Shown here piece by piece: positions 1 to 64,000 of a DNA stretch of 64,000 nt; within the stretch, counting starts at the first letter, position 1, and every line of letters starts with the position of its first letter. Origin of the DNA: Brumimicrobium mesophilum (GTDB lineage: Bacteria; Bacteroidota; Bacteroidia; Flavobacteriales_D; Crocinitomicaceae); the NCBI RefSeq assembly GCF_003025005.1, contig NZ_PVSS01000015.1, forward strand, positions 1-64,000. Direction: 5' to 3'. The position numbers and the translations under genes are program-made. Under the pieces are notes generated by a model. It saw nothing but the letters and a program-made list of their open reading frames with translations. It did no database searches and was not told the DNA's origin.

Positions 1-158
1 TGCGCCCAAACTTCAGTAATGTTTACATTTACTTCTGTAAAATTAGCAGGGTCATCTGTAAGAAGTACTTTCAATTGTCCTTCCTTTTTTTTATTACATG
101 AAAACGATAAAGCTAACAGTACTACTACAGTGATGATATTTGTTACAATATTTTTCAT
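1..158 (-). CDS. DUF4382-type lipoprotein, N-terminal part
   Basis: This is the start of a leftward gene that runs off the window. It opens with a short lipoprotein signal (MKNIVTNIITVVVLLALSFSC) whose Cys at about residue 21 would be lipidated. It then reads EGQLKVLLTDDPANFTEVNVNITEVW, which fits the beginning of DUF4382, a beta-rich domain common in secreted Bacteroidota lipoproteins. Function is not known for that family. Only about 52 residues are visible, so the family call rests on this one stretch. Confidence 0.6.
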   Translation of the reverse strand, partial: MKNIVTNIITVVVLLALSFSCNKKKEGQLKVLLTDDPANFTEVNVNITEVWA

Positions 159-417
159 GAGGATATAGTTTTAATTTTTTTTGTAAATCTATTAAATTTC
201 TTGGTCCATTCCGTTTCATTTCAGAGTATTTAACAATATACTTTGATTTCCCTCCCTGACAACAGCCGAGAGCTTTATGCAGCTTTTTTTATCGCCGGAA
301 AGTATTTTGTGCTTGCGACCTTGGAAGCACACGCAAAAATATTGACTGCTGAAAAGAGTAAAAAAACTAAAGGGCGGAGGGGGAAATGGTGGACAAAAAA
401 AGTAAACACTTGTTGAA
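159..417. other. intergenic region, nothing recognised
   Basis: This is the spacer between the start of the leftward DUF4382 lipoprotein and the terminator of the leftward SDR gene. I found no ORF with a plausible start, no tRNA and no convincing TAnnTTTG promoter. The lipoprotein's own promoter must lie in the right-to-left reading of this stretch, but I cannot point to it. Confidence 0.5.
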
Positions 418-450
418 TAAAAAAAGCCAGATAACTTTGATTATCTGACT
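418..450 (-). terminator. rho-independent terminator of the SDR gene
   Basis: On the minus strand AGTCAGATAA and TTATCTGGCT form a 10-bp stem with one G-U pair around a 6-nt loop. A run of seven T follows. It lies about 55 bp after the SDR stop codon. Confidence 0.7.
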
Positions 451-504
451 CATTTCGTTGTGATATAAAGTAGGAGGGAATCTACTTTTGATTTTACCTA
501 AATT

Positions 505-1209
505 CTAAAATGGATTCGTAGCATGTACTGTTACTTCGGGAACATATGCTCTTTTGTCCATTTCTAAAGTATTGACAATTGTTATTGCTATATCTTCAGG
601 AGTTAATTTGTTTTCTTCCAATGGTCTTTCTGTTCGGTTTTCTTCGTCTCCAAATGCTGTTGGAACTTCACTTGGGTTAACTTGAATAACGCGAATATTG
701 TTTTTTCTAAGTTCTCCTTGCCAGCATTGTGTCATTCCTCTTAATGCAAATTTTGAAGTGGAATAGATTGAACCTGTTGGATAACCTTTCAATGAAGCAG
801 TAGAGGCTATGTTTACAATATTTCCTTCATTTTGTTTGATGAATATTTTAGCTGCTCCTTGTGCTACCATTGCGGCACCAAATACGTTTACTTCATATAC
901 TTGCCTTAATTCATCTCTTGTTAATTCAACCAAAGATTTTCGAATTCCGATTCCTGCATTATTAATCAAAACATCTAATCTTCCGAATTCCTTTTCAATA
1001 AAAGTATATAATGCATCAATTTCTTCATCTTTCGTGACATCACATTTGAATGGAGTTGCACCAAGTTCATCTGCTACTGACTTTGTTTTATCGTGGTCTC
1101 TACCAGTGATTATTACTTTTGCCCCTTTTTCAATAGAAAGCTTAGCCGTTGCTTTACCTAAGCCAGAATTCCCACCAGTGATTAGAACTATCTTGTTTTT
1201 TAAATCCAT
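505..1209 (-). CDS. SDR family NAD(P)-dependent oxidoreductase
   Basis: Predicted 234-aa short-chain dehydrogenase/reductase with a classical Rossmann fold. The N-terminal nucleotide-binding motif is TGGNSGLG, followed by NNAG after strand 4 and the catalytic YSTSK with the Ser about 13 residues earlier (NIASTAS). The length is normal for a classical SDR. The frame stays open to 1344, but the extra 45 residues are low in similarity to the family and overlap the sucD terminator side, so the ATG at 1209 (MDLKNKIVLITGG) is chosen. The substrate cannot be told from sequence; the closest pattern is that of the YdfG/3-ketoacyl-reductase-like general oxidoreductases. It is monocistronic with its own terminator. 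Confidence 0.85.
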   Translation of the reverse strand: MDLKNKIVLITGGNSGLGKATAKLSIEKGAKVIITGRDHDKTKSVADELGATPFKCDVTKDEEIDALYTFIEKEFGRLDVLINNAGIGIRKSLVELTRDELRQVYEVNVFGAAMVAQGAAKIFIKQNEGNIVNIASTASLKGYPTGSIYSTSKFALRGMTQCWQGELRKNNIRVIQVNPSEVPTAFGDEENRTERPLEENKLTPEDIAITIVNTLEMDKRAYVPEVTVHATNPF

Positions 1210-1368
1210 TTTTATGTTGTTTTTGTATATTTTAAATATAAGGTTTAAATAGCGCTTTTGTTTAGAATGAGATTGTAAGATTCGACAATCAATATTAAAA
1301 ATAAAAATCGGTGATTGAACCAGTCTTAGGCACCCGCATTTCAAAATTAGTCATTTATTGAAACAAAA

Positions 1369-1393
1369 AAAGGGAACCTTTCGATTCCCTTTT
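1369..1393 (-). terminator. terminator downstream of sucD
   Basis: AAAGGGAA and TTCCCTTT pair around an 8-nt loop. On the minus strand the stem is followed by seven T. It ends the leftward sucD transcript about 20 bp after the stop codon. Confidence 0.7.
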
Positions 1394-1411
1394 AAATATA
1401 TTTGTTGAATG

Positions 1412-2281
1412 TTATTTTAACAATTCAGCCATTTTATCACCAATTTTCGCTGGAGAATCAACAACGTGAATACCACATTCTTTTAAGATTGCTTTTTTCG
1501 CTTGAGCAGTGTCTTCATCACCACCAACAATTGCACCTGCGTGACCCATTGTTCTTCCTGCTGGAGCAGTTTCACCTGCGATAAATCCAACAACTGGCTT
1601 AGTTCCATGTTCTTTAATCCATCTTGCAGCATTTGCCTCCAAGTTACCACCGATTTCACCAATCATTACGATTCCTTTTGTTTCAGGGTCGTTCATCAGT
1701 AATTCAACAGCTTCTTGAGTAGTTGTTCCAATAATTGGGTCACCACCAATACCAATTGCAGTTGTAATTCCTAATCCAGCTTTTACTACTTGGTCAGCAG
1801 CTTCGTAAGTTAAAGTTCCAGATTTTGAAACGATACCTACAGAACCTTTTTGGAAAACAAAACCTGGCATAATACCAACTTTAGCTTCTCCCGCTGTAAT
1901 AACTCCAGGACAGTTAGGTCCAATTAAACGTGTGTCATAAGCAGAGATGTACTCTTTTGCTTTGATCATGTCATTTACTGGGATACCTTCTGTAATACAG
2001 ATAATCACTTTAATTCCCGCATTTGCAGCTTCCATAATTGCATCAGCAGCGAAAGCTGGTGGCACAAAAATGATAGAAACATCAGCTGCTGTTTTGTCAA
2101 CTGCATCTTGAACTGTGTTAAATACTGGTTTGTCTAAGTGCTTTTGTCCTCCTTTTCCAGGTGTTACACCTCCTACAACGTTGGTTCCAAATTCAATCAT
2201 TTGACCTGCGTGGAATGTTCCTTCACTTCCTGTGAAACCTTGGACAATAACTTTTGATTCTTTATTTACTAATACGCTCAT
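1412..2281 (-). CDS. sucD: succinate--CoA ligase subunit alpha
   Basis: Alpha subunit (289 aa) of succinyl-CoA synthetase, the TCA-cycle enzyme that couples succinyl-CoA hydrolysis to NTP synthesis. The protein starts [21 protein letters not shown], the typical CoA-binding Rossmann start, and contains GPNCPG in the middle. The active-site His is in GHAGAIVGG near residue 240, the residue that is phosphorylated in the family. The frame is open 12 codons further upstream (to 2317), but a promoter -7 element covers 2315-2322, so a start at 2281 is preferred; that also gives the usual length. The beta subunit gene is not adjacent, which is common in Bacteroidota. Confidence 0.95.
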
Positions 2282-2314
2282 GTTCGCGAGATTTTCTACT
2301 TTGGTTAATGTCGC

Positions 2315-2345
2315 CAAAAGTAGAGTTTACAATAGTCAATGACAA
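2315..2345 (-). promoter_or_regulatory. promoter of sucD
   Basis: On the minus strand TTG (2345-2343), a 20-nt spacer and TACTTTTG (2322-2315) match the Bacteroidota TTG / TAnnTTTG consensus. Transcription would start near 2308, leaving a leader of about 27 nt before the ATG at 2281. This also argues against the longer sucD reading frame. Confidence 0.6.
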
Positions 2346-2515
2346 GAAAAAACACTAAAATGTTTCGGTTAATTAATAATAAAAGATACTCCAGAAAAAA
2401 TAAATGTTAAAATTTGAATTTTTATGTTCTGATCAGAAATAAATAGTTAGATTTGCATCAAGGTTATTTTAGTGTAAATAGAATAACCTGGTTTTATAGT
2501 TTTAGCATGGTTTAG

Positions 2516-2555
2516 CAAAAAGAGGAATAAGTGTTTAGCATTTATTCCTCTTTTT
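2516..2555 (-). terminator. terminator downstream of the T9SS protease
   Basis: AAAAGAGGAATAA and TTATTCCTCTTTT form a long perfect stem around an 11-12 nt loop. Both strands end in T runs, so it could act in both directions. It lies about 90 bp beyond the protease stop. The rest of the 2346-2644 spacer holds no gene I can support. Confidence 0.65.
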
Positions 2556-2603
2556 CTTTTTAGGAGTTTTTTATAATAACCATCAATCGGTGTTGCAATG
2601 AAG

Positions 2604-2623
2604 GGACGGTTAGTAAACCGTCC
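2604..2623. repeat. 8-bp-arm palindrome after the protease gene
   Basis: GGACGGTT and AACCGTCC flank a 4-nt loop just beyond the protease stop codon. There is no T run, so it looks more like a 3'-end stabilising hairpin or a dispersed palindromic repeat than a terminator. Confidence 0.5.
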
Positions 2624-2644
2624 GAGATCATTGTCAATTCTCAA

Positions 2645-5600
2645 TTACTTCACCACACTCAATCGTTTTGAGAATACATATTCTTCCTTATTAGTGATAA
2701 AGTGGAAATAATAAATCCCGGCTGACCAATTTTCAATAGTAACTTCTTGATTATTTACTAATAGATTGATTTCTTCAACAATTTTCCCGGTAGAAGAGTA
2801 GACAATCACCTTATTTATGTCGTCATTCTCTTTTTCTATTGTTATACTCGAAGAAGCAGGATTAGGAAAGAGTTTTATTCCATGCGACAAGATTTGATTG
2901 TCTAACCCGACATTTTGAATATTGAAAGAATTGCAGGTTACAACTGTATCACAATCTCCATAAACAGTTAAGCATACATCGTATAAATCTGTTGTTGCGT
3001 ATGTGTGAGTTGGTTCGAATGCGGTGGATGTATTTCCATCTCCAAAGTCCCATAAATAAGAAACACCGCCTTGTGAGCCATTGGTGAATTCTATAACTAA
3101 ATCAAATTGATCTGCAGTAAAACCAGCTGTAGGCAAAGGTACATTTGGAGTCAAAACATTGTATTGCGAGGTAATCTCACAACCAATATTGTCAGTTGCA
3201 GTAACTTGGTAGTTTCCACTTCCAATATTGTTCCATGTATCTGAATTTGGACCATTGTTCCATTGATATGTGAATCCTGTTCCACCAGAAGCATTAACTG
3301 TAATAGAAGCATCTGTTGCATTTTCACAAGTAGGAGGGGTTATGTTTTCATTAATTGATAATTGAGTGTCATAAATAAGTGAGAAATTAACCGTTGTGTC
3401 ACAACCTGTTGCATCTGTTATTAAGACTGAATAGTTATTGGTGTTTAAATTGCTTATGTTTTCGGAATTCAGTCCATTATTCCACATAAAAGTATAACCT
3501 GGAGTACCACCAGAAGTATTAAGAGCAATTGCCCCATCTTGAACTTCATTACATGTTGGGTCAAGAACTGTGGGATTAACAACAATTCCACAAGCTATCC
3601 CGCTTCTAATTTCAATGCAATAATCTTCCACTTCACCGAAGTCAAAATTACCACATTCAGCTGGTAATCCTGTAGCTCCAGCACCTTGATAAGCCATTTG
3701 AACACGCATTCTAGTTTTGCCTAAAGTAGCTGACGGAGGAATTGTGAAATTGTCATTTACAGCACCTGTTGAAGTCATTCCTTGGTCAAAAAGTAATTCA
3801 GAATTGTCGAATACTCCATTTTGATTTATATCTATCCATATTCTCGTGTATTCTTCTAAGGCTTGACCATCAAATCCTGGAGTTAAAGAAAATGGATAGT
3901 TTTGACCGATATTTAAATTAAATGAATTGTCATTAAAAATGTAACCATTGTTATCTCCACTGGAAAAAATGTTTCCATCAATTTCAAATTCTTCTATCCA
4001 TTCATTTTGTACCCCTAAAAGTGCATTTGGCTGATCACCGTTGTTGATACTTGAGATTAAAGTGTTTCCATCTGCTTGAGAAATCATAACTGCAGGAATA
4101 GTAACCGTATTACTATTTCCTCCCATATCAATGGTTCCCGGACCATTATTTATGACTATTACGGCAGTAGCACCAGCGTTTTGTGCATTCATTGCTTTCA
4201 CTGTAAAATTGCAATTTCCTCTTTCTACTATTGCAATATTTCCGTTTAAAGCCGTTCCGTTTATTAAAGCATTACAACCCTCATTAGGAGAAGTTGTTCC
4301 GTCATCCACTAATACTAATTCGCCAAAAACATAACCACTTTCAATATCGCCTCCCCAATTGGTAGTTGCTTCAAAAGTGTAGCTTCCGCTAATTGAATTA
4401 GGATGATAAACGGTTAAAGTAGGAGTGGAATTAACATTCGCTTCATTTGCACAATATGGTAATTCAATGCAGCTTCCGCATCCAGAAGTTGTAAATGAAT
4501 AAATCTGTGATGGACTACCTATTTCTCCGTCACAAATTGTAGAAATAGTATATTCATAGCTTGTGCAACTTGTTAAACCAGTAATTAAATATGACGTATC
4601 TGGAAATGTATAGTTAGACCAGTTTCCAGAACCAGCTACCTGAATGTTAATTAAATAATCATTGACAACAGCGGTGTCGATAAATGAAATTTTTGCATCA
4701 TAATCATTTACATTTATGGTGGAAATGTTTGTTGGTGGCATACATGATCCACAAACAATATTCATTAATTCATCCAAAGAGTTTTTGGCATTTATTCTTC
4801 CTCCAGTTACTGTTCTTGCTTGTAAGTGTGGTGTTTGATCCACTCCAGCAAACATCGCTTGACGAACTATTTCGGCAGTTCCAGAAGGATCATTTATAGC
4901 CATGGTTTCAAGACTTGAACACGGAATACTGTACATTAACCCAACTAATCCTGCGGTTAATGGACATGCAAATGATGTTCCTGAAGTTGATCCATAAGAA
5001 TTGTTCTGAGAAGTTGTGAAAATGGAAGAACCAGGTGCGGCAACATCAATAGTTTGGTCTCCGTAACCTGCAAAATCAATAATGTCATTGTTATTTGTGG
5101 CTGTAACACTAATCATATAATCGCTTGAGCACGTTGTAGGCACATCTCCAAAAGTGTCAACATCTTGATTTTGATTTGTAGTTGCTCCAATGCTTAGAAT
5201 TCCTGCCTGGCCTAGATCGTCATAAAAGCTACACCAAATTGGGTAGTTTGCAGGGTTTCCACCATCAACTCCCCAAGAAGAGCTTGTTGCTACTACAAAA
5301 GCTCCTCTGGCACCATTGGTTTGATTCCACAAAAGTCTTGCACTTAATGCGTAATTGTAAGAAGCTACTATGTTTGCTTCTGTAAACGGACTTGAGTATC
5401 CAGCAATATCCATTATTTTTAAATCCCAATTAATTCCTGATACTCCTTGATCGTTATTTCCCTTAGCTCCCATCATTCCTGCACAACTTGTACCGTGGGA
5501 TCCAGCACCAATATTGTCGTTATTTGTAGAAACATTCCAACCATTGTAATCATCAATGTATCCATTTCCATCGTCATCAACACCATTGTTTGGAATCTCT

Positions 5601-6094
5601 TCAGTGTTTACCCAATGATTATCACTCAGGTCATCGTGATTTAATAAATCTGCACTTTCTATAAGGGCAACAACAATTTCTTTTCCATTTGGAGTTGTTC
5701 CACCAGTTGTAATATCCCACGCTAATTCCGAATCAATATTTGAATGGTGCCATTGTGACCCATAAAACGGATCGTTTGGTGCAGCTCTCAATTCAACTTT
5801 TCTGTTGGGTTGCACATATAATATAGAGGATTGTTTTTGTAGTAAACTTAAAACTTCAGCGATATCAGTTTGGGCGTCGTTAAAATCTAGTAACCAAATG
5901 TCAGCGTGAGGAGATAAAATGCTTTCTACATTTATTTCAAAATGAGCTGGTGTATTTCTTAGCATGAAATAGGGGTCTTGACCTTTTTGCATTCTCACTA
6001 AAACTTGATTTGAAATAGCGTTTTCATATTGTCCATACATTTGTGGAATGGAGATAATAAAAGAAAGAAAAAGAAAAAATGCTGCATTTTTCAT
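2645..6094 (-). CDS. S8 subtilisin-like secreted protease with T9SS sorting domain
   Basis: Secreted multidomain protein of 1149 aa. Order of parts: signal peptide (1-21), short prodomain-like stretch, S8 peptidase domain (about 110-445), an FN3-like segment (about 450-535), a PA domain (about 560-705, with IVERGNCNFTVKA), a GEVED domain (about 735-830), two SprB-type repeats ending in GC pairs (about 840-975), a PKD domain (YLWDFGDGN) and a C-terminal type A sorting domain starting LFPNPASSSI. The tail directs it through the type IX secretion system to the surface or medium. The catalytic His (SHGTSCAG) and Ser (GTSFACP) are present, but the Asp position reads VALIES, so Asp is replaced by Glu. 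Activity is therefore uncertain. It is a single-gene unit. Confidence 0.9.
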   Translation of the reverse strand: MKNAAFFLFLSFIISIPQMYGQYENAISNQVLVRMQKGQDPYFMLRNTPAHFEINVESILSPHADIWLLDFNDAQTDIAEVLSLLQKQSSILYVQPNRKVELRAAPNDPFYGSQWHHSNIDSELAWDITTGGTTPNGKEIVVALIESADLLNHDDLSDNHWVNTEEIPNNGVDDDGNGYIDDYNGWNVSTNNDNIGAGSHGTSCAGMMGAKGNNDQGVSGINWDLKIMDIAGYSSPFTEANIVASYNYALSARLLWNQTNGARGAFVVATSSSWGVDGGNPANYPIWCSFYDDLGQAGILSIGATTNQNQDVDTFGDVPTTCSSDYMISVTATNNNDIIDFAGYGDQTIDVAAPGSSIFTTSQNNSYGSTSGTSFACPLTAGLVGLMYSIPCSSLETMAINDPSGTAEIVRQAMFAGVDQTPHLQARTVTGGRINAKNSLDELMNIVCGSCMPPTNISTINVNDYDAKISFIDTAVVNDYLINIQVAGSGNWSNYTFPDTSYLITGLTSCTSYEYTISTICDGEIGSPSQIYSFTTSGCGSCIELPYCANEANVNSTPTLTVYHPNSISGSYTFEATTNWGGDIESGYVFGELVLVDDGTTSPNEGCNALINGTALNGNIAIVERGNCNFTVKAMNAQNAGATAVIVINNGPGTIDMGGNSNTVTIPAVMISQADGNTLISSINNGDQPNALLGVQNEWIEEFEIDGNIFSSGDNNGYIFNDNSFNLNIGQNYPFSLTPGFDGQALEEYTRIWIDINQNGVFDNSELLFDQGMTSTGAVNDNFTIPPSATLGKTRMRVQMAYQGAGATGLPAECGNFDFGEVEDYCIEIRSGIACGIVVNPTVLDPTCNEVQDGAIALNTSGGTPGYTFMWNNGLNSENISNLNTNNYSVLITDATGCDTTVNFSLIYDTQLSINENITPPTCENATDASITVNASGGTGFTYQWNNGPNSDTWNNIGSGNYQVTATDNIGCEITSQYNVLTPNVPLPTAGFTADQFDLVIEFTNGSQGGVSYLWDFGDGNTSTAFEPTHTYATTDLYDVCLTVYGDCDTVVTCNSFNIQNVGLDNQILSHGIKLFPNPASSSITIEKENDDINKVIVYSSTGKIVEEINLLVNNQEVTIENWSAGIYYFHFITNKEEYVFSKRLSVVK

Positions 6095-6272
6095 AAAATA
6101 GAAAATTGTAAACTGTTTTTATTGCATGCAATATAAATTAAAATTTTGTAAGTGTTTGTGGATTTTAGATACTTATCGGTTTATTATAGGTAAGGTGACA
6201 TTAGTTTGTGCAGAATTAAAAATTAATAATCACCTAAAATGATCTGAAACAAGTTTCAACAAAAGAAATTTT

Positions 6273-6280
6273 TATATTTG
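6273..6280 (+). promoter_or_regulatory. -7 promoter element of the glycosyltransferase operon
   Basis: TATATTTG lies 8 nt before the ATG at 6288, so the transcript would have almost no leader. I see no good TTG at the -33 distance. The element matches the Bacteroidota -7 consensus exactly. Confidence 0.45.
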
Positions 6281-6287
6281 CTCACTC

Positions 6288-7247
6288 ATGGATAGAAAAA
6301 TCGAAATATCTATTGTTGTTCCTCTTTATAATGAAGTTGAATCACTACCAGAATTGCATAAATGGATAATTTCTGTAATGCAAAAGAACAATTTTACCTA
6401 CGAAATTATCTTTGTGGATGATGGGAGCAAAGACGGATCTTGGGATGTTGTCATGGAGTTAAAATCTATAGATGAATGTGTTCGAGGAATTAAGTTTCAG
6501 CGTAACTACGGAAAGTCTGCTGCACTACAAAAAGGTTTTGAAGCTGTAAAAGGAGAATTTGTAATTACAATGGACGCTGATTTACAAGATTCACCAGAAG
6601 AAATTCCAGAGATGGTTCGCATGCTAAAAGAAGACGATTTAGATATGGTTTCTGGATGGAAAAAGAAGAGATTTGATCCTTTGTCCAAAACTATTCCTAC
6701 AAAATTATATAATTGGACAGCACGAAAACTGACAGGGATTTATTTGCATGATTTTAATTGTGGATTGAAAGCTTATAAATCCATTGTTGTAAAAAGTGTT
6801 GAATTGTATGGAGACATGCATCGCTATATTCCAGCCTTGGCCAAGTTTGCAGGTTTTAGTAAGATTGGCGAAAAAGTAGTTCAACATCAGGCACGTAAAT
6901 TCGGAACAACAAAGTTTGGGTTGAACAGATTCGTAAATGGTCCACTTGATTTACTATCTGTTGTGTTTATTGGAAAGTTTGGTAAAAAACCAATGCACTT
7001 TTTTGGAGCAATAGGAACAATTTTATTTTTAATTGGATTCGCTTTTGCATTGTATTTAGGGATTGATAAAATAGTTAGCTTTTTCTCAGATAGTTTGTCT
7101 CCATTAATTGCTCAGCGAACAGAATTTTATATCGCTTTAACTGCAATGATTATTGGTAGTCAGTTTTTCCTAGCTGGTTTTATTGCCGAATTAATAGGGA
7201 GAAACTCATCATCAAGAAACGTTTACCTCATAGAAACTGAAGTTTAA
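6288..7247 (+). CDS. family 2 glycosyltransferase, polyprenyl-phosphate type
   Basis: A 319-aa GT-A fold enzyme of the dolichol/undecaprenyl-phosphate glycosyltransferase type (GtrB/DPM1-like). The N-terminal domain has SIVVPLYNEVESL, the nucleotide-binding FVDDGSKDGS and the metal-binding DADLQD (residues about 97-102). The C-terminal third has two membrane helices (about 238-260 and 280-305). It probably transfers a sugar from an NDP-sugar to a lipid carrier on the inner face of the cytoplasmic membrane. It heads an operon with the HAD phosphatase 2 bp downstream. The sugar is not identifiable. Confidence 0.88.
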   Translation: MDRKIEISIVVPLYNEVESLPELHKWIISVMQKNNFTYEIIFVDDGSKDGSWDVVMELKSIDECVRGIKFQRNYGKSAALQKGFEAVKGEFVITMDADLQDSPEEIPEMVRMLKEDDLDMVSGWKKKRFDPLSKTIPTKLYNWTARKLTGIYLHDFNCGLKAYKSIVVKSVELYGDMHRYIPALAKFAGFSKIGEKVVQHQARKFGTTKFGLNRFVNGPLDLLSVVFIGKFGKKPMHFFGAIGTILFLIGFAFALYLGIDKIVSFFSDSLSPLIAQRTEFYIALTAMIIGSQFFLAGFIAELIGRNSSSRNVYLIETEV

Positions 7248-7249
7248 AA

Positions 7250-7792
7250 ATGCCTGAAATTAAGATTGATTCTTCATGGACACTTTTTCTAGATAGAGAT
7301 GGGGTGATTAATGAACGTAATTTTGAAGGTTACATCACATCAACTTCGGATTTTAAATTTTTACCTTTTGTTTTTAAGGGTTTAAAAAAAATGTCAAAGC
7401 AATTTTCTAGAATTATTGTCGTTACTAATCAGCAAGGATTGGGAAAAGGAATAATGACTGAAACTACACTTGATACAATTCATTATGAAATGTGCAAAGC
7501 TTTAAAAGCGGAAGGAATCATTGTGGATAAAGTGTTTTATGCCTCAAATTTAAGAGGTGCAAAAATGGACAGAAGAAAACCAAATGAAGCAATGGGAATT
7601 GAAGCCCAGAATGAATTTCCAGAAATAGATTTTAAAAAATCGATTATGGTTGGTGATACTGGGTCGGACCTTCAATTTGGAATGAATCTTGGAATGAAAA
7701 CTGTACTAATTCATTCAGCGGAAATCGTCACGATTGAACCAGATATTAAAGTAAATAATTTAAATGAACTTGCAGATGTACTCATTTTTTAA
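7250..7792 (+). CDS. HAD-IIIA family phosphatase (GmhB/histidinol-phosphatase-like)
   Basis: A 180-aa haloacid-dehalogenase phosphatase. Motif I is FLDRDGVIN, with the nucleophile and general acid Asp. Motif II is VVTNQQGLGKG, and motif IV is MVGDTGSDLQFG. Size and motifs fit the HAD-IIIA group that contains D-glycero-D-manno-heptose 1,7-bisphosphate phosphatase and the histidinol-phosphatase half of HisB. The zinc-binding Cys loop of GmhB is not evident, so the exact substrate is open. It lies 2 bp after the glycosyltransferase, consistent with a role in sugar-phosphate metabolism. Confidence 0.8.
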   Translation: MPEIKIDSSWTLFLDRDGVINERNFEGYITSTSDFKFLPFVFKGLKKMSKQFSRIIVVTNQQGLGKGIMTETTLDTIHYEMCKALKAEGIIVDKVFYASNLRGAKMDRRKPNEAMGIEAQNEFPEIDFKKSIMVGDTGSDLQFGMNLGMKTVLIHSAEIVTIEPDIKVNNLNELADVLIF

Positions 7793-8552
7793 ATCAATAA
7801 TTTTTAGTGGAATCCTCACCATTAGTTTTGGGTTTAATTCTTTTGCCCAAATCAATCAGGTTGATGCGCAAGGGAAAAAGCAGGGAGACTGGGTGAAAAC
7901 TTATGATGATTCTGATGACATACGTTATAAAGGTCAGTTTAAGAATGACAAGCCTGTAGGGAAATTTATCTTTTATTATCCAACAGGACAAGTTCGTTCT
8001 ATAATAAGCCATGATGAAAATAGTAATCGTTCTGAAGCATTTTATTATGAAACAACAAAAGAATTAATTGCTCACGGAATTTATAAAGGAGAAAAGAAGG
8101 ACAGTGTTTGGACTCATTTTTTACCTACGGGACATTATAGTTTTACCGAAACCTACAAAAATGGATTGTTGCACGGCGAGCGCATTACGTATTATGGTCG
8201 TGAAGCAGTTGAAAATCCCAAAATAAAATTGATTTTAAGAAAAACTAACTTTGAAAATGGAAAGCCAGAAGGGAAGTTCGTCGAATATTTTCCAGATGGT
8301 ATAATAAAATCTGAAGGTCAGTATTTAGACGGTGCTTTAAATGGTGTGATCTTAAAAAATCATGCGAATGGTAAAACCATGATTGAAGAGCGATGGAAAA
8401 ATAAGAAGAAGCACGGTTGGTGGATCACTTATGATGAATCAGGAAAAGAATTAGGGCGTATTTATTATAGAAATGGTGTTCAGTTAGAAGGAGATATTCT
8501 TACCAAATATTTAGAGAAATTACAAAAGGAAGGAGTTAATCCGAATAATTAG
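7776..8552 (+). CDS. secreted MORN-repeat protein (YwqK-like)
   Basis: About 258 aa, with a signal peptide (MYSFFKSIIFSGILTISFGFNSFAQ). After it come repeated units with the pattern G-x-W-x-x-Y/F and NGKPEGKFVEYFPDG, the MORN-variant repeats of the YwqK/toxin-antitoxin antidote-like family. In Bacteroidota such secreted proteins are common and mostly unstudied; the antidote label should not be taken as function. The start at 7776 is preferred to the one at 7764 because it gives a clean signal peptide. The gene overlaps the HAD phosphatase by 17 bp, so it is in the same operon. Confidence 0.8.
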   Translation: MYSFFKSIIFSGILTISFGFNSFAQINQVDAQGKKQGDWVKTYDDSDDIRYKGQFKNDKPVGKFIFYYPTGQVRSIISHDENSNRSEAFYYETTKELIAHGIYKGEKKDSVWTHFLPTGHYSFTETYKNGLLHGERITYYGREAVENPKIKLILRKTNFENGKPEGKFVEYFPDGIIKSEGQYLDGALNGVILKNHANGKTMIEERWKNKKKHGWWITYDESGKELGRIYYRNGVQLEGDILTKYLEKLQKEGVNPNN

Positions 8553-8587
8553 AATATATTTATTACTTTATAATTTAAACCATTCAA

Positions 8588-9259
8588 TTGAAAAAGACAA
8601 TCATATTTAGTGCATTACTGCTCGGACTGTTTGCTTGCAAGGAGAAAGCTAGTGTTGATTTTGGTTTTGAATACTTTCCAATAAATCAAGGTGCATTTGT
8701 TGAATATGAGGTTACTGAAGTTTTTCATGATGTTAACATAATCCCACAACACGATACCAATCGCTACAGATTAAAAACGCTGATTGGAGAAGATGTTTTG
8801 GATAATGTAGGAAGGGTAAATCAAAAATTTTTTCAATATCGATATGATTTACAAACTGGAGATTTGATAGATGAACGCGTTTGGACTCGAATATTAGATG
8901 GGTCGCGTGGTGAAGTGGTTGAGGAAAATCAGCGTTTAATAAAAATGGTCTTTTCAGTGAAGAATGATGAAGAGTGGGATGTAAATGCCTTTAATTCAAT
9001 GGACGAACAAGAGGTTTTTTATTCCAACGTTGATGAAAATCAAGTGATTAATGGATTTGATTTTGAAGAGACATGCAAAGTGAATTACGAGGATTTTTTT
9101 TCGTTGGTCGATTATCGTGTGAAATACGAAGTCTATGCAAAAGGTGTTGGATTGGTTGAAAAGAATTTCAAAGACTTTACCATTCAAAATTTTGACACTA
9201 CTGATATTCAGAAAGGCACCGAAGTTTTTTATAAGTTAATTGATTTCGGAGTAGAATAG
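8588..9259 (+). CDS. predicted lipoprotein, 223 aa
   Basis: Starts with TTG (KKTIIFSALLLGLFACKEK); the lipobox LFAC gives a lipidated Cys near residue 17. The mature protein (EYFPINQGAFVEYEVTEVFHD...) has a pattern seen in Bacteroidota lipoproteins of unknown function that begin with an 'FP...G...Y.V' strand. It contains no catalytic motif I recognise. It follows the MORN protein by 35 bp on the same strand and could be the last gene of the glycosyltransferase operon. No terminator is obvious after it; 9260-9433 contains no gene I can support. Confidence 0.7.
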   Translation: MKKTIIFSALLLGLFACKEKASVDFGFEYFPINQGAFVEYEVTEVFHDVNIIPQHDTNRYRLKTLIGEDVLDNVGRVNQKFFQYRYDLQTGDLIDERVWTRILDGSRGEVVEENQRLIKMVFSVKNDEEWDVNAFNSMDEQEVFYSNVDENQVINGFDFEETCKVNYEDFFSLVDYRVKYEVYAKGVGLVEKNFKDFTIQNFDTTDIQKGTEVFYKLIDFGVE

Positions 9260-9433
9260 AGGAGTACTTTTGGAATAGGATTAGTTCAGGCCAGTTCTCT
9301 GAGTGCGGGTAAGGTTGAGATAAATCGCACACTAACTGCGGTGAACTCAAACAGTGAAATGAAATATCGCCGCGACTAATTTTTATTAACAAAACAATTT
9401 TAGTATAAAAGTAGATGTAATTTAAAATAATAC

Positions 9434-9464
9434 TTGCATATTTTGTTTGATTGCCTTATATTTG
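9434..9464 (+). promoter_or_regulatory. promoter of the rpmB-rpmG operon
   Basis: TTG at 9434-9436, a 20-nt spacer and TATATTTG at 9457-9464 match the Bacteroidota consensus at both sites. The predicted start near 9471 leaves a leader of about 120 nt before rpmB, long enough for control by RNA structure, although I did not find a specific ribosomal-protein leader motif. Confidence 0.65.
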
Positions 9465-9592
9465 CATTCCATTAAAAATGGGGATTGGTTTTTTGCAGAA
9501 ATGTGAAATAAAATCTTTAAAACCTTGGCTAATAGAGAAAATTTATATTTCTTTGCAGCCGCTTTTGTAATTAGCATAAACTATTTTAAAAT

Positions 9593-9829
9593 ATGTCACG
9601 AGTTTGTCAGTTAACAGGGAAAAAAGTAATGGTTGGGAACAATGTTTCTCACTCCAACCAAAAAACAAAACGTAAGTTTTACCCTAATTTAGTAAAGAAG
9701 AGATTTTATCTTCCAGAAGAGAAAGAGTTTATAACCCTAAGAGTTTCGACTTCGGCGTTACGTACTATCAACAAGAATGGTATTACTGCGTGTGTGAAAG
9801 AGGCAAAGGCGAAAGGATATTTAAAATAG
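9593..9829 (+). CDS. rpmB: 50S ribosomal protein L28
   Basis: A 78-aa large-subunit protein. It starts MSRVCQLTGKKVMVGNNVSHSNQKTKR and continues with RKFYPNL and ITLRVSTSALRTINKNG, the standard L28 signature, at the usual Bacteroidota length. It is the first gene of the L28-L33-DUF4295 group, 41 bp ahead of rpmG. Confidence 0.97.
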   Translation: MSRVCQLTGKKVMVGNNVSHSNQKTKRKFYPNLVKKRFYLPEEKEFITLRVSTSALRTINKNGITACVKEAKAKGYLK

Positions 9830-9870
9830 TAGATAACTGCATATAGTTATTACACTAGAAAAATAAGAAA

Positions 9871-10053
9871 ATGGCAAAAAAAGGAAATAGAGTTCAGGTT
9901 ATACTAGAGTGTACTGAGCATAAAGAGTCAGGTAAGCCTGGAACTTCAAGATACATCAGCACTAAGAATAGAAAAAACACGCCAGAGCGTTTGGAATTGA
10001 AAAAATTCAACCCTATTCTTAAGAAAATGACAATTCACAAAGAAATTAAATAG
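9871..10053 (+). CDS. rpmG: 50S ribosomal protein L33
   Basis: A 60-aa protein with [43 protein letters not shown] and a C-terminal [10 protein letters not shown], all typical of L33. It lacks the CxxC zinc pairs of the zinc-binding form, so it is the zinc-free type. It lies between rpmB and the DUF4295 gene. Confidence 0.97.
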
Positions 10054-10060
10054 TTGAGTT

Positions 10061-10216
10061 ATGGCAAAGAAATCAGTAGCATCTATTCAAACTGGAGGTG
10101 GTAAAGCCCACACGAAAGTGATCAAGATGGTGAAAAACGAAAGAGGAGCTTATTCATTCCGTGAATCAATAGTCCTAAATGGAGAGGTACAAGATTGGTT
10201 AAAAAACACCAAATAG
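10061..10216 (+). CDS. DUF4295 family protein, 51 aa
   Basis: Short ORF from ATG 10061 to TAG 10216, encoding MAKKSVASIQTGGGKAHTKV... and ending VQDWLKNTK. It matches the DUF4295 family, a small basic protein found almost only in Bacteroidota and always just behind rpmG. It starts 7 bp after the rpmG stop. The position and basic charge suggest a ribosome-associated role, but no function is established. It is strong evidence for the phylum. Confidence 0.9.
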   Translation: MAKKSVASIQTGGGKAHTKVIKMVKNERGAYSFRESIVLNGEVQDWLKNTK

Positions 10217-10252
10217 TATTTGAATACTCTATTTAAATAAATATTTTTAATT

Positions 10253-10288
10253 AGCTTCTTGCCTCTGGTAGGAAGCTTTTCTTTTTTT
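10253..10288 (+). terminator. terminator between DUF4295 and ftsY
   Basis: AGCTTCTTGCC pairs with GGTAGGAAGCT (one G-U pair) around a 3-nt loop, followed by TTTCTTTTTTT. It ends 6 bp before ftsY, so ftsY is probably read through or has a promoter inside this stretch. Confidence 0.7.
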
Positions 10289-10293
10289 ATATT

Positions 10294-11250
10294 ATGGCAT
10301 TATTTGGACTTTTTGGAAAGGATAAAAAGAAGAAGCTTGATGAAGGACTTGAGAAGACCAAAGACAGCTTTTTATCTAAATTAACTCGTACAGTTGTTGG
10401 TAAATCCAAAGTTGATGAAGAGGTATTAGATGAACTAGAAGAAGTTCTGATCACTTCTGATGTTGGTGTAAAAACTACGATTAAAATCATACAACGTATT
10501 GAAGAACGAGTAAGTAAAGAAAAGTATGTAAATACATCTGAGCTTAAAGGGATTTTGAGAAGTGAAATTGCTTCGCTTTTGGAAGAAAACAATACGAGTG
10601 ATATCGATTATGATATTCCTACACATCCTGAAAATAATCCACATGTTATAATGGTTGTTGGGGTGAACGGTGTTGGAAAAACAACAACTATCGGTAAGTT
10701 GGCTTATCAATTTAAGGACATGGGCAAGAAGGTTGTTCTTGGAGCAGCGGATACATTCCGTGCTGCGGCTGTTGATCAATTGATTATTTGGGCCAACCGA
10801 GTTGGGGTTCCAATAGTTGAGCAAGGTATGCAAGCAGATCCAGCTTCTGTAGCTTTTGAAACGCTGGAAGTAGCGAAGTCACAAGGTGCTGATGTGGTAA
10901 TTATTGATACTGCAGGTAGACTTCACAACAAAGTTAATTTGATGAACGAATTAACTAAGATCAAACGTGTAATGGAGAAAATTATTCCAGGAGCGCCTCA
11001 TGAAATTTTATTGGTTTTAGATGGTTCAACTGGTCAAAATGCATACGAACAAGCAAAACAGTTTTCATTGGCCACAGAAATCAATGCTTTAGCCATTACA
11101 AAATTAGATGGAACAGCCAAAGGTGGTGTTGTAATTGGTATTTCAGACCAAATGAAAATCCCAGTAAAATATATTGGGGTTGGCGAACAAATGAAAGATT
11201 TACAGCCATTCAATAAAAAAGAATTTGTAGACTCTTTATTTGGAGAATAA
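10294..11250 (+). CDS. ftsY: signal recognition particle receptor FtsY
   Basis: The SRP receptor GTPase (318 aa) that docks ribosome-nascent chain-SRP complexes at the membrane. The N domain spans about 20-100 and the G domain about 115-318. The G1 loop is GVNGVGKTT (about 123-131), followed by DTFRAAA, the G3 DTAGRL, and TKLDGTAKGG. The acidic A domain of the E. coli protein is almost absent, as usual in Bacteroidota; membrane binding would rest on the short Lys-rich N-terminal helix (FGKDKKKKL). Confidence 0.96.
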   Translation: MALFGLFGKDKKKKLDEGLEKTKDSFLSKLTRTVVGKSKVDEEVLDELEEVLITSDVGVKTTIKIIQRIEERVSKEKYVNTSELKGILRSEIASLLEENNTSDIDYDIPTHPENNPHVIMVVGVNGVGKTTTIGKLAYQFKDMGKKVVLGAADTFRAAAVDQLIIWANRVGVPIVEQGMQADPASVAFETLEVAKSQGADVVIIDTAGRLHNKVNLMNELTKIKRVMEKIIPGAPHEILLVLDGSTGQNAYEQAKQFSLATEINALAITKLDGTAKGGVVIGISDQMKIPVKYIGVGEQMKDLQPFNKKEFVDSLFGE

Positions 11251-11331
11251 GCAACTATAAAGTCAATATTCCCAAATAAAGTCTTTTTCTTTGCAATTAA
11301 TTTAAAATCGAAAATAAACAGTAATAATTAT

Positions 11332-12762
11332 ATGAAAAAAATGTTTTTTATCCCGTTAGTAGCGTTATTCTTTGCTTGCACATCTTCTCCGAAAGATGCC
11401 TCTGAGCTTGATTTAACAGACTTTAAACAAAAAATATCTTATGCACTTGGTGCAGATATGGGTACAAACTTTACGAATGTTCCAGAAGATATTTTTGCGC
11501 AGTTAAACAAAGCTGAATTAGAGAATGGATTTTATCAGTACTTAACTAAAGAGAATTTAAAATCTGTTGAATGTAGAGAAATTCTTGAAGCTGCTCTTTC
11601 GAATGGAAATGGAATAGATACTACGAAACACAAAATGAGTGAAATTTCTCATTGTTATGGTTCTATTTTCGGAGAAATGTTGAGAAATTCATTAGTTGGA
11701 AAAGACGCAATGGATGAAATTAACCCAGATATTGCAAGAATAGGTTTTGCAAATTCTTTGAACAAAACTGATACTTTGATTCCTATTGAAGAACGTCAGC
11801 AAATGATTATGAACTTTAACAATGATTTAAACAACTTCGCTGGAGAAGAGTTCATGAATAAAATGGCTAAAAAGCACAAACATGATGTGAAAGAAGAAGG
11901 TTATATTCTTTTAGAAAATGCAGAGGGTACAGGAGCGCCAATTGATTTAACTGGTGAGTACAACATTGTTTATACAATGACAAACATAGCGGGAGATACA
12001 ATTATTTCTACGTTGACTGATCCAAAATTGTCTGATTTAGAAAATGCACAGGTTGTAAATGCGGATGATATAGTTTTTCCAGAAGCATGGAAAATTGCTG
12101 CTAAACACATGAAGGTTGGTGGTGATTACACAATTCACACTTCTCATGAATTAGCTTATGGTGAAGAAGGTTTAAGAGCTCCGAATTCTCCAAACTATGT
12201 TATTCAACCGTTCTCGGCTGTAACAATCTATTCAAAAGTATTGTCTCAAGGAGAACGTCACGCAGGAGTGAAAGCAAAAGGTATGGAAGTTTTAGAACAA
12301 GCTAAGAATCGTCCAAATACTAAGGTTTATCCTGAAGGATTTATTTTAACAACTTTGGAAGAGGGAACTGGACCTAAAGTGAAAAAAGGAGCAGATGTTC
12401 AAGCTCATTATATTTTGAGTAATTCCAATGGTGATGTTATAGAAAACAGCTTCATGTCATCATCTCAAAATAATCAACCAGCACCTTCATTTTCTTTGAA
12501 TGGTGTAGTTAAAGGATGGCAATTGGCTATTCCAGAAATGAAAGAAGGTGGACGTTATAAATTGGTTCTTCCTTATGATTTAGCTTATGGTGAACAAGGA
12601 AATCAAAGTATTCAACCATTTGAAACTTTGACATTTGAAATTCAAGTAATAAAATCTGGTGAGCCTGGAACATTAGTTCAACCTCGTCAACCTCAGCAGC
12701 AACAACAGTTTTCAGAAGAACAAATGAGACAACTTCAAGAACAGTTGAAAGAACAACAATAA
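11332..12762 (+). CDS. FKBP-type peptidyl-prolyl isomerase lipoprotein, two domains
   Basis: A 476-aa lipoprotein with lipobox ALFFAC (Cys about residue 16). An alpha-helical FKBP_N-like dimerisation stretch (about 27-190) is followed by two FKBP domains (about 190-305 and 340-445). Each keeps the hallmark end of the fold (HELAYGEEGLRAPN and YDLAYGEQGNQSIQPFETLTFEI). The C-terminus is a Gln-rich tail. It probably acts as a periplasmic chaperone/proline isomerase anchored to the outer membrane. The first FKBP domain is more divergent and may not be catalytic. Confidence 0.88.
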   Translation: MKKMFFIPLVALFFACTSSPKDASELDLTDFKQKISYALGADMGTNFTNVPEDIFAQLNKAELENGFYQYLTKENLKSVECREILEAALSNGNGIDTTKHKMSEISHCYGSIFGEMLRNSLVGKDAMDEINPDIARIGFANSLNKTDTLIPIEERQQMIMNFNNDLNNFAGEEFMNKMAKKHKHDVKEEGYILLENAEGTGAPIDLTGEYNIVYTMTNIAGDTIISTLTDPKLSDLENAQVVNADDIVFPEAWKIAAKHMKVGGDYTIHTSHELAYGEEGLRAPNSPNYVIQPFSAVTIYSKVLSQGERHAGVKAKGMEVLEQAKNRPNTKVYPEGFILTTLEEGTGPKVKKGADVQAHYILSNSNGDVIENSFMSSSQNNQPAPSFSLNGVVKGWQLAIPEMKEGGRYKLVLPYDLAYGEQGNQSIQPFETLTFEIQVIKSGEPGTLVQPRQPQQQQQFSEEQMRQLQEQLKEQQ

Positions 12763-12778
12763 TCTTAAAAAATACGAA

Positions 12779-13708
12779 GTGTTAGATACTTCAAATTCAA
12801 TTATAGAAAAGGTTCGTCTTCCGATAGGGAAGGGCGAACCTTTTTCTTTTGACATAAAGCGAGACGATTTAATAGATTCCGTTATTTCTGGAAATAAATG
12901 GAGGAAGTTGAAATACAATTTGCTTGAAGCAGCGGAAAGAAAAAATGAAGGACTGATTACTTTCGGGGGGCCTTTTTCAAATCATTTAGTGGCCACAGCT
13001 AAAGCAGCGAAGGAGTCCAGTTTAAAATCTATAGGAATAGTTAGAGGAGATGAATTATCTTTTAATAGCAATGAAACTTTAAAAGCTTGTCATTCTTTTG
13101 GAATGGACTTGGTTTTTATTTCCCGTTCAGATTACAAGGAAAAAGATGAACCTTATTTCATTAAGCAATTGCACAGCGATTATCCAAATTTTTTCCTTGT
13201 ACCAGAAGGTGGTCGGAGTTATTATGGAGTAATAGGTTGTCAAGAATTGATGTCTGAAACTCTGAATGATTATGATCATATTTATTTATCAGGTGGAACC
13301 GGAACAACGGGAGCTGGAATTTTACTTGGTTCCTCTGAAAAATCAGTAGTAAATGTTGTTTCAGCCCTAAAAGGTAGTTTTTTACAGAAAGATATAGAAG
13401 GCTTATTGTTGTCAGCTTTAAATGACCAATCTTTTGTTGACTTATTCATGGAAAGGTTAAAGGTGCATAATAGTTCACATTTCGGAGGTTACGCTAAAGT
13501 GAACGATGAATTATTTGAATACATCAATTGGATTTATTCGATATTAAATATAAAATTAGATCCGATTTATACGGCAAAAGCATTTTATCAAATGCATAAA
13601 GATTTTAAAGAAGGAATAATTTCTCCAGAACAAAAAGTTCTTTTCATTCATACAGGAGGCCTGCAAGGAGCACTTTCTTGGAAAAACAAAATTGATTATT
13701 GCAAGTAG
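12779..13708 (+). CDS. PLP-dependent ACC deaminase / D-cysteine desulfhydrase family
   Basis: A 309-aa fold-type II PLP enzyme. The PLP Lys is in SGNKWRKLKYN (about residue 40), followed by TFGGPFSNHL and the phosphate-cradle loop SGGTGTTGAG. The C-terminus has FIHTGGLQG. The family includes 1-aminocyclopropane-1-carboxylate deaminase and D-cysteine desulfhydrase; sequence alone does not separate them. The start is GTG at 12779, 16 bp after the FKBP gene and before its strand has a terminator, so the two may be co-transcribed. Confidence 0.85.
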   Translation: MLDTSNSIIEKVRLPIGKGEPFSFDIKRDDLIDSVISGNKWRKLKYNLLEAAERKNEGLITFGGPFSNHLVATAKAAKESSLKSIGIVRGDELSFNSNETLKACHSFGMDLVFISRSDYKEKDEPYFIKQLHSDYPNFFLVPEGGRSYYGVIGCQELMSETLNDYDHIYLSGGTGTTGAGILLGSSEKSVVNVVSALKGSFLQKDIEGLLLSALNDQSFVDLFMERLKVHNSSHFGGYAKVNDELFEYINWIYSILNIKLDPIYTAKAFYQMHKDFKEGIISPEQKVLFIHTGGLQGALSWKNKIDYCK

Positions 13709-13718
13709 ATTAAATTAT

Positions 13719-13753
13719 AAAGAGGGTCTAACCAAAGTTAAACCCTCTTTAAA
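13719..13753 (+). terminator. terminator after the PLP enzyme gene
   Basis: AAAGAGGGT pairs with ACCCTCTTT around a 14-nt loop, 10 bp after the stop codon. The T run is short. The rest of the spacer to 14038 is AT-rich and holds nothing I can name. Confidence 0.55.
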
Positions 13754-14038
13754 ATTATTCAAAATATCTTACTTTAAAACTATTGAGACGTTTAAGGTGT
13801 AAGTACCATTTAATCAAAATTTACTTTGATTCAGGTGAGGTGTATTTTTAATATTATTAGTAAATAATTATCAGATTTCATATGTAAATATAATAAAATG
13901 TTTTAATTAATATGAATTTATCATCGTTTAATCGATTAAATTTTTAGCTTGGTCGATAAAAAAGTTGTGATTACGCATTCATATTTATAGCAGGGTAATC
14001 TTTTTCATTATTAAAATTTCCCTTGCTGAAATTCTTTA

Positions 14039-14446
14039 TTAACCTAGTGGCATCAAAGCTCCTGCAGTGCCTAAAACGATAGATATGATTGTGAAGGCAA
14101 TACCAAAGATCGTTACGATTGCTACTATTTTCCAATACTTAAGGAAATTAGTAGCAAATTTATCCATATCAAAAGTTCCTCTATCAATGCTCTTGCCAAT
14201 ATTTAATAATAGAGTGGAAACATAAATTACTACGACATAGAGAGCTAAGTAGATCAATCCAATTATCGGATTTGCAACCAATAGAAATACTCCTCCTAAA
14301 GCACCCAATGCACCACCTACAATGGCTATAATAGCTACAATTCTAACATAAATCGATGAGTTTTCTAAATTTTCTTTTGCTGTTACAGAAAGTCCTTCAT
14401 TGTTTTTAAAATCACTGTTTTGATTGTATTCATTAAAATTTTCCAT
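14039..14446 (-). CDS. small multi-pass membrane protein, DUF5362-like
   Basis: A 135-aa protein with a polar N-terminus (1-30) and three or four hydrophobic segments (about 33-55, 60-85 and 108-132) separated by a short charged loop (NIGKSIDRGTFDMDKFATNFLKYWK). The layout resembles the DUF5362 group of small Bacteroidota membrane proteins, but I am not certain of the family. No function can be assigned. It stands alone between two terminators. Confidence 0.6.
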   Translation of the reverse strand: MENFNEYNQNSDFKNNEGLSVTAKENLENSSIYVRIVAIIAIVGGALGALGGVFLLVANPIIGLIYLALYVVVIYVSTLLLNIGKSIDRGTFDMDKFATNFLKYWKIVAIVTIFGIAFTIISIVLGTAGALMPLG

Positions 14447-14705
14447 TAATCGTATTTTTTGAGTTTTTATTAATCTTTTAGAAAAATAGCAATTTTATTG
14501 GGTTGCCAAGCTTAGACAAAGTTCTTTCTAAAAGCGTTGCGCTAAATTTGTATCTCCTAGATCTGATTAGTTTTCTTCATTATAGAAAGAATGAAGATCA
14601 GTTAATGGAATCTTCAACAAGTTTAAGCCATAGTACCTTCAAAAATATCCCAAAATGTTCCTTTTCTTAAGTAAAAGAACACACCAGGTTTTATAATAAA
14701 AATGA

Positions 14706-14745
14706 GACAAAAAAAAGTCCATTTATCAATTCGATAAATGGACTT
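14706..14745 (-). terminator. terminator of the cyclophilin gene
   Basis: AAGTCCATTTATC and GATAAATGGACTT form a perfect 13-bp stem with a 5-nt loop, followed on the minus strand by eight T. It lies just after the cyclophilin stop. The stretch 14447-14705 between it and the membrane-protein start shows no gene. Confidence 0.85.
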
Positions 14746-14767
14746 AAAGATGCTTAGAGCTAGAATT

Positions 14768-15202
14768 CTAGTCTTCTAAAATCGTAATTTTTTCAATTTT
14801 ATCACCAACTTTAATTTGGTCTATTACATCCAAACCTTCAGTAACAATTCCAAAACAAGTATGATTTCTGTCTAAATGTGCAGTATTGTTTCTGCTGTGG
14901 CATACAAAAAATTGTGATCCTCCAGTATTTCTACCTGCGTGAGCCATTGATAAAACTCCTCTTTCGTGGTGTTGGTTTCCTCCATCTAATTCACAATCGA
15001 TAGAATAACCAGGTCCACCTGTTCCAGTTCCTTTTGGACATCCTCCTTGAATAACGAAATCAGGAAGAACTCTGTGCCATGTTAAACCATCGTAATACCC
15101 TTCTTTGGATAATTTTACGAAGTTCTCTACAGTTTTTGGAGCATCTTGGTCGTAAAAGTCAACCTTCATTTCTCCACGATTTGTTTTTATAATACCTTTC
15201 AT
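14768..15202 (-). CDS. cyclophilin-type peptidyl-prolyl isomerase
   Basis: A 144-aa single-domain cyclophilin without signal peptide, so cytoplasmic. The active-site pattern is intact: WHRVLPDFVIQGG, the Gln of GGSQFFV and the late DRNHTCFGIV. The size matches the short bacterial PpiB type. The frame continues 26 codons upstream, but a -7 promoter element lies at 15220-15227, inside that extension, so the ATG at 15202 (MKGIIKTNRGEM) is taken. Confidence 0.92.
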   Translation of the reverse strand: MKGIIKTNRGEMKVDFYDQDAPKTVENFVKLSKEGYYDGLTWHRVLPDFVIQGGCPKGTGTGGPGYSIDCELDGGNQHHERGVLSMAHAGRNTGGSQFFVCHSRNNTAHLDRNHTCFGIVTEGLDVIDQIKVGDKIEKITILED

Positions 15203-15219
15203 AATCTTCAATTTTTCTG

Positions 15220-15227
15220 CAAAGATA
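15220..15227 (-). promoter_or_regulatory. -7 promoter element of the cyclophilin gene
   Basis: On the minus strand TATCTTTG ends 18 nt before the ATG at 15202. No TTG is found at the -33 distance, so only the -7 part is supported. Confidence 0.45.
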
Positions 15228-15507
15228 ATGAATGAAATACTATATTCTAATTTATAAGGAAAATTTGTGAGTTTAAGCATTGCACACGGCTATGACTAGG
15301 CGAACAATTGATTTTTAAAACAAGCCTTCTCTATGTTTTTTGAATAAAATCGGAAAATATATTGAACCTTAAAAGTTGCTGAATAGATGAATAATTCATC
15401 AATGTTGTTTTATCCTTCTTTCACCCATTTTCGTACAATTAAAATGTAGATTCTTTACATCATTCTATAATCTTAAAAATTTGTCTCATTTGAAAACATT
15501 ATCCTTT

Positions 15508-15515
15508 TATCTTTG
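15508..15515 (+). promoter_or_regulatory. -7 promoter element of bshC
   Basis: TATCTTTG sits 31 nt upstream of the bshC ATG at 15547 and inside the longer upstream reading frame, which therefore is unlikely to be translated. TTG triplets upstream have spacings of 15-24 nt, so the -33 box is uncertain. The remainder of 15228-15507 holds no gene. Confidence 0.4.
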
Positions 15516-15546
15516 TCTTTATACAAAGTTAGAGCAGAATATCATT

Positions 15547-17133
15547 ATGGAAAGATTAACAATAGATCGAAGACAAACAGCTTATTTTAGTGATTTAGCA
15601 AATCAAATTAATGACAATCAGAAAGCGCTTCAGAAGTATATTCAAGCTCCTTTTAGTTTGGCTAATTTCGAGCAGCAAATTGATTTAAAAAAAGGACATT
15701 TTTCAACTTCTCAAAGAGAATTGTTATATAAAGTTGTTGCTCAACAAATGGCTGATTATTCTGATTTTGACAAGGTTAAATATAATGTCGATTTATTAAA
15801 AGAACCAAACACTTTTACTGTTACTGCTGGGCATCAATTGAATTTATTTGGAGGACCTCTTTACATTATTTACAAAATAATGGATGCTGTGCGACTGGCA
15901 GAAGAGCTAAAGAAAAAATTTCCTTTACAGAACTTTGTGCCTGTATTTTGGTTGGCTACGGAAGATCATGATTTTGAGGAAATCAACCATTTGCATTTAT
16001 TTCATGATACTTTTTCATGGGAGTCCGATCAAAAAGGACCAGTTGGAAGGTTTTCATTAAATGGAATAGAAGGATTTAAAGAAAGTGTTTTAAGTAAATT
16101 CGATAACAATCCAGAATTTGCTGAGTTCATAGATCAGTTTTACAAGACAGGGAGTCTTTCTGATGCAACGACAGCGTTAATGATGAAGCTTTTTGGGGAT
16201 TATGGTCTAATTACTATAAATGCGGATGATAAAGATTTAAAATCTTCCTTTGCCCCAATAATGAAACGAGAGTTGGAAACTCACTTTTCTGAAAAAGAAG
16301 TGCTTAAGACCACAGCGCAACTCGAGGAAGATGGTTTTCATGGACAAGCTATGGCCAGACCTGTGAATTTATTTTATATAAAAGACCAATTAAGGGAAAG
16401 AATTATTCCTACGGAAAATGGAGATTTTGAAATAGGGGAAGAATTGGTTTCCAAGGATGATTTATTTAAGAATTTAGAGAAAAATCCTGAACGCTTTTCT
16501 CCAAATGTTGTATTACGCCCGCTGTATCAAGAATTTATTTTACCAAACCTTTGTTATTTAGGCGGTGGAGGAGAAATGGCATATTGGCTTCAGTTTAAAG
16601 GAATGTTTGATCAAACAGAAGTTCCGTTTCCAATAATAAAAGTACGTAATTCTGTTCAATGGTTTGATAAATCGACGAATAAGAAGATAGAAAAGTTAAA
16701 CCTTAAATATACAGATGTATTTTCTTCAATTCATGAGGTTAAAAAGCAATATGTTGTTGATAACGCTGAGGAAGAATTAGATTTTAATGAAGTAGAAGAA
16801 AAATCTAAAGCCTTAATTTTGGAATTAGAATCTTTAATTGTCTCTTTAGACAAAGGCTTGGAAGGCTACGCTAAAAGTGAAGCAACAAAAATACAGAAAC
16901 AGGTGCATGGGGTTCAACAAAAGCTCATTCGTCATTCTAAAAAGAAAAACGAAGATGCTATGAAGCAAATCGATGGAATTTATAATCGATTATTCCCAAA
17001 TAATGGCCTTCAAGAAAGATATGATAATATGATTCCATTCTTAGGGAAATATGGACCTAAAGAATTCGTGAAAATGGTATATGAAATAATTGATCCTGAA
17101 GAGGAAGATTTAATTTTAGTTATTGAGGGTTAG
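15547..17133 (+). CDS. bshC: bacillithiol biosynthesis cysteine-adding enzyme BshC
   Basis: A 528-aa protein matching BshC in length and in its conserved blocks: TVTAGHQLNLFGGPLYIIYKI (residues about 92-112), PVFWLATEDHDFEEI, and LCYLGGGGEMAYW toward the middle. A coiled-coil helical segment follows (about 410-490). BshC adds cysteine to glucosaminyl-malate in the last step of bacillithiol synthesis; many Bacteroidota carry it. bshA and bshB are not in this window. The start ATG at 15547 is chosen over a TTG 66 bp upstream. Confidence 0.93.
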   Translation: MERLTIDRRQTAYFSDLANQINDNQKALQKYIQAPFSLANFEQQIDLKKGHFSTSQRELLYKVVAQQMADYSDFDKVKYNVDLLKEPNTFTVTAGHQLNLFGGPLYIIYKIMDAVRLAEELKKKFPLQNFVPVFWLATEDHDFEEINHLHLFHDTFSWESDQKGPVGRFSLNGIEGFKESVLSKFDNNPEFAEFIDQFYKTGSLSDATTALMMKLFGDYGLITINADDKDLKSSFAPIMKRELETHFSEKEVLKTTAQLEEDGFHGQAMARPVNLFYIKDQLRERIIPTENGDFEIGEELVSKDDLFKNLEKNPERFSPNVVLRPLYQEFILPNLCYLGGGGEMAYWLQFKGMFDQTEVPFPIIKVRNSVQWFDKSTNKKIEKLNLKYTDVFSSIHEVKKQYVVDNAEEELDFNEVEEKSKALILELESLIVSLDKGLEGYAKSEATKIQKQVHGVQQKLIRHSKKKNEDAMKQIDGIYNRLFPNNGLQERYDNMIPFLGKYGPKEFVKMVYEIIDPEEEDLILVIEG

Positions 17134-17163
17134 ATAATTCGTAATTGAAAATTACGAATTATC
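17133..17163. repeat. perfect 13-bp inverted repeat at the end of bshC
   Basis: GATAATTCGTAAT and ATTACGAATTATC flank a 5-nt loop and begin on the last base of the bshC stop codon. There is no T run, so it is either a weak terminator or a short dispersed AT-rich palindrome. The rest of the spacer to 17429 shows no gene. Confidence 0.6.
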
Positions 17164-17429
17164 AATTCGGGTTACCAAGAAAAGTCGTAATTATTCAAAA
17201 TGTAAGCTCTTTTATGTTAGTTTGAAAAGCCAATTTATTTCTTCAGGACTAACATTTAAGATAAATTGAATAAGTTAATACTAGTGATTAACGATTTATC
17301 TTGGTAGCCCTATGATGAAAATTCGTGTGACTTCAAACTATATATTTTCATAAGCTTTCCTTGTGAATATAGATTCAATGCTCAATCAAGAAAGTTAATC
17401 TTTAATTTTCAAATGAAATAAATAATTGA

Positions 17430-17858
17430 TTAATCCAACTTCAAATCGAGTACAATTTCAGCATCATAATCATAGCAAGTTTCTTCGCAATTTTCATAGG
17501 ACGCAGCATTCAGTTTTTCACTATCAATCACCATAATTGTGTCACCATTTTTAACATACTTAGCTGTAGCAGTATATCTTTTACCAACTGGCATTAAGTA
17601 ATATTCTTCACTCGAATTGGTGGTAAATGTGTCAAATAATTCGCCGTCGTCAAAATAGCCTTCGTAAAAACTAACTTGTATTGGTTGAGCGTTAGGACTT
17701 GAAGATAACTCCAACTTTACATATAGTTCTGTAGGTTTAGAAGTGTAACAAATTTGATTTGGATCACATATATCATCTTGAGAATTTGTTTTACTACATG
17801 AAACACTCAAGGCAATAAAACCAATGATGACCAACGTATATTTTAAGTGCTTTTTCAT
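17430..17858 (-). CDS. predicted lipoprotein, 142 aa
   Basis: Signal with lipobox ALSVSC (Cys about residue 21), then a 120-aa mature domain with four regularly placed Cys (CDPNQIC and NCEETC), probably forming disulfides in the periplasm. The middle (LYVKLELSSSPNAQPIQVSFYEG...) looks like a small beta-sandwich. I do not recognise the family. Its ATG overlaps the stop of the outer-membrane protein gene (TAATG), so the two are translationally coupled. Confidence 0.65.
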   Translation of the reverse strand: MKKHLKYTLVIIGFIALSVSCSKTNSQDDICDPNQICYTSKPTELYVKLELSSSPNAQPIQVSFYEGYFDDGELFDTFTTNSSEEYYLMPVGKRYTATAKYVKNGDTIMVIDSEKLNAASYENCEETCYDYDAEIVLDLKLD

Positions 17859-18478
17859 TATTCCTCGAGATTATTTGCTGTTTGTTTATTAATAAACACG
17901 CTGAATTTAATATTTAACATATGTGGATTGGAGCTAGGGTTTTGGTTTAAATATAAATAACCTAGATTTATTCTGCTGATTTTAGAAAACTGCCAAGATA
18001 AACCTGCTCCCGGAGTTATAGCAAAGCCATTGTTTCTGTCTTCACTTAAACCTTTATATGTTCCGTAGAAATATCCAAATTTTGCCATTGCATACAATCC
18101 AACTTTACTTGAGTTCATAAACTGAATGAAATAAAACCTTTTTTCTAAGTCAATAGAAAATTGAAACACTTTTTCTTGAAGTTGATAATAAAAGTTGTCA
18201 GATTCTTCGAGAAGAACAGTTTTATAATACGGTCGAAAACTTCCGTTTAAGGAGGCACTAAAATCGTAGCCTAATTCTTCAAAACCTAATCCGAAATCCA
18301 AAAGAAAATCTTCATGGTTAAATATCGTTCCCATATTTATCCCGAATGAAGGTTGAAAGTAGCTCCCAGCAAATGGATTGGTTAATATTGGTTGCGCTTT
18401 GGAATATGTAGGATTAATTGCTAAAAAGCATAACAGTGAAAAACATGTAATTGCTTTTCTAAAATTGTTCAAAACCAT
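17858..18478 (-). CDS. outer-membrane beta-barrel-like protein
   Basis: A 206-aa secreted protein: signal peptide MVLNNFRKAITCFSLLCFLAINPTYSKAQ, then alternating strands rich in aromatic residues (GSYFQPSFGINMG, FYYQLQEKVFQFSIDLEKRFYFIQF, INLGYLYLNQNP) ending in a strand with Phe near the C-terminus (INIKFSVFI). This fits a small outer-membrane barrel. The start at 18478 gives the signal peptide; the longer reading frame to 18541 does not. It is the first gene of a two-gene operon with the lipoprotein downstream. Confidence 0.65.
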   Translation of the reverse strand: MVLNNFRKAITCFSLLCFLAINPTYSKAQPILTNPFAGSYFQPSFGINMGTIFNHEDFLLDFGLGFEELGYDFSASLNGSFRPYYKTVLLEESDNFYYQLQEKVFQFSIDLEKRFYFIQFMNSSKVGLYAMAKFGYFYGTYKGLSEDRNNGFAITPGAGLSWQFSKISRINLGYLYLNQNPSSNPHMLNIKFSVFINKQTANNLEE

Positions 18479-18662
18479 ATCAATAGTGTATAAAATTTTT
18501 TCAATAGTGTAAAAATAAATAAATAATCTATTGTGGTGCAAGCAAAGAACATTCCATTTTTGAAATAGCTTGTCAGGATGTATGGATATTGGGGTTCTAA
18601 AGGATTCTATAAATTAAAACCGTCATTCAAGTGAAGAATAGTTTGGGTAAGAATCATTGCCA

Positions 18663-19469
18663 TTATGCCATTCCTCTTTCCTTTTTTATGTTCTCGTAGG
18701 CTTCATTTATTCTTTGGAACTTTTCTTTTGCTCCTTTTTGGTACTCTTCTCCCATTGTGGCTACTTTGTCTGGGTGATAGCGTACAGCCATTTTTCGGTA
18801 GGCCTTCTTGATTTCGGCATCTTCAGCATCTTTGGTTGTTCCTAAAACCTTGTAATCGCTTTCTGTATCGCGGTGGAACATGTTTTGAACGCTCGTAAAG
18901 TCCATGTTTGGAATTCCCATCATGGAAGCAATACGTTGTAAAAGTTGCATTTCTTTATTTGAAACAGAACCATCTGCTTTTGCTATACCAAATAAATAAT
19001 GAAGTAATTGAACACGCACTTCTGGTTGTGTTCTTGCGCGCACATCATTACAGATATCTTGAATTGGAAGTGCTTGTGGTTGATCAATAAACGTTTTTAA
19101 CGTTTGCAGGTGGGATGTAGTAAATTGATTTCCGAATTGTTGTTGTAAGAAAGCTTTAACATATTCTAATTCAGACTTCATGATTTTGTCATCCGCTTTC
19201 ATCACTGCAGCTGATAGCGCCAACAACATAGTTGGAAAGTCATAACGTTGTGTTTGTCTTTGATAGAAATCAAAAATATCTTGGGTAGATCTAAAATTAT
19301 GTTGTCTTCCCTGACCTTGCTGACCTTGAGTTTCGTTTAAAAAACTAGCTGCACGGGAAAAGTTATCGATGAATGTACCGATTAAAAATCCTAAGAAAGC
19401 TCCAAAAAAACGAAATCCCGTTAGGTAAAACCCTAAACCTGCTCCAATCCACTTAAAATATCCTGTCAT
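18663..19469 (-). CDS. TerB/DnaJ-domain co-chaperone (DjlA-like)
   Basis: A 268-aa protein with an N-terminal hydrophobic segment ([32 protein letters not shown]), a central TerB-like helical domain (about 75-190, [23 protein letters not shown]) and a C-terminal J domain (about 205-268) with the Hsp70-contacting HPD in RYHPDK. This is the DjlA layout: a membrane-anchored J protein that stimulates DnaK. It follows htpG by 45 bp but a terminator lies between them. Confidence 0.82.
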
Positions 19470-19474
19470 AACAC

Positions 19475-19507
19475 TAAAAAAAGGAGCAGACTTTAAAACC
19501 TGCTCCT
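19475..19507 (-). terminator. terminator of htpG
   Basis: AGGAGCAG pairs with CTGCTCCT around a 10-nt loop, followed on the minus strand by seven T, just after the htpG stop. Confidence 0.8.
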
Positions 19508-19514
19508 CTGAAAT

Positions 19515-21401
19515 TTATACTAATTCTATACTTCTATTTACGAAGTTTGTAAGTGCTTCACCTTTTAACATACCTTGAGAAAGCATTGCTAAATCGGTTA
19601 ATTGCTTCGCTTTTTGTGAACGTTCATCACCTTTAGCCGCTAAAATACTTGAAATTTTAGGATGGTTGCTATTCACAATCATATTGTAAGTTTCAGGAAA
19701 AGCTCCAAAGAATCCTGCACCGCCCATAGCTTGTTGTTCCTTCATTCTTCTAATGAATTCAGGTTGAGTTACCATTATCGGAGCATCAGTTTCAGACATA
19801 CTTTCAAATTGAACTTTGTACATGTCTTTATTTACAGTTCCTTCAAAAATTGGTTGTAATTCTTTTTGCTCATCTTCACTTAATTTAGAAGGAATATTTT
19901 CTTCTTTCTGAATTAATTTATCCAATGTGTCAGCATCAACTCTTGCAAATGTTACGTTTTCTATAGTTGATTCCATTTTTTGAATCCAGTGGGCAACAAG
20001 TGGTCCTTGTAATTCAATAACTTTGTAGCCTCTGTCATTTGCAGATTTCACAAAACTAAATTGTTCTTCTTTATTATTAGTGTAAAGGAAAACTGTTTTG
20101 TCGTCTTTATCTGTTTGAGTAGCTTTTACTTCTTCCTTGAATTCTTCTGGTGTGTAGAATTTACCATCTGTACATTCCATCATATGGAAAGCTTTTGCTC
20201 TATCTGCGAATTTATCGTCAGACAACATTCCATATTCTGAGAAGATACGTAAATCAGCCCATTTTTCTTCAAAGTCCTTACGGTCCTTGTTGAACATTTC
20301 TTTCAGCTTATCAGAAACTTTTTTCGAAATGTGAGCACTAATTTTCTTTACGTTACTATCACTTTGTAAATAAGAACGAGAAACATTAAGTGGAATATCT
20401 GGAGAATCGATAACACCATGTAAAAGTGTTAAAAATTCTGGTACAATTTCCTCAACACTATCTGTAATGAATACTTGGTTTGAGTACAATTGAATTTTAT
20501 TCTTTTGAACTTCAACGTTTTCCTTGATCTTAGGGAAATATAAAATTCCCGTTAGATTGAAAGGATAATCTACATTTAAGTGAATGTGGAACAATGGATC
20601 TTCAACAGTTGAAGGATATAACTCTCTATAAAATTGAGTGTAATCTTCTTTTTCTAACTCAGCTGGCATTTTTGTCCATGCTGGAGAAGGATTATTGATT
20701 TGATCTGGAACTTCGCTAGAAACTTTCTTTACGTTTCCTTCTTCATCTTTTTCGCCTGTTGGATCTTCGATTTGGATTGAACGAGTTCCAAAAATTACAG
20801 GTACAGGTAAGAATTTACAGTATTTGTTAAGAATTCCACCAACTCTAGCTTCTTCTAAAAATTCTGCAGATTCTTCGTTAATATGCAATACGATATCTGT
20901 TCCTCTGGTCTCTTTCTCCGTCTCTTGAATTGTATACTCAGTCGTTCCATTGCTTTCCCATCTTACTGGTGTTGCATCTTCGTAACGTCCTAAAGTAATA
21001 ATTTCAACTTTTTCAGCGACCATGAATGCAGAGTAAAACCCTAATCCAAAGTGACCAATAATTGACTCTTTACTGTCTGAATCTTTATATTTTTGAACGA
21101 ATTCTTCTGCTCCTGAGAATGCGATTTGGTTGATGTATTTATCAATTTCATCAGCAGTCATACCAATTCCATTATCTCTAATAGTTAAGGTTTTGGCTGC
21201 TTTGTCTAAAATTACTTCAACTTGTAATTCACCAACTTCTTTATCATATTCTCCATTTTTGGATAATACTTTAAGTTTTTGAGATGCATCCACAGCATTC
21301 GAAACCAATTCACGTAAAAATATTTCGTGATCTGAATACAAAAACTTCTTGATGATTGGAAATATATTTTCCGTCTCTACATTAATATGACCTTTTTTCA
21401 T
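19515..21401 (-). CDS. htpG: molecular chaperone HtpG (Hsp90)
   Basis: Bacterial Hsp90 of 628 aa. The GHKL ATPase domain is N-terminal (about 1-230) with ELVSNAVDAS, the nucleotide-binding DNGIGM and IGHFGLGFYSAF. The middle domain carries the catalytic Arg loop near NVSRSYLQ, and a C-terminal dimerisation domain follows. The length is normal. ATP-dependent folding and maturation of client proteins in the cytosol is the expected role. A 17-bp perfect palindrome at 21455-21471 lies 54 bp upstream and may be regulatory. Confidence 0.97.
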   Translation of the reverse strand: MKKGHINVETENIFPIIKKFLYSDHEIFLRELVSNAVDASQKLKVLSKNGEYDKEVGELQVEVILDKAAKTLTIRDNGIGMTADEIDKYINQIAFSGAEEFVQKYKDSDSKESIIGHFGLGFYSAFMVAEKVEIITLGRYEDATPVRWESNGTTEYTIQETEKETRGTDIVLHINEESAEFLEEARVGGILNKYCKFLPVPVIFGTRSIQIEDPTGEKDEEGNVKKVSSEVPDQINNPSPAWTKMPAELEKEDYTQFYRELYPSTVEDPLFHIHLNVDYPFNLTGILYFPKIKENVEVQKNKIQLYSNQVFITDSVEEIVPEFLTLLHGVIDSPDIPLNVSRSYLQSDSNVKKISAHISKKVSDKLKEMFNKDRKDFEEKWADLRIFSEYGMLSDDKFADRAKAFHMMECTDGKFYTPEEFKEEVKATQTDKDDKTVFLYTNNKEEQFSFVKSANDRGYKVIELQGPLVAHWIQKMESTIENVTFARVDADTLDKLIQKEENIPSKLSEDEQKELQPIFEGTVNKDMYKVQFESMSETDAPIMVTQPEFIRRMKEQQAMGGAGFFGAFPETYNMIVNSNHPKISSILAAKGDERSQKAKQLTDLAMLSQGMLKGEALTNFVNRSIELV

Positions 21402-21454
21402 TCTATTTTAATTTTTTGTTGACGAATGAACATAGTCAATCTTTATGCCATGAG

Positions 21455-21471
21455 ATTTTGACTGTCAAAAT
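21455..21471. promoter_or_regulatory. 17-bp perfect palindrome upstream of htpG
   Basis: ATTTTGACTGTCAAAAT is a perfect odd palindrome 54-70 bp before the htpG ATG and 34 bp after the end of the copper ATPase gene. Its size and place suit a dimeric regulator. It is not the HrcA CIRCE sequence. Confidence 0.45.
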
Positions 21472-21504
21472 GGCAAAGTTTATTTTGGAAGAGAAAAAAA
21501 GGGC

Positions 21505-23853
21505 TTATTTTATTTTATAAGGTTGTATCAAAAACGTACTCAACAAAACAATCGTAATCGAGCTTATCGGCATTAGGATAGCAGCAAAAAGGGGAGTGAC
21601 ATAACCCAGAAAGGCAAATGTAATTCCGAATGTGTTGTAAATCAATGAGAAATACATGCAGATTCTTAGCACCCTTTTAGCATGAAAACCGAACTTAAAG
21701 AAGCTTTTAAATTTTTGAATTTTATCACTTTCTATAATAGCATCACATTTTGGTGTGAACCTGAATTCATCTTCTGAGACGCTTATTCCAAGTTCGGCTT
21801 CTTCAAGTGCTTCAGAATCGTTTAAACCATCTCCTATAAAAGCTACAACATCACCAGATTCATTAAATCGAATAATGTGATTCTTTTTATCAGTAGGAGA
21901 GAGGTTAAAATGCATAGCTATTGGTTGCTCCAAATCTTTGAATAAAATTTCGTCTGTAGCTTTATCTCCTGAAAGTAAAGTAATTTTATAGTCCTTTTGA
22001 AGTCTGTTTATTTCATCGATAATCCCTTCCCTTAATTGCGATTGAAATTTAAAGAATCCAACAATTCTGTCATCTACACTGAAATAACTTCCACTTTCTT
22101 CAAATATTTCAGTTGCATTAGTGAATTTCGCATTTCCAATTCTTAAGATTTTACCATCTTCGGTTTTGGCTTCAATTCCTTTTCCAGAAACTTCATTGTA
22201 ATCTGAAATCACGTCGAAATGATCAACTTTATCTTCAAAATAGCGAGTAATACTCTTCGAGTAGGGATGCGTAGATTGTCTTGTTAATGCAAAAATTTGT
22301 CCCATTAAATCTTCTGACAATTCTTCACCTTCGTAGTTCACTCCTTCAATTCTATCTTTTGTTAAAGTTCCTGTTTTGTCAAATACAATGTGATTTATAC
22401 TTTTCAATTTTTGAATTTCGTGACTATTTCTAAAGTACAATCCTGATTTCCCTAACTTCCGCAAAGCATTTCCATATACGAAAGGGAAAGAAATAGCCAG
22501 GGCACAAGGACAAGCCACAACTAAAATTGCAGTAACGATTTCCAAAATTCTGCTCGGGTTAACGAAAGCCCAGGTAATTGCAGCAGCTGTTGAGACTACA
22601 CCTACGATAATCAGAAAATATTTACTTAATAAATTCTCCCTGTTTTGGACGATAGACTTCGTTGTTTTGGCTGATTTATTCCAAATACTTGCAAATTTAC
22701 TTCTGTTGGTGGTACTCAAAGCCATTACTTGAATCGCAGATCCAATTAATTTACTTCCTGCATAAATTTTGTCACCTTTTTTTAATGTAGCTAAATTAGC
22801 TTCACCTGTAATAAAACTTGTGTCGATTACAGCCTTTTCAGAAACTAATTCTGAATCACAAGGAATAATTTCCTCATTGAAAATTTTCAATACATCATCT
22901 TTTTCTATGGATTCTATTTTAACAACTTCTTCTTCCTTCGTGATTTTATTAATTCTGTGAACACCCAAAGGGAAATAGGCTTTTGGATCATTGTCAAACG
23001 ACATGTTTCTATATGTTTTTGATTGAAACCATTTTCCGATCAACAAGAAGAACACAAATCCAGTAAACGAATCCATATAACTGGAACCTTCTTGCATTAA
23101 TATAGAACTTGTGCTTTTAATGAATAAAATAAGAATTCCAATGGCAATAGGAATATCTAAATTCAATTGGCGGGTTCGAATGGCTGTATATGCGGAAATT
23201 AGATATCCGGAAGCAGAATATAAAAGTACTGGGATGGCAACAGCCAAGGTCAAATATGCAGAGAAATTCCTAAAGTTCTCAAACATATCATCCATTCCCA
23301 AGTATTCTGGAAATGACCACAGCATAACATTTCCAAATGCAAAGCCAGCAACACCCAATTGCATCAATAATTTCTTGTCGTAACTGCTTTTATTATCCTT
23401 TCCTCGACGCAATTCTGGTTTGTAACCTATACTTTCTAATAAAGAAGCTACTTCAGAGAGTTTTCTAGCCTTTTTTATAGATAGCGAAAGTGTTCTTGCA
23501 GTAAAATTGGCTTCACTTTCTAAAATGTCAGGATTTAATTTTTGAAGGTTTTCTAATAAATAAATACATGAGCTACAATGAATGGCGGGTAAGAAAAATG
23601 TGACCAAATAAAGGTCTTCATTCTGGAATTCAATAAAATCATCAAAAATTTCAGGAACGTCTAAGGCTGTATATTTTGCATCGGTTTCTGAAACAGGTTT
23701 GATTCCACTTTGCGCATTAAATTCATAGAATTTATCTAAACCATTATCGCTAAGAATTTCAAAAACCGTTAAACAACCAGAACAACAAAAATCTTTGTCT
23801 TCTTTTGAAATTGGTTTTCCAATTATTTTATCTCCGCAATGATAACAACCCAT
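21505..23853 (-). CDS. CcoI/FixI-type copper-transporting P1B-ATPase
   Basis: A 782-aa heavy-metal P-type ATPase. The N-terminus has a Cys-rich metal-binding domain (CYHCGDKI and FCCSGC) followed by an HMA-like domain with HCSSC. Six to eight membrane helices, the CPC ion site (VACPCALAIS), the phosphorylation motif DKTGT and GDGLNDSEAL are all present. The N-terminal Cys-rich DUF3261-like head marks the CcoI/FixI group that exports copper for cbb3 cytochrome oxidase assembly. cco genes are not seen here. hemN lies 14 bp upstream in the same direction, which suggests a respiratory or micro-oxic regulon. Confidence 0.93.
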   Translation of the reverse strand: MGCYHCGDKIIGKPISKEDKDFCCSGCLTVFEILSDNGLDKFYEFNAQSGIKPVSETDAKYTALDVPEIFDDFIEFQNEDLYLVTFFLPAIHCSSCIYLLENLQKLNPDILESEANFTARTLSLSIKKARKLSEVASLLESIGYKPELRRGKDNKSSYDKKLLMQLGVAGFAFGNVMLWSFPEYLGMDDMFENFRNFSAYLTLAVAIPVLLYSASGYLISAYTAIRTRQLNLDIPIAIGILILFIKSTSSILMQEGSSYMDSFTGFVFFLLIGKWFQSKTYRNMSFDNDPKAYFPLGVHRINKITKEEEVVKIESIEKDDVLKIFNEEIIPCDSELVSEKAVIDTSFITGEANLATLKKGDKIYAGSKLIGSAIQVMALSTTNRSKFASIWNKSAKTTKSIVQNRENLLSKYFLIIVGVVSTAAAITWAFVNPSRILEIVTAILVVACPCALAISFPFVYGNALRKLGKSGLYFRNSHEIQKLKSINHIVFDKTGTLTKDRIEGVNYEGEELSEDLMGQIFALTRQSTHPYSKSITRYFEDKVDHFDVISDYNEVSGKGIEAKTEDGKILRIGNAKFTNATEIFEESGSYFSVDDRIVGFFKFQSQLREGIIDEINRLQKDYKITLLSGDKATDEILFKDLEQPIAMHFNLSPTDKKNHIIRFNESGDVVAFIGDGLNDSEALEEAELGISVSEDEFRFTPKCDAIIESDKIQKFKSFFKFGFHAKRVLRICMYFSLIYNTFGITFAFLGYVTPLFAAILMPISSITIVLLSTFLIQPYKIK

Positions 23854-23867
23854 TTTTCAACTAATTA

Positions 23868-25220
23868 TTATACTGATTTACTAAATCTATCTTGTGTTGG
23901 AACTTTTTTCGAATAAGGATCCAATGTCATACAAACATTACGAGAAAATGGCTTTCCATCTTCGGTAACGATAATTTCATTTTCATTCCACTCAATAATT
24001 TCATCTTTCTGAAATTCATTTAGTGCTTTTTTGAATGCAGAAACATGATTTTTCATCCATTCATCAGCCGCAAAGTTAGTTTCAAATTGACACATCAATT
24101 GAGTAATGTGCTCTTTTAAAGTTGCGTCTATTTTTGAGTGAATGTGACCTTTTACGATAGGTAATTCTCCAGCGTCAATCATTTGGTGATAAGAACGTGT
24201 GCTTTTAACGTTTTGAGCATAGCCAAAACCATATTCTGAAATAGCAGAAGCTCCCAAACCAATCATTCTGTCGGTTGTGTTGGTGGTGTAACCCATAAAG
24301 GTTCTATTTAAAGCTCCGCCTTTCAACGCTTGAGCTAAAATATCTGTTGGTAAAGCAAAGTGGTCCATTCCAATTTCTATATAACCGTTTGCCAGTAATT
24401 GTGCTTTAGATTTTTCATATAAATCTCGTTTTTCATCGCCTGAGGGCAAATCTTCTTTAGAAAAACCACGTTGTCCAGTTCCTTTAACCCACGGCACATG
24501 CGCATAAGAATAAAGAGAAATAGCATCAGGTTTCAATTGAATTGTTTTTGCAATGGTGTCCATCATGTCAGTCATGGTTTGCATTGGAAGCCCGAATACT
24601 AAATCATGACTGATAGAAGTAAAGCCAGCTTTTCGAGAAGCAATCGTTACTTTTTCAACTGTTTCGAAAGGTTGAATTCTGTTGATGGCTTTTTGAACGA
24701 TTGGACTATAAGATTGAACTCCAAAACTCACTCTTCGGAATCCCAAATCGTATAATGTTTGCAATTGTTCGTCGCTTGTATGGTTTGGGTGACCTTCGAA
24801 ACTAAATAGTGGATTCGGTCCAGTTTTTACATTTATTACTTCGATTAATCTTCTTAATTGTGCTGCTTTAAAGAAAGTTGGTGTTCCACCTCCTAAATGA
24901 ATTTCATCAACTTGAATATTTCCACCATTCAACTCTTCATACATTTTCCATTCTTTGATCACTGCGTCAATATAAGGCGCTTCAACACTGTGTTGTTTGG
25001 TGATGTGTTTATGACAACCACAAAAAGTACATAAGCTTTCGCAAAAAGGAAGGTGAACATAAACACTTGTGCTGTGGTTCTTGTTTTGTTCGGCTTTTTT
25101 GAATATTGGAGCAAATTCAGTCTCCGAAAACTCCATTCTGTTCCAATCTAAAATTGTTGGATACGAAGTGTACCGTGGACTTGATACGTTATATTTATTG
25201 ATAATATCTTCACTTAACAT
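23868..25220 (-). CDS. hemN: oxygen-independent coproporphyrinogen III oxidase HemN
   Basis: A 450-aa radical SAM enzyme that decarboxylates coproporphyrinogen III to protoporphyrinogen IX without oxygen. The radical-SAM CxxxCxxC cluster motif is at Cys60, Cys64 and Cys67 (FCESLCTFCGC). It is followed by GGGTPTF and the HemN-specific Cys just after the motif and FGVQS. The length matches true HemN rather than the shorter HemW. It starts the operon with the copper ATPase. A near-consensus -7 box (GATATTTG on the minus strand, 25247-25254) precedes it. Confidence 0.94.
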   Translation of the reverse strand: MLSEDIINKYNVSSPRYTSYPTILDWNRMEFSETEFAPIFKKAEQNKNHSTSVYVHLPFCESLCTFCGCHKHITKQHSVEAPYIDAVIKEWKMYEELNGGNIQVDEIHLGGGTPTFFKAAQLRRLIEVINVKTGPNPLFSFEGHPNHTSDEQLQTLYDLGFRRVSFGVQSYSPIVQKAINRIQPFETVEKVTIASRKAGFTSISHDLVFGLPMQTMTDMMDTIAKTIQLKPDAISLYSYAHVPWVKGTGQRGFSKEDLPSGDEKRDLYEKSKAQLLANGYIEIGMDHFALPTDILAQALKGGALNRTFMGYTTNTTDRMIGLGASAISEYGFGYAQNVKSTRSYHQMIDAGELPIVKGHIHSKIDATLKEHITQLMCQFETNFAADEWMKNHVSAFKKALNEFQKDEIIEWNENEIIVTEDGKPFSRNVCMTLDPYSKKVPTQDRFSKSV

Positions 25221-25342
25221 AATTATTCTTCAACTAAAATTGAAGGCAAATATCGTGCGATATAAGGAGCTTAAAAATGATATAAGTCAGTTTGGTACCA
25301 CGTATAAATTATGATTGACTAATGGTTTGATTTAAAATATTT

Positions 25343-25377
25343 AAAACAAAAAAAGATTCAGCTAATAAAGCTGAATC
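25343..25377 (-). terminator. terminator of the interrupted mscS-lipoprotein operon
   Basis: GATTCAGCT and AGCTGAATC form a perfect 9-bp stem with a 5-nt loop, followed on the minus strand by seven T. It comes 28 bp after the stop codon of the lipoprotein remnant at 25405-25535, so it is the original terminator of the host operon that the prophage split. Confidence 0.8.
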
Positions 25378-25404
25378 CTAATTATATGTTTAAGTCTGAA
25401 TAAC

Positions 25405-25535
25405 TTATTCACCCATTATTATGAATGAATACGCTAAACTCTGAAGGTGACAGAGATCTCGGTCAACTTTATTATTACCATAAGTAACAGAATGGATTAT
25501 AAAAATTCTATCTGAATTATTGTCTTTGAAATATA
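25405..25535 (-). pseudogene. 3' remnant of a lipoprotein gene cut by the prophage
   Basis: On the minus strand an in-frame stretch from the prophage edge to TAA (25407-25405) encodes FKDNNSDRIFIIHSVTYG and a further 23 residues ending IIMGE. Joined at the duplicated AATATA to the lipoprotein at 62858-63349, it restores a continuous reading frame (...NYLY-FKDNNSD...) of about 197 codons. The remnant has no start signal of its own and should not be expressed as a protein. It proves the insertion site. Confidence 0.85.
25530..25535. repeat. left target-site duplication of the prophage
   Basis: AATATA, identical to 62881-62886 at the right junction. Host coding sequence lies to its left, and the phage begins with a run of six C to its right. 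The true duplication could be 5 or 6 bp. Confidence 0.75.
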
Positions 25536-25644
25536 CCCCCCTTAAAACAATAACTACAAAAGACAACATCCAAAAAAAGCCCTAAAAAGCCCAAAAACAT
25601 TGAAGAGTAACTAAAAAAGGGCTCCTTTATTAAAAAAAGCGAAT

Positions 25645-25721
25645 AGTACAATAACAACGATTCAGTACCTTTTCAGTACCATTTAGAGCGCCATCTACCT
25701 CTCCCAAAAGTTAAACAGTAC
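25645..25721 (+). repeat. cluster of AGTAC repeats at the left phage end
   Basis: AGTAC occurs at 25645, 25664, 25675 and 25717, three times as CAGTACC followed by A or T. AGTAC in the inward direction also occurs twice near the right end (minus strand, 62867-62863 and 62844-62840). This spacing and orientation would suit binding sites for the transposase at the two ends; that is inference. Confidence 0.45.
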
Positions 25722-25758
25722 CATTCGGGAGAGAAAACACAACAGAACGCACGTATAC

Positions 25759-25792
25759 GCCACAAAAACGAAATAGTTTTGTGGCTTTTTTT
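25759..25792 (+). terminator. rightward terminator inside the left phage end
   Basis: GCCACAAAA and TTTTGTGGC form a 9-bp stem followed by a run of seven T. It would stop rightward transcription entering from the host or from the end region before it reaches the repressor gene from behind. No gene precedes it within the phage. Confidence 0.7.
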
Positions 25793-25868
25793 ATGCTTTA
25801 AACTTAAATTAATGAATGTTTAAATGGAATTATAACAAATCGAGAATAACTCTAAAAAATAGATTAAA

Positions 25869-25904
25869 ACTACATTAAGGACTACATTAAGAACTACACT
25901 TTTT
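25869..25904 (+). repeat. three 12-bp tandem repeats
   Basis: ACTACATTAAGG, ACTACATTAAGA and ACTACACTTTTT follow each other directly (25869, 25881, 25893). They lie between the phage end and the repressor gene. They may bind the transposase, a host factor or the repressor. The surrounding 25793-26072 is AT-rich and contains no gene. Confidence 0.6.
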
Positions 25905-26072
25905 TAATAAAATAGATGCCTTTAATAATCAACTTTGCATATTTATGTATGTTTAGGAAGGTTGAAACGTGCCTTTAACGCTCATCTTTATGATGAACTA
26001 GTGTTGATAATCAGTTATTTAGTTTTTTAAATTAGTTGATTAAGGGGGGGGTAACGAACAGAAGTGTACTTT

Positions 26073-26495
26073 TTAAGGCTTTTTCTTGATCAATTCAATC
26101 ATTTCTGTCAGCAGTTTATTCTCTCTAGTAAGGAAGTCAACTTTGTTGATCAGAAGTTTATTCTCTAACTCTACTTCTTCAACATCTCTCTTTTGTGACA
26201 AACTAGAGTAAGTACTAATATTCTCCATTGCTTTAGAAATTCCTGCTCCTTCCATTACCTTATCGTAAGCTCCTCTTATAGTTTGATCAATCTTCAACAT
26301 TGACCCTTCTCCCCTTAATAACCACTCAACATTTAGGTTTGGAAAATGCTCCCTTATATTAGAGAGTTTATCTTCTCCAATACCTTTTGAAATACTATTA
26401 ACGTAGCCATTACTGGCTTTAATCAAGGATTCGAACTCTTTAGTTTTTAAATTCTCGTACTTGATAAAACGCTTTAAACGTTCTTTTACACTCAT
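26073..26495 (-). CDS. phage repressor-like HTH protein
   Basis: A 140-aa protein on the strand opposite to the early genes, in the place of Mu c. The N-terminus (MSVKERLKRFIKYENLKTKEFESLIKASNGYVNSISKGI) fits a helix-turn-helix, and FPNLNVEWLLRGEGSML is the typical end of the HTH domain of Bacteroidota phage regulators. A predicted coiled coil (about 105-138) would make it a dimer. There is no LexA-type peptidase domain, so induction would not be by RecA cleavage. The ATG at 26495 is chosen; the frame to 26624 would run through both operators. The likely targets are the two palindromes at 26531-26574. Confidence 0.8.
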   Translation of the reverse strand: MSVKERLKRFIKYENLKTKEFESLIKASNGYVNSISKGIGEDKLSNIREHFPNLNVEWLLRGEGSMLKIDQTIRGAYDKVMEGAGISKAMENISTYSSLSQKRDVEEVELENKLLINKVDFLTRENKLLTEMIELIKKKP

Positions 26496-26530
26496 AATCA
26501 GGTTGTTAAAGTAATAACGGTGAAATTCAT

Positions 26531-26574
26531 TAGAGAAAAACTCTATTTTACTTGTTAAATAGAGAAAAACTCTA
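26531..26574. promoter_or_regulatory. two identical 15-bp palindromic operators
   Basis: TAGAGAAAAACTCTA occurs at 26531-26545 and again at 26560-26574, centres 29 bp apart (just under three helical turns). Each is TAGAG, five A, CTCTA. The second lies in the spacer between the -33 and -7 boxes of the early promoter, so bound repressor would block it. The first lies in the repressor leader and could give autoregulation. Confidence 0.75.
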
Positions 26575-26583
26575 TTATATTTG
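26552..26583 (+). promoter_or_regulatory. early rightward promoter of the prophage
   Basis: TTG at 26552-26554, a 21-nt spacer and TATATTTG at 26576-26583. Transcription would start near 26590, 24 nt before the first early gene. The spacer is filled by operator 2. Confidence 0.7.
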
Positions 26584-26597
26584 TAAGCAATTAAACA

Positions 26598-26605
26598 CAA
26601 ATATA
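26598..26605 (-). promoter_or_regulatory. -7 element for leftward repressor transcription
   Basis: On the minus strand TATATTTG. A transcript from here would cross both operators before the repressor ATG at 26495. No clear -33 TTG is present, so this is tentative. Confidence 0.4.
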
Positions 26606-26613
26606 ATAAATAT

Positions 26614-26865
26614 ATGAAATTCACAGAAGAAGATTATACTGATGCGAAAAATGCACACCTAGATAGAGTGAATTTCCTTCGATCACAAATTGCATACGGA
26701 GATTGGAAGGAAGTTGTTAAAATTTGTAATGAGTCTGGTGAAGAGATCGGAAGTACAATGCATGCAATTAACATCATAAGAAGTGTGAATTCAAAAAAAC
26801 ACATGGCAGTTTTCAATGCTCTGGAGTCAGTGATAGAGAAAAGATTACAGCAATTCAAATCATGA
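26614..26865 (+). CDS. first early gene, 83 aa, Ner-position protein
   Basis: A small mostly helical protein (MKFTEEDYTDAKNAHLDRVNFL...) with no family I recognise. It lies directly behind the early promoter and before the transposase, the place held in Mu by ner, the lytic-phase negative regulator. A segment DWKEVVKICNESGEEIGSTMHAINIIRS could be a short HTH, but that is a guess. Its stop overlaps the start of a 32-aa peptide (ATGA). Confidence 0.65.
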   Translation: MKFTEEDYTDAKNAHLDRVNFLRSQIAYGDWKEVVKICNESGEEIGSTMHAINIIRSVNSKKHMAVFNALESVIEKRLQQFKS

Positions 26866-26960
26866 TGCTAAAAGAAAAACCGAAATCAACAATAGATCTG
26901 CTCTTAAAAGTAGTAGGACTATTTGGATCTCTAGGAGCCCTCATCCATTTTATGAATTAA
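26862..26960 (+). CDS. 32-aa single-helix membrane peptide
   Basis: ATG at 26862 overlaps the stop of the preceding gene (ATGA) and runs to TAA at 26960. The peptide begins MMLKEKPKSTIDLL and continues with a hydrophobic helix (LLLKVVGLFGSLGALIHF). Overlap with a translated gene, a fitting charge distribution (Lys-rich N-terminus) and the place before the transposase support it as real. The function is unknown. Confidence 0.5.
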   Translation: MMLKEKPKSTIDLLLKVVGLFGSLGALIHFMN

Positions 26961-26970
26961 CACCAACAAA

Positions 26971-29064
26971 ATGCAAAATTCAAATCAAGAGTTACAATAC
27001 TCTAATCCATACGAATATTACGGTCCTATTTTATGTGTAAAAGCAAGATGGTTGTATAAGGAGGCATGTATTATTACAAAGCACTTATATGATGCACTTA
27101 GAGATAGAGGTCATTTAAACGTTGTTCGCCAAGGAAAAGGGAAAGGAAACTACGCATTAGTAGAATTTGAAAGCATTAGAAATGACATTAAAGAACAAAT
27201 TGAAAATCTTGTAAAACCAATTGAAGAGGTTTACAATGTTCTCGAGGATCTAATAGAACCGGACAACGAAGCGATCAGATATTTCGCTACGCAATACAGA
27301 AAACCTGAAGGTGGTTTACTTCCTCCAGCTAAACAACGTGAATACTGTACAAACGCAATCATTCTTAACGCTTGCAAAAAGTTCTATTCTAAGAATGTAG
27401 CGAAAAAGAAAAAAGGCTGGATTTGGGATAAACTATCTCAATCGGTTAATGATCTCGACACAGAGAAATATGTTTTCAAACTTCCATCTACTCCCGTAAC
27501 TCTTAAACGTGCTTTTGCGAGATATGAAAAAGAAAGTTACATGGGATTAGTTCACGGAGGACACGGAAATGATAACCCTCGTAAAATCAACGATGCCATT
27601 GAACGCATTATCCTTTCAATTTCAGCGATGAAAAACAAGCCTTTCAATAATTGGATAGTTGAAATGTACATGAGCTTTATGGCTGGCTCTACAGAGATTG
27701 TAGACATGCAGACTGGCGAATTATTCAACCCTGAAGATTTTTACCATAAAGGCGCTCCTGTTACCTTCTCGGAGGCGACAGTTTGGAATTACGTTAACGA
27801 ACCTAATAACCAAGCTTTATTGGCCAAGTATAGAACAGATTCTCACCAATACAATAACAACCACCGTCCACACGTACACCGCCACGCTCCGAAATTCTCA
27901 CTTTCTAAGATTTCATTAGATGATAGAGATCTGCCTAGAAAATTGAAAAACGGAAAACGTGTGAAAGCTTATTACGCTTACGATGTTGCATCAGGTTGTG
28001 TGATCGGAGCATCTTATTCAAGAGATAAAGACACGAAGTTGTTTATTGATTGTATCAAGGACATGCTGCAATTCTTAGGACGTAACAATTACGGAATTCC
28101 AATGGAAATGGAAGTTGAACATCACATTGTAAACAACTTCAGAAATGACTTAATGAAGGCAGGAATGGCCTTTCCATTTGTAAGATGGTGTAACCCGGGT
28201 AATTCGCAGGAAAAACGCGCGGAACACTTTAACAAGTCAAAAAAGTACGGTTACGAGAAAAGATACCAGGAAGGAATTGGAAGATGGTATGCTAAATCAG
28301 AAGCTCATAGAACGATAGTTGAAAAGGTTTTCGATGGTGAAAACAATAACTACAAAGAAAAGCAATTCGACTATGGAGACCTTGTAGCAGACGATATCCA
28401 CACAATCGAATTATACAACAATGATCTACACCCCAACCAAAGGAAATACAAAGGCAAAACGAGAATGCAAGTATTGGAAGAGAATATCAATCCTAACTGT
28501 AATGATTTTGATGATGTGATCTGGTCGAAGTATGTTGGTGATAAAACAACAACTTCAATTAAAAGAAATCAATACATGAGGGTTAATTATCAAGATTATG
28601 GAATTCCAAGTATTGATGTAATGAAGCAATTACAACCTAACAATTATGAAGTTGACGCTTACTACATCAGAAATGAGGAAGGAAACATTGACTACGTAGA
28701 TGTTTTCCAAGGTGAAGAGTACATCTGTAGAGCTGAACCTATTGCAACATTCAATGAGGCAACGGCTGAGCAGACGGATAAAGATAGAGAGAACATGTTA
28801 CAACAACAGAAATTCATCTCAAGCTATGACGCATCAATCAAGGAAGCATCAAGAAACAAAATCACAAAACTGCAGATCACAGAACAAGTGAAATATCCAC
28901 GTATTGATCAACCTAAAGAAGAAATTATTCAAGAAGCCTTGGTTATTGATGATTTAGATACGAACGACGATTTTGAAAGGCTAATGGCTTCGAACAATTC
29001 TGACGAATGGATTAAGAAATCAAAAGATAGCCTTTACACTGTAAACCAAAGAAACAACGATTAA
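26971..29064 (+). CDS. Mu-like transposase (MuA family)
   Basis: A 697-aa DDE-type transposase that would integrate the phage and replicate it by transposition. The N-terminal 150 residues are DNA-binding. The RNase H-like core starts near 300: SLDDRDLPRK (Asp317/318), YYAYDVASG (about 333-341), EVEHHIVNNF (381-390), then GNSQEKRAEHFN (410-421) with the candidate catalytic Glu. The second acidic position is Glu383-His-His instead of the usual Asp-Asn-Gly, a feature I associate with the Bacteroidota branch but cannot verify. The C-terminal part (about 480-697) is likely the MuB-interacting and regulatory tail. It is 2 bp from the MuB-like gene. Confidence 0.9.
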   Translation: MQNSNQELQYSNPYEYYGPILCVKARWLYKEACIITKHLYDALRDRGHLNVVRQGKGKGNYALVEFESIRNDIKEQIENLVKPIEEVYNVLEDLIEPDNEAIRYFATQYRKPEGGLLPPAKQREYCTNAIILNACKKFYSKNVAKKKKGWIWDKLSQSVNDLDTEKYVFKLPSTPVTLKRAFARYEKESYMGLVHGGHGNDNPRKINDAIERIILSISAMKNKPFNNWIVEMYMSFMAGSTEIVDMQTGELFNPEDFYHKGAPVTFSEATVWNYVNEPNNQALLAKYRTDSHQYNNNHRPHVHRHAPKFSLSKISLDDRDLPRKLKNGKRVKAYYAYDVASGCVIGASYSRDKDTKLFIDCIKDMLQFLGRNNYGIPMEMEVEHHIVNNFRNDLMKAGMAFPFVRWCNPGNSQEKRAEHFNKSKKYGYEKRYQEGIGRWYAKSEAHRTIVEKVFDGENNNYKEKQFDYGDLVADDIHTIELYNNDLHPNQRKYKGKTRMQVLEENINPNCNDFDDVIWSKYVGDKTTTSIKRNQYMRVNYQDYGIPSIDVMKQLQPNNYEVDAYYIRNEEGNIDYVDVFQGEEYICRAEPIATFNEATAEQTDKDRENMLQQQKFISSYDASIKEASRNKITKLQITEQVKYPRIDQPKEEIIQEALVIDDLDTNDDFERLMASNNSDEWIKKSKDSLYTVNQRNND

Positions 29065-29066
29065 TT

Positions 29067-29954
29067 ATGATAACAACTGAATTTAAACAACGAGTAGTAA
29101 CGGCAATTACTGAAGATAGACAAAATTATCCATCAGCTGCAAAACAAGCCGTAACATTAGGAATAAGCTCGGCTCAACTATCAAGAATTGCAAAGGGAGA
29201 ACTTGAGAAAGTGATTTCTAATCCTAACTGGTTAAGCATTGGAAGACGCTTGAACGTATCTCTCCAGGATAGACCAACTTGGAAAGCAGCGAAAACACCA
29301 ACATTTGAGTTCATATACAATCAATTAACTGATTGCAAGCGTGACTCAGTAAGCGCTTTATTGTGCGATTCTGCGGATATCGGAAAGACATTTACAGCGA
29401 AGTTTTTCGTGAAAGAAAACAAAAACGCTGTTTATATCGACTGCTCCCAGGTAAAATCAAAACAGAAATTCGTAAGACAGATCGCTAAGCAATTTGGAGT
29501 AATTCACACAGGCCGTTACGCTGATGTTTATGACGATTTAGTTTACTACTTACAATCGATTCCAATGTCAGCGCCTCCTATTATCATAGTGGATGAAGCA
29601 GGAGATTTGGAATACCCAGCATTCCTAGAATTGAAAGCATTGTGGAATGCGACCGAGAATATTTGTGCATGGTACATGATGGGAGCTGACGGTTTAAAGG
29701 CAAAGATTGAATCTAACCTTGATCGTAAGAAAGTTGGTTTCACCGAAATCCTATCACGATTTGGAGGAAGCTTTCAGAAAGTGTCTCCAGACGGAAAAGA
29801 AAACCTTGAAGACTTCAAGAAGTTGCAAATGGGATTAGTTGCCCGAGTGAACTTAGAAGATACTGCAGTTGATTTGAAAAACATCTATAACAAGACTGGA
29901 GGATCATTGAGAAAGTTAAGTGCTTACGCTAAAAATCAAAACGGAAATGTCTAA
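29067..29954 (+). CDS. MuB-like AAA+ target-DNA activator
   Basis: A 295-aa ATPase that in Mu captures target DNA and stimulates the transposase. An N-terminal Xre-like HTH (about 18-60) precedes the AAA+ domain. Walker A is unusual: CDSADIGKT (100-108) keeps GKT but lacks the usual first Gly. Walker B is IIIVDEAGD (172-180). DNA binding is expected from the basic C-terminus. It overlaps the next ATPase gene by 8 bp. Confidence 0.85.
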   Translation: MITTEFKQRVVTAITEDRQNYPSAAKQAVTLGISSAQLSRIAKGELEKVISNPNWLSIGRRLNVSLQDRPTWKAAKTPTFEFIYNQLTDCKRDSVSALLCDSADIGKTFTAKFFVKENKNAVYIDCSQVKSKQKFVRQIAKQFGVIHTGRYADVYDDLVYYLQSIPMSAPPIIIVDEAGDLEYPAFLELKALWNATENICAWYMMGADGLKAKIESNLDRKKVGFTEILSRFGGSFQKVSPDGKENLEDFKKLQMGLVARVNLEDTAVDLKNIYNKTGGSLRKLSAYAKNQNGNV

Positions 29955-30567
29955 AAAGCAAGCAACATCAATTCAAAAATTTGTCAAGAAGAAATTCAAG
30001 GTTATGGCATTCAAAGGAACATGGAAAGAATTACTAGGTACGCCAGCAACCAATGGTTCTTGGATAATCTATGGAGATTCTGGTCACGGAAAAACAACCT
30101 TCAGTATGAAACTGATTAAATACTTGTCAAGCTTCAAAAAGTGCGCTTATGTCCCATTAGAGGAAGGTTTACACCTCACGTTTCAAATGGCGGTTAAGGA
30201 AGCAAACTTATTGTCATCATCTTCAAGAATTAAGTTATGGGAAGATTACACAGTTGAGGATATAGATGAAGAGCTTTCTAAGCCAAGAGCACCCGAAATC
30301 ATATTTATTGACTCGGCTCAATATTTCAAGTCAAACGAAAAGTCAGTTAACGAATTAACAAAATTTGAATACAAAGAACTTTCAAAGCGATATCCAAATG
30401 TAATATTCATCTACATCTCCCACGCTGAGAAAGGAGATCCAAAAGGAGGACTGGCAAAGTCGATATACTTCGGTTCACATGTCTGCCTCGAAGTAAAGGA
30501 CTTTTCAGTGTCCCCAATGAAAAACAGATATGGAGGCAAAGTTTCCTTCGACATAAACGAATTATAA
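29947..30567 (+). CDS. RecA-like P-loop ATPase
   Basis: A 206-aa protein with a canonical Walker A (YGDSGHGKTT, about 42-51) and Walker B (PEIIFIDSAQYF, about 112-123). The fold is RecA/RadA-like with no lid domain, and it ends VSFDINEL. Genes of this type follow MuB in Bacteroidota Mu-like prophages; the role is unproven and may be in replication or strand handling. The ATG at 29947 overlaps the MuB-like gene by 8 bp. The next gene overlaps its stop (TAATG). Confidence 0.75.
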   Translation: MSKKQATSIQKFVKKKFKVMAFKGTWKELLGTPATNGSWIIYGDSGHGKTTFSMKLIKYLSSFKKCAYVPLEEGLHLTFQMAVKEANLLSSSSRIKLWEDYTVEDIDEELSKPRAPEIIFIDSAQYFKSNEKSVNELTKFEYKELSKRYPNVIFIYISHAEKGDPKGGLAKSIYFGSHVCLEVKDFSVSPMKNRYGGKVSFDINEL

Positions 30568-30944
30568 TGAAAACAAAACAATCACAAGTTACCCGAAGAG
30601 TTGCAGAAATGAGCCACACAAAAGAGGCTGTAATGAATGCTATTGGCGCAAGCTTAATAGAATTCAACACTTTCTTATATGACTTAGGTGTGGCAAAGGC
30701 TGAACAAAGCATGAAGCATCAAGAATTGGTTAGAATGCCTGAATACTGGAAATGGTTCAGAAATGAATACTTCATGTTTGAAAAGGACCTATTGGAAGAC
30801 ATGACTTACATCCGTGAGGATTTTTTCTCGGGCAATCCTAATCACGTAGCAAACAACAACTACATATATAAACGTGAGATGTGCTTGCTGCTCACAATAG
30901 AGAATGTTGACGCATCATTCTACTCATTCATTAAAGAATTCTAA
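30567..30944 (+). CDS. early phage protein, 125 aa, unknown
   Basis: A mostly helical, slightly basic protein (MKTKQSQVTRRVAEMSHTKEAVMNAIGASLIEF...), with several aromatic residues in the middle (MPEYWKWFRNEYFMFEKDLLEDM). No family is recognised. TAATG overlap with the upstream ATPase and a 2-bp gap to the next gene place it in the early operon. Confidence 0.6.
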   Translation: MKTKQSQVTRRVAEMSHTKEAVMNAIGASLIEFNTFLYDLGVAKAEQSMKHQELVRMPEYWKWFRNEYFMFEKDLLEDMTYIREDFFSGNPNHVANNNYIYKREMCLLLTIENVDASFYSFIKEF

Positions 30945-30946
30945 TC

Positions 30947-31192
30947 ATGGCACAATCAAGATATATAAACGACGAAAGAAAGCGATTAAACCTCGTGTGT
31001 AAACAAATAATTCTCTTAGAAAAAAGCTTAGCGAACTATCGAAAAGTTGACGATTGGTACATGAAAAAATACAGAGATCTAAATGAATTGAGAATATCAA
31101 AGAAAACGATCGAGTCACGCATTGAGAATTTCGGAAAGGAAAAAGGACTCTTAGTGCCTTATGTGATTCCTGAAAGATCGACTAAGAATTAA
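30947..31192 (+). CDS. early phage protein, 81 aa, coiled coil
   Basis: A highly charged helical protein (RYINDERKRLNLVCKQIILLEKSLANYRK...LRISKKTIESRIENF), likely a short coiled coil. It has no recognisable family. It is the last of a tightly packed early run starting at 26614; a 30-bp gap follows. Confidence 0.55.
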   Translation: MAQSRYINDERKRLNLVCKQIILLEKSLANYRKVDDWYMKKYRDLNELRISKKTIESRIENFGKEKGLLVPYVIPERSTKN

Positions 31193-31222
31193 TAAACAAG
31201 TAACAATTTAAAACCAAAGTAT

Positions 31223-31663
31223 ATGAACAACTGGTATGAAGTAAAAGCAAAGTTCGTCAAGCAAATGGATGACGGAAGATTAAAAAGAGTTACAGAGCCG
31301 TATCTAATTGATGCAGTGTCGCACATGGAAGCTGAGGAACGAGCTTGGAAAGAAGTTTTAGAGCATGTTGCTGGTGAAGTAATAGTAACCGGAATCACTC
31401 CGAAAAACTATAGCGATATCTATGCTTCAGATGAATCATGTGATTTATGGTGGGCATGTGTGGTAGGTTACCGATCTATTGATGGTGATAACGGAAACGA
31501 AAAATACATCAAGAGTAACATCCTCGTCGAAGCTGTAAACATTGACACCGCTTTGGAATCATTAAAAACTTTCATAGTCAGCTTCACAGTGGACACATTT
31601 ATCCACTCAATCAAAGAAACTTCAATAGTTGAAGTTCTACCATACAAACCAAGTAACGATTAA
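31223..31663 (+). CDS. DUF4494 domain protein
   Basis: A 146-aa protein that matches the DUF4494 pattern: W(Y/F)EVKAKF at the start, KRVTEPYLIDAVSHMEAEERA, then VTGITPKNYSDIYASDESCDLWWACVV and a C-terminal VEVLPYKP. The family is confined to Bacteroidota and their phages; its function is unknown. It sits 5 bp upstream of the DUF3164 gene. Confidence 0.8.
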   Translation: MNNWYEVKAKFVKQMDDGRLKRVTEPYLIDAVSHMEAEERAWKEVLEHVAGEVIVTGITPKNYSDIYASDESCDLWWACVVGYRSIDGDNGNEKYIKSNILVEAVNIDTALESLKTFIVSFTVDTFIHSIKETSIVEVLPYKPSND

Positions 31664-31667
31664 CAAA

Positions 31668-32324
31668 ATGGAAACACAAACAAAAGAAAAAAGCATTCAC
31701 GAAATGACCTCCAAAGAGATTGAGGTCTTTATGAAAAAGAAACGTGCAGCGGAACAGAAAGCATACGAAAAAGAAAAGAAAGAGTACGAAGATGAGCGTG
31801 ACGCTACTGTACTTGATTTGATTTATAAAGCTGAGGCCGTAAATGAAGCGCTAAAAGAATTCAAAAACACTTGTCACGAAACTTTCGAAGCGCACAAAGA
31901 GCGACTTGACAAATACGGAGGTATTAGGTCTAATTCTAAAGGTGGTTTCTCATTAACGCATGCAAATGGAAACATGAAAGCTACTAGGATTAGATCAACT
32001 ACTCCGCAATGGGATGAGAGAAGCGAAAAAGCGATTGAGCTAATTAGCGACTTCTTGAGAACAACGGTGAAGAAACGAGACGCAAAGCTTTTCGAAATCC
32101 TTATCAGCTTCATTCAGAAAAATGACAAGGGAGAGCTTGAGTATGCTAAAGCAATGCACCTCTTCAAGCACAGAGATAAGTACGATGATCCTCGATGGGT
32201 GAAAGGCTTGGATTTGATTAACGAATCATTTTCTATTGCTTTCAGATCATACGGTTACACTTTTTCTGTAAAAGACAAAGAAGGAAAATGGGAGAACATA
32301 GATATCAACTTTACAAGCTTATAA
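31668..32324 (+). CDS. DUF3164 family protein
   Basis: A 218-aa protein with a Lys/Glu-rich coiled-coil N-terminus (about 15-60), then GGIRSNSKGGFSLTHANG and WDERSEKAIELI, the core of DUF3164. Genes of this family occur in Mu-like phages between the transposition genes and gemA, as here. The ATG at 31668 gives the usual N-terminus. The cellular role has not been shown. Confidence 0.82.
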   Translation: METQTKEKSIHEMTSKEIEVFMKKKRAAEQKAYEKEKKEYEDERDATVLDLIYKAEAVNEALKEFKNTCHETFEAHKERLDKYGGIRSNSKGGFSLTHANGNMKATRIRSTTPQWDERSEKAIELISDFLRTTVKKRDAKLFEILISFIQKNDKGELEYAKAMHLFKHRDKYDDPRWVKGLDLINESFSIAFRSYGYTFSVKDKEGKWENIDINFTSL

Positions 32325-32326
32325 AT

Positions 32327-32575
32327 ATGGGATGGTTCACAAGAAAAAAGCGTGCTGAAATCAGCACGCTTCAACAGAAAAACAGACTACACACGAGACT
32401 AAAAAAGGCAATAACACCAAATCAATACATCGTTGATTGTGATATTGAATTTAAAGGTAAAAAAGTGAGTAGAATACAATTCAAAACAAGTGGTAGATCT
32501 CGCAAATCAGTCGCTACTGATATTGAGAATGAAATCAAAATCAAAGTGATGAAAGTAAACAGAACTAAAAAGTAA
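32327..32575 (+). CDS. early phage protein, 82 aa, unknown
   Basis: A small basic protein starting MGWFTRKKRAEISTLQQKNR, 2 bp after the DUF3164 stop. The C-terminal half (VDCDIEFKGKKVSRIQFKTSGRSRKSVATDIENEI) may form a small alpha/beta domain. Codons 8-15 are also a perfect 11-bp-arm palindrome that on the other strand looks like a terminator. No family is recognised. Confidence 0.55.
   Translation: MGWFTRKKRAEISTLQQKNRLHTRLKKAITPNQYIVDCDIEFKGKKVSRIQFKTSGRSRKSVATDIENEIKIKVMKVNRTKK
32348..32371 (-). terminator. terminator-like palindrome inside an early gene, minus strand
   Basis: AAGCGTGCTGA and TCAGCACGCTT form a perfect 11-bp stem with a 2-nt spacer. Read on the minus strand it is followed by six T, a complete intrinsic-terminator shape. 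On the plus strand no T run follows. It lies 20 nt behind the start codon of the 82-aa gene. Confidence 0.5.
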
Positions 32576-32593
32576 AATCTAAAACACAAGCAA

Positions 32594-33007
32594 ATGGCAA
32601 TCAAATTCAATCAATATTTCGCAATTGAAAAGCGAATTAAATCATTAGGAGTTGATATTGATCGTGAAGATGTGATTAGTGAATTAACCGGAGGGAAAAA
32701 GGATTCCCTTCGGTCACTTACACCACACGAGTATAAAGAGCTCTTATATGCAATGACTAAGACATTAGGCAATGAGGCCAACCGCATGCAAAAAAGTATG
32801 GACGCTCAACGCAAGAAGATCATTGCGCACTTAGCAAAGGTTGGTTATACAACTCCTGAAGGAAAAGCCGACATGAAAAGCATTTACAGTTGGGTGTTGA
32901 AGTATGGATACTTGCACAAAGGCCTTAATGACTACACAGCCAAGGAGCTTCCTTTTTTAGTTTCCCAGTCACATAATGTCTATAAGAAATTCATTAAAGC
33001 CCTTTAA
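32594..33007 (+). CDS. GemA/Gp16 family regulatory protein
   Basis: A 137-aa protein with the conserved end of the Mu GemA/Gp16 (DUF1018) family: KADMKSIYSWVLKYGYLHKGLNDYTAKELPFLVSQ. In Mu, GemA modulates host gene expression and gyrase-related supercoiling. The N-terminal half with ISELTGGKKDSLRSLTPHEYKELL is typical as well. It is 2 bp ahead of an HNH gene. Confidence 0.8.
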   Translation: MAIKFNQYFAIEKRIKSLGVDIDREDVISELTGGKKDSLRSLTPHEYKELLYAMTKTLGNEANRMQKSMDAQRKKIIAHLAKVGYTTPEGKADMKSIYSWVLKYGYLHKGLNDYTAKELPFLVSQSHNVYKKFIKAL

Positions 33008-33009
33008 TC

Positions 33010-33807
33010 ATGAGAAAACGAAAATCACCACGCATCTGGACACGTGAAGAGGAGGGAATTCTAAAAAATGAATATCCAACAACATCAACTAAGGAGTTGG
33101 CAAAGAGACTGAATGTTTCACAGGAGTTGCTAAGATCGAAAGCTAAACGAATGAGCGTAAAGAAAGACGCTTGGACGCATGGCAGACAACCTTGGACAAG
33201 GGACCACAAAGAAATGATGACTAAGTACTTCGCAATAACAAAAAGCTCAGATTTAGCAAAAAAAATGAATAGATCAGTCAACTCGGTAAACTCTCAAGCA
33301 ATTGTGATGGGTATAAGTAAAGATGAAGATTATTTGAAAGAAGTTGCAATTCAAAGAGACTTAGACCTCACCAAAAGAGGAGAAAAAACCCGGTTCAAAA
33401 AAGGAAGAGTTTCAAATCGTAAAGGAGTGAAGTTGACTCCAGAACAATTTGCTAAAATGAAACCAAACATGTTCAAAAAAGGACATAAAACACACAATAC
33501 AAAACCAATTGGTTACTCAAGAATTACCGCCGACGGCTACATCGAAGTAAAAGTCGAGCAACCGAAAAGATTCGAACTCCTTCACCGATTCATGTGGAAA
33601 GTTTGGAAAGGTCCAATTCCCGAAGATCACATAATAACATTCAAAGATGGGAATCAAAAGAATTGCAATATCGAGAATCTAATATGTATTAGTAAAGCTG
33701 ACAACATGAATCGAAACAATATCAACCGATATCCAACAGATTTAAGAGATACGATGTGGCAGATTGGTAGATTAAAATCAAAAATTAAAAAAATTACAAA
33801 TCAATAA
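33010..33807 (+). CDS. HNH endonuclease with two N-terminal HTH units
   Basis: A 265-aa protein. The N-terminus carries two SANT/Myb-like helix-turn-helix units (about 8-50 and 62-103), each beginning with WTR. A basic linker (GEKTRFKKGRVSNRKG, KKGHKT) leads to an HNH domain (about 188-228; LLHRFMWKVWKG, DHIITFKDGN, NCNIENL). This is the layout of phage-borne free-standing HNH homing endonucleases. Its position between GemA and middle genes, in line with them, suggests it now belongs to the phage operon. Confidence 0.82.
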   Translation: MRKRKSPRIWTREEEGILKNEYPTTSTKELAKRLNVSQELLRSKAKRMSVKKDAWTHGRQPWTRDHKEMMTKYFAITKSSDLAKKMNRSVNSVNSQAIVMGISKDEDYLKEVAIQRDLDLTKRGEKTRFKKGRVSNRKGVKLTPEQFAKMKPNMFKKGHKTHNTKPIGYSRITADGYIEVKVEQPKRFELLHRFMWKVWKGPIPEDHIITFKDGNQKNCNIENLICISKADNMNRNNINRYPTDLRDTMWQIGRLKSKIKKITNQ

Positions 33808-33819
33808 AAACTAGGAATT

Positions 33820-34098
33820 ATGGCAAGAAATAAATTAGAAGACTTAAGAGATCATTTATTCGCTCAAATGGAAAGATTGAATGATGAATCACTTACTCCA
33901 GAACAAATTGCGCAGGAAGGAAGTCGTGCGAAATCAATAGCGATGATATCAAGCTCAATTGTAGACACGGCTAAAATTGAAGTCAGATATCTTGAGCTTA
34001 ACAAAGAAACAGAAATTGAATCACGAAGCCAGTTGTTTAAGGAGGTTAACCCGGAGACACCTGCCGAAAAATTAAAAAGACTCGACTATGTTGGTTAA
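33820..34098 (+). CDS. conserved Mu-like phage protein, 92 aa
   Basis: It begins MARNKLEDLRDHLFAQMERLNDESLTPEQIAQEGSRAKSIAMISSSIVDTAKIEVRYLEL. This pattern (xNxLEDLRxHLFxxLExL...) recurs in many Mu-like phages and is probably a helical protein. No role has been assigned. The end overlaps the next gene by 11 bp. Confidence 0.65.
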   Translation: MARNKLEDLRDHLFAQMERLNDESLTPEQIAQEGSRAKSIAMISSSIVDTAKIEVRYLELNKETEIESRSQLFKEVNPETPAEKLKRLDYVG

Positions 34099-34390
34099 GC
34101 TGGATAAAGAACAAACAAAAGCGCTTCTTTTTGAGCTTAGAAACTTCTCTATTGAGATTTTCAACTCAGAATATGAAGCTCACATAACAGAGGCTGTTCT
34201 AAAGATTTTCGTTACGAAATTAATGAAGCAAAGCATGGATTTAAAACCACGACTTAGCATCACATTAGATCCTCCAACAATGAGAGCGCTTCAATTTGTT
34301 TTAGCGAGAATAACTCCTCCAAATAGTTACCATCTATATGTAACAACTCAATTATTAACTCAAATAGACATCAAATGCGCTACCTTATAA
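34088..34390 (+). CDS. phage protein, 100 aa, unknown
   Basis: A mixed helix/strand protein (MLVKLDKEQTKALLFELRNFSIEIFNSEYEAHITEAVLKIF...) without recognisable family. It overlaps its upstream neighbour by 11 bp and its downstream neighbour by 16 bp, so it is clearly part of the same transcript. Confidence 0.6.
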   Translation: MLVKLDKEQTKALLFELRNFSIEIFNSEYEAHITEAVLKIFVTKLMKQSMDLKPRLSITLDPPTMRALQFVLARITPPNSYHLYVTTQLLTQIDIKCATL

Positions 34391-34791
34391 AATTCCCAAA
34401 ACACGAAGCTACAGCAATGGTTGAGTATGACATCAACGGCATGCTTGTAAAATATGAGTTAGAACCAGGAGCATTCGGCAAAGAACAATTCGACTTCCTT
34501 GCAAAGGTGTTTCCATACAGTTTAAATAGGCTTGAAAAGGGATTGAAATCACTTAAAATGATAGATGTTCGAGAATTGAAAGAAGATATCTCATTCGATG
34601 CGTTCTATGATAAATACGCCCATAAGGTTAGTAAACGATCAAAGGCTGAGAATATCTGGAAACGAATGCCTGATTTAGAGAAAGCGAAAGCGATAAGGCA
34701 CATTGATCTTTACGAAACACAGCGATTAAAAACAGGCGTAAACAAAAAGTACCCCGAGACTTATTTAAACTCGGAAATCTGGAATAACTGA
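34375..34791 (+). CDS. phage protein, 138 aa, unknown
   Basis: It begins MRYLIKFPKHEATAMVEYDINGMLVKYELEPGAFGKEQ, and the second half (ISFDAFYDKYAHKVSKRSKAENIWKRMPDLEKAKAIRHIDLYETQRLKTGVNKKYPETYLNSEIWNN) has the pattern of a replication-initiation or DnaD-like C-terminal tail (YP.TYL....W) common in phages. I give that only as a resemblance. It is followed by a 34-bp gap made of AATTA-type low-complexity sequence. Confidence 0.6.
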   Translation: MRYLIKFPKHEATAMVEYDINGMLVKYELEPGAFGKEQFDFLAKVFPYSLNRLEKGLKSLKMIDVRELKEDISFDAFYDKYAHKVSKRSKAENIWKRMPDLEKAKAIRHIDLYETQRLKTGVNKKYPETYLNSEIWNN

Positions 34792-34825
34792 TCAATTACG
34801 AATTACAAATTAACAATTAACAATT

Positions 34826-35083
34826 ATGGCAGATAGCAATACAGTGGAGCATTTCGATGCACTAGTAAGGGTTAACCAAAAGGTGTATAGGCATAAGTGT
34901 CCAAAAATTAAGGAATACCTTAAAGAACGAAAAAGAAAAGTGAGAATTAATACATCACATTTGACACCTAGTTTTGACAGTCAGTATAAGTGTAACACTT
35001 GTAACACAAAAGGAAAATCAAATCCTGAAACGGGATATTGCATAGTTTGCGACACAGATAACTGGGAATTCATCAACAATTAA
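34826..35083 (+). CDS. small zinc-ribbon-like phage protein, 85 aa
   Basis: An 85-aa protein with a C-terminal pair of CxxC motifs (CNTC near 57-60 and CIVC near 73-76) that probably binds one zinc. The N-terminal half is basic (HKCPKIKEYLKERKRKVRIN). The partner is unknown. The ATG follows a short AATTA-rich tandem stretch (34796-34822). Confidence 0.55.
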   Translation: MADSNTVEHFDALVRVNQKVYRHKCPKIKEYLKERKRKVRINTSHLTPSFDSQYKCNTCNTKGKSNPETGYCIVCDTDNWEFINN

Positions 35084-35087
35084 GAAA

Positions 35088-35363
35088 ATGGAAAACATTG
35101 AAATAACACAAAAAGACAAGCTCCACATAGCTGAGTTTGTCTTCGCAGTAGAGTGTGACACATTAATAAAAACTGAATTAACGAGATGCATGATGGCCTT
35201 TTATAACTCTAAAATCATTACAGAGAGAGAAAGAGACGTAGTTTCAGCTTATGTAAGTGTCAATTATGCAAAAGCACTTGATCTAATGGGTGACTATCTA
35301 CTTAGGATATCAGCAGAGCAAGGAGACTTAATTATGAAAGAATATTACGCTGGTAAATTATAA
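35088..35363 (+). CDS. phage protein, 91 aa, unknown
   Basis: A helical acidic protein (MENIEITQKDKLHIAEFVFAVECDTLIKTELTRCMMAFYNSKIITERERDVV...) with no family I recognise. It is 4 bp behind the zinc-ribbon gene and 22 bp ahead of the DUF4406 gene, in the same direction. Confidence 0.55.
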   Translation: MENIEITQKDKLHIAEFVFAVECDTLIKTELTRCMMAFYNSKIITERERDVVSAYVSVNYAKALDLMGDYLLRISAEQGDLIMKEYYAGKL

Positions 35364-35385
35364 ACAATTAAAAATTCAAAAAACA

Positions 35386-35817
35386 ATGATAAAAACAATA
35401 GACGACATCACAACTCTAGACATGAATGAGAGCCAAGTTCATGATTTAGCAATTGCAATGGCTACAGGAGACAAAGAACGAATAAAAGAGCTATTCAGCC
35501 AAGTCGATAAACGTAAATCAATTTACATAGCCGGAAAGATCACAGGCATGGAGGAAAAGGCGTTTGAACTATTTGGAATGGCTGAAAAGGCATTGGTTGA
35601 GTTCGGACACCGAGTAATTAATCCAATGAAATTACCACACGATCATGACAAGACATGGAGCTCTTACATGCGTGAATGTATTCAATATTTAGTAACTGCA
35701 GATAGCATCTTTCTATTACCAAACTGGAAAGAAAGCCCAGGAGCAAAAGTTGAGTTTCAAATTGCAACGGCTTTAGAAATGAATGTTTATTTCAAAGTTC
35801 AAGAATTAATAAATTAA
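35386..35817 (+). CDS. DUF4406 protein (nucleoside deoxyribosyltransferase-like)
   Basis: A 143-aa protein. Residues about 45-140 match DUF4406: KSIYIAGKITGMEEKAFELFGMAEKAL, VINPMKLP and DSIFLLPNWKESPGAKVEFQIATALEMNVYF. The family has the fold of nucleoside 2-deoxyribosyltransferases and is very common in phages, where it may act on nucleotides. The Glu of GAKVEF is the candidate nucleophile. The N-terminal 40 residues are extra and helical. Confidence 0.82.
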   Translation: MIKTIDDITTLDMNESQVHDLAIAMATGDKERIKELFSQVDKRKSIYIAGKITGMEEKAFELFGMAEKALVEFGHRVINPMKLPHDHDKTWSSYMRECIQYLVTADSIFLLPNWKESPGAKVEFQIATALEMNVYFKVQELIN

Positions 35818-35829
35818 AATCTATAATTA

Positions 35830-36231
35830 ATGAAAACAATTACAATAACAATATTCCTACTTCTATCCTTAGTAGGTACAGCGCAACACTTATATTTCTC
35901 AGATGTCCATCTTTTCGACGTTGACAAGGAAGGGCATGTATTATCACATTCATTTCCTTACACCAATATTGAATTGAAAGTTGAGGACAGTCTTATTCAT
36001 TACACCGAAATCAATTCATGTGGTACCATCGTGGATGAACGCACTTACACTGTAATCAAGCGTGAGTATGAGAATAAGTTCAATTACTACACCGCTGAGC
36101 TTGATGGTGTAACTTATGAAATAGGTTTGCCAACTAAAAATAAATGGATGATTTCAATAGAGGAAATTGGAAATCCTAGAGTAAGATTAATAAGTGCGAG
36201 AAATAAATACCTTGTTAAAGGTGAAAACTAA
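35830..36231 (+). CDS. secreted phage protein, 133 aa, unknown
   Basis: A signal peptide (MKTITITIFLLLSLVGTAQ) and a mature beta-rich domain of about 114 aa ending RNKYLVKGEN. The same architecture, with a similar ending (RNELYYIKG), is seen in the phage gene at 57377-57787, so the two may be distant paralogues. Export from a lysogen would affect the envelope; the function is unknown. Confidence 0.55.
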   Translation: MKTITITIFLLLSLVGTAQHLYFSDVHLFDVDKEGHVLSHSFPYTNIELKVEDSLIHYTEINSCGTIVDERTYTVIKREYENKFNYYTAELDGVTYEIGLPTKNKWMISIEEIGNPRVRLISARNKYLVKGEN

Positions 36232-36243
36232 AAACCAATAAAA

Positions 36244-36660
36244 ATGAAAAATCAAAAGATAATTATCGACCTATGGAAAGCTGCAGTAATTGCAGTGTTA
36301 ACGACAGTAGCGTACATGTTCTACGAAGAAACAATAGTTTCAGTTGTAATTTGGATAGTAATAGGAATATTCGCGATATACTTCTTCATAGTCCACGTGA
36401 TTGATGTTCCAGACTGGGATAGTCGTGATATCCCCGAATATCGAAAAGACCTCAGAGAATTCGAAGCGAATCAATGTAAAGAAGACAAGTGCCTCCTTAC
36501 TGATGAGACGCACCTAACTGAAGAAGAATTCTGTGAATTACACTCTCAATTTTATGGTGAAAAAATAGATAAAATCGGCCAATTGAAATGGTGTTGTTTT
36601 ACAGGGCTTCAATTGAGGGAATACGTTGATCATGCGATTAAGAATAAAAAGCCTAAATAA
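36244..36660 (+). CDS. membrane protein, 138 aa, Cys-rich tail
   Basis: Two adjacent membrane helices (about 12-30 and 33-55, AAVIAVLTTVAYMFYEE and VVIWIVIGIFAIYFFIVHV) followed by a soluble acidic domain with several Cys (NQCKEDKCLL, EFCELH, KWCCFTG) that could bind metal. It has no family I recognise. It is the last gene before the cargo-like segment. Confidence 0.55.
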   Translation: MKNQKIIIDLWKAAVIAVLTTVAYMFYEETIVSVVIWIVIGIFAIYFFIVHVIDVPDWDSRDIPEYRKDLREFEANQCKEDKCLLTDETHLTEEEFCELHSQFYGEKIDKIGQLKWCCFTGLQLREYVDHAIKNKKPK

Positions 36661-36666
36661 CGGGAT

Positions 36667-36711
36667 GCAGCTAAAAAATAGCGATAGCGACCGTAGGTAT
36701 TTTTTAGGTGC
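36667..36711. repeat. imperfect inverted repeat at the left edge of the cargo segment
   Basis: GCAGCTAAAAAATA (36667-36680) and TATTTTTTAGGTGC (36698-36711) pair with a single mismatch around a 17-nt centre. GTGCTGTTAGCAC, itself a short palindrome, overlaps the right arm (36709-36720). It lies between two genes of different base composition and may be a recombination remnant. Confidence 0.5.
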
Positions 36712-36744
36712 TGTTAGCACTAGTACGAATTTAAAATCAGAAAT

Positions 36745-37533
36745 ATGAATTTACACGATTACGACATAATCATTATCAATTCCAGCGGTGGCAAGGATTC
36801 TCTTTGTGCGCTTTGGGAAGTGTGCCGATTGGCTGATGTTCAGGATTTCCCTTTTGAAAAAATGGCTGTCTCGCATCAGGATTTAGGTGATATGGAATGG
36901 GCTAGAACAAAAGAACTGGTTAATAGGCAAGCTGATTTATTTGGGCTAAAAACCTACTACTCAAAGCGAAGGGATAAGAACGGATATGAAGAAACGCTTT
37001 TGGAGTATGTTGAGAGGCGGGGAAAGTGGCCGAGTAACAAACAGCGCTACTGCACCAGTGATTTCAAACGTGGCCCAGGTGGAAGGGTGGTAACTGCTCT
37101 GACAAAACAACTGGGAGAATGCAAAGTGCTGTATGTGTTCGGATTCCGAAAAGATGAAAGCTCTTCCAGAGCGAAAAAAGAAATACTGAAATTGAATAAG
37201 CCACTAACCACAAAAAAGCGGACGGTTCACGATTGGTTACCGATACACGACTGGGACAAAGAAATGGTGTGGTCAACTATCAACATACATAACTTACCGT
37301 ATCATCCAGCTTATGATTTAGGAATGCCACGACTTTCGTGTTGCTTCTGTATATTCAGCCCATTCGATGCACTGGTAGTGGCTGGCAAAGCAAATCCTAA
37401 ATTACTTGATAGATACATTAAAGTAGAAAAGAAAATCGGTCACACTTTCAGAGATGGCTTTGCAATTGAATCTGTGCGGGAGGCAATTGATAATAATTAT
37501 GAACCGAAAATCATCAATGACTGGGTTATGTAG
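36745..37533 (+). CDS. PAPS reductase-family PP-loop protein
   Basis: A 262-aa protein with the PP-loop SSGGKDS (about residues 13-19), as in PAPS reductases, DndC-like and related ATP-pyrophosphatase enzymes. Cys residues in RYCTSDFKRGPGG and LSCCFCIF could hold an iron-sulfur cluster. Genes of this type occur in phages and mobile islands, often linked to nucleic-acid modification or defence, but the reaction of this one is unknown. Its codons are noticeably richer in G and C than its neighbours, and inverted repeats flank the segment, so it looks recently acquired. Confidence 0.8.
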   Translation: MNLHDYDIIIINSSGGKDSLCALWEVCRLADVQDFPFEKMAVSHQDLGDMEWARTKELVNRQADLFGLKTYYSKRRDKNGYEETLLEYVERRGKWPSNKQRYCTSDFKRGPGGRVVTALTKQLGECKVLYVFGFRKDESSSRAKKEILKLNKPLTTKKRTVHDWLPIHDWDKEMVWSTINIHNLPYHPAYDLGMPRLSCCFCIFSPFDALVVAGKANPKLLDRYIKVEKKIGHTFRDGFAIESVREAIDNNYEPKIINDWVM

Positions 37534-37598
37534 CATTGGTGCTAACGAGGGCAAGCATGGTTTGTTTTAAAGTTGATTAACAGATAAATTAAATAGAT

Positions 37599-37976
37599 AT
37601 GGGAAATATAAAAAGTAAAGATTTAAGAATTGGAAACCTATTGACCTCTAAAAGTTGGGGAGGATATCATCCTGTAAGTGGAATAGAAGTATTTAGGAGT
37701 CACTTTGAAGTGAAAATAGGCGGGTATATTCATAAAATATCGGATGACGCTCAGGTAGATTTAGATACGATACCTTTAGATAAAAGTGACTTAATTAAAT
37801 TTGGATTCGTGAAAGAGGAATGTTTCTATTATAAAAATGGGGTTGCTATAGAAGACGATTTTACATTAGAAGGCTTTGGCGATGTAGAATTGAAATACGT
37901 TCATCAACTCCAAAATCTTTACTTTGCCCTTACAGGGGAAGAGTTAGTTATGAAAGATGAACTAACTTTAAAATAA
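37599..37976 (+). CDS. conserved Bacteroidota mobile-element protein, 125 aa
   Basis: The pattern SKDLRIGNLL ... IPLDKSDLIKFGF ... YKNGVAIEDD ... ELKYVHQLQNLYFALTGEEL is one seen again and again in Bacteroidota phages and cassettes. No function is known. It is the second gene of the cargo-like segment; its stop codon is the first base of a 22-bp repeat shared with the phage morphogenesis gene. Confidence 0.65.
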   Translation: MGNIKSKDLRIGNLLTSKSWGGYHPVSGIEVFRSHFEVKIGGYIHKISDDAQVDLDTIPLDKSDLIKFGFVKEECFYYKNGVAIEDDFTLEGFGDVELKYVHQLQNLYFALTGEELVMKDELTLK

Positions 37977-37995
37977 ACTACCTCTATCGTTGTGC
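37974..37995. repeat. 22-bp direct repeat, copy 1
   Basis: It begins TAAACTACCTCT and ends CGTTGTGC. It is identical to 41979-42000, which lies inside the gpG-like morphogenesis gene (there encoding HNDRGSL on the minus strand). Here it is non-coding and starts on the stop codon of the 125-aa gene. Confidence 0.8.
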
Positions 37996-38028
37996 TCTTT
38001 GCTTTTTGGCATTGAGAGACAACATAAG

Positions 38029-38056
38029 GCTAGGCGCTTTTTTAATGGCGCTTAGC
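38029..38056. repeat. hairpin at the right edge of the cargo segment
   Basis: GCTAGGCGC and GCGCTTAGC pair (one G-U) around TTTTTTAATG, followed by ACCTGTTATC. With the repeat at 36667-36711 it brackets the PAPS-reductase-like gene and its neighbour. Confidence 0.5.
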
Positions 38057-38127
38057 ACCTGTTATCAAACCTTAATAGCTGAACTACTTAAAAAGTTTTA
38101 TAATTTAGTAACCAAAACATCAACAAA

Positions 38128-38808
38128 ATGAAAAAGTTAATTTTTACCCTAGCAACATCCGCATTCCTTTTTTCTTGCGGACCAACAGAATCACTTGAAG
38201 ATTTAAAAGATGAAAAAATCAAGGTGATTAAAGAAGATACTTACTTGAGTGATTCAATACAAATGAGTTATCTAGACAGAATTACGGAATGCAAAACTAA
38301 AGAGTGTATTGAAACAACAGCAGATGAGCATGCTGATAAATCGACAAAAGCCTTTGCATTGGCAATGATTGAAGAGGAAAATAAAAAGAGCTCTTGGGAA
38401 TACAACTCAACTATTGATGAAATGACAAGTGATAGTTCGTTCTTTGCTAAAATTGCATCAGATAATTTTGCAAACTTGGAATTTCCCTACGGAGGACTGA
38501 ATTATGCTTCTCTAATGATAAGAAATGTAAACGGAGAAAACAGTATTGTGTTTGCGATTGATAAAGGTCAGTTTAGCACAGATTACAACGTAAGTACTTG
38601 GATGGTTAGGTTTGATGATAGAGAGCCGTTAAAATACAGTATTCAAGAGAGTGCTTCAGGGAATTCAACAGTTAGATTTCTTACTCCAGTAAAGTCGTTT
38701 ATTGAGAATGTAAAGAATTCAGACAGTATGAAAATTCAAGTAAGCTTTTTCCAAGAAGGAAACTTTACCTATAAATTCAAAACATTAGACTTAAAATGGG
38801 AACATTAG
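38128..38808 (+). CDS. phage-borne lipoprotein with conserved C-terminal domain
   Basis: A 226-aa lipoprotein, lipobox FLFSC (Cys about residue 17). The C-terminal domain (about 92-226) reads SSWEYNSTIDEMTSDSSFFA ... LEFPYGGLNYASLMIRN ... VFAIDKGQF ... VRFDDREP ... IQVSFFQEGNFTYKFKTLDLKW, a domain I know from lipoproteins and phage proteins of many bacteria with no defined function. A lipoprotein made by a lysogen could alter superinfection or surface traits; this is inference. It overlaps the next gene by 13 bp. Confidence 0.65.
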   Translation: MKKLIFTLATSAFLFSCGPTESLEDLKDEKIKVIKEDTYLSDSIQMSYLDRITECKTKECIETTADEHADKSTKAFALAMIEEENKKSSWEYNSTIDEMTSDSSFFAKIASDNFANLEFPYGGLNYASLMIRNVNGENSIVFAIDKGQFSTDYNVSTWMVRFDDREPLKYSIQESASGNSTVRFLTPVKSFIENVKNSDSMKIQVSFFQEGNFTYKFKTLDLKWEH

Positions 38809-39242
38809 AAAACGATAACTGGAAAAACATCAGCGTTAAAATCGAAGGACGAGAAGCCTTTGATATTGAAAGCTTCGAATATCCAATTAAAACAGAAAGC
38901 TATTTCAACTTACAGGAAAGTGTAACTAGAATCACTCAATTAACGATAGAAGACCAAGAGCGATTAATTAATCTTAAAACTAATGGATACAATATCTCAG
39001 AAAAACGATGGCTTATGATAAAAGCTTTTCAAGAAGGTCTGCATAAGGATCGTGAATTAGAAAGCTATTATGAAATGAAAAAAGAAATTTTGAGGACAAT
39101 GGATCCAATGCAAGTAGTGATTAATAAAAACGGAGGAGTAGAGGTTCAAGCAATCCCTGACTGTTGCTATGCACAGCTTCAAAATCTAAATTACCATATA
39201 AACAGAAGGATGTTGGAACTATTGGATATTTATAATCTTTAG
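38796..39242 (+). CDS. phage protein, 148 aa, unknown
   Basis: A soluble, mostly helical protein (MGTLENDNWKNISVKIEGREAFDIESFEY... EILRTMDPMQVVINKNGGVEVQAIPDCCYAQLQNLNYHINRRMLELLDIYNL). No family is recognised. It overlaps the lipoprotein gene and ends 80 bp before a terminator, so it closes that operon. Confidence 0.55.
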   Translation: MGTLENDNWKNISVKIEGREAFDIESFEYPIKTESYFNLQESVTRITQLTIEDQERLINLKTNGYNISEKRWLMIKAFQEGLHKDRELESYYEMKKEILRTMDPMQVVINKNGGVEVQAIPDCCYAQLQNLNYHINRRMLELLDIYNL

Positions 39243-39322
39243 GTCTTATTAATTATCAATACAAATAACCCGTATCTTCGCAATCAACAGTATTGCCATA
39301 TACGAGTTTTAGATTCAATGAA

Positions 39323-39354
39323 AAGCCTTAGCCGTTCGGTTAAGGCTTTTTTTT
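39323..39354 (+). terminator. terminator of the middle operon
   Basis: AAGCCTTAGCC pairs with GGTTAAGGCTT (one G-U) around the tetraloop GTTC and is followed by eight T or more. A strong intrinsic terminator. Confidence 0.85.
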
Positions 39355-39386
39355 ATGCTCAATTATTTATGAGCACATTAACTCCT

Positions 39387-39394
39387 TATATTTG
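39387..39394 (+). promoter_or_regulatory. -7 promoter element of a second middle operon
   Basis: TATATTTG just behind the terminator. Transcription would start near 39401, 20 nt before the ATG at 39421; this supports 39421 rather than an upstream TTG as the start. Confidence 0.5.
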
Positions 39395-39420
39395 CATTGT
39401 ACCATACTTCTCAGCTCCTT

Positions 39421-39654
39421 ATGGCATATAATCCAAAAAACAAACTCAAAGCATTCAGAAGGATATTGCAAATCTATTCAGAGGTTAAGCAGGAGGATAT
39501 TCCTGACACGTTTATTGTTCAAAAAGTATTCCCTAAGCATCACATCTACATCTCTTACCGCACATGGATGACCATCAAAGGCATGAAGCCATCCGAACTT
39601 CAATACGAAGGAGATAAAGATTTCGTAGATCCTAACCAACTTTCACTTTTTTGA
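39421..39654 (+). CDS. phage protein, 77 aa, unknown
   Basis: MAYNPKNKLKAFRRILQIYSEVKQEDIPDTFIVQKVFPKHHIYISYRTWMTIKGMKPSEL...: a small basic protein whose centre (VQKVFPKHHIYISYRTWMTIKGM) could be a helix-turn-helix. It is first behind its own promoter, where a middle or late activator (Mor/C position in Mu) might be expected, but the sequence does not match Mor/C. The function is unknown. Confidence 0.5.
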   Translation: MAYNPKNKLKAFRRILQIYSEVKQEDIPDTFIVQKVFPKHHIYISYRTWMTIKGMKPSELQYEGDKDFVDPNQLSLF

Positions 39655-39700
39655 ATTGTCCAAGAATGACCAAAAAAAACCAGTAAATAATGCGAGGTTT

Positions 39701-39725
39701 TGCGAGATTTAAAGATAATCTCGCA
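39701..39725. repeat. 9-bp-arm palindrome
   Basis: TGCGAGATT and AATCTCGCA pair around TAAAGAT, between two small genes. No T run follows. An imperfect 25-nt direct repeat (starting 39653 and 39750) flanks it. Confidence 0.45.
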
Positions 39726-39773
39726 ATATTCTAAGACTAGAAGCCTTTCGAATTCTCCAAAAATGACCAAAAA

Positions 39774-39914
39774 ATGAGCAAAAAAGACACAAAACAAACA
39801 ATCAAAGATCTTAAGAAAAAGCAAAAGCACCACGAAAAGCGAGCAGAGCACTTTGAGAAAAAGGCTAAAGAACTTGAGCAAGAAGAGAAAAGGATTGGTT
39901 TTAAATTTTACTAA
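39774..39914 (+). CDS. 46-aa Lys/Glu-rich helix protein
   Basis: ATG at 39774, TAA ends at 39914: MSKKDTKQTIKDLKKKQKHH followed by EKRAEHFEKKAKELEQEEKRIG and a short hydrophobic end. A single charged helix or coiled coil; no function is known. The base pattern could also come from low-complexity A-rich DNA, so confidence is moderate. Confidence 0.4.
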   Translation: MSKKDTKQTIKDLKKKQKHHEKRAEHFEKKAKELEQEEKRIGFKFY

Positions 39915-39920
39915 AGTAAT

Positions 39921-40112
39921 ATGAAAACATTCGAAGTACAAAAAAAGGAACAAGACATCATACACTCACGTGCAATGTTGATTATAGATGATCTTAAATC
40001 GAAATATCCAAAAGCCAAAGAATACGTAGTCACTAACGAGTATAAGGTCGTTGGACTAGACGATGTTTGGAATGTTAGAATGTATGTGGATGGTGAAGAA
40101 GTTAACCATTAA
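39921..40112 (+). CDS. phage protein, 63 aa, unknown
   Basis: MKTFEVQKKEQDIIHSRAMLIIDDLKSKYPKAKEYVVTNEYKVVGLDDVWNVRMYVDGEEVNH: a plausible small alpha/beta protein, 6 bp behind the 46-aa gene. It has no recognisable family. Confidence 0.5.
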   Translation: MKTFEVQKKEQDIIHSRAMLIIDDLKSKYPKAKEYVVTNEYKVVGLDDVWNVRMYVDGEEVNH

Positions 40113-40147
40113 TAATTAACCATTAAACATTAAACATTATTTTACCC

Positions 40148-40155
40148 TATATTTG
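40148..40155 (+). promoter_or_regulatory. -7 promoter element directly before a start codon
   Basis: TATATTTG ends 5 nt before the ATG at 40160, preceded by short ATTAAAC tandem repeats (40119-40137). A transcript from it would be leaderless or nearly so. Confidence 0.4.
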
Positions 40156-40159
40156 AATT

Positions 40160-40429
40160 ATGAAAAACACAAAAGCAAAGGAAGGCTGGTTAAATCGGCA
40201 TGTTGATGGATTACCAACCGGCAAGTGTAAACTAATAATCGACCTCGAGCCTTTCGTGGGGCCAGATGAAAACGCAAACTTTCTATGTTATTGGCATCCT
40301 GTGGCGGACAAAGAAATCCATACTAAAGGATATCTAGGCACAGCAACAGTTGGAGAAAACCGAAACGGCATTGGATTTCACGCTTGGGAACAAAATAATA
40401 GTGAATTCGTTTATTATAAAATCGTTTAA
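40160..40429 (+). CDS. phage protein, 89 aa, unknown
   Basis: MKNTKAKEGWLNRHVDGLPTGKCKLIIDLEPFVGPDENANFLCYWHPVADKEIHTKGYLGTATVG...: a small beta-rich protein with no family I recognise. It ends 1 bp before the next start. Confidence 0.5.
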   Translation: MKNTKAKEGWLNRHVDGLPTGKCKLIIDLEPFVGPDENANFLCYWHPVADKEIHTKGYLGTATVGENRNGIGFHAWEQNNSEFVYYKIV

Positions 40430-40430
40430 T

Positions 40431-40697
40431 ATGAAAACAAAACTAATCCTTACAATAGAAATCGAAGAGGAATTCTTAGATACTCAATCTCTTTACAGTA
40501 AACTTATGGCGTCCGACGGAGTTTTACCAATAAATGAGGTTTTTAGTCCGGGAGCGAAAGTTATTGCAACTCGAGTAAGTAACTTAGTTTCTCCTAGAAC
40601 AAATTTTGCTAATGCAATAGGAGAATTACATGGGCCAACTACGGCGTTAGAATTAGAGTGCATTATGAGTGGTAGGTCAGAACACAAAGAAGATTAA
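40431..40697 (+). CDS. phage protein, 88 aa, unknown
   Basis: It starts MKTKLILTIEIEEEFLDTQSLYSKLMASDG and continues with ANAIGELHGPTTALELECIMSGR. One beta-alpha unit can be guessed at the N-terminus. The ATG at 40431 directly follows the stop of the 89-aa gene and is preferred to an upstream in-frame start. Confidence 0.5.
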   Translation: MKTKLILTIEIEEEFLDTQSLYSKLMASDGVLPINEVFSPGAKVIATRVSNLVSPRTNFANAIGELHGPTTALELECIMSGRSEHKED

Positions 40698-40842
40698 CAA
40701 CTACAATCGCTCCGCATTCACTTAATATTTGTGAAATAATAGCGTTATAGTTGCGTAGATGCAATTAAAGTATTATAATTGCACTGTTATTACTCAGCAA
40801 CGAAAAAAGAAATTATTTGTCTTGGGTTGCAAAAAAAGATTA

Positions 40843-40878
40843 AAGGTCCGGTTTTCCTAGAACTGGGCCTTTTTTTTG
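40843..40878 (+). terminator. terminator of the 39421-40697 operon
   Basis: AAGGTCCGGTT pairs with AACTGGGCCTT (two G-U pairs) around a 7-nt loop, then eight T. The spacer 40698-40842 holds two similar TATAGTTGC/TATAATTGC stretches but no gene I can support. Confidence 0.8.
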
Positions 40879-40965
40879 TCCGAAAATCGGAATAGGCGTA
40901 ACACGGGTGTAAGACCTAGGAAGTCTTTTTGGCCGATATTAAATACCTGCTAATACTTTTTTCGC

Positions 40966-41085
40966 ATGAGTAATAACAAACAAAAAAAGGAAGAGGGTAA
41001 ACTCGTATTCACTATGTACATCACAGTGAAGGGAAAGCGAATTTACCGTAAGAATGGGAAACCATTCTGCTTCCGAGTAAAGTAA
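40966..41085 (+). CDS. 39-aa basic microprotein
   Basis: ATG 40966 to TAA 41085 encodes MSNNKQKKEEGKLVFTMYIT followed by VKGKRIYRKNGKPFCFRVK. The pattern KGKRIYRKNGKPF is one I associate with short conserved ORFs in Bacteroidota phages. It has a terminator before it and another 14 bp after it, so it is an independent transcription unit. The function is unknown. Confidence 0.55.
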   Translation: MSNNKQKKEEGKLVFTMYITVKGKRIYRKNGKPFCFRVK

Positions 41086-41098
41086 ACTATTAGGTTTG

Positions 41099-41132
41099 AA
41101 CTAGGGTGATTAGGATAAGCCCTAGTTTTTTT
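41099..41132 (+). terminator. terminator between rightward and leftward phage genes
   Basis: ACTAGGG pairs with CCCTAGT around a 13-nt loop, followed by seven T on the plus strand. It separates the rightward middle genes from the converging leftward head operon that ends at 41139. Confidence 0.75.
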
Positions 41133-41138
41133 AGTTAT

Positions 41139-41594
41139 TTAAACATTATCCGCCTTCCCCCTATAATAAACCGCATATTCCTGCACCCCATCCTCTCTCG
41201 GCACTCTACGCCATCCCGTTCGAATCAACTTCCCAAACATCACGTCAGGCTCAAAGCCTTGCACCACCTTATGCACTTCGTCAATAAGAGTCCAAATACT
41301 TCTTGCTTGTGTTTTCTGTGTTGTTGGAGCTTGGTAGCTCGTATTGGTTAGTTTCAGGTTGGCAATCCTCAACTCAAGCGAGAACTCACCCATTTGTCTA
41401 TTCTCAGGCGTTGCAGATCTATCCTTTCCAATATTGGTAAAGTTCGCTGCATTCACATCAATTAATATACAAGGCCATTGCACCGGGAAGTTTGGAGAAT
41501 AATAATCCAATTGTCCCCAATTCTCATCAACATACTTTGCAGCAGGTACCTCAGTTGCCAACAAATTTTGCGTTGCTGTAATAACTTCAATCAT
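41139..41594 (-). CDS. phage head-tail or tail terminator-like protein
   Basis: A 151-aa protein, last of the leftward head operon and overlapping gpG by 4 bp. The middle is a beta-rich core (WPCILIDVNAANFTNIGKDRSATPENRQMGEFSLELRIANLKL) and a helix follows (SIWTLIDEVHKVVQGFEP), like tail-terminator/completion proteins (Mu gp37/K position). The family match is not firm; the role is inferred from place and fold pattern. Confidence 0.6.
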   Translation of the reverse strand: MIEVITATQNLLATEVPAAKYVDENWGQLDYYSPNFPVQWPCILIDVNAANFTNIGKDRSATPENRQMGEFSLELRIANLKLTNTSYQAPTTQKTQARSIWTLIDEVHKVVQGFEPDVMFGKLIRTGWRRVPREDGVQEYAVYYRGKADNV

Positions 41595-42115
41595 TTCTTG
41601 AATTCTTTAATTAAATAATCTCTAATTTCTACCTTCGTGTCCAGGAACACTTCCTCAACCGCTTTGCCAACATTTGGGTGATCTCCGATGAACTGCCTTT
41701 GTTCAATCTTTATCTTTTTACCCACCTTCATAAGCGCCATGTTTTTCCATTGTTTCGCCTCAGAACTCATCGCAATATCTCTTTGTGAGCCTTTACCGCT
41801 AACTGCTCCTGAAGTCTTGTAATACATCGCCCAAAAAAAGCTTTTCATTTTCTTGGTTACTGTAATTTCTCCTCCTTCATTGTGAATTGAAGCGTACGGG
41901 AGAGAAGAGGTGTAAATAATATTATAATTTGAAATTGTTGAATCAATACTCTGCCTCAATGCCCCTGATCGCAACATTAAACTACCTCTATCGTTGTGCA
42001 TTTTAGTTGGTTTCCAAGCATCATCAAAGAATGCTTTTCGCTCAAAGTTTCTGTCAAACTCATCGTCGAGCTCGAGCTTTACATCCTTTATGAAGTTTTG
42101 AATGATCTGTTGCAT
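41591..42115 (-). CDS. virion morphogenesis protein (Mu gpG-like)
   Basis: A 174-aa protein of the phage virion morphogenesis family (Mu gpG, P2 gpS). The motif HNDRGSLMLRSGALRQSI (about 41-58) followed by YASIHNEGGEI is the family core. It is needed for tail-head completion in relatives. The 22-bp stretch that encodes HNDRGSL also occurs in non-coding DNA at 37974-37995. It lies between the 67-aa gene and the terminator-like gene. Confidence 0.85.
   Translation of the reverse strand: MQQIIQNFIKDVKLELDDEFDRNFERKAFFDDAWKPTKMHNDRGSLMLRSGALRQSIDSTISNYNIIYTSSLPYASIHNEGGEITVTKKMKSFFWAMYYKTSGAVSGKGSQRDIAMSSEAKQWKNMALMKVGKKIKIEQRQFIGDHPNVGKAVEEVFLDTKVEIRDYLIKEFKK
41979..42000. repeat. 22-bp direct repeat, copy 2 (inside gpG)
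   Basis: Identical to 37974-37995. Here it is coding on the minus strand, so this is the likely source copy. Confidence 0.8.
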
Positions 42116-42116
42116 A

Positions 42117-42320
42117 TTACGATGTTTTAAAAGTTTCAGGATAATCTCGCCTTAAAATCCTAGCGTTAACAATGTGTTGAAGTTGATGAAACGAAGTAAC
42201 CCACTCACCAATTTCGGAAGAATGTGTCCTTTCTAAATTGATGAATAAATTATGAGCCTTTACAAGTGCATCCATAACCTGCTTCTCTTCATCCGTATAT
42301 GGTTCTTTAGATTTATCCAT
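42117..42320 (-). CDS. small phage protein, 67 aa, unknown
   Basis: MDKSKEPYTDEEKQVMDALVKAHNLFINLERTHSSEIGEWVTSFHQLQHIVNARILRRDYPETFKTS: an all-helical protein, probably a two- or three-helix hairpin. Similar short proteins (AhNlFv.LE.tHp.E..eWv..iH.LQ) occur in many Bacteroidota phages near gpF; no function is known. It is 3 bp behind gpF and 1 bp before gpG, so it is co-expressed with head genes. Confidence 0.65.
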   Translation of the reverse strand: MDKSKEPYTDEEKQVMDALVKAHNLFINLERTHSSEIGEWVTSFHQLQHIVNARILRRDYPETFKTS

Positions 42321-42323
42321 AAC

Positions 42324-43193
42324 TTACTTCTTAATTTCCTTTTCTGCAGTAGCTTTTACCGCCTTAGCACCTGCCACTTTGTAGTACGGATGATGTGGAG
42401 GGAATGCAACTTTATCCTTGCCCGGATTAAATCGGAAAATCTCCAATCGGTTCTTTCCATCCTTTCCAATTTGGGAGGTTGCATCAGCTCCAAGCTTGTT
42501 TGAAATCTTGCTATCCGAAACTTCATACTTCGACTTTCTAACCTCAAAAGCTGTACATCTACATCTCCATCCATTTGGTGGGTAGTATTTTTCCCAAAAC
42601 TTATCGTCTGCAGGTAAAGTAATTTCGTCAAGAGCTTCATGCTCCAGTCTCACCTTATCATCCTTTGCCGTTCGATACTGAATGTTGTAACGTCCTTTGT
42701 TACTTTCAACCTCTGCCCATTTCGCAGACATTTGCGCAGAGCTTCGTGCAAATTCATACTCGGCTTCCAGATAGTTTTGGTTATACTTTTCTTGTATGCT
42801 TTTCACATCTTCAGAAAACTTTTGAAAACTCTTCAATTTTCCGTCTTCATCCAACAATAACCTCGATGCTTCACTTAGTTGTGAATGCGTTTTCAATGCA
42901 GAAAACACAAATACATCATTTTCCAAACTTGTTAACATTGCTTTTGGGATGACGTTATCCGCAATTCCTTTCTTTAATGCCGTTTTGAAAACCTTATAAG
43001 TTGCGTTAATCAACCCCTTATATTTCATGATGTCAGCAGAGACATAAGCACCTGCAGCTAGCAATTTCTTATAAGCTTCTTCAACTTCCTTTAAAGGTGA
43101 ATTAATTGGCGTTTCATCAGCGTTTAAATTGACTTTCAATTTGTGGCAGTCATCGCAATAATCTGAATAGATTCCCTCCAGTCGCAAATGCAA
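42324..43193 (-). CDS. minor head protein (Mu gpF / SPP1 gp7 family)
   Basis: A 289-aa head morphogenesis protein. The C-terminal core (about 180-225) has RTAKDDKVRLEHEALDEITLP and PPNGWRCRCTAFEV, the Phage_Mu_F signature with its two Cys. No ATG or GTG exists between the upstream in-frame TGA and this core; the first possible start is a TTG at 43193, and a GC-rich palindrome (43215-43234) lies just before it. Mu gpF-type proteins are usually longer at the N-terminus. The start region may therefore have been altered, or an unusual start is used. Confidence 0.82.
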   Translation of the reverse strand: MHLRLEGIYSDYCDDCHKLKVNLNADETPINSPLKEVEEAYKKLLAAGAYVSADIMKYKGLINATYKVFKTALKKGIADNVIPKAMLTSLENDVFVFSALKTHSQLSEASRLLLDEDGKLKSFQKFSEDVKSIQEKYNQNYLEAEYEFARSSAQMSAKWAEVESNKGRYNIQYRTAKDDKVRLEHEALDEITLPADDKFWEKYYPPNGWRCRCTAFEVRKSKYEVSDSKISNKLGADATSQIGKDGKNRLEIFRFNPGKDKVAFPPHHPYYKVAGAKAVKATAEKEIKK

Positions 43194-43214
43194 ACTTTCA
43201 AAATACTGCTTACT

Positions 43215-43234
43215 CCCCGACCTAATCGTCGGGG
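43215..43234. repeat. GC-rich palindrome between portal and gpF genes
   Basis: CCCCGAC and GTCGGGG flank a 6-nt loop. It starts 1 bp after the portal stop codon (minus strand). In AT-rich phage DNA a perfect 7-bp GC stem is out of place and resembles a dispersed palindromic element. Confidence 0.7.
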
Positions 43235-44482
43235 CTAGAGAAAAAGTCCGTCATCAGCTTTAAGCTTTTGAACAACCTCACGCTTACCGATAATCTTAAT
43301 ATCGAATTTCTCTTCTACCCATTCAAGATCTACCTCAGCATATTGCATTACTGCAATAACTTTTTTCCATAGTTCGTCTAAATTTTCAGGTATGTCATAA
43401 CGCAATTTCACATCACCGGTAATAAATCCAATTCGCTTCAACGCTGGAAGAATAGTTTTATTCCAGTAATCTTGAGCGATCACAATATCTTCCATTACTT
43501 TCTCCCAAAGTACATCTTGAGCGCTCTCATCTTTCGAGCGATTTCCATTCACAGTGTCCTGGGCAATTATGGCTCCTGAAATAAGCATGCTCATTTCATT
43601 GTTACATAATTTGATTAATTCATTGTAAACGTCTCCAGAACTCGACACACCATCAGCAAATTCAAACTCTTCATGTTCGTCGATGATAAACCAAGCAGCT
43701 GCACCCATGTCTGTCATCATTGCCTCGGCACGTTTCAACATTGCAGGATCTCGTGTATCCGTTTTCATGAAACGTGGAGGAATCCCATAAATCTCACACA
43801 ATTCAGCCCAACAGCTTTGTGCGAAGTCTTTCATTAAAACATGTTTCACAGATTTATTAATGAGACCTCGCTCTTCAGAAACGAACTCCAACAAGAATGT
43901 TCCAAACTCACGCATCTCACGGTAAAGGATAAATTTATCATCGTTTACATCAGGATAAAAACGTCCGTTTTGAGGCACTACATTCGCTCTTGGAATGAGT
44001 TTCACACTTACTTGCTCAACGTTTTCAATGTCTTTATATTTCCCAATCTCAACGAGTGAATAACCAAAATACAAAGCATTTGCTGCATGCTTTGTCAATT
44101 TTCGATAAATACCGGCATCTTTCAATTTCTCGGTTTGCACTTCGTCGATTTCACCGCTTGCAGTTTTCAAATTCCAATCTAAAGAGAACATCTTAGTTTG
44201 TCTATTCTCAATTTGAGAGGTCAATAAGCCGTCATCCATCACACGAGTAAAAATGTCTTGCAATGCGAAGTTTCTCGGATCTTCCTCTCGTTCCGTCGCC
44301 AAAATTGCCTGATTCCACATCTTTAAATCAATGCGAGTTCTTGCAACCGCTTTTGGTTGAGGGTTCAAAACTCGTCGAGTGATTTCCTTATGAGCGTTGT
44401 TTTCAGCTTTCAAGTTTTGAACTGGTTGAATTGTTCCCAATCGCTCATTTATAACTTGCGCCACTTTATTAAATAGTTCCAT
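43235..44482 (-). CDS. phage portal protein (DUF935, Mu gp29-like)
   Basis: A 415-aa portal protein that forms the DNA entry ring of the capsid. The DUF935 pattern is clear: RDPAMLKRAEAMMTDMGAAAWFIIDEHEEFEFADG, then YNELIKLCNNEMSMLISGAIIAQDT and KDESAQDVLWEKVMEDIV. It lies between the gp36-like gene (2 bp upstream) and gpF, in the usual head-gene order of Mu relatives. Confidence 0.9.
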   Translation of the reverse strand: MELFNKVAQVINERLGTIQPVQNLKAENNAHKEITRRVLNPQPKAVARTRIDLKMWNQAILATEREEDPRNFALQDIFTRVMDDGLLTSQIENRQTKMFSLDWNLKTASGEIDEVQTEKLKDAGIYRKLTKHAANALYFGYSLVEIGKYKDIENVEQVSVKLIPRANVVPQNGRFYPDVNDDKFILYREMREFGTFLLEFVSEERGLINKSVKHVLMKDFAQSCWAELCEIYGIPPRFMKTDTRDPAMLKRAEAMMTDMGAAAWFIIDEHEEFEFADGVSSSGDVYNELIKLCNNEMSMLISGAIIAQDTVNGNRSKDESAQDVLWEKVMEDIVIAQDYWNKTILPALKRIGFITGDVKLRYDIPENLDELWKKVIAVMQYAEVDLEWVEEKFDIKIIGKREVVQKLKADDGLFL

Positions 44483-44484
44483 AA

Positions 44485-44946
44485 TTACTCGTAATTGAAT
44501 TTAGGTCTCGAACCAAATCGAAACGGTTGATTGTTTTCTCCACTAGGATCAGTTACTGCCGGGTCAACTTGAGGAAGAGATCCAATTGTCATTTTTCCGT
44601 CAAGTATCATTTTCAAAGTTTCCAAAGCTCTGTCATAACGCTCCTTGGTTTGCTCATAAATGATATCTGCGTTACATAAATCAACAACGTGCCAAATGGT
44701 AACTGTTTTGGTTAAAGACAGAATCAAAGCATTACGGTCAGTTCCTGTAGCTGCGAAGATTGCCTCCACATCATAAACAAGCCTTCCATCATTAAACTCG
44801 TGCTTGAAGTTCGGCATTAGATAGCCCTTCACCTCTTCAATAGCAACCTCAATGGCTGTATCAATTATGGTGTCGTCCCCTTCAGTAATTTGGTCAAGGA
44901 TATAAGCGTACTTATTGGTCTTGAGTTCTAATATTGATAAATACAT
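44485..44946 (-). CDS. Mu gp36-like head completion protein (DUF1320)
   Basis: A 153-aa protein with a helical N-terminus (DDTIIDTAIEVAIEEVKGYLMPNF, RNALILSLTKTVTIWHVVDLCNADIIYEQTKERYDRALETLKMILDGKM) matching the gp36/DUF1320 layout; the C-terminus is a Pro-rich tail (PAVTDPSGENNQPFRFGSRPK). It would act as a head-tail connector. It lies between terminase and portal genes; in Mu, gp36 lies further downstream, so the order differs. Confidence 0.75.
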   Translation of the reverse strand: MYLSILELKTNKYAYILDQITEGDDTIIDTAIEVAIEEVKGYLMPNFKHEFNDGRLVYDVEAIFAATGTDRNALILSLTKTVTIWHVVDLCNADIIYEQTKERYDRALETLKMILDGKMTIGSLPQVDPAVTDPSGENNQPFRFGSRPKFNYE

Positions 44947-44949
44947 ATC

Positions 44950-46479
44950 TTAATTTTTAAATGAAATTCGTTTACCTACGATATGCGTAGTTTCTTCCGT
45001 TGCAGAATTCTCCTGAAGTTTAAATACGCAACCTTCTAATGCATCTGGACCATCCATTGTTTTTGAAGCAACATCAACATCCAGCATTTGATCTTCCATT
45101 CGTTCCATATCGGGAGTGCCTTTTAGTTTTTGGTCGAAAATCAAATCTCCACTCCTGTGGATAGGATCCAATGTTCCTTCAATTCTGTAAAATTTATCAG
45201 GCTTATTCCTATTATCTAATGAAAGAGGAAGTCTTGTTTTACGTCTTTTAGCTCGTTTCTTAATTTCAGGATCAATAACCTGTTCATAAAAAGCATCTTG
45301 TAAGGAGTTGTTTTCAATCCATCCTCTTCGAATCTGGACATTGTGTTCCATCAAATAATCATTAGCATCATAAAGCCAATCGACAAAGCGTGAGTTGCCC
45401 GTTTGATCAAGTCTGATCCAGTAGACGAAATACATGAAGTTTTTATAACCAACTACAATTACACATTTTGCTGAGGCGTTACCTCCGCTCTTGTCTTTGT
45501 TCGATGTTGATGGATCTGCATAGAATAGAACCTTCTCACATTTATGAATAGGTGGACATTTACCATACTTAATTTCCTTAAATACTGTACCTTCTTTCAA
45601 TGGATTATTGAAGTATTCTTTTTGTTGATTTCTGTAGGACATAGGTTTTAACACCCTGTCAATCATTTCCTCTGTATTCTTTTGTGGCCAAGTAGATTTA
45701 CCTTTCTTGTCCCGAATATTTACAATTTCATATCTATCAGCTTTCTTTCCAAGTTCTGTGATCGTGGTATACTTTCCAATAATGTTTCCTACTGCCATTA
45801 AGAGTAGAGGATTAGAAATCGACCGAGTGGCATAAAGTGCTTCAAGTACCCAGTCAACTTTAGCTTTTATTCGTTTCTTATTTCGAACCTCTTCATCTGT
45901 ATCAATATCATCGATCAAAATAACATCAGGCCTCACAGCTTCGTTTCTAGTTCCACGAGGAGATTGACCTGCACCTAGAGCTCTAAATGCAACTCCTTTC
46001 TTGGTGATAAATTCACTCGCAGTCCAACTTCCAACACTTTCTTGCTTTCCGTAATCGTTAATTATACGGTTGTTTGATTCAAGAATAGACTTATAAGGAA
46101 GTAGCAAACGTTCAGCATCGGTAGAAGTAGCGGAGACAAGAATAACGTTCTTCTTTTTTCCAGTTACAGTAAGTTTTAAGACGTCCATCATTGTTCTTGC
46201 CGATTTTGCCAACTCACGACACCAAGCTCGTACAAGGAAAAACTCAGCGTTTTCCATCACGCATTTAGTTGATGGTTTATGAAATGGAGCTGGCTCACTT
46301 AAATAGAAGTTTGGGAAGTAGTATTTATACCACTCCTCGTTATTTCCTTCAAGGCGTTTGATACGCTTGGCTTTGTCTCCTTGACTTTCATCTAAGTCAA
46401 CAGGGGTAGCTTTGTCAATATTCTTTCTGAACTCCTGCCACTTTTCATAATAGGCCTTGTCGCTGATCTTCTTTGCCAT
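44950..46479 (-). CDS. terminase large subunit (Mu gp28-like)
   Basis: A 509-aa packaging ATPase/nuclease. The adenine/Walker A region is RELAKSARTMMDVLKL (about 89-104), Walker B is VILIDDIDTDEEV (about 185-197), and the nuclease part begins at FYADPSTS (about 323) with later acidic residues in WIENNSLQDAF. The size is usual. The small subunit gene directly precedes it and the stop and start are adjacent. Confidence 0.9.
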   Translation of the reverse strand: MAKKISDKAYYEKWQEFRKNIDKATPVDLDESQGDKAKRIKRLEGNNEEWYKYYFPNFYLSEPAPFHKPSTKCVMENAEFFLVRAWCRELAKSARTMMDVLKLTVTGKKKNVILVSATSTDAERLLLPYKSILESNNRIINDYGKQESVGSWTASEFITKKGVAFRALGAGQSPRGTRNEAVRPDVILIDDIDTDEEVRNKKRIKAKVDWVLEALYATRSISNPLLLMAVGNIIGKYTTITELGKKADRYEIVNIRDKKGKSTWPQKNTEEMIDRVLKPMSYRNQQKEYFNNPLKEGTVFKEIKYGKCPPIHKCEKVLFYADPSTSNKDKSGGNASAKCVIVVGYKNFMYFVYWIRLDQTGNSRFVDWLYDANDYLMEHNVQIRRGWIENNSLQDAFYEQVIDPEIKKRAKRRKTRLPLSLDNRNKPDKFYRIEGTLDPIHRSGDLIFDQKLKGTPDMERMEDQMLDVDVASKTMDGPDALEGCVFKLQENSATEETTHIVGKRISFKN

Positions 46480-46917
46480 CTACTTCATTTTAGATTGAAT
46501 GAATAAATCAAAGTGATTAGTAATCTTCTTGGCTTCCTCTAAATCAATCTCACGCACGAAGTCAATAAAGTCTCTTGCAACTTCTACAATTTGACCAATA
46601 GAAGTTTCAACCTCCAGCTTTTGAATTGCGCTTGTGATCTTAGAAATTACATCAGCTTCTTTTGCCTCTGCAACCTTATAATCACGTTCTGTAATTTTAA
46701 GGTTCAGAAATTCCAATTGATCATACAATTGAGAGATCTGATGTTGCTTTGTGATCAGCATTGATTTCCTCAATTTCTTCCATTCACCTTTTTCAATCCA
46801 TCGGGAAACTGTTTTTTCTGTCACCTTGACACGTGTTGCGATTTCCTTTTGAGTTAAATTCTCGGAGGTGTACAATGTCTTCGCATAGTCATGTTGTTGT
46901 TGTTTCTGCAATCTCAT
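46480..46917 (-). CDS. terminase small subunit-like HTH protein (Mu gp27 position)
   Basis: A 145-aa protein. An N-terminal HTH (LTQKEIATRVKVTEKTVSRWIEKGEWKKLR, about 20-50) is followed by helical, probably oligomerising segments (about 60-140). This is the build of small terminases that recognise packaging sites. The start ATG at 46917 is preferred over a TTG at 46935 because that TTG lies inside the predicted -7 element. It is first in the leftward head operon, 0 bp from the large subunit. Confidence 0.75.
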   Translation of the reverse strand: MRLQKQQQHDYAKTLYTSENLTQKEIATRVKVTEKTVSRWIEKGEWKKLRKSMLITKQHQISQLYDQLEFLNLKITERDYKVAEAKEADVISKITSAIQKLEVETSIGQIVEVARDFIDFVREIDLEEAKKITNHFDLFIQSKMK

Positions 46918-46932
46918 ACTACTATTTATATG

Positions 46933-46940
46933 CAAAGTTG
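46933..46940 (-). promoter_or_regulatory. -7 element of the leftward late operon
   Basis: On the minus strand CAACTTTG, one mismatch from TAnnTTTG, 15 nt before the ATG at 46917. It lies in the 150-bp region between the leftward head operon and the rightward capsid-tail operon, so the late promoters in both directions should be here. I could not define the rightward one. Confidence 0.35.
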
Positions 46941-47066
46941 ACCTAAATCAATCGGATTTTGAAAAAACGTTGTAAGGGTTGCATGACATTTTGGCGCAAT
47001 TTGAAAGAATCCGCAATTTTGAAACCTGAACGATTGAACAATCAATTATTAATTCAACTAGAATTT

Positions 47067-48020
47067 ATGCCAAAAAAAGGTGACAGCTTCGTTTTGAACG
47101 ACGAAAACGAATTGAATAGCTACGGTTTTAGGACTTCAAATGAAGGATTGAACCTAGACAGATTCAAAGACAATCCTGTATTGTTGGATTACCACCGCAC
47201 TTCTAACGAGTCGGTTATTGGTCGTTGGACAAACATCAGAATCGAAGGATCACTATTGTTAGCTGATCCTGAATTCGACATCGAAGATCCAGCAGCATTG
47301 AAAGTAAAAGGAAAGGTTGACCGTGGCTTTATCAAAGGTGCATCAATGGGCTTGACTTTCAGCCATAAGAACATGGAGATTCAACCAGACGGGACCTATC
47401 TATTAGGAAAATCCCAATTAATGGAAGGTTCTATCGTGTCCATTCCATCAAATCGTAAATCATTAAAGCTCTATACAGAGGATGGTGATCTAATGACGGA
47501 GGAATCTGTCAAATTATCAATTAAGCAAATCAGTAAACCCAAAATAGATATGCCAAAAGTAGCATTAAGTTTTGCTGCATTAACAGCGCTAGGTCTTCAA
47601 AGTGATGAAGATTCAGTTGCATTAAGCGCAGCAGTTGAAAAGCTAGCAGGTGAGAAAACCTCACTTACAGCAAAATTAAAAGCTAAAACCAGCGAGCTTG
47701 AAGCGTTGGAAAGTAAAGTTGAAGCAGACAACGATGCAAAAGCATTGTCTATGGTTAAGAACGCAATCACAGAAGGTAAAATCACAGCCGACAAAAAGGA
47801 GAAGTTCTTAAAAATAGCTAAAGCTGATTTCACATTAGCCGCAGATTTCTTAAGTGAAATTCCAGCGAAAAAAACATTGGCTGGAGAAGTGATTAATTCC
47901 ACTTCAGGTGGTGACCTTCCAAAAACAATGGATGAGTTCGAGAAATTGTCAACTGAAAAGAAGTTGAGTTTCCAAGCAGATCACCCTGCAGAGTTTGAAA
48001 AATTATTCACGCAAAACTAG
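47067..48020 (+). CDS. phage protease/scaffold protein (Mu gpI-like)
   Basis: A 317-aa protein that matures the capsid. It starts MPKKGDSFVLNDENELNSYGFRTSNEGLNL, then NPVLLDYHRTSNESVIGRWTNIRIEGSLLLADPEFD and GFIKGASMGL, the prohead-protease pattern with His about residue 43. The C-terminal half (about 170-260) is a coiled coil likely to serve as scaffold. The frame is open 108 bp upstream from a TTG, but the family begins at the ATG 47067. The capsid gene follows at 5 bp. Confidence 0.85.
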   Translation: MPKKGDSFVLNDENELNSYGFRTSNEGLNLDRFKDNPVLLDYHRTSNESVIGRWTNIRIEGSLLLADPEFDIEDPAALKVKGKVDRGFIKGASMGLTFSHKNMEIQPDGTYLLGKSQLMEGSIVSIPSNRKSLKLYTEDGDLMTEESVKLSIKQISKPKIDMPKVALSFAALTALGLQSDEDSVALSAAVEKLAGEKTSLTAKLKAKTSELEALESKVEADNDAKALSMVKNAITEGKITADKKEKFLKIAKADFTLAADFLSEIPAKKTLAGEVINSTSGGDLPKTMDEFEKLSTEKKLSFQADHPAEFEKLFTQN

Positions 48021-48025
48021 TAATT

Positions 48026-48958
48026 ATGCCATCATTATTTCCACAAATGTGGCGAACGAGAGTCGCCTTATTATTAAGCTTCACCGATGCAGCTCCTTGG
48101 TTGGACGGAATTGAAGAAATCGATACAGAGATTATCGAAGTAGGTTCAGGATCTGCAAGCGAGCAAAACTTGATTCACCTACCATTAGAAAACTTCGATG
48201 TAGAGGTTTTATTGAACAACACAACTTATCCATTGGGTACGCAAGCATTTACGGATGACGAAGCAGTTGTGAAGTTGGACAAATGGGAAACGAAAGTTAC
48301 CAATTTGACTGATGACCAAACTATGGGAGCATCTTATCGCAAAATCGATAACGTTGTGCGTCCACACACTCGAGCGTTGTTGGAAAACAAGTTCATGAAA
48401 GCCATTCACGCTTTAGCACCTGCTGTTAACGCAACTGCAACACCTATCATTAAAACGACTGGAACATTGACTGGAGGAAGACGATTGTTTACCTATGAAG
48501 ATCTTGTAGCCTTAAAGCGTGCGTGTGATACTGCTAAGATGTCTAAAACTGACCGTCGTTTAGTATTGACTTCCAATCACTGGAATGACTTATTGTTAGA
48601 TCGCGAACGTTTTGCAAATCAATTAAACAACATCAAAGAAGGTGAAGTTGCACCGAAAATTGCAGGTTTCAAAATCTTCCAATATGATGCAAATCCTTTA
48701 TTCTTTGCTGACGCTGCAAACGCAGGAGCATTAACAAAGCAACCTTTTGGTACAGTGAAAACTGCCACAGATTTCGAAGGATCAGTTGTTTTTGACGGAG
48801 GAAACGTGGCTAAGAAAAATGGTTTAACAAAACAATACTTCTCGCCTTCAGCGGCAACGCCAACAAATCCGGTTAATCAATTGAATTACCGTCACTACTT
48901 CATGACTTTACCAATTCGTCAGAAGTTTATGGCTGCAATCATTGATGCTGCATCATAG
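48026..48958 (+). CDS. major capsid protein (Mu gpT-like)
   Basis: A 310-aa HK97-fold capsid subunit. The pattern is that of Mu gpT relatives in Bacteroidota: an N-terminal arm, ...LENFDVEVLLNNTTYPLGTQAFTDDEAVVKLDKWETKVTNLTDD, DNVVRPHTRALLENKFMKAIHAL and the C-terminal RHYFMTLPIRQKFMAAIIDAAS. Its place after the protease and before the lysis and tail genes agrees. Confidence 0.88.
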   Translation: MPSLFPQMWRTRVALLLSFTDAAPWLDGIEEIDTEIIEVGSGSASEQNLIHLPLENFDVEVLLNNTTYPLGTQAFTDDEAVVKLDKWETKVTNLTDDQTMGASYRKIDNVVRPHTRALLENKFMKAIHALAPAVNATATPIIKTTGTLTGGRRLFTYEDLVALKRACDTAKMSKTDRRLVLTSNHWNDLLLDRERFANQLNNIKEGEVAPKIAGFKIFQYDANPLFFADAANAGALTKQPFGTVKTATDFEGSVVFDGGNVAKKNGLTKQYFSPSAATPTNPVNQLNYRHYFMTLPIRQKFMAAIIDAAS

Positions 48959-48998
48959 TAATTAACAAGAAAACACACAGAGAGAAAACAGCACCACA

Positions 48999-49625
48999 AT
49001 GGGAAAACACAGAATTATATTAGATCCAGGACACGGGGGAGTAAATCCATCGACTGGACAATATGTTACGCCCGGGAAGAGATCATTCCATCCTGTTGAT
49101 GGTGCTGTTTATTATGAAGGAGAGATAATGCGAGCGTATGCATGCACTTGGGCAAACATCCTTAGAAATGCAGGTTATGAAGTTGTTTTTACGGTTGAGC
49201 CTACTGATTATACAGATGTTTCTTTGAACGAAAGAATTCGAAAGGTTAACACTTTTCATGCGCAAAAAAAGAGCATCCTTGTGCCAATTCATTCTAATGG
49301 TGTCCGCAATCCAACAGCTCACGGTCATGAAGTTTTCACTTCTCCTGGGGTAACAAACAGCGACCAATTAGCAACCTTTTGGATTGAAGAGTTTGAAGCT
49401 ATGTTTCCAAACATTCACGTCAGAAAAGACTTCTCCGATGGATATCCTGACAAAGAAGCAAACTTTATGATGCTGACGCTTTCAAATTGCGTTGCCATTT
49501 ATCTTGAGTTGCTATTTCACACTAATGATGCGGAGGTTAGAATTCTAAGATCACAAGAGTTCAAGGAGAAAACAGGCCAAGCGCTTTTGCGTGCCATCAT
49601 AAAATACGAGCAATGGTTGAACTAA
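48999..49625 (+). CDS. N-acetylmuramoyl-L-alanine amidase (endolysin)
   Basis: A 208-aa Amidase_3 zinc enzyme that cuts the amide bond between muramic acid and peptide. Zinc ligands and the catalytic Glu are visible: LDPGHGG (His about 11), YYEGE (about 40), PIHSNG (His about 98) and the late YLELLFHTND. There is no signal peptide, so release needs a holin or similar. It starts the lysis group; the next gene overlaps its end by 13 bp. Confidence 0.9.
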   Translation: MGKHRIILDPGHGGVNPSTGQYVTPGKRSFHPVDGAVYYEGEIMRAYACTWANILRNAGYEVVFTVEPTDYTDVSLNERIRKVNTFHAQKKSILVPIHSNGVRNPTAHGHEVFTSPGVTNSDQLATFWIEEFEAMFPNIHVRKDFSDGYPDKEANFMMLTLSNCVAIYLELLFHTNDAEVRILRSQEFKEKTGQALLRAIIKYEQWLN

Positions 49626-49981
49626 TTATTACGGCAATTATAGCTCCAATAGTGCCAGCTGTCATCGCTTACCTGTTAGGTAGGAAATTGAGACAGAAAA
49701 AGGAGGAAGTAGACATTGAAAAGCTACAAGGAAACAATTATAAGATTTACATAGAAAATTACCAGGTAATGCTTGATGACCTTGCGAAAAGAAACGAATT
49801 GTCGATTCAGTCAAACAGAGATCAGCGAGCATATTACCACAAGGTAGTTGAAGAATTGAAAACCACAGTAACAGATCTGTCCAATTCAAACAAGCAACTC
49901 CATAAAGACATTCAGAAATTAAAACAGGACTACCCATGTCCAGATTGCAAATTAAAACCAAAGACAACGTGCAAAAACTAA
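49613..49981 (+). CDS. single-span membrane protein with coiled coil, lysis group
   Basis: A 122-aa protein: an N-terminal membrane helix (LIITAIIAPIVPAVIAYLLG, about 4-23), a long charged coiled coil (about 27-105) and a short Cys-containing end (CPDCKLKPKTTC). This is the build of an Rz-like inner-membrane protein or a small holin-like protein. It overlaps the amidase gene by 13 bp and the next lysis gene by 46 bp. Confidence 0.6.
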   Translation: MVELIITAIIAPIVPAVIAYLLGRKLRQKKEEVDIEKLQGNNYKIYIENYQVMLDDLAKRNELSIQSNRDQRAYYHKVVEELKTTVTDLSNSNKQLHKDIQKLKQDYPCPDCKLKPKTTCKN

Positions 49982-50478
49982 TATACATATTGCTAACACT
50001 TTTGATTCTCACATCATGTGGAAACTCAAGAAACTCGGGGTCAACTATAATTTCAGATAAGACAACTGAAACGACTGTTGATGTCCTAGATAGAGATACT
50101 ATTTTTAGAATTCCACAAGAAAAAGCATCTCTCTTAGCGAAATTAAGTACCAATTCTAAAGGAGAAATCTCAATTGAGCATCAAACAGTTTCAAATGATT
50201 CTGAATCATTATCGGATCCAGTGATCAAGATTGTAGATAACTACATCCACGTCGATTGTGAAAAGAAAGCGCAAGAGCTCTTCGCCCAATGGAAGGAAAC
50301 GCATAAGCAAACGAAAGTTGTTCAAACCATTACAGAATACTATCCAGTAGAACGAGAAATGACCACCTACGAAACCATTAGTATATGGATGGGTAGGGTT
50401 TTTATGCTCATTCTATTGGTATCAATAATCCTGATTCTCGCCAAAGTGAAGAATCCATTTTTTAACAAAAAATCATAG
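49936..50478 (+). CDS. unimolecular spanin (u-spanin) candidate
   Basis: A 180-aa protein with an N-terminal lipoprotein signal (LIYILLTLLILTSC, Cys about residue 28), a periplasmic domain of about 110 aa, and a C-terminal membrane helix (MGRVFMLILLVSIILILAKV, about 151-170) with a Lys-rich end. A lipid-anchored N-terminus with a C-terminal inner-membrane helix is the defining layout of u-spanins such as T1 gp11, which fuse the inner and outer membranes in the last lysis step. Sequence similarity is not needed for that class. It overlaps the coiled-coil gene in another frame. Confidence 0.6.
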   Translation: MSRLQIKTKDNVQKLIYILLTLLILTSCGNSRNSGSTIISDKTTETTVDVLDRDTIFRIPQEKASLLAKLSTNSKGEISIEHQTVSNDSESLSDPVIKIVDNYIHVDCEKKAQELFAQWKETHKQTKVVQTITEYYPVEREMTTYETISIWMGRVFMLILLVSIILILAKVKNPFFNKKS

Positions 50479-50480
50479 TT

Positions 50481-50927
50481 ATGAATAAAGTTTTTAAAGA
50501 CAATCCATCACTTAACGAGTTTTATCAAACGACTGATGGTCGCCCTTTTTACGGTGAAAACGCTGCTAAAAATCACGCTAAAACACTAGGCGAAGGAAAA
50601 GGAAAAGTTGCGCATATAGTGCGTGAAGTTGAAGTGGAAGCATCTGAGGAAGATGAAAATCCATCACCTGCAGAATACGACATGAGTATGACTCGTCCGC
50701 AATTGGATGCAGTGGCTAAAGGTTTTGAAATAAACACTGATGAATTAGGCACGAAGCAAGATGTAATTGATGCTATAGATGCATTTATTAATGGAGTGAC
50801 TTCAAAAGATTTAGAAGATCCGAAAGATTCAACTGAATCAGTGGATGCATCTGCAAAAACTGAAACGGAAGAAAAAGACACTTCAGACAAAGGAGCTGAA
50901 GCAGTAGAAACGAAAAAAACAAAGTAA
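50481..50927 (+). CDS. acidic phage protein with HeH-like motif (Mu gp35 position)
   Basis: A 148-aa protein. The N-terminus (FYQTTDGRPFYGENAAKNHAKTLGEGK) is followed by a short helix-extension-helix-like stretch (MTRPQLDAVAKGFEINTDELGTKQDVIDAIDAFI, about 72-105) and a disordered acidic tail of Asp, Glu, Ser and Lys. It directly precedes the sheath gene, as gp35 does in some Mu relatives. Probably a minor structural protein. Confidence 0.6.
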   Translation: MNKVFKDNPSLNEFYQTTDGRPFYGENAAKNHAKTLGEGKGKVAHIVREVEVEASEEDENPSPAEYDMSMTRPQLDAVAKGFEINTDELGTKQDVIDAIDAFINGVTSKDLEDPKDSTESVDASAKTETEEKDTSDKGAEAVETKKTK

Positions 50928-50928
50928 C

Positions 50929-52158
50929 ATGCCATTACCAGGAATAGATATTAGTTTTCAAAACGGAAACCTTGGATCAGTTGTTCCGAGTCCAGACGGT
51001 TTACTCGGTTTAGTATGTCACGCTGAGGCAGTAGCTTCAACTTTGGCAAACACAACTCCTTATTTGGTAACGTCAATGAAAGATGTTGCTGCTTTAGGAA
51101 TTATCGATGATGTTGATAACCACATCGTTTACAAATTCTTATCTGAGTTTTATGCTGAAGGAGGTTCAGGCACACCGCTTTGGATTTACACAATTGCTCG
51201 AGACGAAAGCTTAAGCGATCAATTCAAACCTGATGGAACAACTGGAATTGTTCCTGCATCAACATTGTTGGACACAGCAAACGGAGATATCAGAGGTTTA
51301 ATAGCTCTTTTCAATCCTGATGGAACTTATGTTTCGGATGTTGATGAGGAGATGGAGTCAGAAGTAATTGAATTAGCTGCATTGGCTCAAACATTTGCGG
51401 AAGACTATACAGATGATAAGTATGCGCCTTTCTTTGTGCTTACAGAGGGTTACGGCTATACAGGCACGCAAGCAACGTTAACAGATCTTACAGAAAAAGA
51501 ATACAACCGAGTAGGTATTTTGTTGGGAGATACAGAATCTCGCACAGGAACAACTGCATCAAAAGGTGCAGCGCTTGGTGTTTTGGCAGGTCGTGTTGCA
51601 AAAAATGCTGTACAAGTTAACATCGGAAAGGTACGTGATGGAGCTTTAAATCCTCTCGAGATGTTTATAGTTGATGACCTTGTAGAAGTTGCAAATATTG
51701 AAGCGTTGAACGATAAAGGTTATATCACATTCAGAAAGCATGTGAGCCGTAGTGGTTATTACTTTACAGATTCACCATTAGCAACTTTACCAAGTGATGA
51801 CTATAGATTCTTAGAGCGCAGACGAGTAATCGATAAAGCTTACAGAGTTGCTTACTCTTCATTATTAGATTATGTCTTGGAAGACTTGAATGTGAACGCA
51901 GACGGTTCTATATCTCCAATCGATGCAAAAACAATTGAGGGAGTTGTTCAGAATGCAATTTTCACAGAAATGACTGCAAATGGAGAATTGTCAACAGATG
52001 CGACAAATCCAAACGATTTAGGAGTGATTGTAAAGGTAGACTTAACTCACAATATCACTTCAACATCAAAAATCAAATTGGAATCATTGCAAGTAGCACC
52101 AAAAGCCTATGCAAGATATATTGATGTTCCACTCGGTTACATCCCAGTTAGCATTTAG
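50929..52158 (+). CDS. phage tail sheath protein (DUF2586, Mu gpL-like)
   Basis: A 409-aa sheath subunit of the contractile tail. The DUF2586 pattern starts GIDISFQNGNLGSVVPSPDGLLGLVCHAEA, with VYKFLSEFYAEGGSGTPLWIYTIAR and FRKHVSRSGYYFTDSPLATLPSDDYRFLERRRVIDKAYRVAY further on. Its presence proves that the phage is a myovirus-type particle. Confidence 0.88.
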   Translation: MPLPGIDISFQNGNLGSVVPSPDGLLGLVCHAEAVASTLANTTPYLVTSMKDVAALGIIDDVDNHIVYKFLSEFYAEGGSGTPLWIYTIARDESLSDQFKPDGTTGIVPASTLLDTANGDIRGLIALFNPDGTYVSDVDEEMESEVIELAALAQTFAEDYTDDKYAPFFVLTEGYGYTGTQATLTDLTEKEYNRVGILLGDTESRTGTTASKGAALGVLAGRVAKNAVQVNIGKVRDGALNPLEMFIVDDLVEVANIEALNDKGYITFRKHVSRSGYYFTDSPLATLPSDDYRFLERRRVIDKAYRVAYSSLLDYVLEDLNVNADGSISPIDAKTIEGVVQNAIFTEMTANGELSTDATNPNDLGVIVKVDLTHNITSTSKIKLESLQVAPKAYARYIDVPLGYIPVSI

Positions 52159-52182
52159 TAATCATCATTAAATAGATAAAAA

Positions 52183-52590
52183 ATGGCATTTAATTCAAGA
52201 CAATACGAATGGGCAGAGGTAACAGTTATCTTAGGAGGTAAGGATCTCTTGACTATTCGTGCAATCAAATACAAAAAGACTTCTGATAATGAAGCGCTAC
52301 ATGCAAAAGGTAGAAATGCAATTTCTATCCAAAGAGGAAACGTAACTGTTGAGGGTGAAGTATCAATTCTCCAGAGTGAACTTATGGAGCTTGAAGAGTC
52401 AGCTCCAAATAAGGATATTCTTCAGCTAGCTCTTGATATGGAGGTGAGTTATTTAGCAAATGGAGTTCTTCGCACAGATAGAGTTACAGGTATTCGTTTC
52501 GGTGAATATGAGAAATCATTGACACAAGGAGACAAGTTTATGGAAATTCCTATTCCATTCTTGGCACTTGATGTCGTTCCTGGCGTATAA
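52183..52590 (+). CDS. tail tube protein (Mu gpM-like)
   Basis: A 135-aa protein directly behind the sheath gene. It starts MAFNSRQYEWAEVTVILGGKDLLTIRAIKYKKTSDNEALHAKGRNAISIQRGNVTVEGEVSILQSEL, which fits the beta-barrel tube subunits of Bacteroidota Mu-like phages. Size and place agree. Confidence 0.82.
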   Translation: MAFNSRQYEWAEVTVILGGKDLLTIRAIKYKKTSDNEALHAKGRNAISIQRGNVTVEGEVSILQSELMELEESAPNKDILQLALDMEVSYLANGVLRTDRVTGIRFGEYEKSLTQGDKFMEIPIPFLALDVVPGV

Positions 52591-52614
52591 AAAAATCACT
52601 AAAAATTTTCAATA

Positions 52615-52908
52615 ATGGAAAAACCAACTCAAGAAGAAATTAACGCATTGAAAGCCAAGCATGGCGCTTTGCACATGTTAGAAGTAGAAGACAAATGGGC
52701 TATTTTGAAAGCTCCGGACAGAAAGACTTTGAGTGCAGCAAGTGCAATAGCGGCAAAAGACCCGATGAAGTTCAACGAAATCATCTTAAAAAACTGCATG
52801 GTTGCAGGAGATGAAGAAATTCAAAAAGACGATGCTTACTTTTTAGCTGCATCCAGTAAGATTCCGGAGATCATTGAGATCAAAGAGGCGAAGCTGGAAA
52901 AGCTTTAG
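52615..52908 (+). CDS. tail assembly chaperone, short form (Mu gp41-like)
   Basis: A 97-aa protein between tube and tape measure genes, the place of the frameshifted tail chaperones (lambda G/GT, Mu gp41/gp42). It contains WAILKAPDRKTLSAASAIAAKDPMKFNEIILKNCMVAGDEEIQKDDAYFLAASSKIPEII. Just before its stop the heptamer GGAAAAG (52896-52902) precedes an open -1 frame, so a longer fusion product is likely. Confidence 0.8.
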   Translation: MEKPTQEEINALKAKHGALHMLEVEDKWAILKAPDRKTLSAASAIAAKDPMKFNEIILKNCMVAGDEEIQKDDAYFLAASSKIPEIIEIKEAKLEKL

Positions 52909-53075
52909 CGGATGCAAAGATTGATGAACATCGGGACTGGCTACGGGTAATGAACGCATCCCTTATCTACTATATGGGCATTGATCCTGATAGTTTATCG
53001 GATGAGGAATGGGCTTGTAAAGTTCAAGAACTCACATTCATCAGAAAACAAGAGAACAAAGGAGGAGGTAATTAG
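52902..53075 (+). CDS. tail assembly chaperone, -1 frameshift extension (gp42-like)
   Basis: Without a start codon of its own, this frame reads ALADAKIDEHRDWLRVMNAS, then LIYYMGIDPDSLSDEEWACKVQELTFIRKQENKGGGN, ending TAG at 53075. The hydrophilic, helical pattern resembles chaperone extensions. The -1 frame is closed by TGA 22 bp upstream of the heptamer, so the shift must occur at 52878-52908; G-GAA-AAG is the best slip site. The fused product would have about 153 aa. Confidence 0.6.
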   Translation, partial: ALADAKIDEHRDWLRVMNASLIYYMGIDPDSLSDEEWACKVQELTFIRKQENKGGGN

Positions 53076-53118
53076 AATTACCTCCTCTTCTAAAAACAAA
53101 ACGATTTAAACACCAATA

Positions 53119-54984
53119 ATGGCGGATTTAAAATTCATAGTCGAGCTTCAAGACAAGGTTAGCGCAATAGCTGACAAGGTGAATAATGCCATTAATCACA
53201 CAAAAACGAAGTTGAACGAAACCAGTTCAGCTGCAGAAAAGTTAGGACCTAAAATCAACTCTGCATTTACCGGTGTTTATCAAAAAGCAAAAACTGCAGT
53301 AAAAGGTCCAGATGTTTTAGCCAACTCAATTGATGATTTACGTGTCAAGTTGGAAAAGGTGAATAACGTTCGATTCAACACGGTACTTACCAGCGAATTC
53401 AAGTCGGCAACTAAAGAAGCTAAAGCTTTAGAAAGACAAATATCAAGGTTGGAGAAAGGAATCTCGAACGCTGGAATAGGCGGTAAAATTGCAAGCTGGA
53501 GAAGTGACTTTGCTAATTCAATGCCCGGTGCAGAATTTATTAAAAACCCTTTGACTTTAGCTGGTGCGGCTGTAGGTGGTTTTTGGATGGCAGCCAATAA
53601 AGCAATGGGAGCTGGAAAAGAGAAAATGAAGCTTCAAGTGTTATCAGGTTTGAAAGAGATCGGTACAACGCTTTATGATGGTTTAACCAAATTTGCTACA
53701 GATACTGTATTTGGAGATGAGCTGTATGATATGGCAGGTCAAATGATGGCCAGCGGAATCAAAAACGCTGATGTTTTGCCAATTATGAAGGAATTGGGTG
53801 ATATCAGTATGGGAGATGCAAACAAGTTGGGAAGCTTGTCTCTTGCGTTTGCTCAGGTTCAAGGAAAAGGTCATTTAGCAGGTCAAGAATTGAATCAATT
53901 GATTAATGCCGGATTTAATCCTCTTCAAGTGATCAGTGAGCAAACTGGTGAAAGTATGGGAGCACTTCGTAAACGAATGGAAGAGGGGGAAATCACAGTT
54001 GAAGCTGTAAGAGGTGCTATGCAAAGGGCTACAGGTGAAGGTGGAAAGTTCCACAACATGCTTGATGGTGTAGCTAATACTCCTTATGGTCAACTTGAGA
54101 ACATAAGAGGTGAGCTTTCACAATTAGCTATTCAAATAGGAAGTGTTTTTATTCCTATTATTTCTAAATTAATGCAAGCATTTTTACAGCTAAACGAAAA
54201 GGTAGGCCCTGCAATTAAACCTATTGCAATTGGAATTGGTATTCTTTCAGTATCAATACTTGGATTAGCAGCCGCTCAATGGGTAATGACGACAGCAATA
54301 TGGGCAAATACAGCAGCTTTATTAGCAAATCCTATTACTTGGGTGGTTGTTGCCGTAGCAGCATTAGTAGCGGCTATTGTAGCAGTTATTCAAAAGTATC
54401 ATGAATGGGGCGCAGCAATTTTATTGTTGTTAGGGCCTTTAGGTTTTGTTATAAATGCAGTTATGGCTTTATATAACAATTGGGAATCTATCAAAGAAGC
54501 TTTTTCTTCAGGCGGAATAATAGCAGGATTAAAACGAATTGGTTTAGTTCTGTTGGATGCCGTTTTATATCCTGTCCAACAACTTTTGACATTGTTGGCG
54601 AAGATTCCTGGGCTTACAGATATAGCAACTTCGGGGATAGAAAAAATTGCCAATATCCGTAATAATCTAAACTTAATAGACCCAAAAGCTCCAGCTGAAA
54701 AGGTAGAGGCGAAAAATTCATTTACTCAGCAGGAATTATTAATGCAAAATATTACTGCAGGTGGAAATGCAATGGGTAAAAATGCTCCTGAAGCATCGAA
54801 AACCAATAAAGCAATTGCAACTGGAGGAACTCGGAACACAACGATAAACTTGAATTTAAGAAACATAATTGAAAATTCAAATATTAGTAAATCAGGCTTT
54901 AAAGAGTCTGTTCAAGAATTGGAAACACAAGCAGTTGATGGCTTACTACGAGCATTAGCAATGGCAAATTTAGCAGCAGAATAA
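53119..54984 (+). CDS. tail tape measure protein
   Basis: A 621-aa protein. A coiled-coil N-terminus (1-125) is followed by a tape-measure domain (about 190-340, AGQMMASGIKNADVLPIMKELGDISMG..., LNQLINAGFNPLQVISEQTGESMGALRKRMEEGEITVEAVRGAM), then hydrophobic helices (about 370-460) as expected for insertion into the host membrane at DNA delivery. The modest length implies a short tail. It lies directly after the frameshift chaperones. Confidence 0.88.
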   Translation: MADLKFIVELQDKVSAIADKVNNAINHTKTKLNETSSAAEKLGPKINSAFTGVYQKAKTAVKGPDVLANSIDDLRVKLEKVNNVRFNTVLTSEFKSATKEAKALERQISRLEKGISNAGIGGKIASWRSDFANSMPGAEFIKNPLTLAGAAVGGFWMAANKAMGAGKEKMKLQVLSGLKEIGTTLYDGLTKFATDTVFGDELYDMAGQMMASGIKNADVLPIMKELGDISMGDANKLGSLSLAFAQVQGKGHLAGQELNQLINAGFNPLQVISEQTGESMGALRKRMEEGEITVEAVRGAMQRATGEGGKFHNMLDGVANTPYGQLENIRGELSQLAIQIGSVFIPIISKLMQAFLQLNEKVGPAIKPIAIGIGILSVSILGLAAAQWVMTTAIWANTAALLANPITWVVVAVAALVAAIVAVIQKYHEWGAAILLLLGPLGFVINAVMALYNNWESIKEAFSSGGIIAGLKRIGLVLLDAVLYPVQQLLTLLAKIPGLTDIATSGIEKIANIRNNLNLIDPKAPAEKVEAKNSFTQQELLMQNITAGGNAMGKNAPEASKTNKAIATGGTRNTTINLNLRNIIENSNISKSGFKESVQELETQAVDGLLRALAMANLAAE

Positions 54985-55640
54985 TGAAATTCAATAGTAA
55001 CGAAATATTATTAGCGTCTTTGGTTGGTTCAAAAGTAGCCAAGCAAATACCACGTTTTCAAGTCATCCAAAATGAGTTGAGTAAACGTGTGCTTCCTCCT
55101 ATACCCTTTTTGCCATTGAAAAATGAGAGTGGCGTTGAGGAAGGTTCAAATTATGATTTAAGAGTGAACGCAAACACACCATTGCCAAAGGAAAAACAAT
55201 TCTTCCCATTGTCTATTAAACGACGAGGAACGAATGATCCTTTCTACACTTTGCCGTATGAGCCAATCATCAATATTAACGGTGCAAACATAATCACCAA
55301 GCGCCAAGTTTCAAAAGCGCCAAAATTGATTGGAACGATTAAAGAACATTGGTCACAGGATGATTATCAAATAAATATTGTGGGAACATTAATCGGTGCC
55401 CAGGAGACTGGATCACCACAAGAAACTTTTCCACGTGATGATTTTGAGGCATTAAGAGATTATTGTACACATCCAGCAGGATTAGAAGTTCAATGTGAAC
55501 CTCTTCAACTGTTAGGAATTAACAACATTGTTGTAGAAAGTTTCGACTTCCCATTCTCAAAAGGAGAGAATGTTCAAGCTTACACAATTTCAGCCTTGTC
55601 AGATTTTAGTGTTGATTTTTTACTCGAAATAGAAGACTAA
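54984..55640 (+). CDS. DUF6046 phage tail protein
   Basis: A 218-aa protein matching the DUF6046 pattern: FLPLKNESGVEEGSNYDLRVN, EPIININGANIITKRQVSK, GTIKEHWSQDDYQINIVGTLIG and FPRDDFEALRDYC. It is probably the baseplate/tail protein that replaces Mu gpN between tape measure and hub. Stop and start overlap on both sides (1 bp). Confidence 0.78.
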   Translation: MKFNSNEILLASLVGSKVAKQIPRFQVIQNELSKRVLPPIPFLPLKNESGVEEGSNYDLRVNANTPLPKEKQFFPLSIKRRGTNDPFYTLPYEPIININGANIITKRQVSKAPKLIGTIKEHWSQDDYQINIVGTLIGAQETGSPQETFPRDDFEALRDYCTHPAGLEVQCEPLQLLGINNIVVESFDFPFSKGENVQAYTISALSDFSVDFLLEIED

Positions 55641-56608
55641 TGTATTCATTGGATTACGACATATCATTTCAGCACAACGGGAGGAAATTCCAGTTGTATA
55701 TGCTTGACTCGGTTGAAATCGAATCAGATGCAATGATATTGGCTGACAGTGCCAAAATTGTACTTCCTGAAGCTGTACTTAATCAAGTATTGAATATCAA
55801 CGATAGAATTGGAAGAGGTGCCGAGGTCAATATTAAGTTAGGTTACGACGGCAACCTGCAGAATGAATTTACAGGATTTGTCCAGGACATAACTACGAAC
55901 GATTCATCGCTTACAATTCTATGCGAAGATGCGCTATTCTTATTTAGAGTGCCGGTAAAAGATGAATTATTAGTGAATACAAATGTTTCGAAAATCTGCC
56001 AAAGTTTGTTGGATCAGGTGAATCCAGAATACACTTTAGTCTGTGATTATGATATCGGATATGAGAAATTCACAATCAATAGAGCTGAGGCTTATGATGT
56101 TTTGAAAAAGCTTCAATCGGAAACGAAAGCGAACATCTATTTCAAGACCGAAGAAAAGGAGTTGCACGTTCATTTTCCATACTCAGAAAGAGATGGAGAA
56201 GTGAAATACGCATTCGATAGAAACATCGAGAGTTCTTCTTTAGAATATAAAAAAGCCATAGATCGTAAAGTTGAAATAACAGTTGAGAAAATAGACAAAG
56301 ACGGAAAGATTACAACAGTAAAATCCGGCACTCCAGGAGGTGAAAAATTCAACATTAAAGTTGGAGAAATGAAAGCTTCGGACATTCAGAAAATAGCCGA
56401 TGCGGAGTTGATTAAGAGAAGCGCAGATAAGTACGAAGGAAGTTTTAAGGGTTGGTTAATTCCAGTCTGCAGACCAACTTACTCAGCAGACATTGTTGAT
56501 TTGGACTACCCTGAAAAAGATGGAAGATATTACGTGTCTGCAGTAGCAACTTCGTTTAGTTCTGCTGGAGGAGTTCGAACGATTAAAACAGGAATAAAAC
56601 TATCATGA
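55640..56608 (+). CDS. baseplate hub protein (gpD/gpP-like)
   Basis: A 322-aa protein with the beta-rich fold of late-control gpD/Mu gpP hubs: VEIESDAMILADSAKIVLPEAVLNQ, INDRIGRGAEVNIKLGYDGNLQNEFTGFVQDI, ISKICQSLLDQV-like segment and GSFKGWLIPVCRPTYSADIVDLDYPEKDGRYYVSAVATSFSSAGGVRTIKTGIKL at the end. It connects tail tube and spike. It overlaps the spike gene by 4 bp. Confidence 0.78.
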   Translation: MYSLDYDISFQHNGRKFQLYMLDSVEIESDAMILADSAKIVLPEAVLNQVLNINDRIGRGAEVNIKLGYDGNLQNEFTGFVQDITTNDSSLTILCEDALFLFRVPVKDELLVNTNVSKICQSLLDQVNPEYTLVCDYDIGYEKFTINRAEAYDVLKKLQSETKANIYFKTEEKELHVHFPYSERDGEVKYAFDRNIESSSLEYKKAIDRKVEITVEKIDKDGKITTVKSGTPGGEKFNIKVGEMKASDIQKIADAELIKRSADKYEGSFKGWLIPVCRPTYSADIVDLDYPEKDGRYYVSAVATSFSSAGGVRTIKTGIKLS

Positions 56609-57108
56609 GCGAATACGCAAAAATAAAGGAGCTTATTAGAGCTATTGTTGGCGACATGTCCAACCTTCCAATTTTCGGGACAGTTACATCAGTAGACTCT
56701 GAAACTTGCACAATAAAGCTTTCTAGCGGGTTGAAAATTCCCGACGTTCGGTTGCGTGCAACTGTTGATGGTTCTACTGACTTTTTAAAGCTCATTCCGA
56801 AAATTGGAAGTAAAGCATTGGTACTTTCTATTACTGGAGAATTAGATGATCTAGTAATGATCAAATGCGACGAAACGGAAAAGATTGAATATTCTCAAGA
56901 TGGATTAATCATCTCTATAGATTCAACGGATAAGAAAATAAGCATTAAGAATGATACAACATCATTGCACGACATATTTGACAAGTTAAGCGCGCTGATC
57001 ACAAACCTGAAGGTAAATACTCCAGCTGGTCCAAGTGTGGGGTTACTCCCTGATACAATCGCAGAATTGGAAGTATTTGAAACGACATATAATTCACTAT
57101 TAAAATAG
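56605..57108 (+). CDS. baseplate spike protein (gpV/Mu gp45-like)
   Basis: A 167-aa protein. The N-terminal OB-fold-like part (FGTVTSVDSETCTIKLSSGLKIPDVRLRATVDGST, LIPKIGSKALVLSITG) is followed by a short repetitive strand region (IEYSQDGLIISIDSTDKKISIKNDT), the beta-helix of a cell-puncturing spike, and a C-terminal helical end. Place behind the hub agrees. Confidence 0.78.
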   Translation: MSEYAKIKELIRAIVGDMSNLPIFGTVTSVDSETCTIKLSSGLKIPDVRLRATVDGSTDFLKLIPKIGSKALVLSITGELDDLVMIKCDETEKIEYSQDGLIISIDSTDKKISIKNDTTSLHDIFDKLSALITNLKVNTPAGPSVGLLPDTIAELEVFETTYNSLLK

Positions 57109-57114
57109 ATTGAA

Positions 57115-57348
57115 ATGGCATTGAATAAACCAGTATTGAAAAACGGAATAGTAGCATTACTCACGGAAATGGAGACAAAGAATGTGGATGCTAAGGAAGA
57201 ATTCGCAACGCAACTATCCAACTTGATAGATGCGTTCGTAAAAAGCGGTACAGTAACAGTTAGCGCAGGAATAGCAGTTACAACTGCAGGAACAGCAACT
57301 GCACAAACAGGAGCGACAACTGCGACAGGAACAGGAACAATTAGTTAA
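57115..57348 (+). CDS. small phage protein with Thr/Ala/Gly tail, 77 aa
   Basis: A helical N-terminus (MALNKPVLKNGIVALLTEMETKNVDAKEEFATQLSNLIDAFVKSGTV) followed by a low-complexity tail (AGIAVTTAGTATAQTGATTATGTG). Similar small proteins follow the spike gene in other Bacteroidota Mu-like phages. Possibly a spike tip or chaperone; unproven. Confidence 0.65.
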   Translation: MALNKPVLKNGIVALLTEMETKNVDAKEEFATQLSNLIDAFVKSGTVTVSAGIAVTTAGTATAQTGATTATGTGTIS

Positions 57349-57376
57349 TTAATAAATAACCAAAATAGAAGTAAGC

Positions 57377-57787
57377 ATGAGAAACATTTTAACATTTTTA
57401 GCAGTCATTATAGCAATGACATCCATGGCGCAATTAAAGCCAAGCATTTCCATAACCGATGCCAAGGTTAAGGTTTTTGATTATGAAACCGGAAAGAAAA
57501 TAAAAACTTACAAATTAGCTGAACTGCTAATTATTGAAACTGAGCGTAAGCGGTTGGAAAAAGTGGTGCGTTACCAAGAAATAGGTTTGTTTGATGAAGT
57601 CATAGAGGACATTGTTTACACAGTGGACAAAATGGAGAAAGACGCATCTTATTACTATCTAGAACTTAGTAATAATGGAGAGGTAGTCATGATGCGAATT
57701 GCCAGGAGAGAATCGGGTGATGTCCAGATATTGCTTAGAAATGAGTTGTACTACATCAAAGGTACGATAACCACTCGAAATTTATAA
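57377..57787 (+). CDS. secreted phage protein, 136 aa, unknown
   Basis: A signal peptide (MRNILTFLAVIIAMTSMAQ) and a beta-rich domain ending RNELYYIKGTITTRNL. It resembles the secreted protein at 35830-36231 in architecture. A secreted protein inside the baseplate operon is unusual; it could act on the lysogen's or host's envelope. No family is recognised. Confidence 0.55.
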   Translation: MRNILTFLAVIIAMTSMAQLKPSISITDAKVKVFDYETGKKIKTYKLAELLIIETERKRLEKVVRYQEIGLFDEVIEDIVYTVDKMEKDASYYYLELSNNGEVVMMRIARRESGDVQILLRNELYYIKGTITTRNL

Positions 57788-57808
57788 TCCAATTTAAAAA
57801 ACGAACCA

Positions 57809-58153
57809 ATGAAGGATTTCGCCATACAAATAGTAGACAGCAATGACCAAGGAAACTACATGGATATCAAAGTAGATCCAATAGTTGATACTAATGGTAA
57901 AATCCTTCAAGGTTTGGTTATCGCTCCAACCAAAGAACAAAATGAATTATTAATACTGGCGTGCAACGCAGGAGAAATTAAAAGTAGTCCGACCATTGGT
58001 GTGGGATTAGCTGATGCAACACTAGATGAAAATGGAGATTTACTTTCTTTTCGTCATAAAATTAGAAGTAATTATAAACTTGATGGATTATCAATTAAGA
58101 AACTTGATTTATATGACATCGATAATGTGAATATTGAAAGCTCATACGAATGA
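57809..58153 (+). CDS. baseplate wedge protein (gp25/Mu gp46-like)
   Basis: A 114-aa protein (MKDFAIQIVDSNDQGNYMDIKVDPIVDTNGKILQGLVIAPTKEQNELLILACNAGEIKSSPTIGVGLADA...) with the size and layout of Mu gp46 and gp25-like baseplate wedges. The place between spike and gp47-like genes agrees. The family match is by pattern only. Confidence 0.65.
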   Translation: MKDFAIQIVDSNDQGNYMDIKVDPIVDTNGKILQGLVIAPTKEQNELLILACNAGEIKSSPTIGVGLADATLDENGDLLSFRHKIRSNYKLDGLSIKKLDLYDIDNVNIESSYE

Positions 58154-59400
58154 AAATAACAGTAAAAGACAACCAAACGATTTATGATATTGCACTGCAA
58201 TATGCTGGCTCATTGGAGGCTGTTATAGACATCCTTGAAGTTAATGGCAAAATAGACACTACTCTTTTAATAGGGGAGGAATTAACGATTCCAAGTGTAT
58301 TGGTGCCAAAAATATCAGAATTCTACTCTTCTTCAAATCTGACTGTAGCAACTTCTTCAACTCCTCTTCAGGTAGATGGATTTGTACCACCTCCAAGTAT
58401 TAATAGACAGGTGGACATTCTCATTAATGGTACACCATTAATAATAGTTCAAGCACCAACAACGTATGATTTATCACTTGTGGATAGCGTTGGTAGCCAA
58501 GTGCAGGTAGACCTTGTTGGTGGTCAAGTTGTTGTTCCAAGTCTTCCTTGTTCAGGTACAGGAGATGCAACTGTGAACATTAGAAAAGAAAACGGTGATC
58601 TAATTGAGACCATTCTAGCACCTGTATCAACACCAACAGATTACAATGTGCTGAACAGCGTTATTTCAATTGATAATCATTCTTGGGAAGTTGGAGCTAC
58701 GGACAACTTAAATCTTCAAGTGGTTGACAGCAATAATGATCCTGTAACTACAACGAAGGTTGGGAATAACTTGGTTGTTGGAGATTTGCCGTGCACACCA
58801 ATTGTTATTCAACACTCATCCGCTGAGTTAATGTCGACCGGAGTTACTGCGTCAACTGCAGATTATGATGATGGTTTTTACGAAGCTGGAAGAGATTTTT
58901 TTGTATTGGATTCTGCTCCTGTTCATTTAGATGGTTCACCAACTGTCAACACAACTACTAATAGATTCACCGATGATTTAGGAGGTCAGAATTATTTGAA
59001 TAATATAGTTGTAGACTGGAGCACTTGGAATTTTGTTAAGGTTCTAGCCTACTCAAGACATGATACTTCAACTCTTGACACTTACAATAACTTTAGAGTT
59101 GCCTCTACAAATTATAGTATTTCTGTATTCACAACGGGCTGGAGATTACCTAATATAACAGAACTATATAATATTTGTTTCTTTGGAAATCCCGACCAAA
59201 GATTGGTTTACCCATCGCCTTATAGCGCTGTTTTTAATATTTCGTCTATAGTTTTTTGGTCAAATACGGAGTACAACTCAACTCAGATGTTTTTTCTATC
59301 CACAAACGGCGCGTTTCCTATACAAAATAGGCTTAAAACAGATACTAGAAAAGCGTTATACGTGAGAAATATGACACCTGTCGGAACAACTTTAACATGA
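58150..59400 (+). CDS. LysM-headed tail protein with DUF1566 C-terminal domain
   Basis: A 416-aa protein. Residues 1-50 form a LysM-like unit (VKDNQTIYDIALQYAGSLEAVIDILEVN...LLIGEELTIP), as in gpX-type tail proteins. Two beta-rich repeats follow (about 90-215; each contains a GNLVV/GGQVVVPSLPC-type strand ending in LPC). The C-terminal part (about 235-410) has GWRLPNITELYNI and VFWSNTEYNSTQMFFL, the DUF1566 (Lcl C-terminal) pattern, a C-type-lectin-like fold. It is a candidate receptor-binding baseplate protein. Confidence 0.7.
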   Translation: MKITVKDNQTIYDIALQYAGSLEAVIDILEVNGKIDTTLLIGEELTIPSVLVPKISEFYSSSNLTVATSSTPLQVDGFVPPPSINRQVDILINGTPLIIVQAPTTYDLSLVDSVGSQVQVDLVGGQVVVPSLPCSGTGDATVNIRKENGDLIETILAPVSTPTDYNVLNSVISIDNHSWEVGATDNLNLQVVDSNNDPVTTTKVGNNLVVGDLPCTPIVIQHSSAELMSTGVTASTADYDDGFYEAGRDFFVLDSAPVHLDGSPTVNTTTNRFTDDLGGQNYLNNIVVDWSTWNFVKVLAYSRHDTSTLDTYNNFRVASTNYSISVFTTGWRLPNITELYNICFFGNPDQRLVYPSPYSAVFNISSIVFWSNTEYNSTQMFFLSTNGAFPIQNRLKTDTRKALYVRNMTPVGTTLT

Positions 59401-59639
59401 TAAAAATGGCAAAATATAAATTTCCACAATTTGAAATAACAATTGAAAACCCTGTTGTTTCAATATTAGAGCCTCACTTGGAGTATCCAAGTCTAGGTAA
59501 GATATCGCTTAATGTATTACTCGAAACTTCATCTGCGAAGAAAAAAGTGTTGTTAGAAGATATTTCATGTATAAATACTTATACAGCAGATTTGATGCAA
59601 TTAGTGCTAGCTAAATTAGATAAATATAAAATAGAGTAG
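59397..59639 (+). CDS. phage protein, 80 aa, unknown
   Basis: MIKMAKYKFPQFEITIENPVVSILEPHLEYPSLGKISLNVLLETSSAKKKVLLEDISCINTYTADLMQLVLAKLDKYKIE: a small beta-then-helix protein. It overlaps the LysM gene by 4 bp (ATGA) and is 2 bp ahead of the baseplate J-like gene. Probably a minor structural protein. Confidence 0.6.
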   Translation: MIKMAKYKFPQFEITIENPVVSILEPHLEYPSLGKISLNVLLETSSAKKKVLLEDISCINTYTADLMQLVLAKLDKYKIE

Positions 59640-59641
59640 TA

Positions 59642-60499
59642 ATGAGAACACAGCAAGAAATATTTGAAGAAATAACAACATCCTTCATAAATAACGCAAC
59701 TATCGTTCAGCGCTATGGATTGGCGGCTGGGCAAACTTATGATGATCAGTTTTCTAAGCTAAGTCTTGAAACTGCTTTATTTACCGTTATAAGCTATTCT
59801 ATATGGATATTGGAAGGACTATTTGGAAAGCATGTTACTTGGATTAATAATAGAGCTAAAGAAATTCGCACAGGAAATACAGCATGGTATGCCTCTCAGG
59901 CATTAAAATACCAACATGGAGATACTTTGGTGTGGAATACAACAACGGAGGTGTACGAATATGCTGTGGAAAACACAACGCTTCAAATTGTTCGATACGC
60001 CAAGGCTGTAGATTTAGGAGCTTATGTTTTAATGAAGGTAGCTAAAGAAGGTGTTAATGGCCCCGAGAAATTAAGTGTCCCAGAACTCGACGCTTTTAAG
60101 GCCTACATGAATGAGGTTAAATTTGCTGGAGTTGAGCTAGTAATAGTTTCAAGAGATGCTGACGATCTGAAGGTTTACTATAACGTTTTTTACAATCCAT
60201 TAGTAATGAATGCTGATGGATCCTTGCTGTCTGACCCTTCAATATTCCCGGTTGAAGATGCAATTGTATTATATGCTAAGAATTTAGATTTTGATGCAAT
60301 GTTCAACATCACTCAATTAACAGATCGTATTCAATTAGCCGATGGAGTTGTTTCTCCAATCTTTGAATCAGCTTCGGGTAAATCAGGTGGTCAGCCTTAT
60401 TCTGCAATAACTAGTTATTATGAGTCTAACTCAGGTTATATGGCTATTGATCCTGCGTTTAGTTTGTCAACGACAATAACTTATACACCAGCGCCATGA
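59642..60499 (+). CDS. baseplate J-like protein (Mu gp47-like)
   Basis: A 285-aa protein. It begins RTQQEIFEEITTSFINNATIVQRYGLAAGQTYDDQFSKLSLETALFTVISYSIWILEGLFGKHVTWI and contains ELDAFKAYMNEVKFAGVELVIVSRDADDLKVYYNVFYNPL, the pattern of Bacteroidota baseplate J relatives, shorter than Mu gp47. It would form the wedge that carries tail fibres. Confidence 0.72.
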   Translation: MRTQQEIFEEITTSFINNATIVQRYGLAAGQTYDDQFSKLSLETALFTVISYSIWILEGLFGKHVTWINNRAKEIRTGNTAWYASQALKYQHGDTLVWNTTTEVYEYAVENTTLQIVRYAKAVDLGAYVLMKVAKEGVNGPEKLSVPELDAFKAYMNEVKFAGVELVIVSRDADDLKVYYNVFYNPLVMNADGSLLSDPSIFPVEDAIVLYAKNLDFDAMFNITQLTDRIQLADGVVSPIFESASGKSGGQPYSAITSYYESNSGYMAIDPAFSLSTTITYTPAP

Positions 60500-60978
60500 T
60501 ACAATTTGATGTAAATAACATAGTTGAGAACAACATTTCTCCAAGGCTAAGAAAGGTATTTACTTTGGCTTTCTTCAAGGCTTGTGCATCACCATTGGTG
60601 GTTAGTTTCTCGACCTTTTATCAATTCTATGAAGATAAGAAATATGAATTACTATTCAACGGGCAAGTAATTTACTTAGAGCATTTATTAAACGATCAAT
60701 TTGACAATATTAATAGAGGCATTTACATTACGGATGCTCCACAACAGGCTGATCAAATTGTGCTCTATAATGAAAATGAAAACAATGAGGAGACCGTTAT
60801 TTTTAATATTCCAGAAAATGAACCTCCTATTGTTACTTACAATTATAGTGAGATGTTGGCTTGGCCAGACTTTATTGTCAACATCCCTTCAAGTGTTGTT
60901 TTTAATCAAACCCAACTGAAGGCATACGTCAACAAATACAAATTAGCAGGTAAGAATTATATAATAAATATAGTGTAA
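60496..60978 (+). CDS. baseplate-associated protein, 160 aa (Mu gp48 position)
   Basis: A 160-aa protein (MIQFDVNNIVENNISPRLRKVFTLAFFKACASPLVVSFSTFYQFYEDKKYELLFNGQVIYLEHLLNDQFD...). No firm family is seen, but it overlaps the J-like gene by 4 bp and precedes the fibre gene, the position of Mu gp48/gpI-type connectors. Confidence 0.65.
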   Translation: MIQFDVNNIVENNISPRLRKVFTLAFFKACASPLVVSFSTFYQFYEDKKYELLFNGQVIYLEHLLNDQFDNINRGIYITDAPQQADQIVLYNENENNEETVIFNIPENEPPIVTYNYSEMLAWPDFIVNIPSSVVFNQTQLKAYVNKYKLAGKNYIINIV

Positions 60979-60979
60979 C

Positions 60980-61828
60980 ATGAAATTAATAGAAACAAAT
61001 CCAAATGGTGGTTATCGTTTTTTCTCTGAAGATGTACGATTCATGAATGAGATTAGTAAGGAGATGGTCGACATGGTAATAAAACCTCTAACGGCAATTC
61101 ATAACGTTATTATTCTTGGTGGTTGTACAATTACAACATCAGGTTTGAATACTACTATTTCTGAAGGGGTGGTACTTTTCAACGGTGAGTTAATGCGTTT
61201 CGACTCTCAGACTTACGTAACACCAACAGGAGCTGACAATGCATATTGGGTGCTTGAGAACAATGTTTTGGAAACAAGGCTTTTCCAAGCAGGAAACACA
61301 GTAGATGTTTACCAGGAGAATGTAGCAAAGGTTGAAGTCGGATCTGCAATCCCAGCGAACTCAATCAATGTAGTATCTACGAAGAGGTATTGGGAGGTTG
61401 TGAATGATCAGATCGTTCATCCGCCAGCACCATCGGCCTTTGAGGCATTTTATTTCGCAACTTTTGTAGAATTCACTTCTAACCTTATTTTTCTATCAGC
61501 TGATCCTAGTGGTCTATCAGTTTCATTTGGAGTGAATAAGCAGTGCTACATAGAATTGAACGAAACGAATACTTCTACAGAGATGAAGTTATCTTCCTTT
61601 GGTAGCATGGCGCCTTTGGGGACTATTATACATATTCGTTTTAATGTTGCCCCAGATAACTTCAATAATCCTTTTCAAATCGTTTTGAACAGCACAGTGG
61701 TTGGTGGTTTACCTCCTATAACGCTAGCTGGAAATCCAAGTGCAAATGCTGTTTTTGCACCTATACCAGTTGGAACTTTAATTAAGTTTATAAGAACAAA
61801 TAATGGTTGGGAGATAATGGAGTATTAA
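60980..61828 (+). CDS. tail fibre-like protein, 282 aa
   Basis: A 282-aa beta-rich protein beginning MKLIETNPNGGYRFFSEDVRFMNEISKEMVDMVIKPLTAIHNVIILGGCTITTSGLNTTISEGVVLFNGELMRF. The start is typical of the fibre-base proteins of Bacteroidota phages, followed by jelly-roll-like strands. It is the last structural gene, where receptor-binding fibres are expected. No catalytic motif is seen. Confidence 0.65.
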   Translation: MKLIETNPNGGYRFFSEDVRFMNEISKEMVDMVIKPLTAIHNVIILGGCTITTSGLNTTISEGVVLFNGELMRFDSQTYVTPTGADNAYWVLENNVLETRLFQAGNTVDVYQENVAKVEVGSAIPANSINVVSTKRYWEVVNDQIVHPPAPSAFEAFYFATFVEFTSNLIFLSADPSGLSVSFGVNKQCYIELNETNTSTEMKLSSFGSMAPLGTIIHIRFNVAPDNFNNPFQIVLNSTVVGGLPPITLAGNPSANAVFAPIPVGTLIKFIRTNNGWEIMEY

Positions 61829-61854
61829 AAAATAGAAGACCCCCGCTATACATT

Positions 61855-61945
61855 CGTCCCCACGAAAATATAAAAGCACATTACATGCACGAGAGCCTTC
61901 TTTAAGGTCATATTTGCAGGTAGTGTGCTTTTTTTCGTAGGGACG
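61855..61945 (+). ncRNA. long hairpin leader before the DNA methyltransferase gene
   Basis: A nearly continuous stem: CGTCCC (61855-61860) with GGGACG (61940-61945), one C-A mismatch, ACGAAAA (61862-61868) with TTTTCGT (61932-61938), a 4-nt bulge, then AAAGCACATTAC (61873-61884) with GTAGTGTGCTTT (61920-61931, one G-U). The 35-nt top contains a small CCTT/AAGG hairpin. It ends 26 nt before the methyltransferase ATG. There is no ORF in it. It may be a cis-acting RNA controlling the gene, a stand-alone RNA or a processing signal. Confidence 0.55.
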
Positions 61946-61971
61946 AGCACAAATTTAATAAAAGTATAGTG

Positions 61972-62781
61972 ATGAAAATAGAAAAATCAAAAAATAAAAA
62001 GACACCAATCTCCTACTATGGTGGAAAACAGATGATGCTGCCAAGAATTTTACCAATAATTCCTCAACATAAGATATATGTTGAAGCCTTTTTTGGTGGT
62101 GGAGCAGTGTTTTGGTCAAAAGAAGAGTCCGAAGTTGAAGTGATCAACGATTTAAATGGTCAGGTAATTAATTTTTATAGACAATTGAAGTCTAACTCAA
62201 GAGAATTAAAAGAACGTGTAGAATCGACTCCTTACTCCCGTGAGAGCTATAAACAAGCTATGGTTGTTTATAATGCACCTTATTTATTTAATGAAGTAAC
62301 AAGAGCATGGTCGTTTTGGGTTGCTACAGTACAAGGGTTCAGTAATAAAATAGGTTCATGGCGATGCGCACAGAACACCAATAAAGAGTGTAAATTACTT
62401 GAGAATAAGAAATTGTTGATCAGTGATGAAACCTCGCAAAGATTGAAACATGTGCAGATAGAGTCTAAGGATGCTATTAAATTAATACTAAAACATGACA
62501 CTCCTGATACGTTTTTTTATCTTGATCCACCTTATGTTGATAGTAATCAAGGTCATTATGGTGGTTATATGCAGTCTCATTTTGATGAATTACTTGATAC
62601 ATTGAGAACAATAAAGGGTAAGTTTCTGTTGAGTTCATATCCAAATGCAAAACTCAAAGAGCTAACAGATTTAGAAGGATGGAGCAGTATTGGAAATGAT
62701 CTTCCATTGAGTGCGTCAGCAACAGCTGGTAGACGTAAGGTTGAAATGTTGACGTTTAATTATGATTTAAACGAGGATTAA
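61972..62781 (+). CDS. DNA adenine methyltransferase, D12 class
   Basis: A 269-aa Dam-like N6-adenine methyltransferase. The AdoMet site is FFGGGAVF (about 36-43) after PISYYGGKQMMLPRILPIIP, and the catalytic motif DPPY is near residue 183, followed by HFDELLDTLRTIKGKFLLSSYPN. The ATG at 61972 is used; a GTG directly before it is an alternative. It is the last phage gene, in the position of Mu mom, and would protect phage DNA from restriction. The recognition site cannot be read from sequence. Confidence 0.88.
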   Translation: MKIEKSKNKKTPISYYGGKQMMLPRILPIIPQHKIYVEAFFGGGAVFWSKEESEVEVINDLNGQVINFYRQLKSNSRELKERVESTPYSRESYKQAMVVYNAPYLFNEVTRAWSFWVATVQGFSNKIGSWRCAQNTNKECKLLENKKLLISDETSQRLKHVQIESKDAIKLILKHDTPDTFFYLDPPYVDSNQGHYGGYMQSHFDELLDTLRTIKGKFLLSSYPNAKLKELTDLEGWSSIGNDLPLSASATAGRRKVEMLTFNYDLNED

Positions 62782-62803
62782 ACGAGGATTAAACGTTGTT
62801 TAA
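62771..62803 (+). repeat. three 11-bp tandem units at the right phage end
   Basis: ACGAGGATTAA twice, then ACGTTGTTTAA. The first unit contains the methyltransferase stop codon. The repeat may result from slippage or be part of the right-end binding sites. Confidence 0.6.
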
Positions 62804-62807
62804 AAGC

Positions 62808-62863
62808 CTATAAATTCAAATTGGAAATTACTTTTTTTTGTACTTTTCATTTTGAATTTATAG
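62808..62863. repeat. 13-bp inverted repeat next to the right phage end
   Basis: CTATAAATTCAAA (62808-62820) and TTTGAATTTATAG (62851-62863) are perfect inverted copies 30 bp apart. The right copy contains the stop codon now used by the truncated lipoprotein. It ends 17 bp from the phage-host junction. Confidence 0.6.
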
Positions 62864-62867
62864 TACT
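62840..62867 (-). repeat. two AGTAC repeats at the right phage end
   Basis: On the minus strand AGTAC occurs at 62867-62863 and 62844-62840, both as AAAAGTAC. They mirror the AGTAC cluster at the left end and may be transposase sites. Confidence 0.4.
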
Positions 62868-63349
62868 TTTGGTTTTTTCGAATATAAATAATTTAAAACT
62901 CCGTTTGCTTTTTCCTTACTATTTTCTTCATATTTAATCCAATAGTGCTCAATTGAGTCAATTTGATGTTTACCTATTTTCTTTAACACCATTAAGATGT
63001 CTTTGTTTGCCATTTTGACTTCTGAATTAAAATAATCAATCAGTTCTATTTTAATATCATGAATTACTGTAACTGCAATTAATCTAGTCTCATTTTGAGA
63101 TAAACTACTATCTACAGCTGTAATTCCATAATTTCCTTCTATTGTCGATTGTTCTAACCACCAATTTTTAGGAAGACAGATTTTAAATTTTTCAATAGTA
63201 TCTTGATAAATAAAGTTATCTGAGTCTAATTGTTCATTAAAACAATCCATAGCCTCATCTATATTAATCTTGAAACCATCTATATTTTTTTCATTTTTAC
63301 AGCTAAATAGTAAAAGTATTAATGGCAATATATAAAGTTTAGCTTTCAT
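62858..63349 (-). CDS. host lipoprotein truncated by the prophage
   Basis: The remaining 5' part of a host gene, 163 codons. Signal MKAKLYILPLILLLFSC with lipobox LLFSC (Cys about 17), then NIDEAMDCFNEQL and FKICLPKNWW, a layout seen in Bacteroidota lipoproteins of unknown function. The last seven residues (SKKPKVL) are encoded by phage DNA; the natural continuation, about 41 residues, is at 25405-25535. The ATG at 63349 is chosen; a GTG at 63367 overlapping the mscS stop is possible. The truncated protein may be unstable. Confidence 0.8.
   Translation of the reverse strand: MKAKLYILPLILLLFSCKNEKNIDGFKINIDEAMDCFNEQLDSDNFIYQDTIEKFKICLPKNWWLEQSTIEGNYGITAVDSSLSQNETRLIAVTVIHDIKIELIDYFNSEVKMANKDILMVLKKIGKHQIDSIEHYWIKYEENSKEKANGVLNYLYSKKPKVL
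62881..62886. repeat. right target-site duplication of the prophage
   Basis: AATATA, identical to 25530-25535. Host coding sequence of the lipoprotein lies to its right. Confidence 0.75.
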
Positions 63350-63363
63350 AAGTATTGAAGAAA

Positions 63364-64000
63364 TCACTTATTACTTTCCTGTGTTTTTTCAGACTTTCCA
63401 TTTCCAATAGTTTCAAAATCAATAATCTCATTCAATTTTTCTCCACCTTTAATTCCAAAGTCCAACGTTCTGATTGGGAAAGGAATCATGATATCTTCTT
63501 TGTCGAATGCCTTTTTGATGGCAATTAAAGCTTCACTTTGGCTTTTTAAAAAATCGAGTTGACTTTTAAATTCAACCCAAATCATAATTCTAAAGTCAAT
63601 TGAACTTCCTCCGAAAGCTAAATAAACCAAGTCAATATCCTTGTCTTTATTGATGTTTGGAGTGTTTTCAACAGCTTTTATCGCAATTTCTCTAACACGT
63701 TCTAAGTCTTCACCATAAGAAACCCCAACATCTAAATCAATTCTTTTATAAATGTTTTCAGAATCGTTAATTAATGGATTTTGAAACAACATTTTATTAG
63801 GAATGATAACCTCTTGGCCTTGAAAAGATACGATTTCCGTAGTACGAATTCCAATATGCTTTATTATACCGCTGTGTCCTTCACAATGAATAACTTGACC
63901 AATTTTAAATGGACGTTTTACGGCCATGAAGAATCCAGCAATAAAGTTGGTTGCAATATCTTGGAATGCAAAACCTAAAGCCAAACCAATTATACCTGCA
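63364..64000 (-). CDS. mechanosensitive channel MscS family, C-terminal part
   Basis: A partial gene running leftward from beyond the window. The visible 212 residues start AGIIGLALGFAFQDIATNFIAGFFMAVKRPFKIGQVI, the pore helix TM3 and start of the beta domain of MscS, then HSGIIKHIGIRTTEIVSFQGQEVIIPNKMLFQNPLIN and the alpha/beta C-terminal domain. The channel opens at high membrane tension to relieve osmotic shock. The lipoprotein start overlaps or closely follows its stop, so the two formed an operon. Confidence 0.9.
   Translation of the reverse strand, partial: AGIIGLALGFAFQDIATNFIAGFFMAVKRPFKIGQVIHCEGHSGIIKHIGIRTTEIVSFQGQEVIIPNKMLFQNPLINDSENIYKRIDLDVGVSYGEDLERVREIAIKAVENTPNINKDKDIDLVYLAFGGSSIDFRIMIWVEFKSQLDFLKSQSEALIAIKKAFDKEDIMIPFPIRTLDFGIKGGEKLNEIIDFETIGNGKSEKTQESNK

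Follow-up and report, generated by a model that had tools for sequence, protein, structure and literature searches.

A Mu-like transposable phage has very probably transposed into a Brumimicrobium mesophilum lipoprotein gene, within its 3' part, duplicating 4 bp of target (AATA), leaving a prophage at 25534-62886 and costing the host gene its last 42 codons. The window, by which we mean the whole stretch analysed, comprises positions 1-64,000 of the forward strand of contig NZ_PVSS01000015.1 (assembly GCF_003025005.1). At the level of sequence, the termini, the duplication, the open join and the gene content are established, and the case is that of an ordinary transposable prophage within an orphan lipoprotein gene. 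An earlier note had proposed that one lipoprotein gene was split by a phage and lost its C-terminus, which holds; the junctions lie elsewhere than it placed them. The ends and duplication length given here are likely exact; they concern a further phage of a group that many Bacteroidota carry, and exact ends allow empty sites and disrupted genes to be rebuilt correctly.

Identity and gene content of the prophage

The prophage (37,353 bp, plus strand) lies between mscS and hemN and was identified by matches to phrog_310, phrog_296 and PF06074 and by termini that match those of relatives. Adjoining its left end is a probable phage repressor (26073-26624, minus strand; a weak match to the transcriptional regulator phrog_8, E 5.5e-4), and then come a MuA-like transposase (26971-29064, plus strand; phrog_310, E 5.8e-34) with an adjoining MuB-like ATPase (29067-29954, plus strand; phrog_296, E 2e-30; AAA_22). 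A Mu-type portal (43235-44482, minus strand; PF06074, E 1.3e-60) and a terminase large subunit (44950-46479, minus strand; phrog_38, E 1.2e-49) were also found, together with a tape measure (PF20155). The Mu-like protease is represented by a protease/scaffold candidate (46959-48020, plus strand) that matches PF10123 below its cut-off only; its product also matches phrog_11321 (unknown function, E 3e-62) and the head maturation protease phrog_2976 (E 9e-7). The final gene before the right end, as in the phage Peternella, encodes a D12 adenine methyltransferase (61969-62781, plus strand; PF02086). MuA, MuB, the Mu portal, the terminase, the tape measure and the D12 methyltransferase together indicate a Mu-like transposable phage, which the earlier note had not recognised. 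The presence of the MuA transposase speaks against an integrase-type, site-specific prophage, as does a hexamer shared by the two junctions that is not homologous between the ends (part of the phage ORFs was screened). The phage is presumably still active.

The late region runs in two orientations. On the minus strand are the genes for terminase, portal and connector (window 41591-46935), while those for protease, major head, tape measure and baseplate read on the plus strand. A PAPS reductase-like phage gene was seen at 36745-37533 (PF01507, phrog_424).

Phage termini

The phage begins with TACCCC... and ends with ...CGAATATA at 62886. Its left terminus (25534-25557, plus strand) is TACCCCCCTTAAAACAATAACTAC, in which base 15 is the C of an AAAAC core, as in six compared relatives. 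Read from 25534, the window has TACCCCCCTTAAAAC, where the relatives have TACACCCCTAAAAAC (L059), TACACCCCTCAAAAC (L056), TATGCCCCCTAAAAC (L080), TATGGGGGTTAAAAC (L107), TATAACCCATAAAAC (L083) and TACAGGGGATAAAAC (Peternella). Among the motif matches listed, the distance from TA to the end of the AAAAC core is 15 bases both in the window and in these six. In several relatives the left end opens with TA, followed by a run rich in C or G and by a core whose closing C is base 15; five other left ends (L105, L092, L111, L104 and L095) start with TATA or TATG and have no clean AAAAC core. The left-end DNA found no match in the phage collection.

The right terminus (62863-62886, minus strand) reads inward as TATATTCGAAAAAACCAAAAGTAC, and at the same place Peternella and the phage TCUEAP3 have TATAATCG. 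Because the records of both phages end in CGATTATA, we placed the right end of the window's phage at 62886. The other relatives had their right ends located either by a TATAATC motif or by resemblance to the left core, and part of their agreement with this end is due to selection.

Target duplication and placement of the junctions

A Mu-like transposer is expected to insert at no fixed site and to duplicate a short stretch of target. In the window, AATA occurs immediately outside the termini on both sides (25530-25533 and 62887-62890). A 4-bp direct repeat outside TA...TA termini was found in 11 of 13 prophages, that is, the window and 10 of 12 relatives (L104 weakly); mismatched left and right flanks agreed in 9 of 156 pairs, and AATA is common in AT-rich DNA. 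The two remaining relatives, L093 and L084, had no flanking repeat at the ends chosen, though these ends look good (loci L093 and L084 with L204 and L210). The right motif of L084 is only ~18 kb from its transposase, which suggests a deletion or a second element. A right side was obtained for 18 relative prophages in all: 10 match (counting weak L104), 2 do not and 6 are unpaired, five having no accepted right end (L089, L101, L088, L090, L107) and one, L100, no left end in the DNA examined. One-mismatch right candidates in L088 and L089 were rejected as ends because they did not pair with a good left end.

The left ends of L092, L111, L105, L095, G442:C29 and L104 were accepted with the repeat in view and right ends were selected by motif, so such relatives are not independent tests. 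Six left ends could be picked by motif alone (L080, L083, L096, L108, L093, L084), and four of these six prophages carry the repeat. Pairing ends under an assumed 5-bp duplication gave no clean pairs; it was pairing by core likeness and the right-end motif that led to the 4-bp result.

Phage Mu of E. coli makes a 5-bp duplication and has TG...CA ends, features of Mu itself that this prophage, with its TA...TA ends and 4-bp repeats, does not share. The same insertion could nevertheless be read as having duplicated 5 bp, AAATA, which would put the right end at 62885. Classical Mu makes such 5-bp repeats. For Hankyphage, 5-bp direct repeats are stated in PMC6199706. AAATA does fit the window's site, and with the right end shortened by one base a like reading fits 6 of 13 prophages (the window and 5 of 12 relatives). 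It is an unlikely reading, since L111, L096, L095 and L108, plus weak L104, are compatible with 4 bp only, and 4-bp bounding repeats are stated for transposable phages of Porphyromonas gingivalis in PMC10367356. No 5-bp repeat stands at the ends as placed in any of the 13. Less probable still is the placement in the earlier note: a phage at 25536-62880, the hexamer AATATA as a core shared by the two junctions, and an intact gene of about 197 codons. AATATA is literally present at 25530-25535 and 62881-62886, and the join made there is open. The match is a coincidence: the left copy is the target AATA followed by the phage's TA, and the right copy is the phage terminus. Among the relatives, the right-hand bases are the phage's own constant terminus, ATTATA, the left-hand bases vary with the target, and a hexamer repeat at the placed ends occurs in 0 of 12; the Peternella and TCUEAP3 record ends likewise go against it. 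The ends at 25534 and 62886 lie 2 and 6 bases away from that placement, which shows how junction calling by eye can be led astray by a chance hexamer. A prophage-free allele would read AAATATAAATAATTT under the 197-codon version.

We therefore retain the 4-bp duplication. Such repeats are already in print for the relatives in P. gingivalis. We lean towards the view that Bacteroidota MuA-type transposases as a group make a 4-bp stagger and recognise TA...TA ends, unlike Mu, with the 5-bp repeat of Hankyphage including one base of the phage end.

The split lipoprotein gene

In minus-strand order the host DNA carries mscS, the lipoprotein ORF, the prophage, a remnant, a terminator and hemN. The mscS-like channel gene (63364-63984, minus strand; PF00924, PF21082) runs past the window edge, and hemN, so named in the earlier note, is a hemN-like radical SAM gene (23868-25220, minus strand; PF04055). 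The truncated lipoprotein ORF (62858-63349, minus strand; 163 aa) starts with ATG at 63349 and has its stop ending at 62858; it includes LLLFSC, which we take to be a lipoprotein-type start. Its stretch 62858-62886 is phage DNA, and its last nine residues, LYSKKPKVL, are not host-coded, with one split codon and then eight wholly of the phage; seven had been counted before. The 3' remnant (25405-25533, minus strand) comprises 42 codons and a stop, is open in the joined frame, and contains, as described earlier, a stretch from FKDNNSDRIFIIH to IIMGE with its stop ending at 25405. When the phage and one AATA were removed, an in-frame ORF of 195 codons was restored, not 197, against 163 at present.

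Very probably, a MuA/MuB phage of the transposable Bacteroidota group entered the lipoprotein gene that follows mscS, transposing into its 3' part through a 4-bp staggered cut at AATA, which was duplicated upon repair. On this reading the host gene lost its end and was parted from the terminator, and the truncated ORF now runs 9 residues into the phage. Under the 4-bp join the pre-insertion site would read ...TTTGAAATAATTTAAAAC..., within the 195-codon ORF. That gene was presumably functional, and the truncated lipoprotein may be impaired.

That joining gives one open frame was confirmed; such openness by itself says little about the exact join, since 4 of 13 offsets around the join first proposed (-6, 0, +3, +6) read through to the same stop, as does the 4-bp-duplication join, which lies outside those 13. 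As no homologue was found among the 99 and 240 genomes searched, apart from the own genome and weak partial matches, support for an intact gene comes from the in-frame join, the coding-like codons of the remnant and the terminator downstream. The intrinsic terminator ahead of hemN (25353-25379, minus strand), noted earlier, is indeed there: the stretch containing it folds at -19.8 kcal/mol (z -4.2; none of 200 shuffles was as stable). The codon log-odds of the remnant were +7.2 in the joined frame and -10.4 to -27.5 in the five other frames; this supports the gene, as do the small (~3%) chance of an open frame and the nearness of its stop to the terminator. The lipoprotein might instead have ended naturally near the insertion, 25405-25533 never having been coding and its open frame being due to chance. 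The remnant has no homologue found, in Markov sequences of matching dinucleotide composition a given frame remains open over 42 codons in ~3% of cases, and coding-likeness, at P 0.0037 unconditioned, is not decisive given the open frame (P 0.057). We consider this improbable, because, once the duplication is fixed, the frame before insertion has to continue into the remnant, barring later change in the flanks, and because the remnant's stop lies ~25 nt before a terminator.

With one genome per species in each set, the N-terminal part of the lipoprotein matched, among 99 genomes, its own genome and one weak match only; the joined protein of the earlier note matched, among 240 family genomes, its own genome and six weak matches only. 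Pfam at E up to 5 gave no match for the N-terminal part or the remnant. Weak-match alignments were examined for L003, L064 and L067, leaving out L062, L065 and L066. L003 was rejected as a homologue because its alignment covers the signal-peptide end only, and L064 and L067 because what aligns is for the most part 90 residues of a 340-aa protein, presumably a DNA polymerase III delta subunit; in these two a further segment reaches query residue 167 at 1.7-2.0 bits, which is not significant.

Comparing the mscS-hemN interval in relatives, as had been suggested, cannot decide the matter, the lipoprotein having a match in 0 of 9 congeners. The two genes are adjacent in six of the nine (G001, G002, G004, G005, G008, G009), with 110 to 1,212 bp from mscS stop to hemN start; G003 has them on separate contigs, G006 has more than 80 kb between them, and G007 lacks a close hemN. 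Since no congener matches and interval content differs, the gene looks lineage-specific and the interval variable. In G004 (L005:1-1500) the interval contains an unrelated ORF, up to ~300 codons long and hydrophobic at its start, and in G002 a stem-loop with a T-run was seen by eye at a like place after mscS.

Relationship to known transposable phages

The phage is an additional member of an already known group of transposable Bacteroidota phages (Peternella, fF4 and Hankyphage-like). Its transposase matched 29 records in the phage collection, none of which reached 60% identity; three faecal contigs without annotation had 38-42% over 87-90% of the query, and the named phages were distant (Peternella 26.6% over 48%, TCUEAP3 24.9% over 51%). 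Identity to IMG/VR contigs was up to 56%, a window-identical copy excepted: contig 2831912403, considered as an independent strain, was identical over 7,989/7,989 and 2,429/2,429 overlapping bases and was taken as the same genome. The genome-contig scan gave 33 loci, and the best 80 of 196 were kept from the viral-contig scan. An order-wide transposase search (E up to 1e-40) matched 2 of 399 genomes, its own and G027.

The closest prophages by transposase (41-56% identical over most of the length) were L056 and L059 from IMG/VR and those of Aequorivita, Tenacibaculum, Mesonia and Capnocytophaga. Termini like the window's were found where examined (L056, L059, L080, L083, L105, L092, L111), whereas L056, L059 and the genome-record prophages differ in target sites and hosts, and some of their left ends lack the AAAAC core.

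Winoviridae and Alisviridae were compared by transposase and termini only. Peternella_1 of Winogradskyella (Winoviridae, MT732475) resembles the window in that, at the left end, a transcriptional regulator on the minus strand adjoins transposase and transposase B, an adenine methyltransferase is the final gene, and the record runs from TACAGG... to ...CGATTATA, although the transposases are as distant as stated above. Peternella is described as Mu-like, with hybrid phage/host reads, in PMC8776804. According to PMC7761591, Flavobacterium columnare fF4 and fF4-like prophages, the latter in several Bacteroidetes, have in the same order a repressor, a DDE transposase, an ATPase and a DUF935 portal, with DNA modification among the final genes as in the window; this likeness is by description. 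Hankyphage and the proposed Alisviridae are likewise transposable Bacteroidota phages with non-specific sites and short bounding repeats (PMC6199706, PMC10367356, PMC12135933), reported as 5 bp in Hankyphage and 4 bp in the P. gingivalis phages, against 4 bp in the window; the transposases differ, with ~29% identity over 29% of the query. Hankyphage integration is described as random (PMC6199706) and its replication as transpositional (PMC12135933). In the TCUEAP3 record (OK632026, L077:1-31), 31 nt precede the TATACCCCC terminus, which agrees with the report that Hankyphage packages 29-31 bp of host DNA at its left end (PMC12135933).
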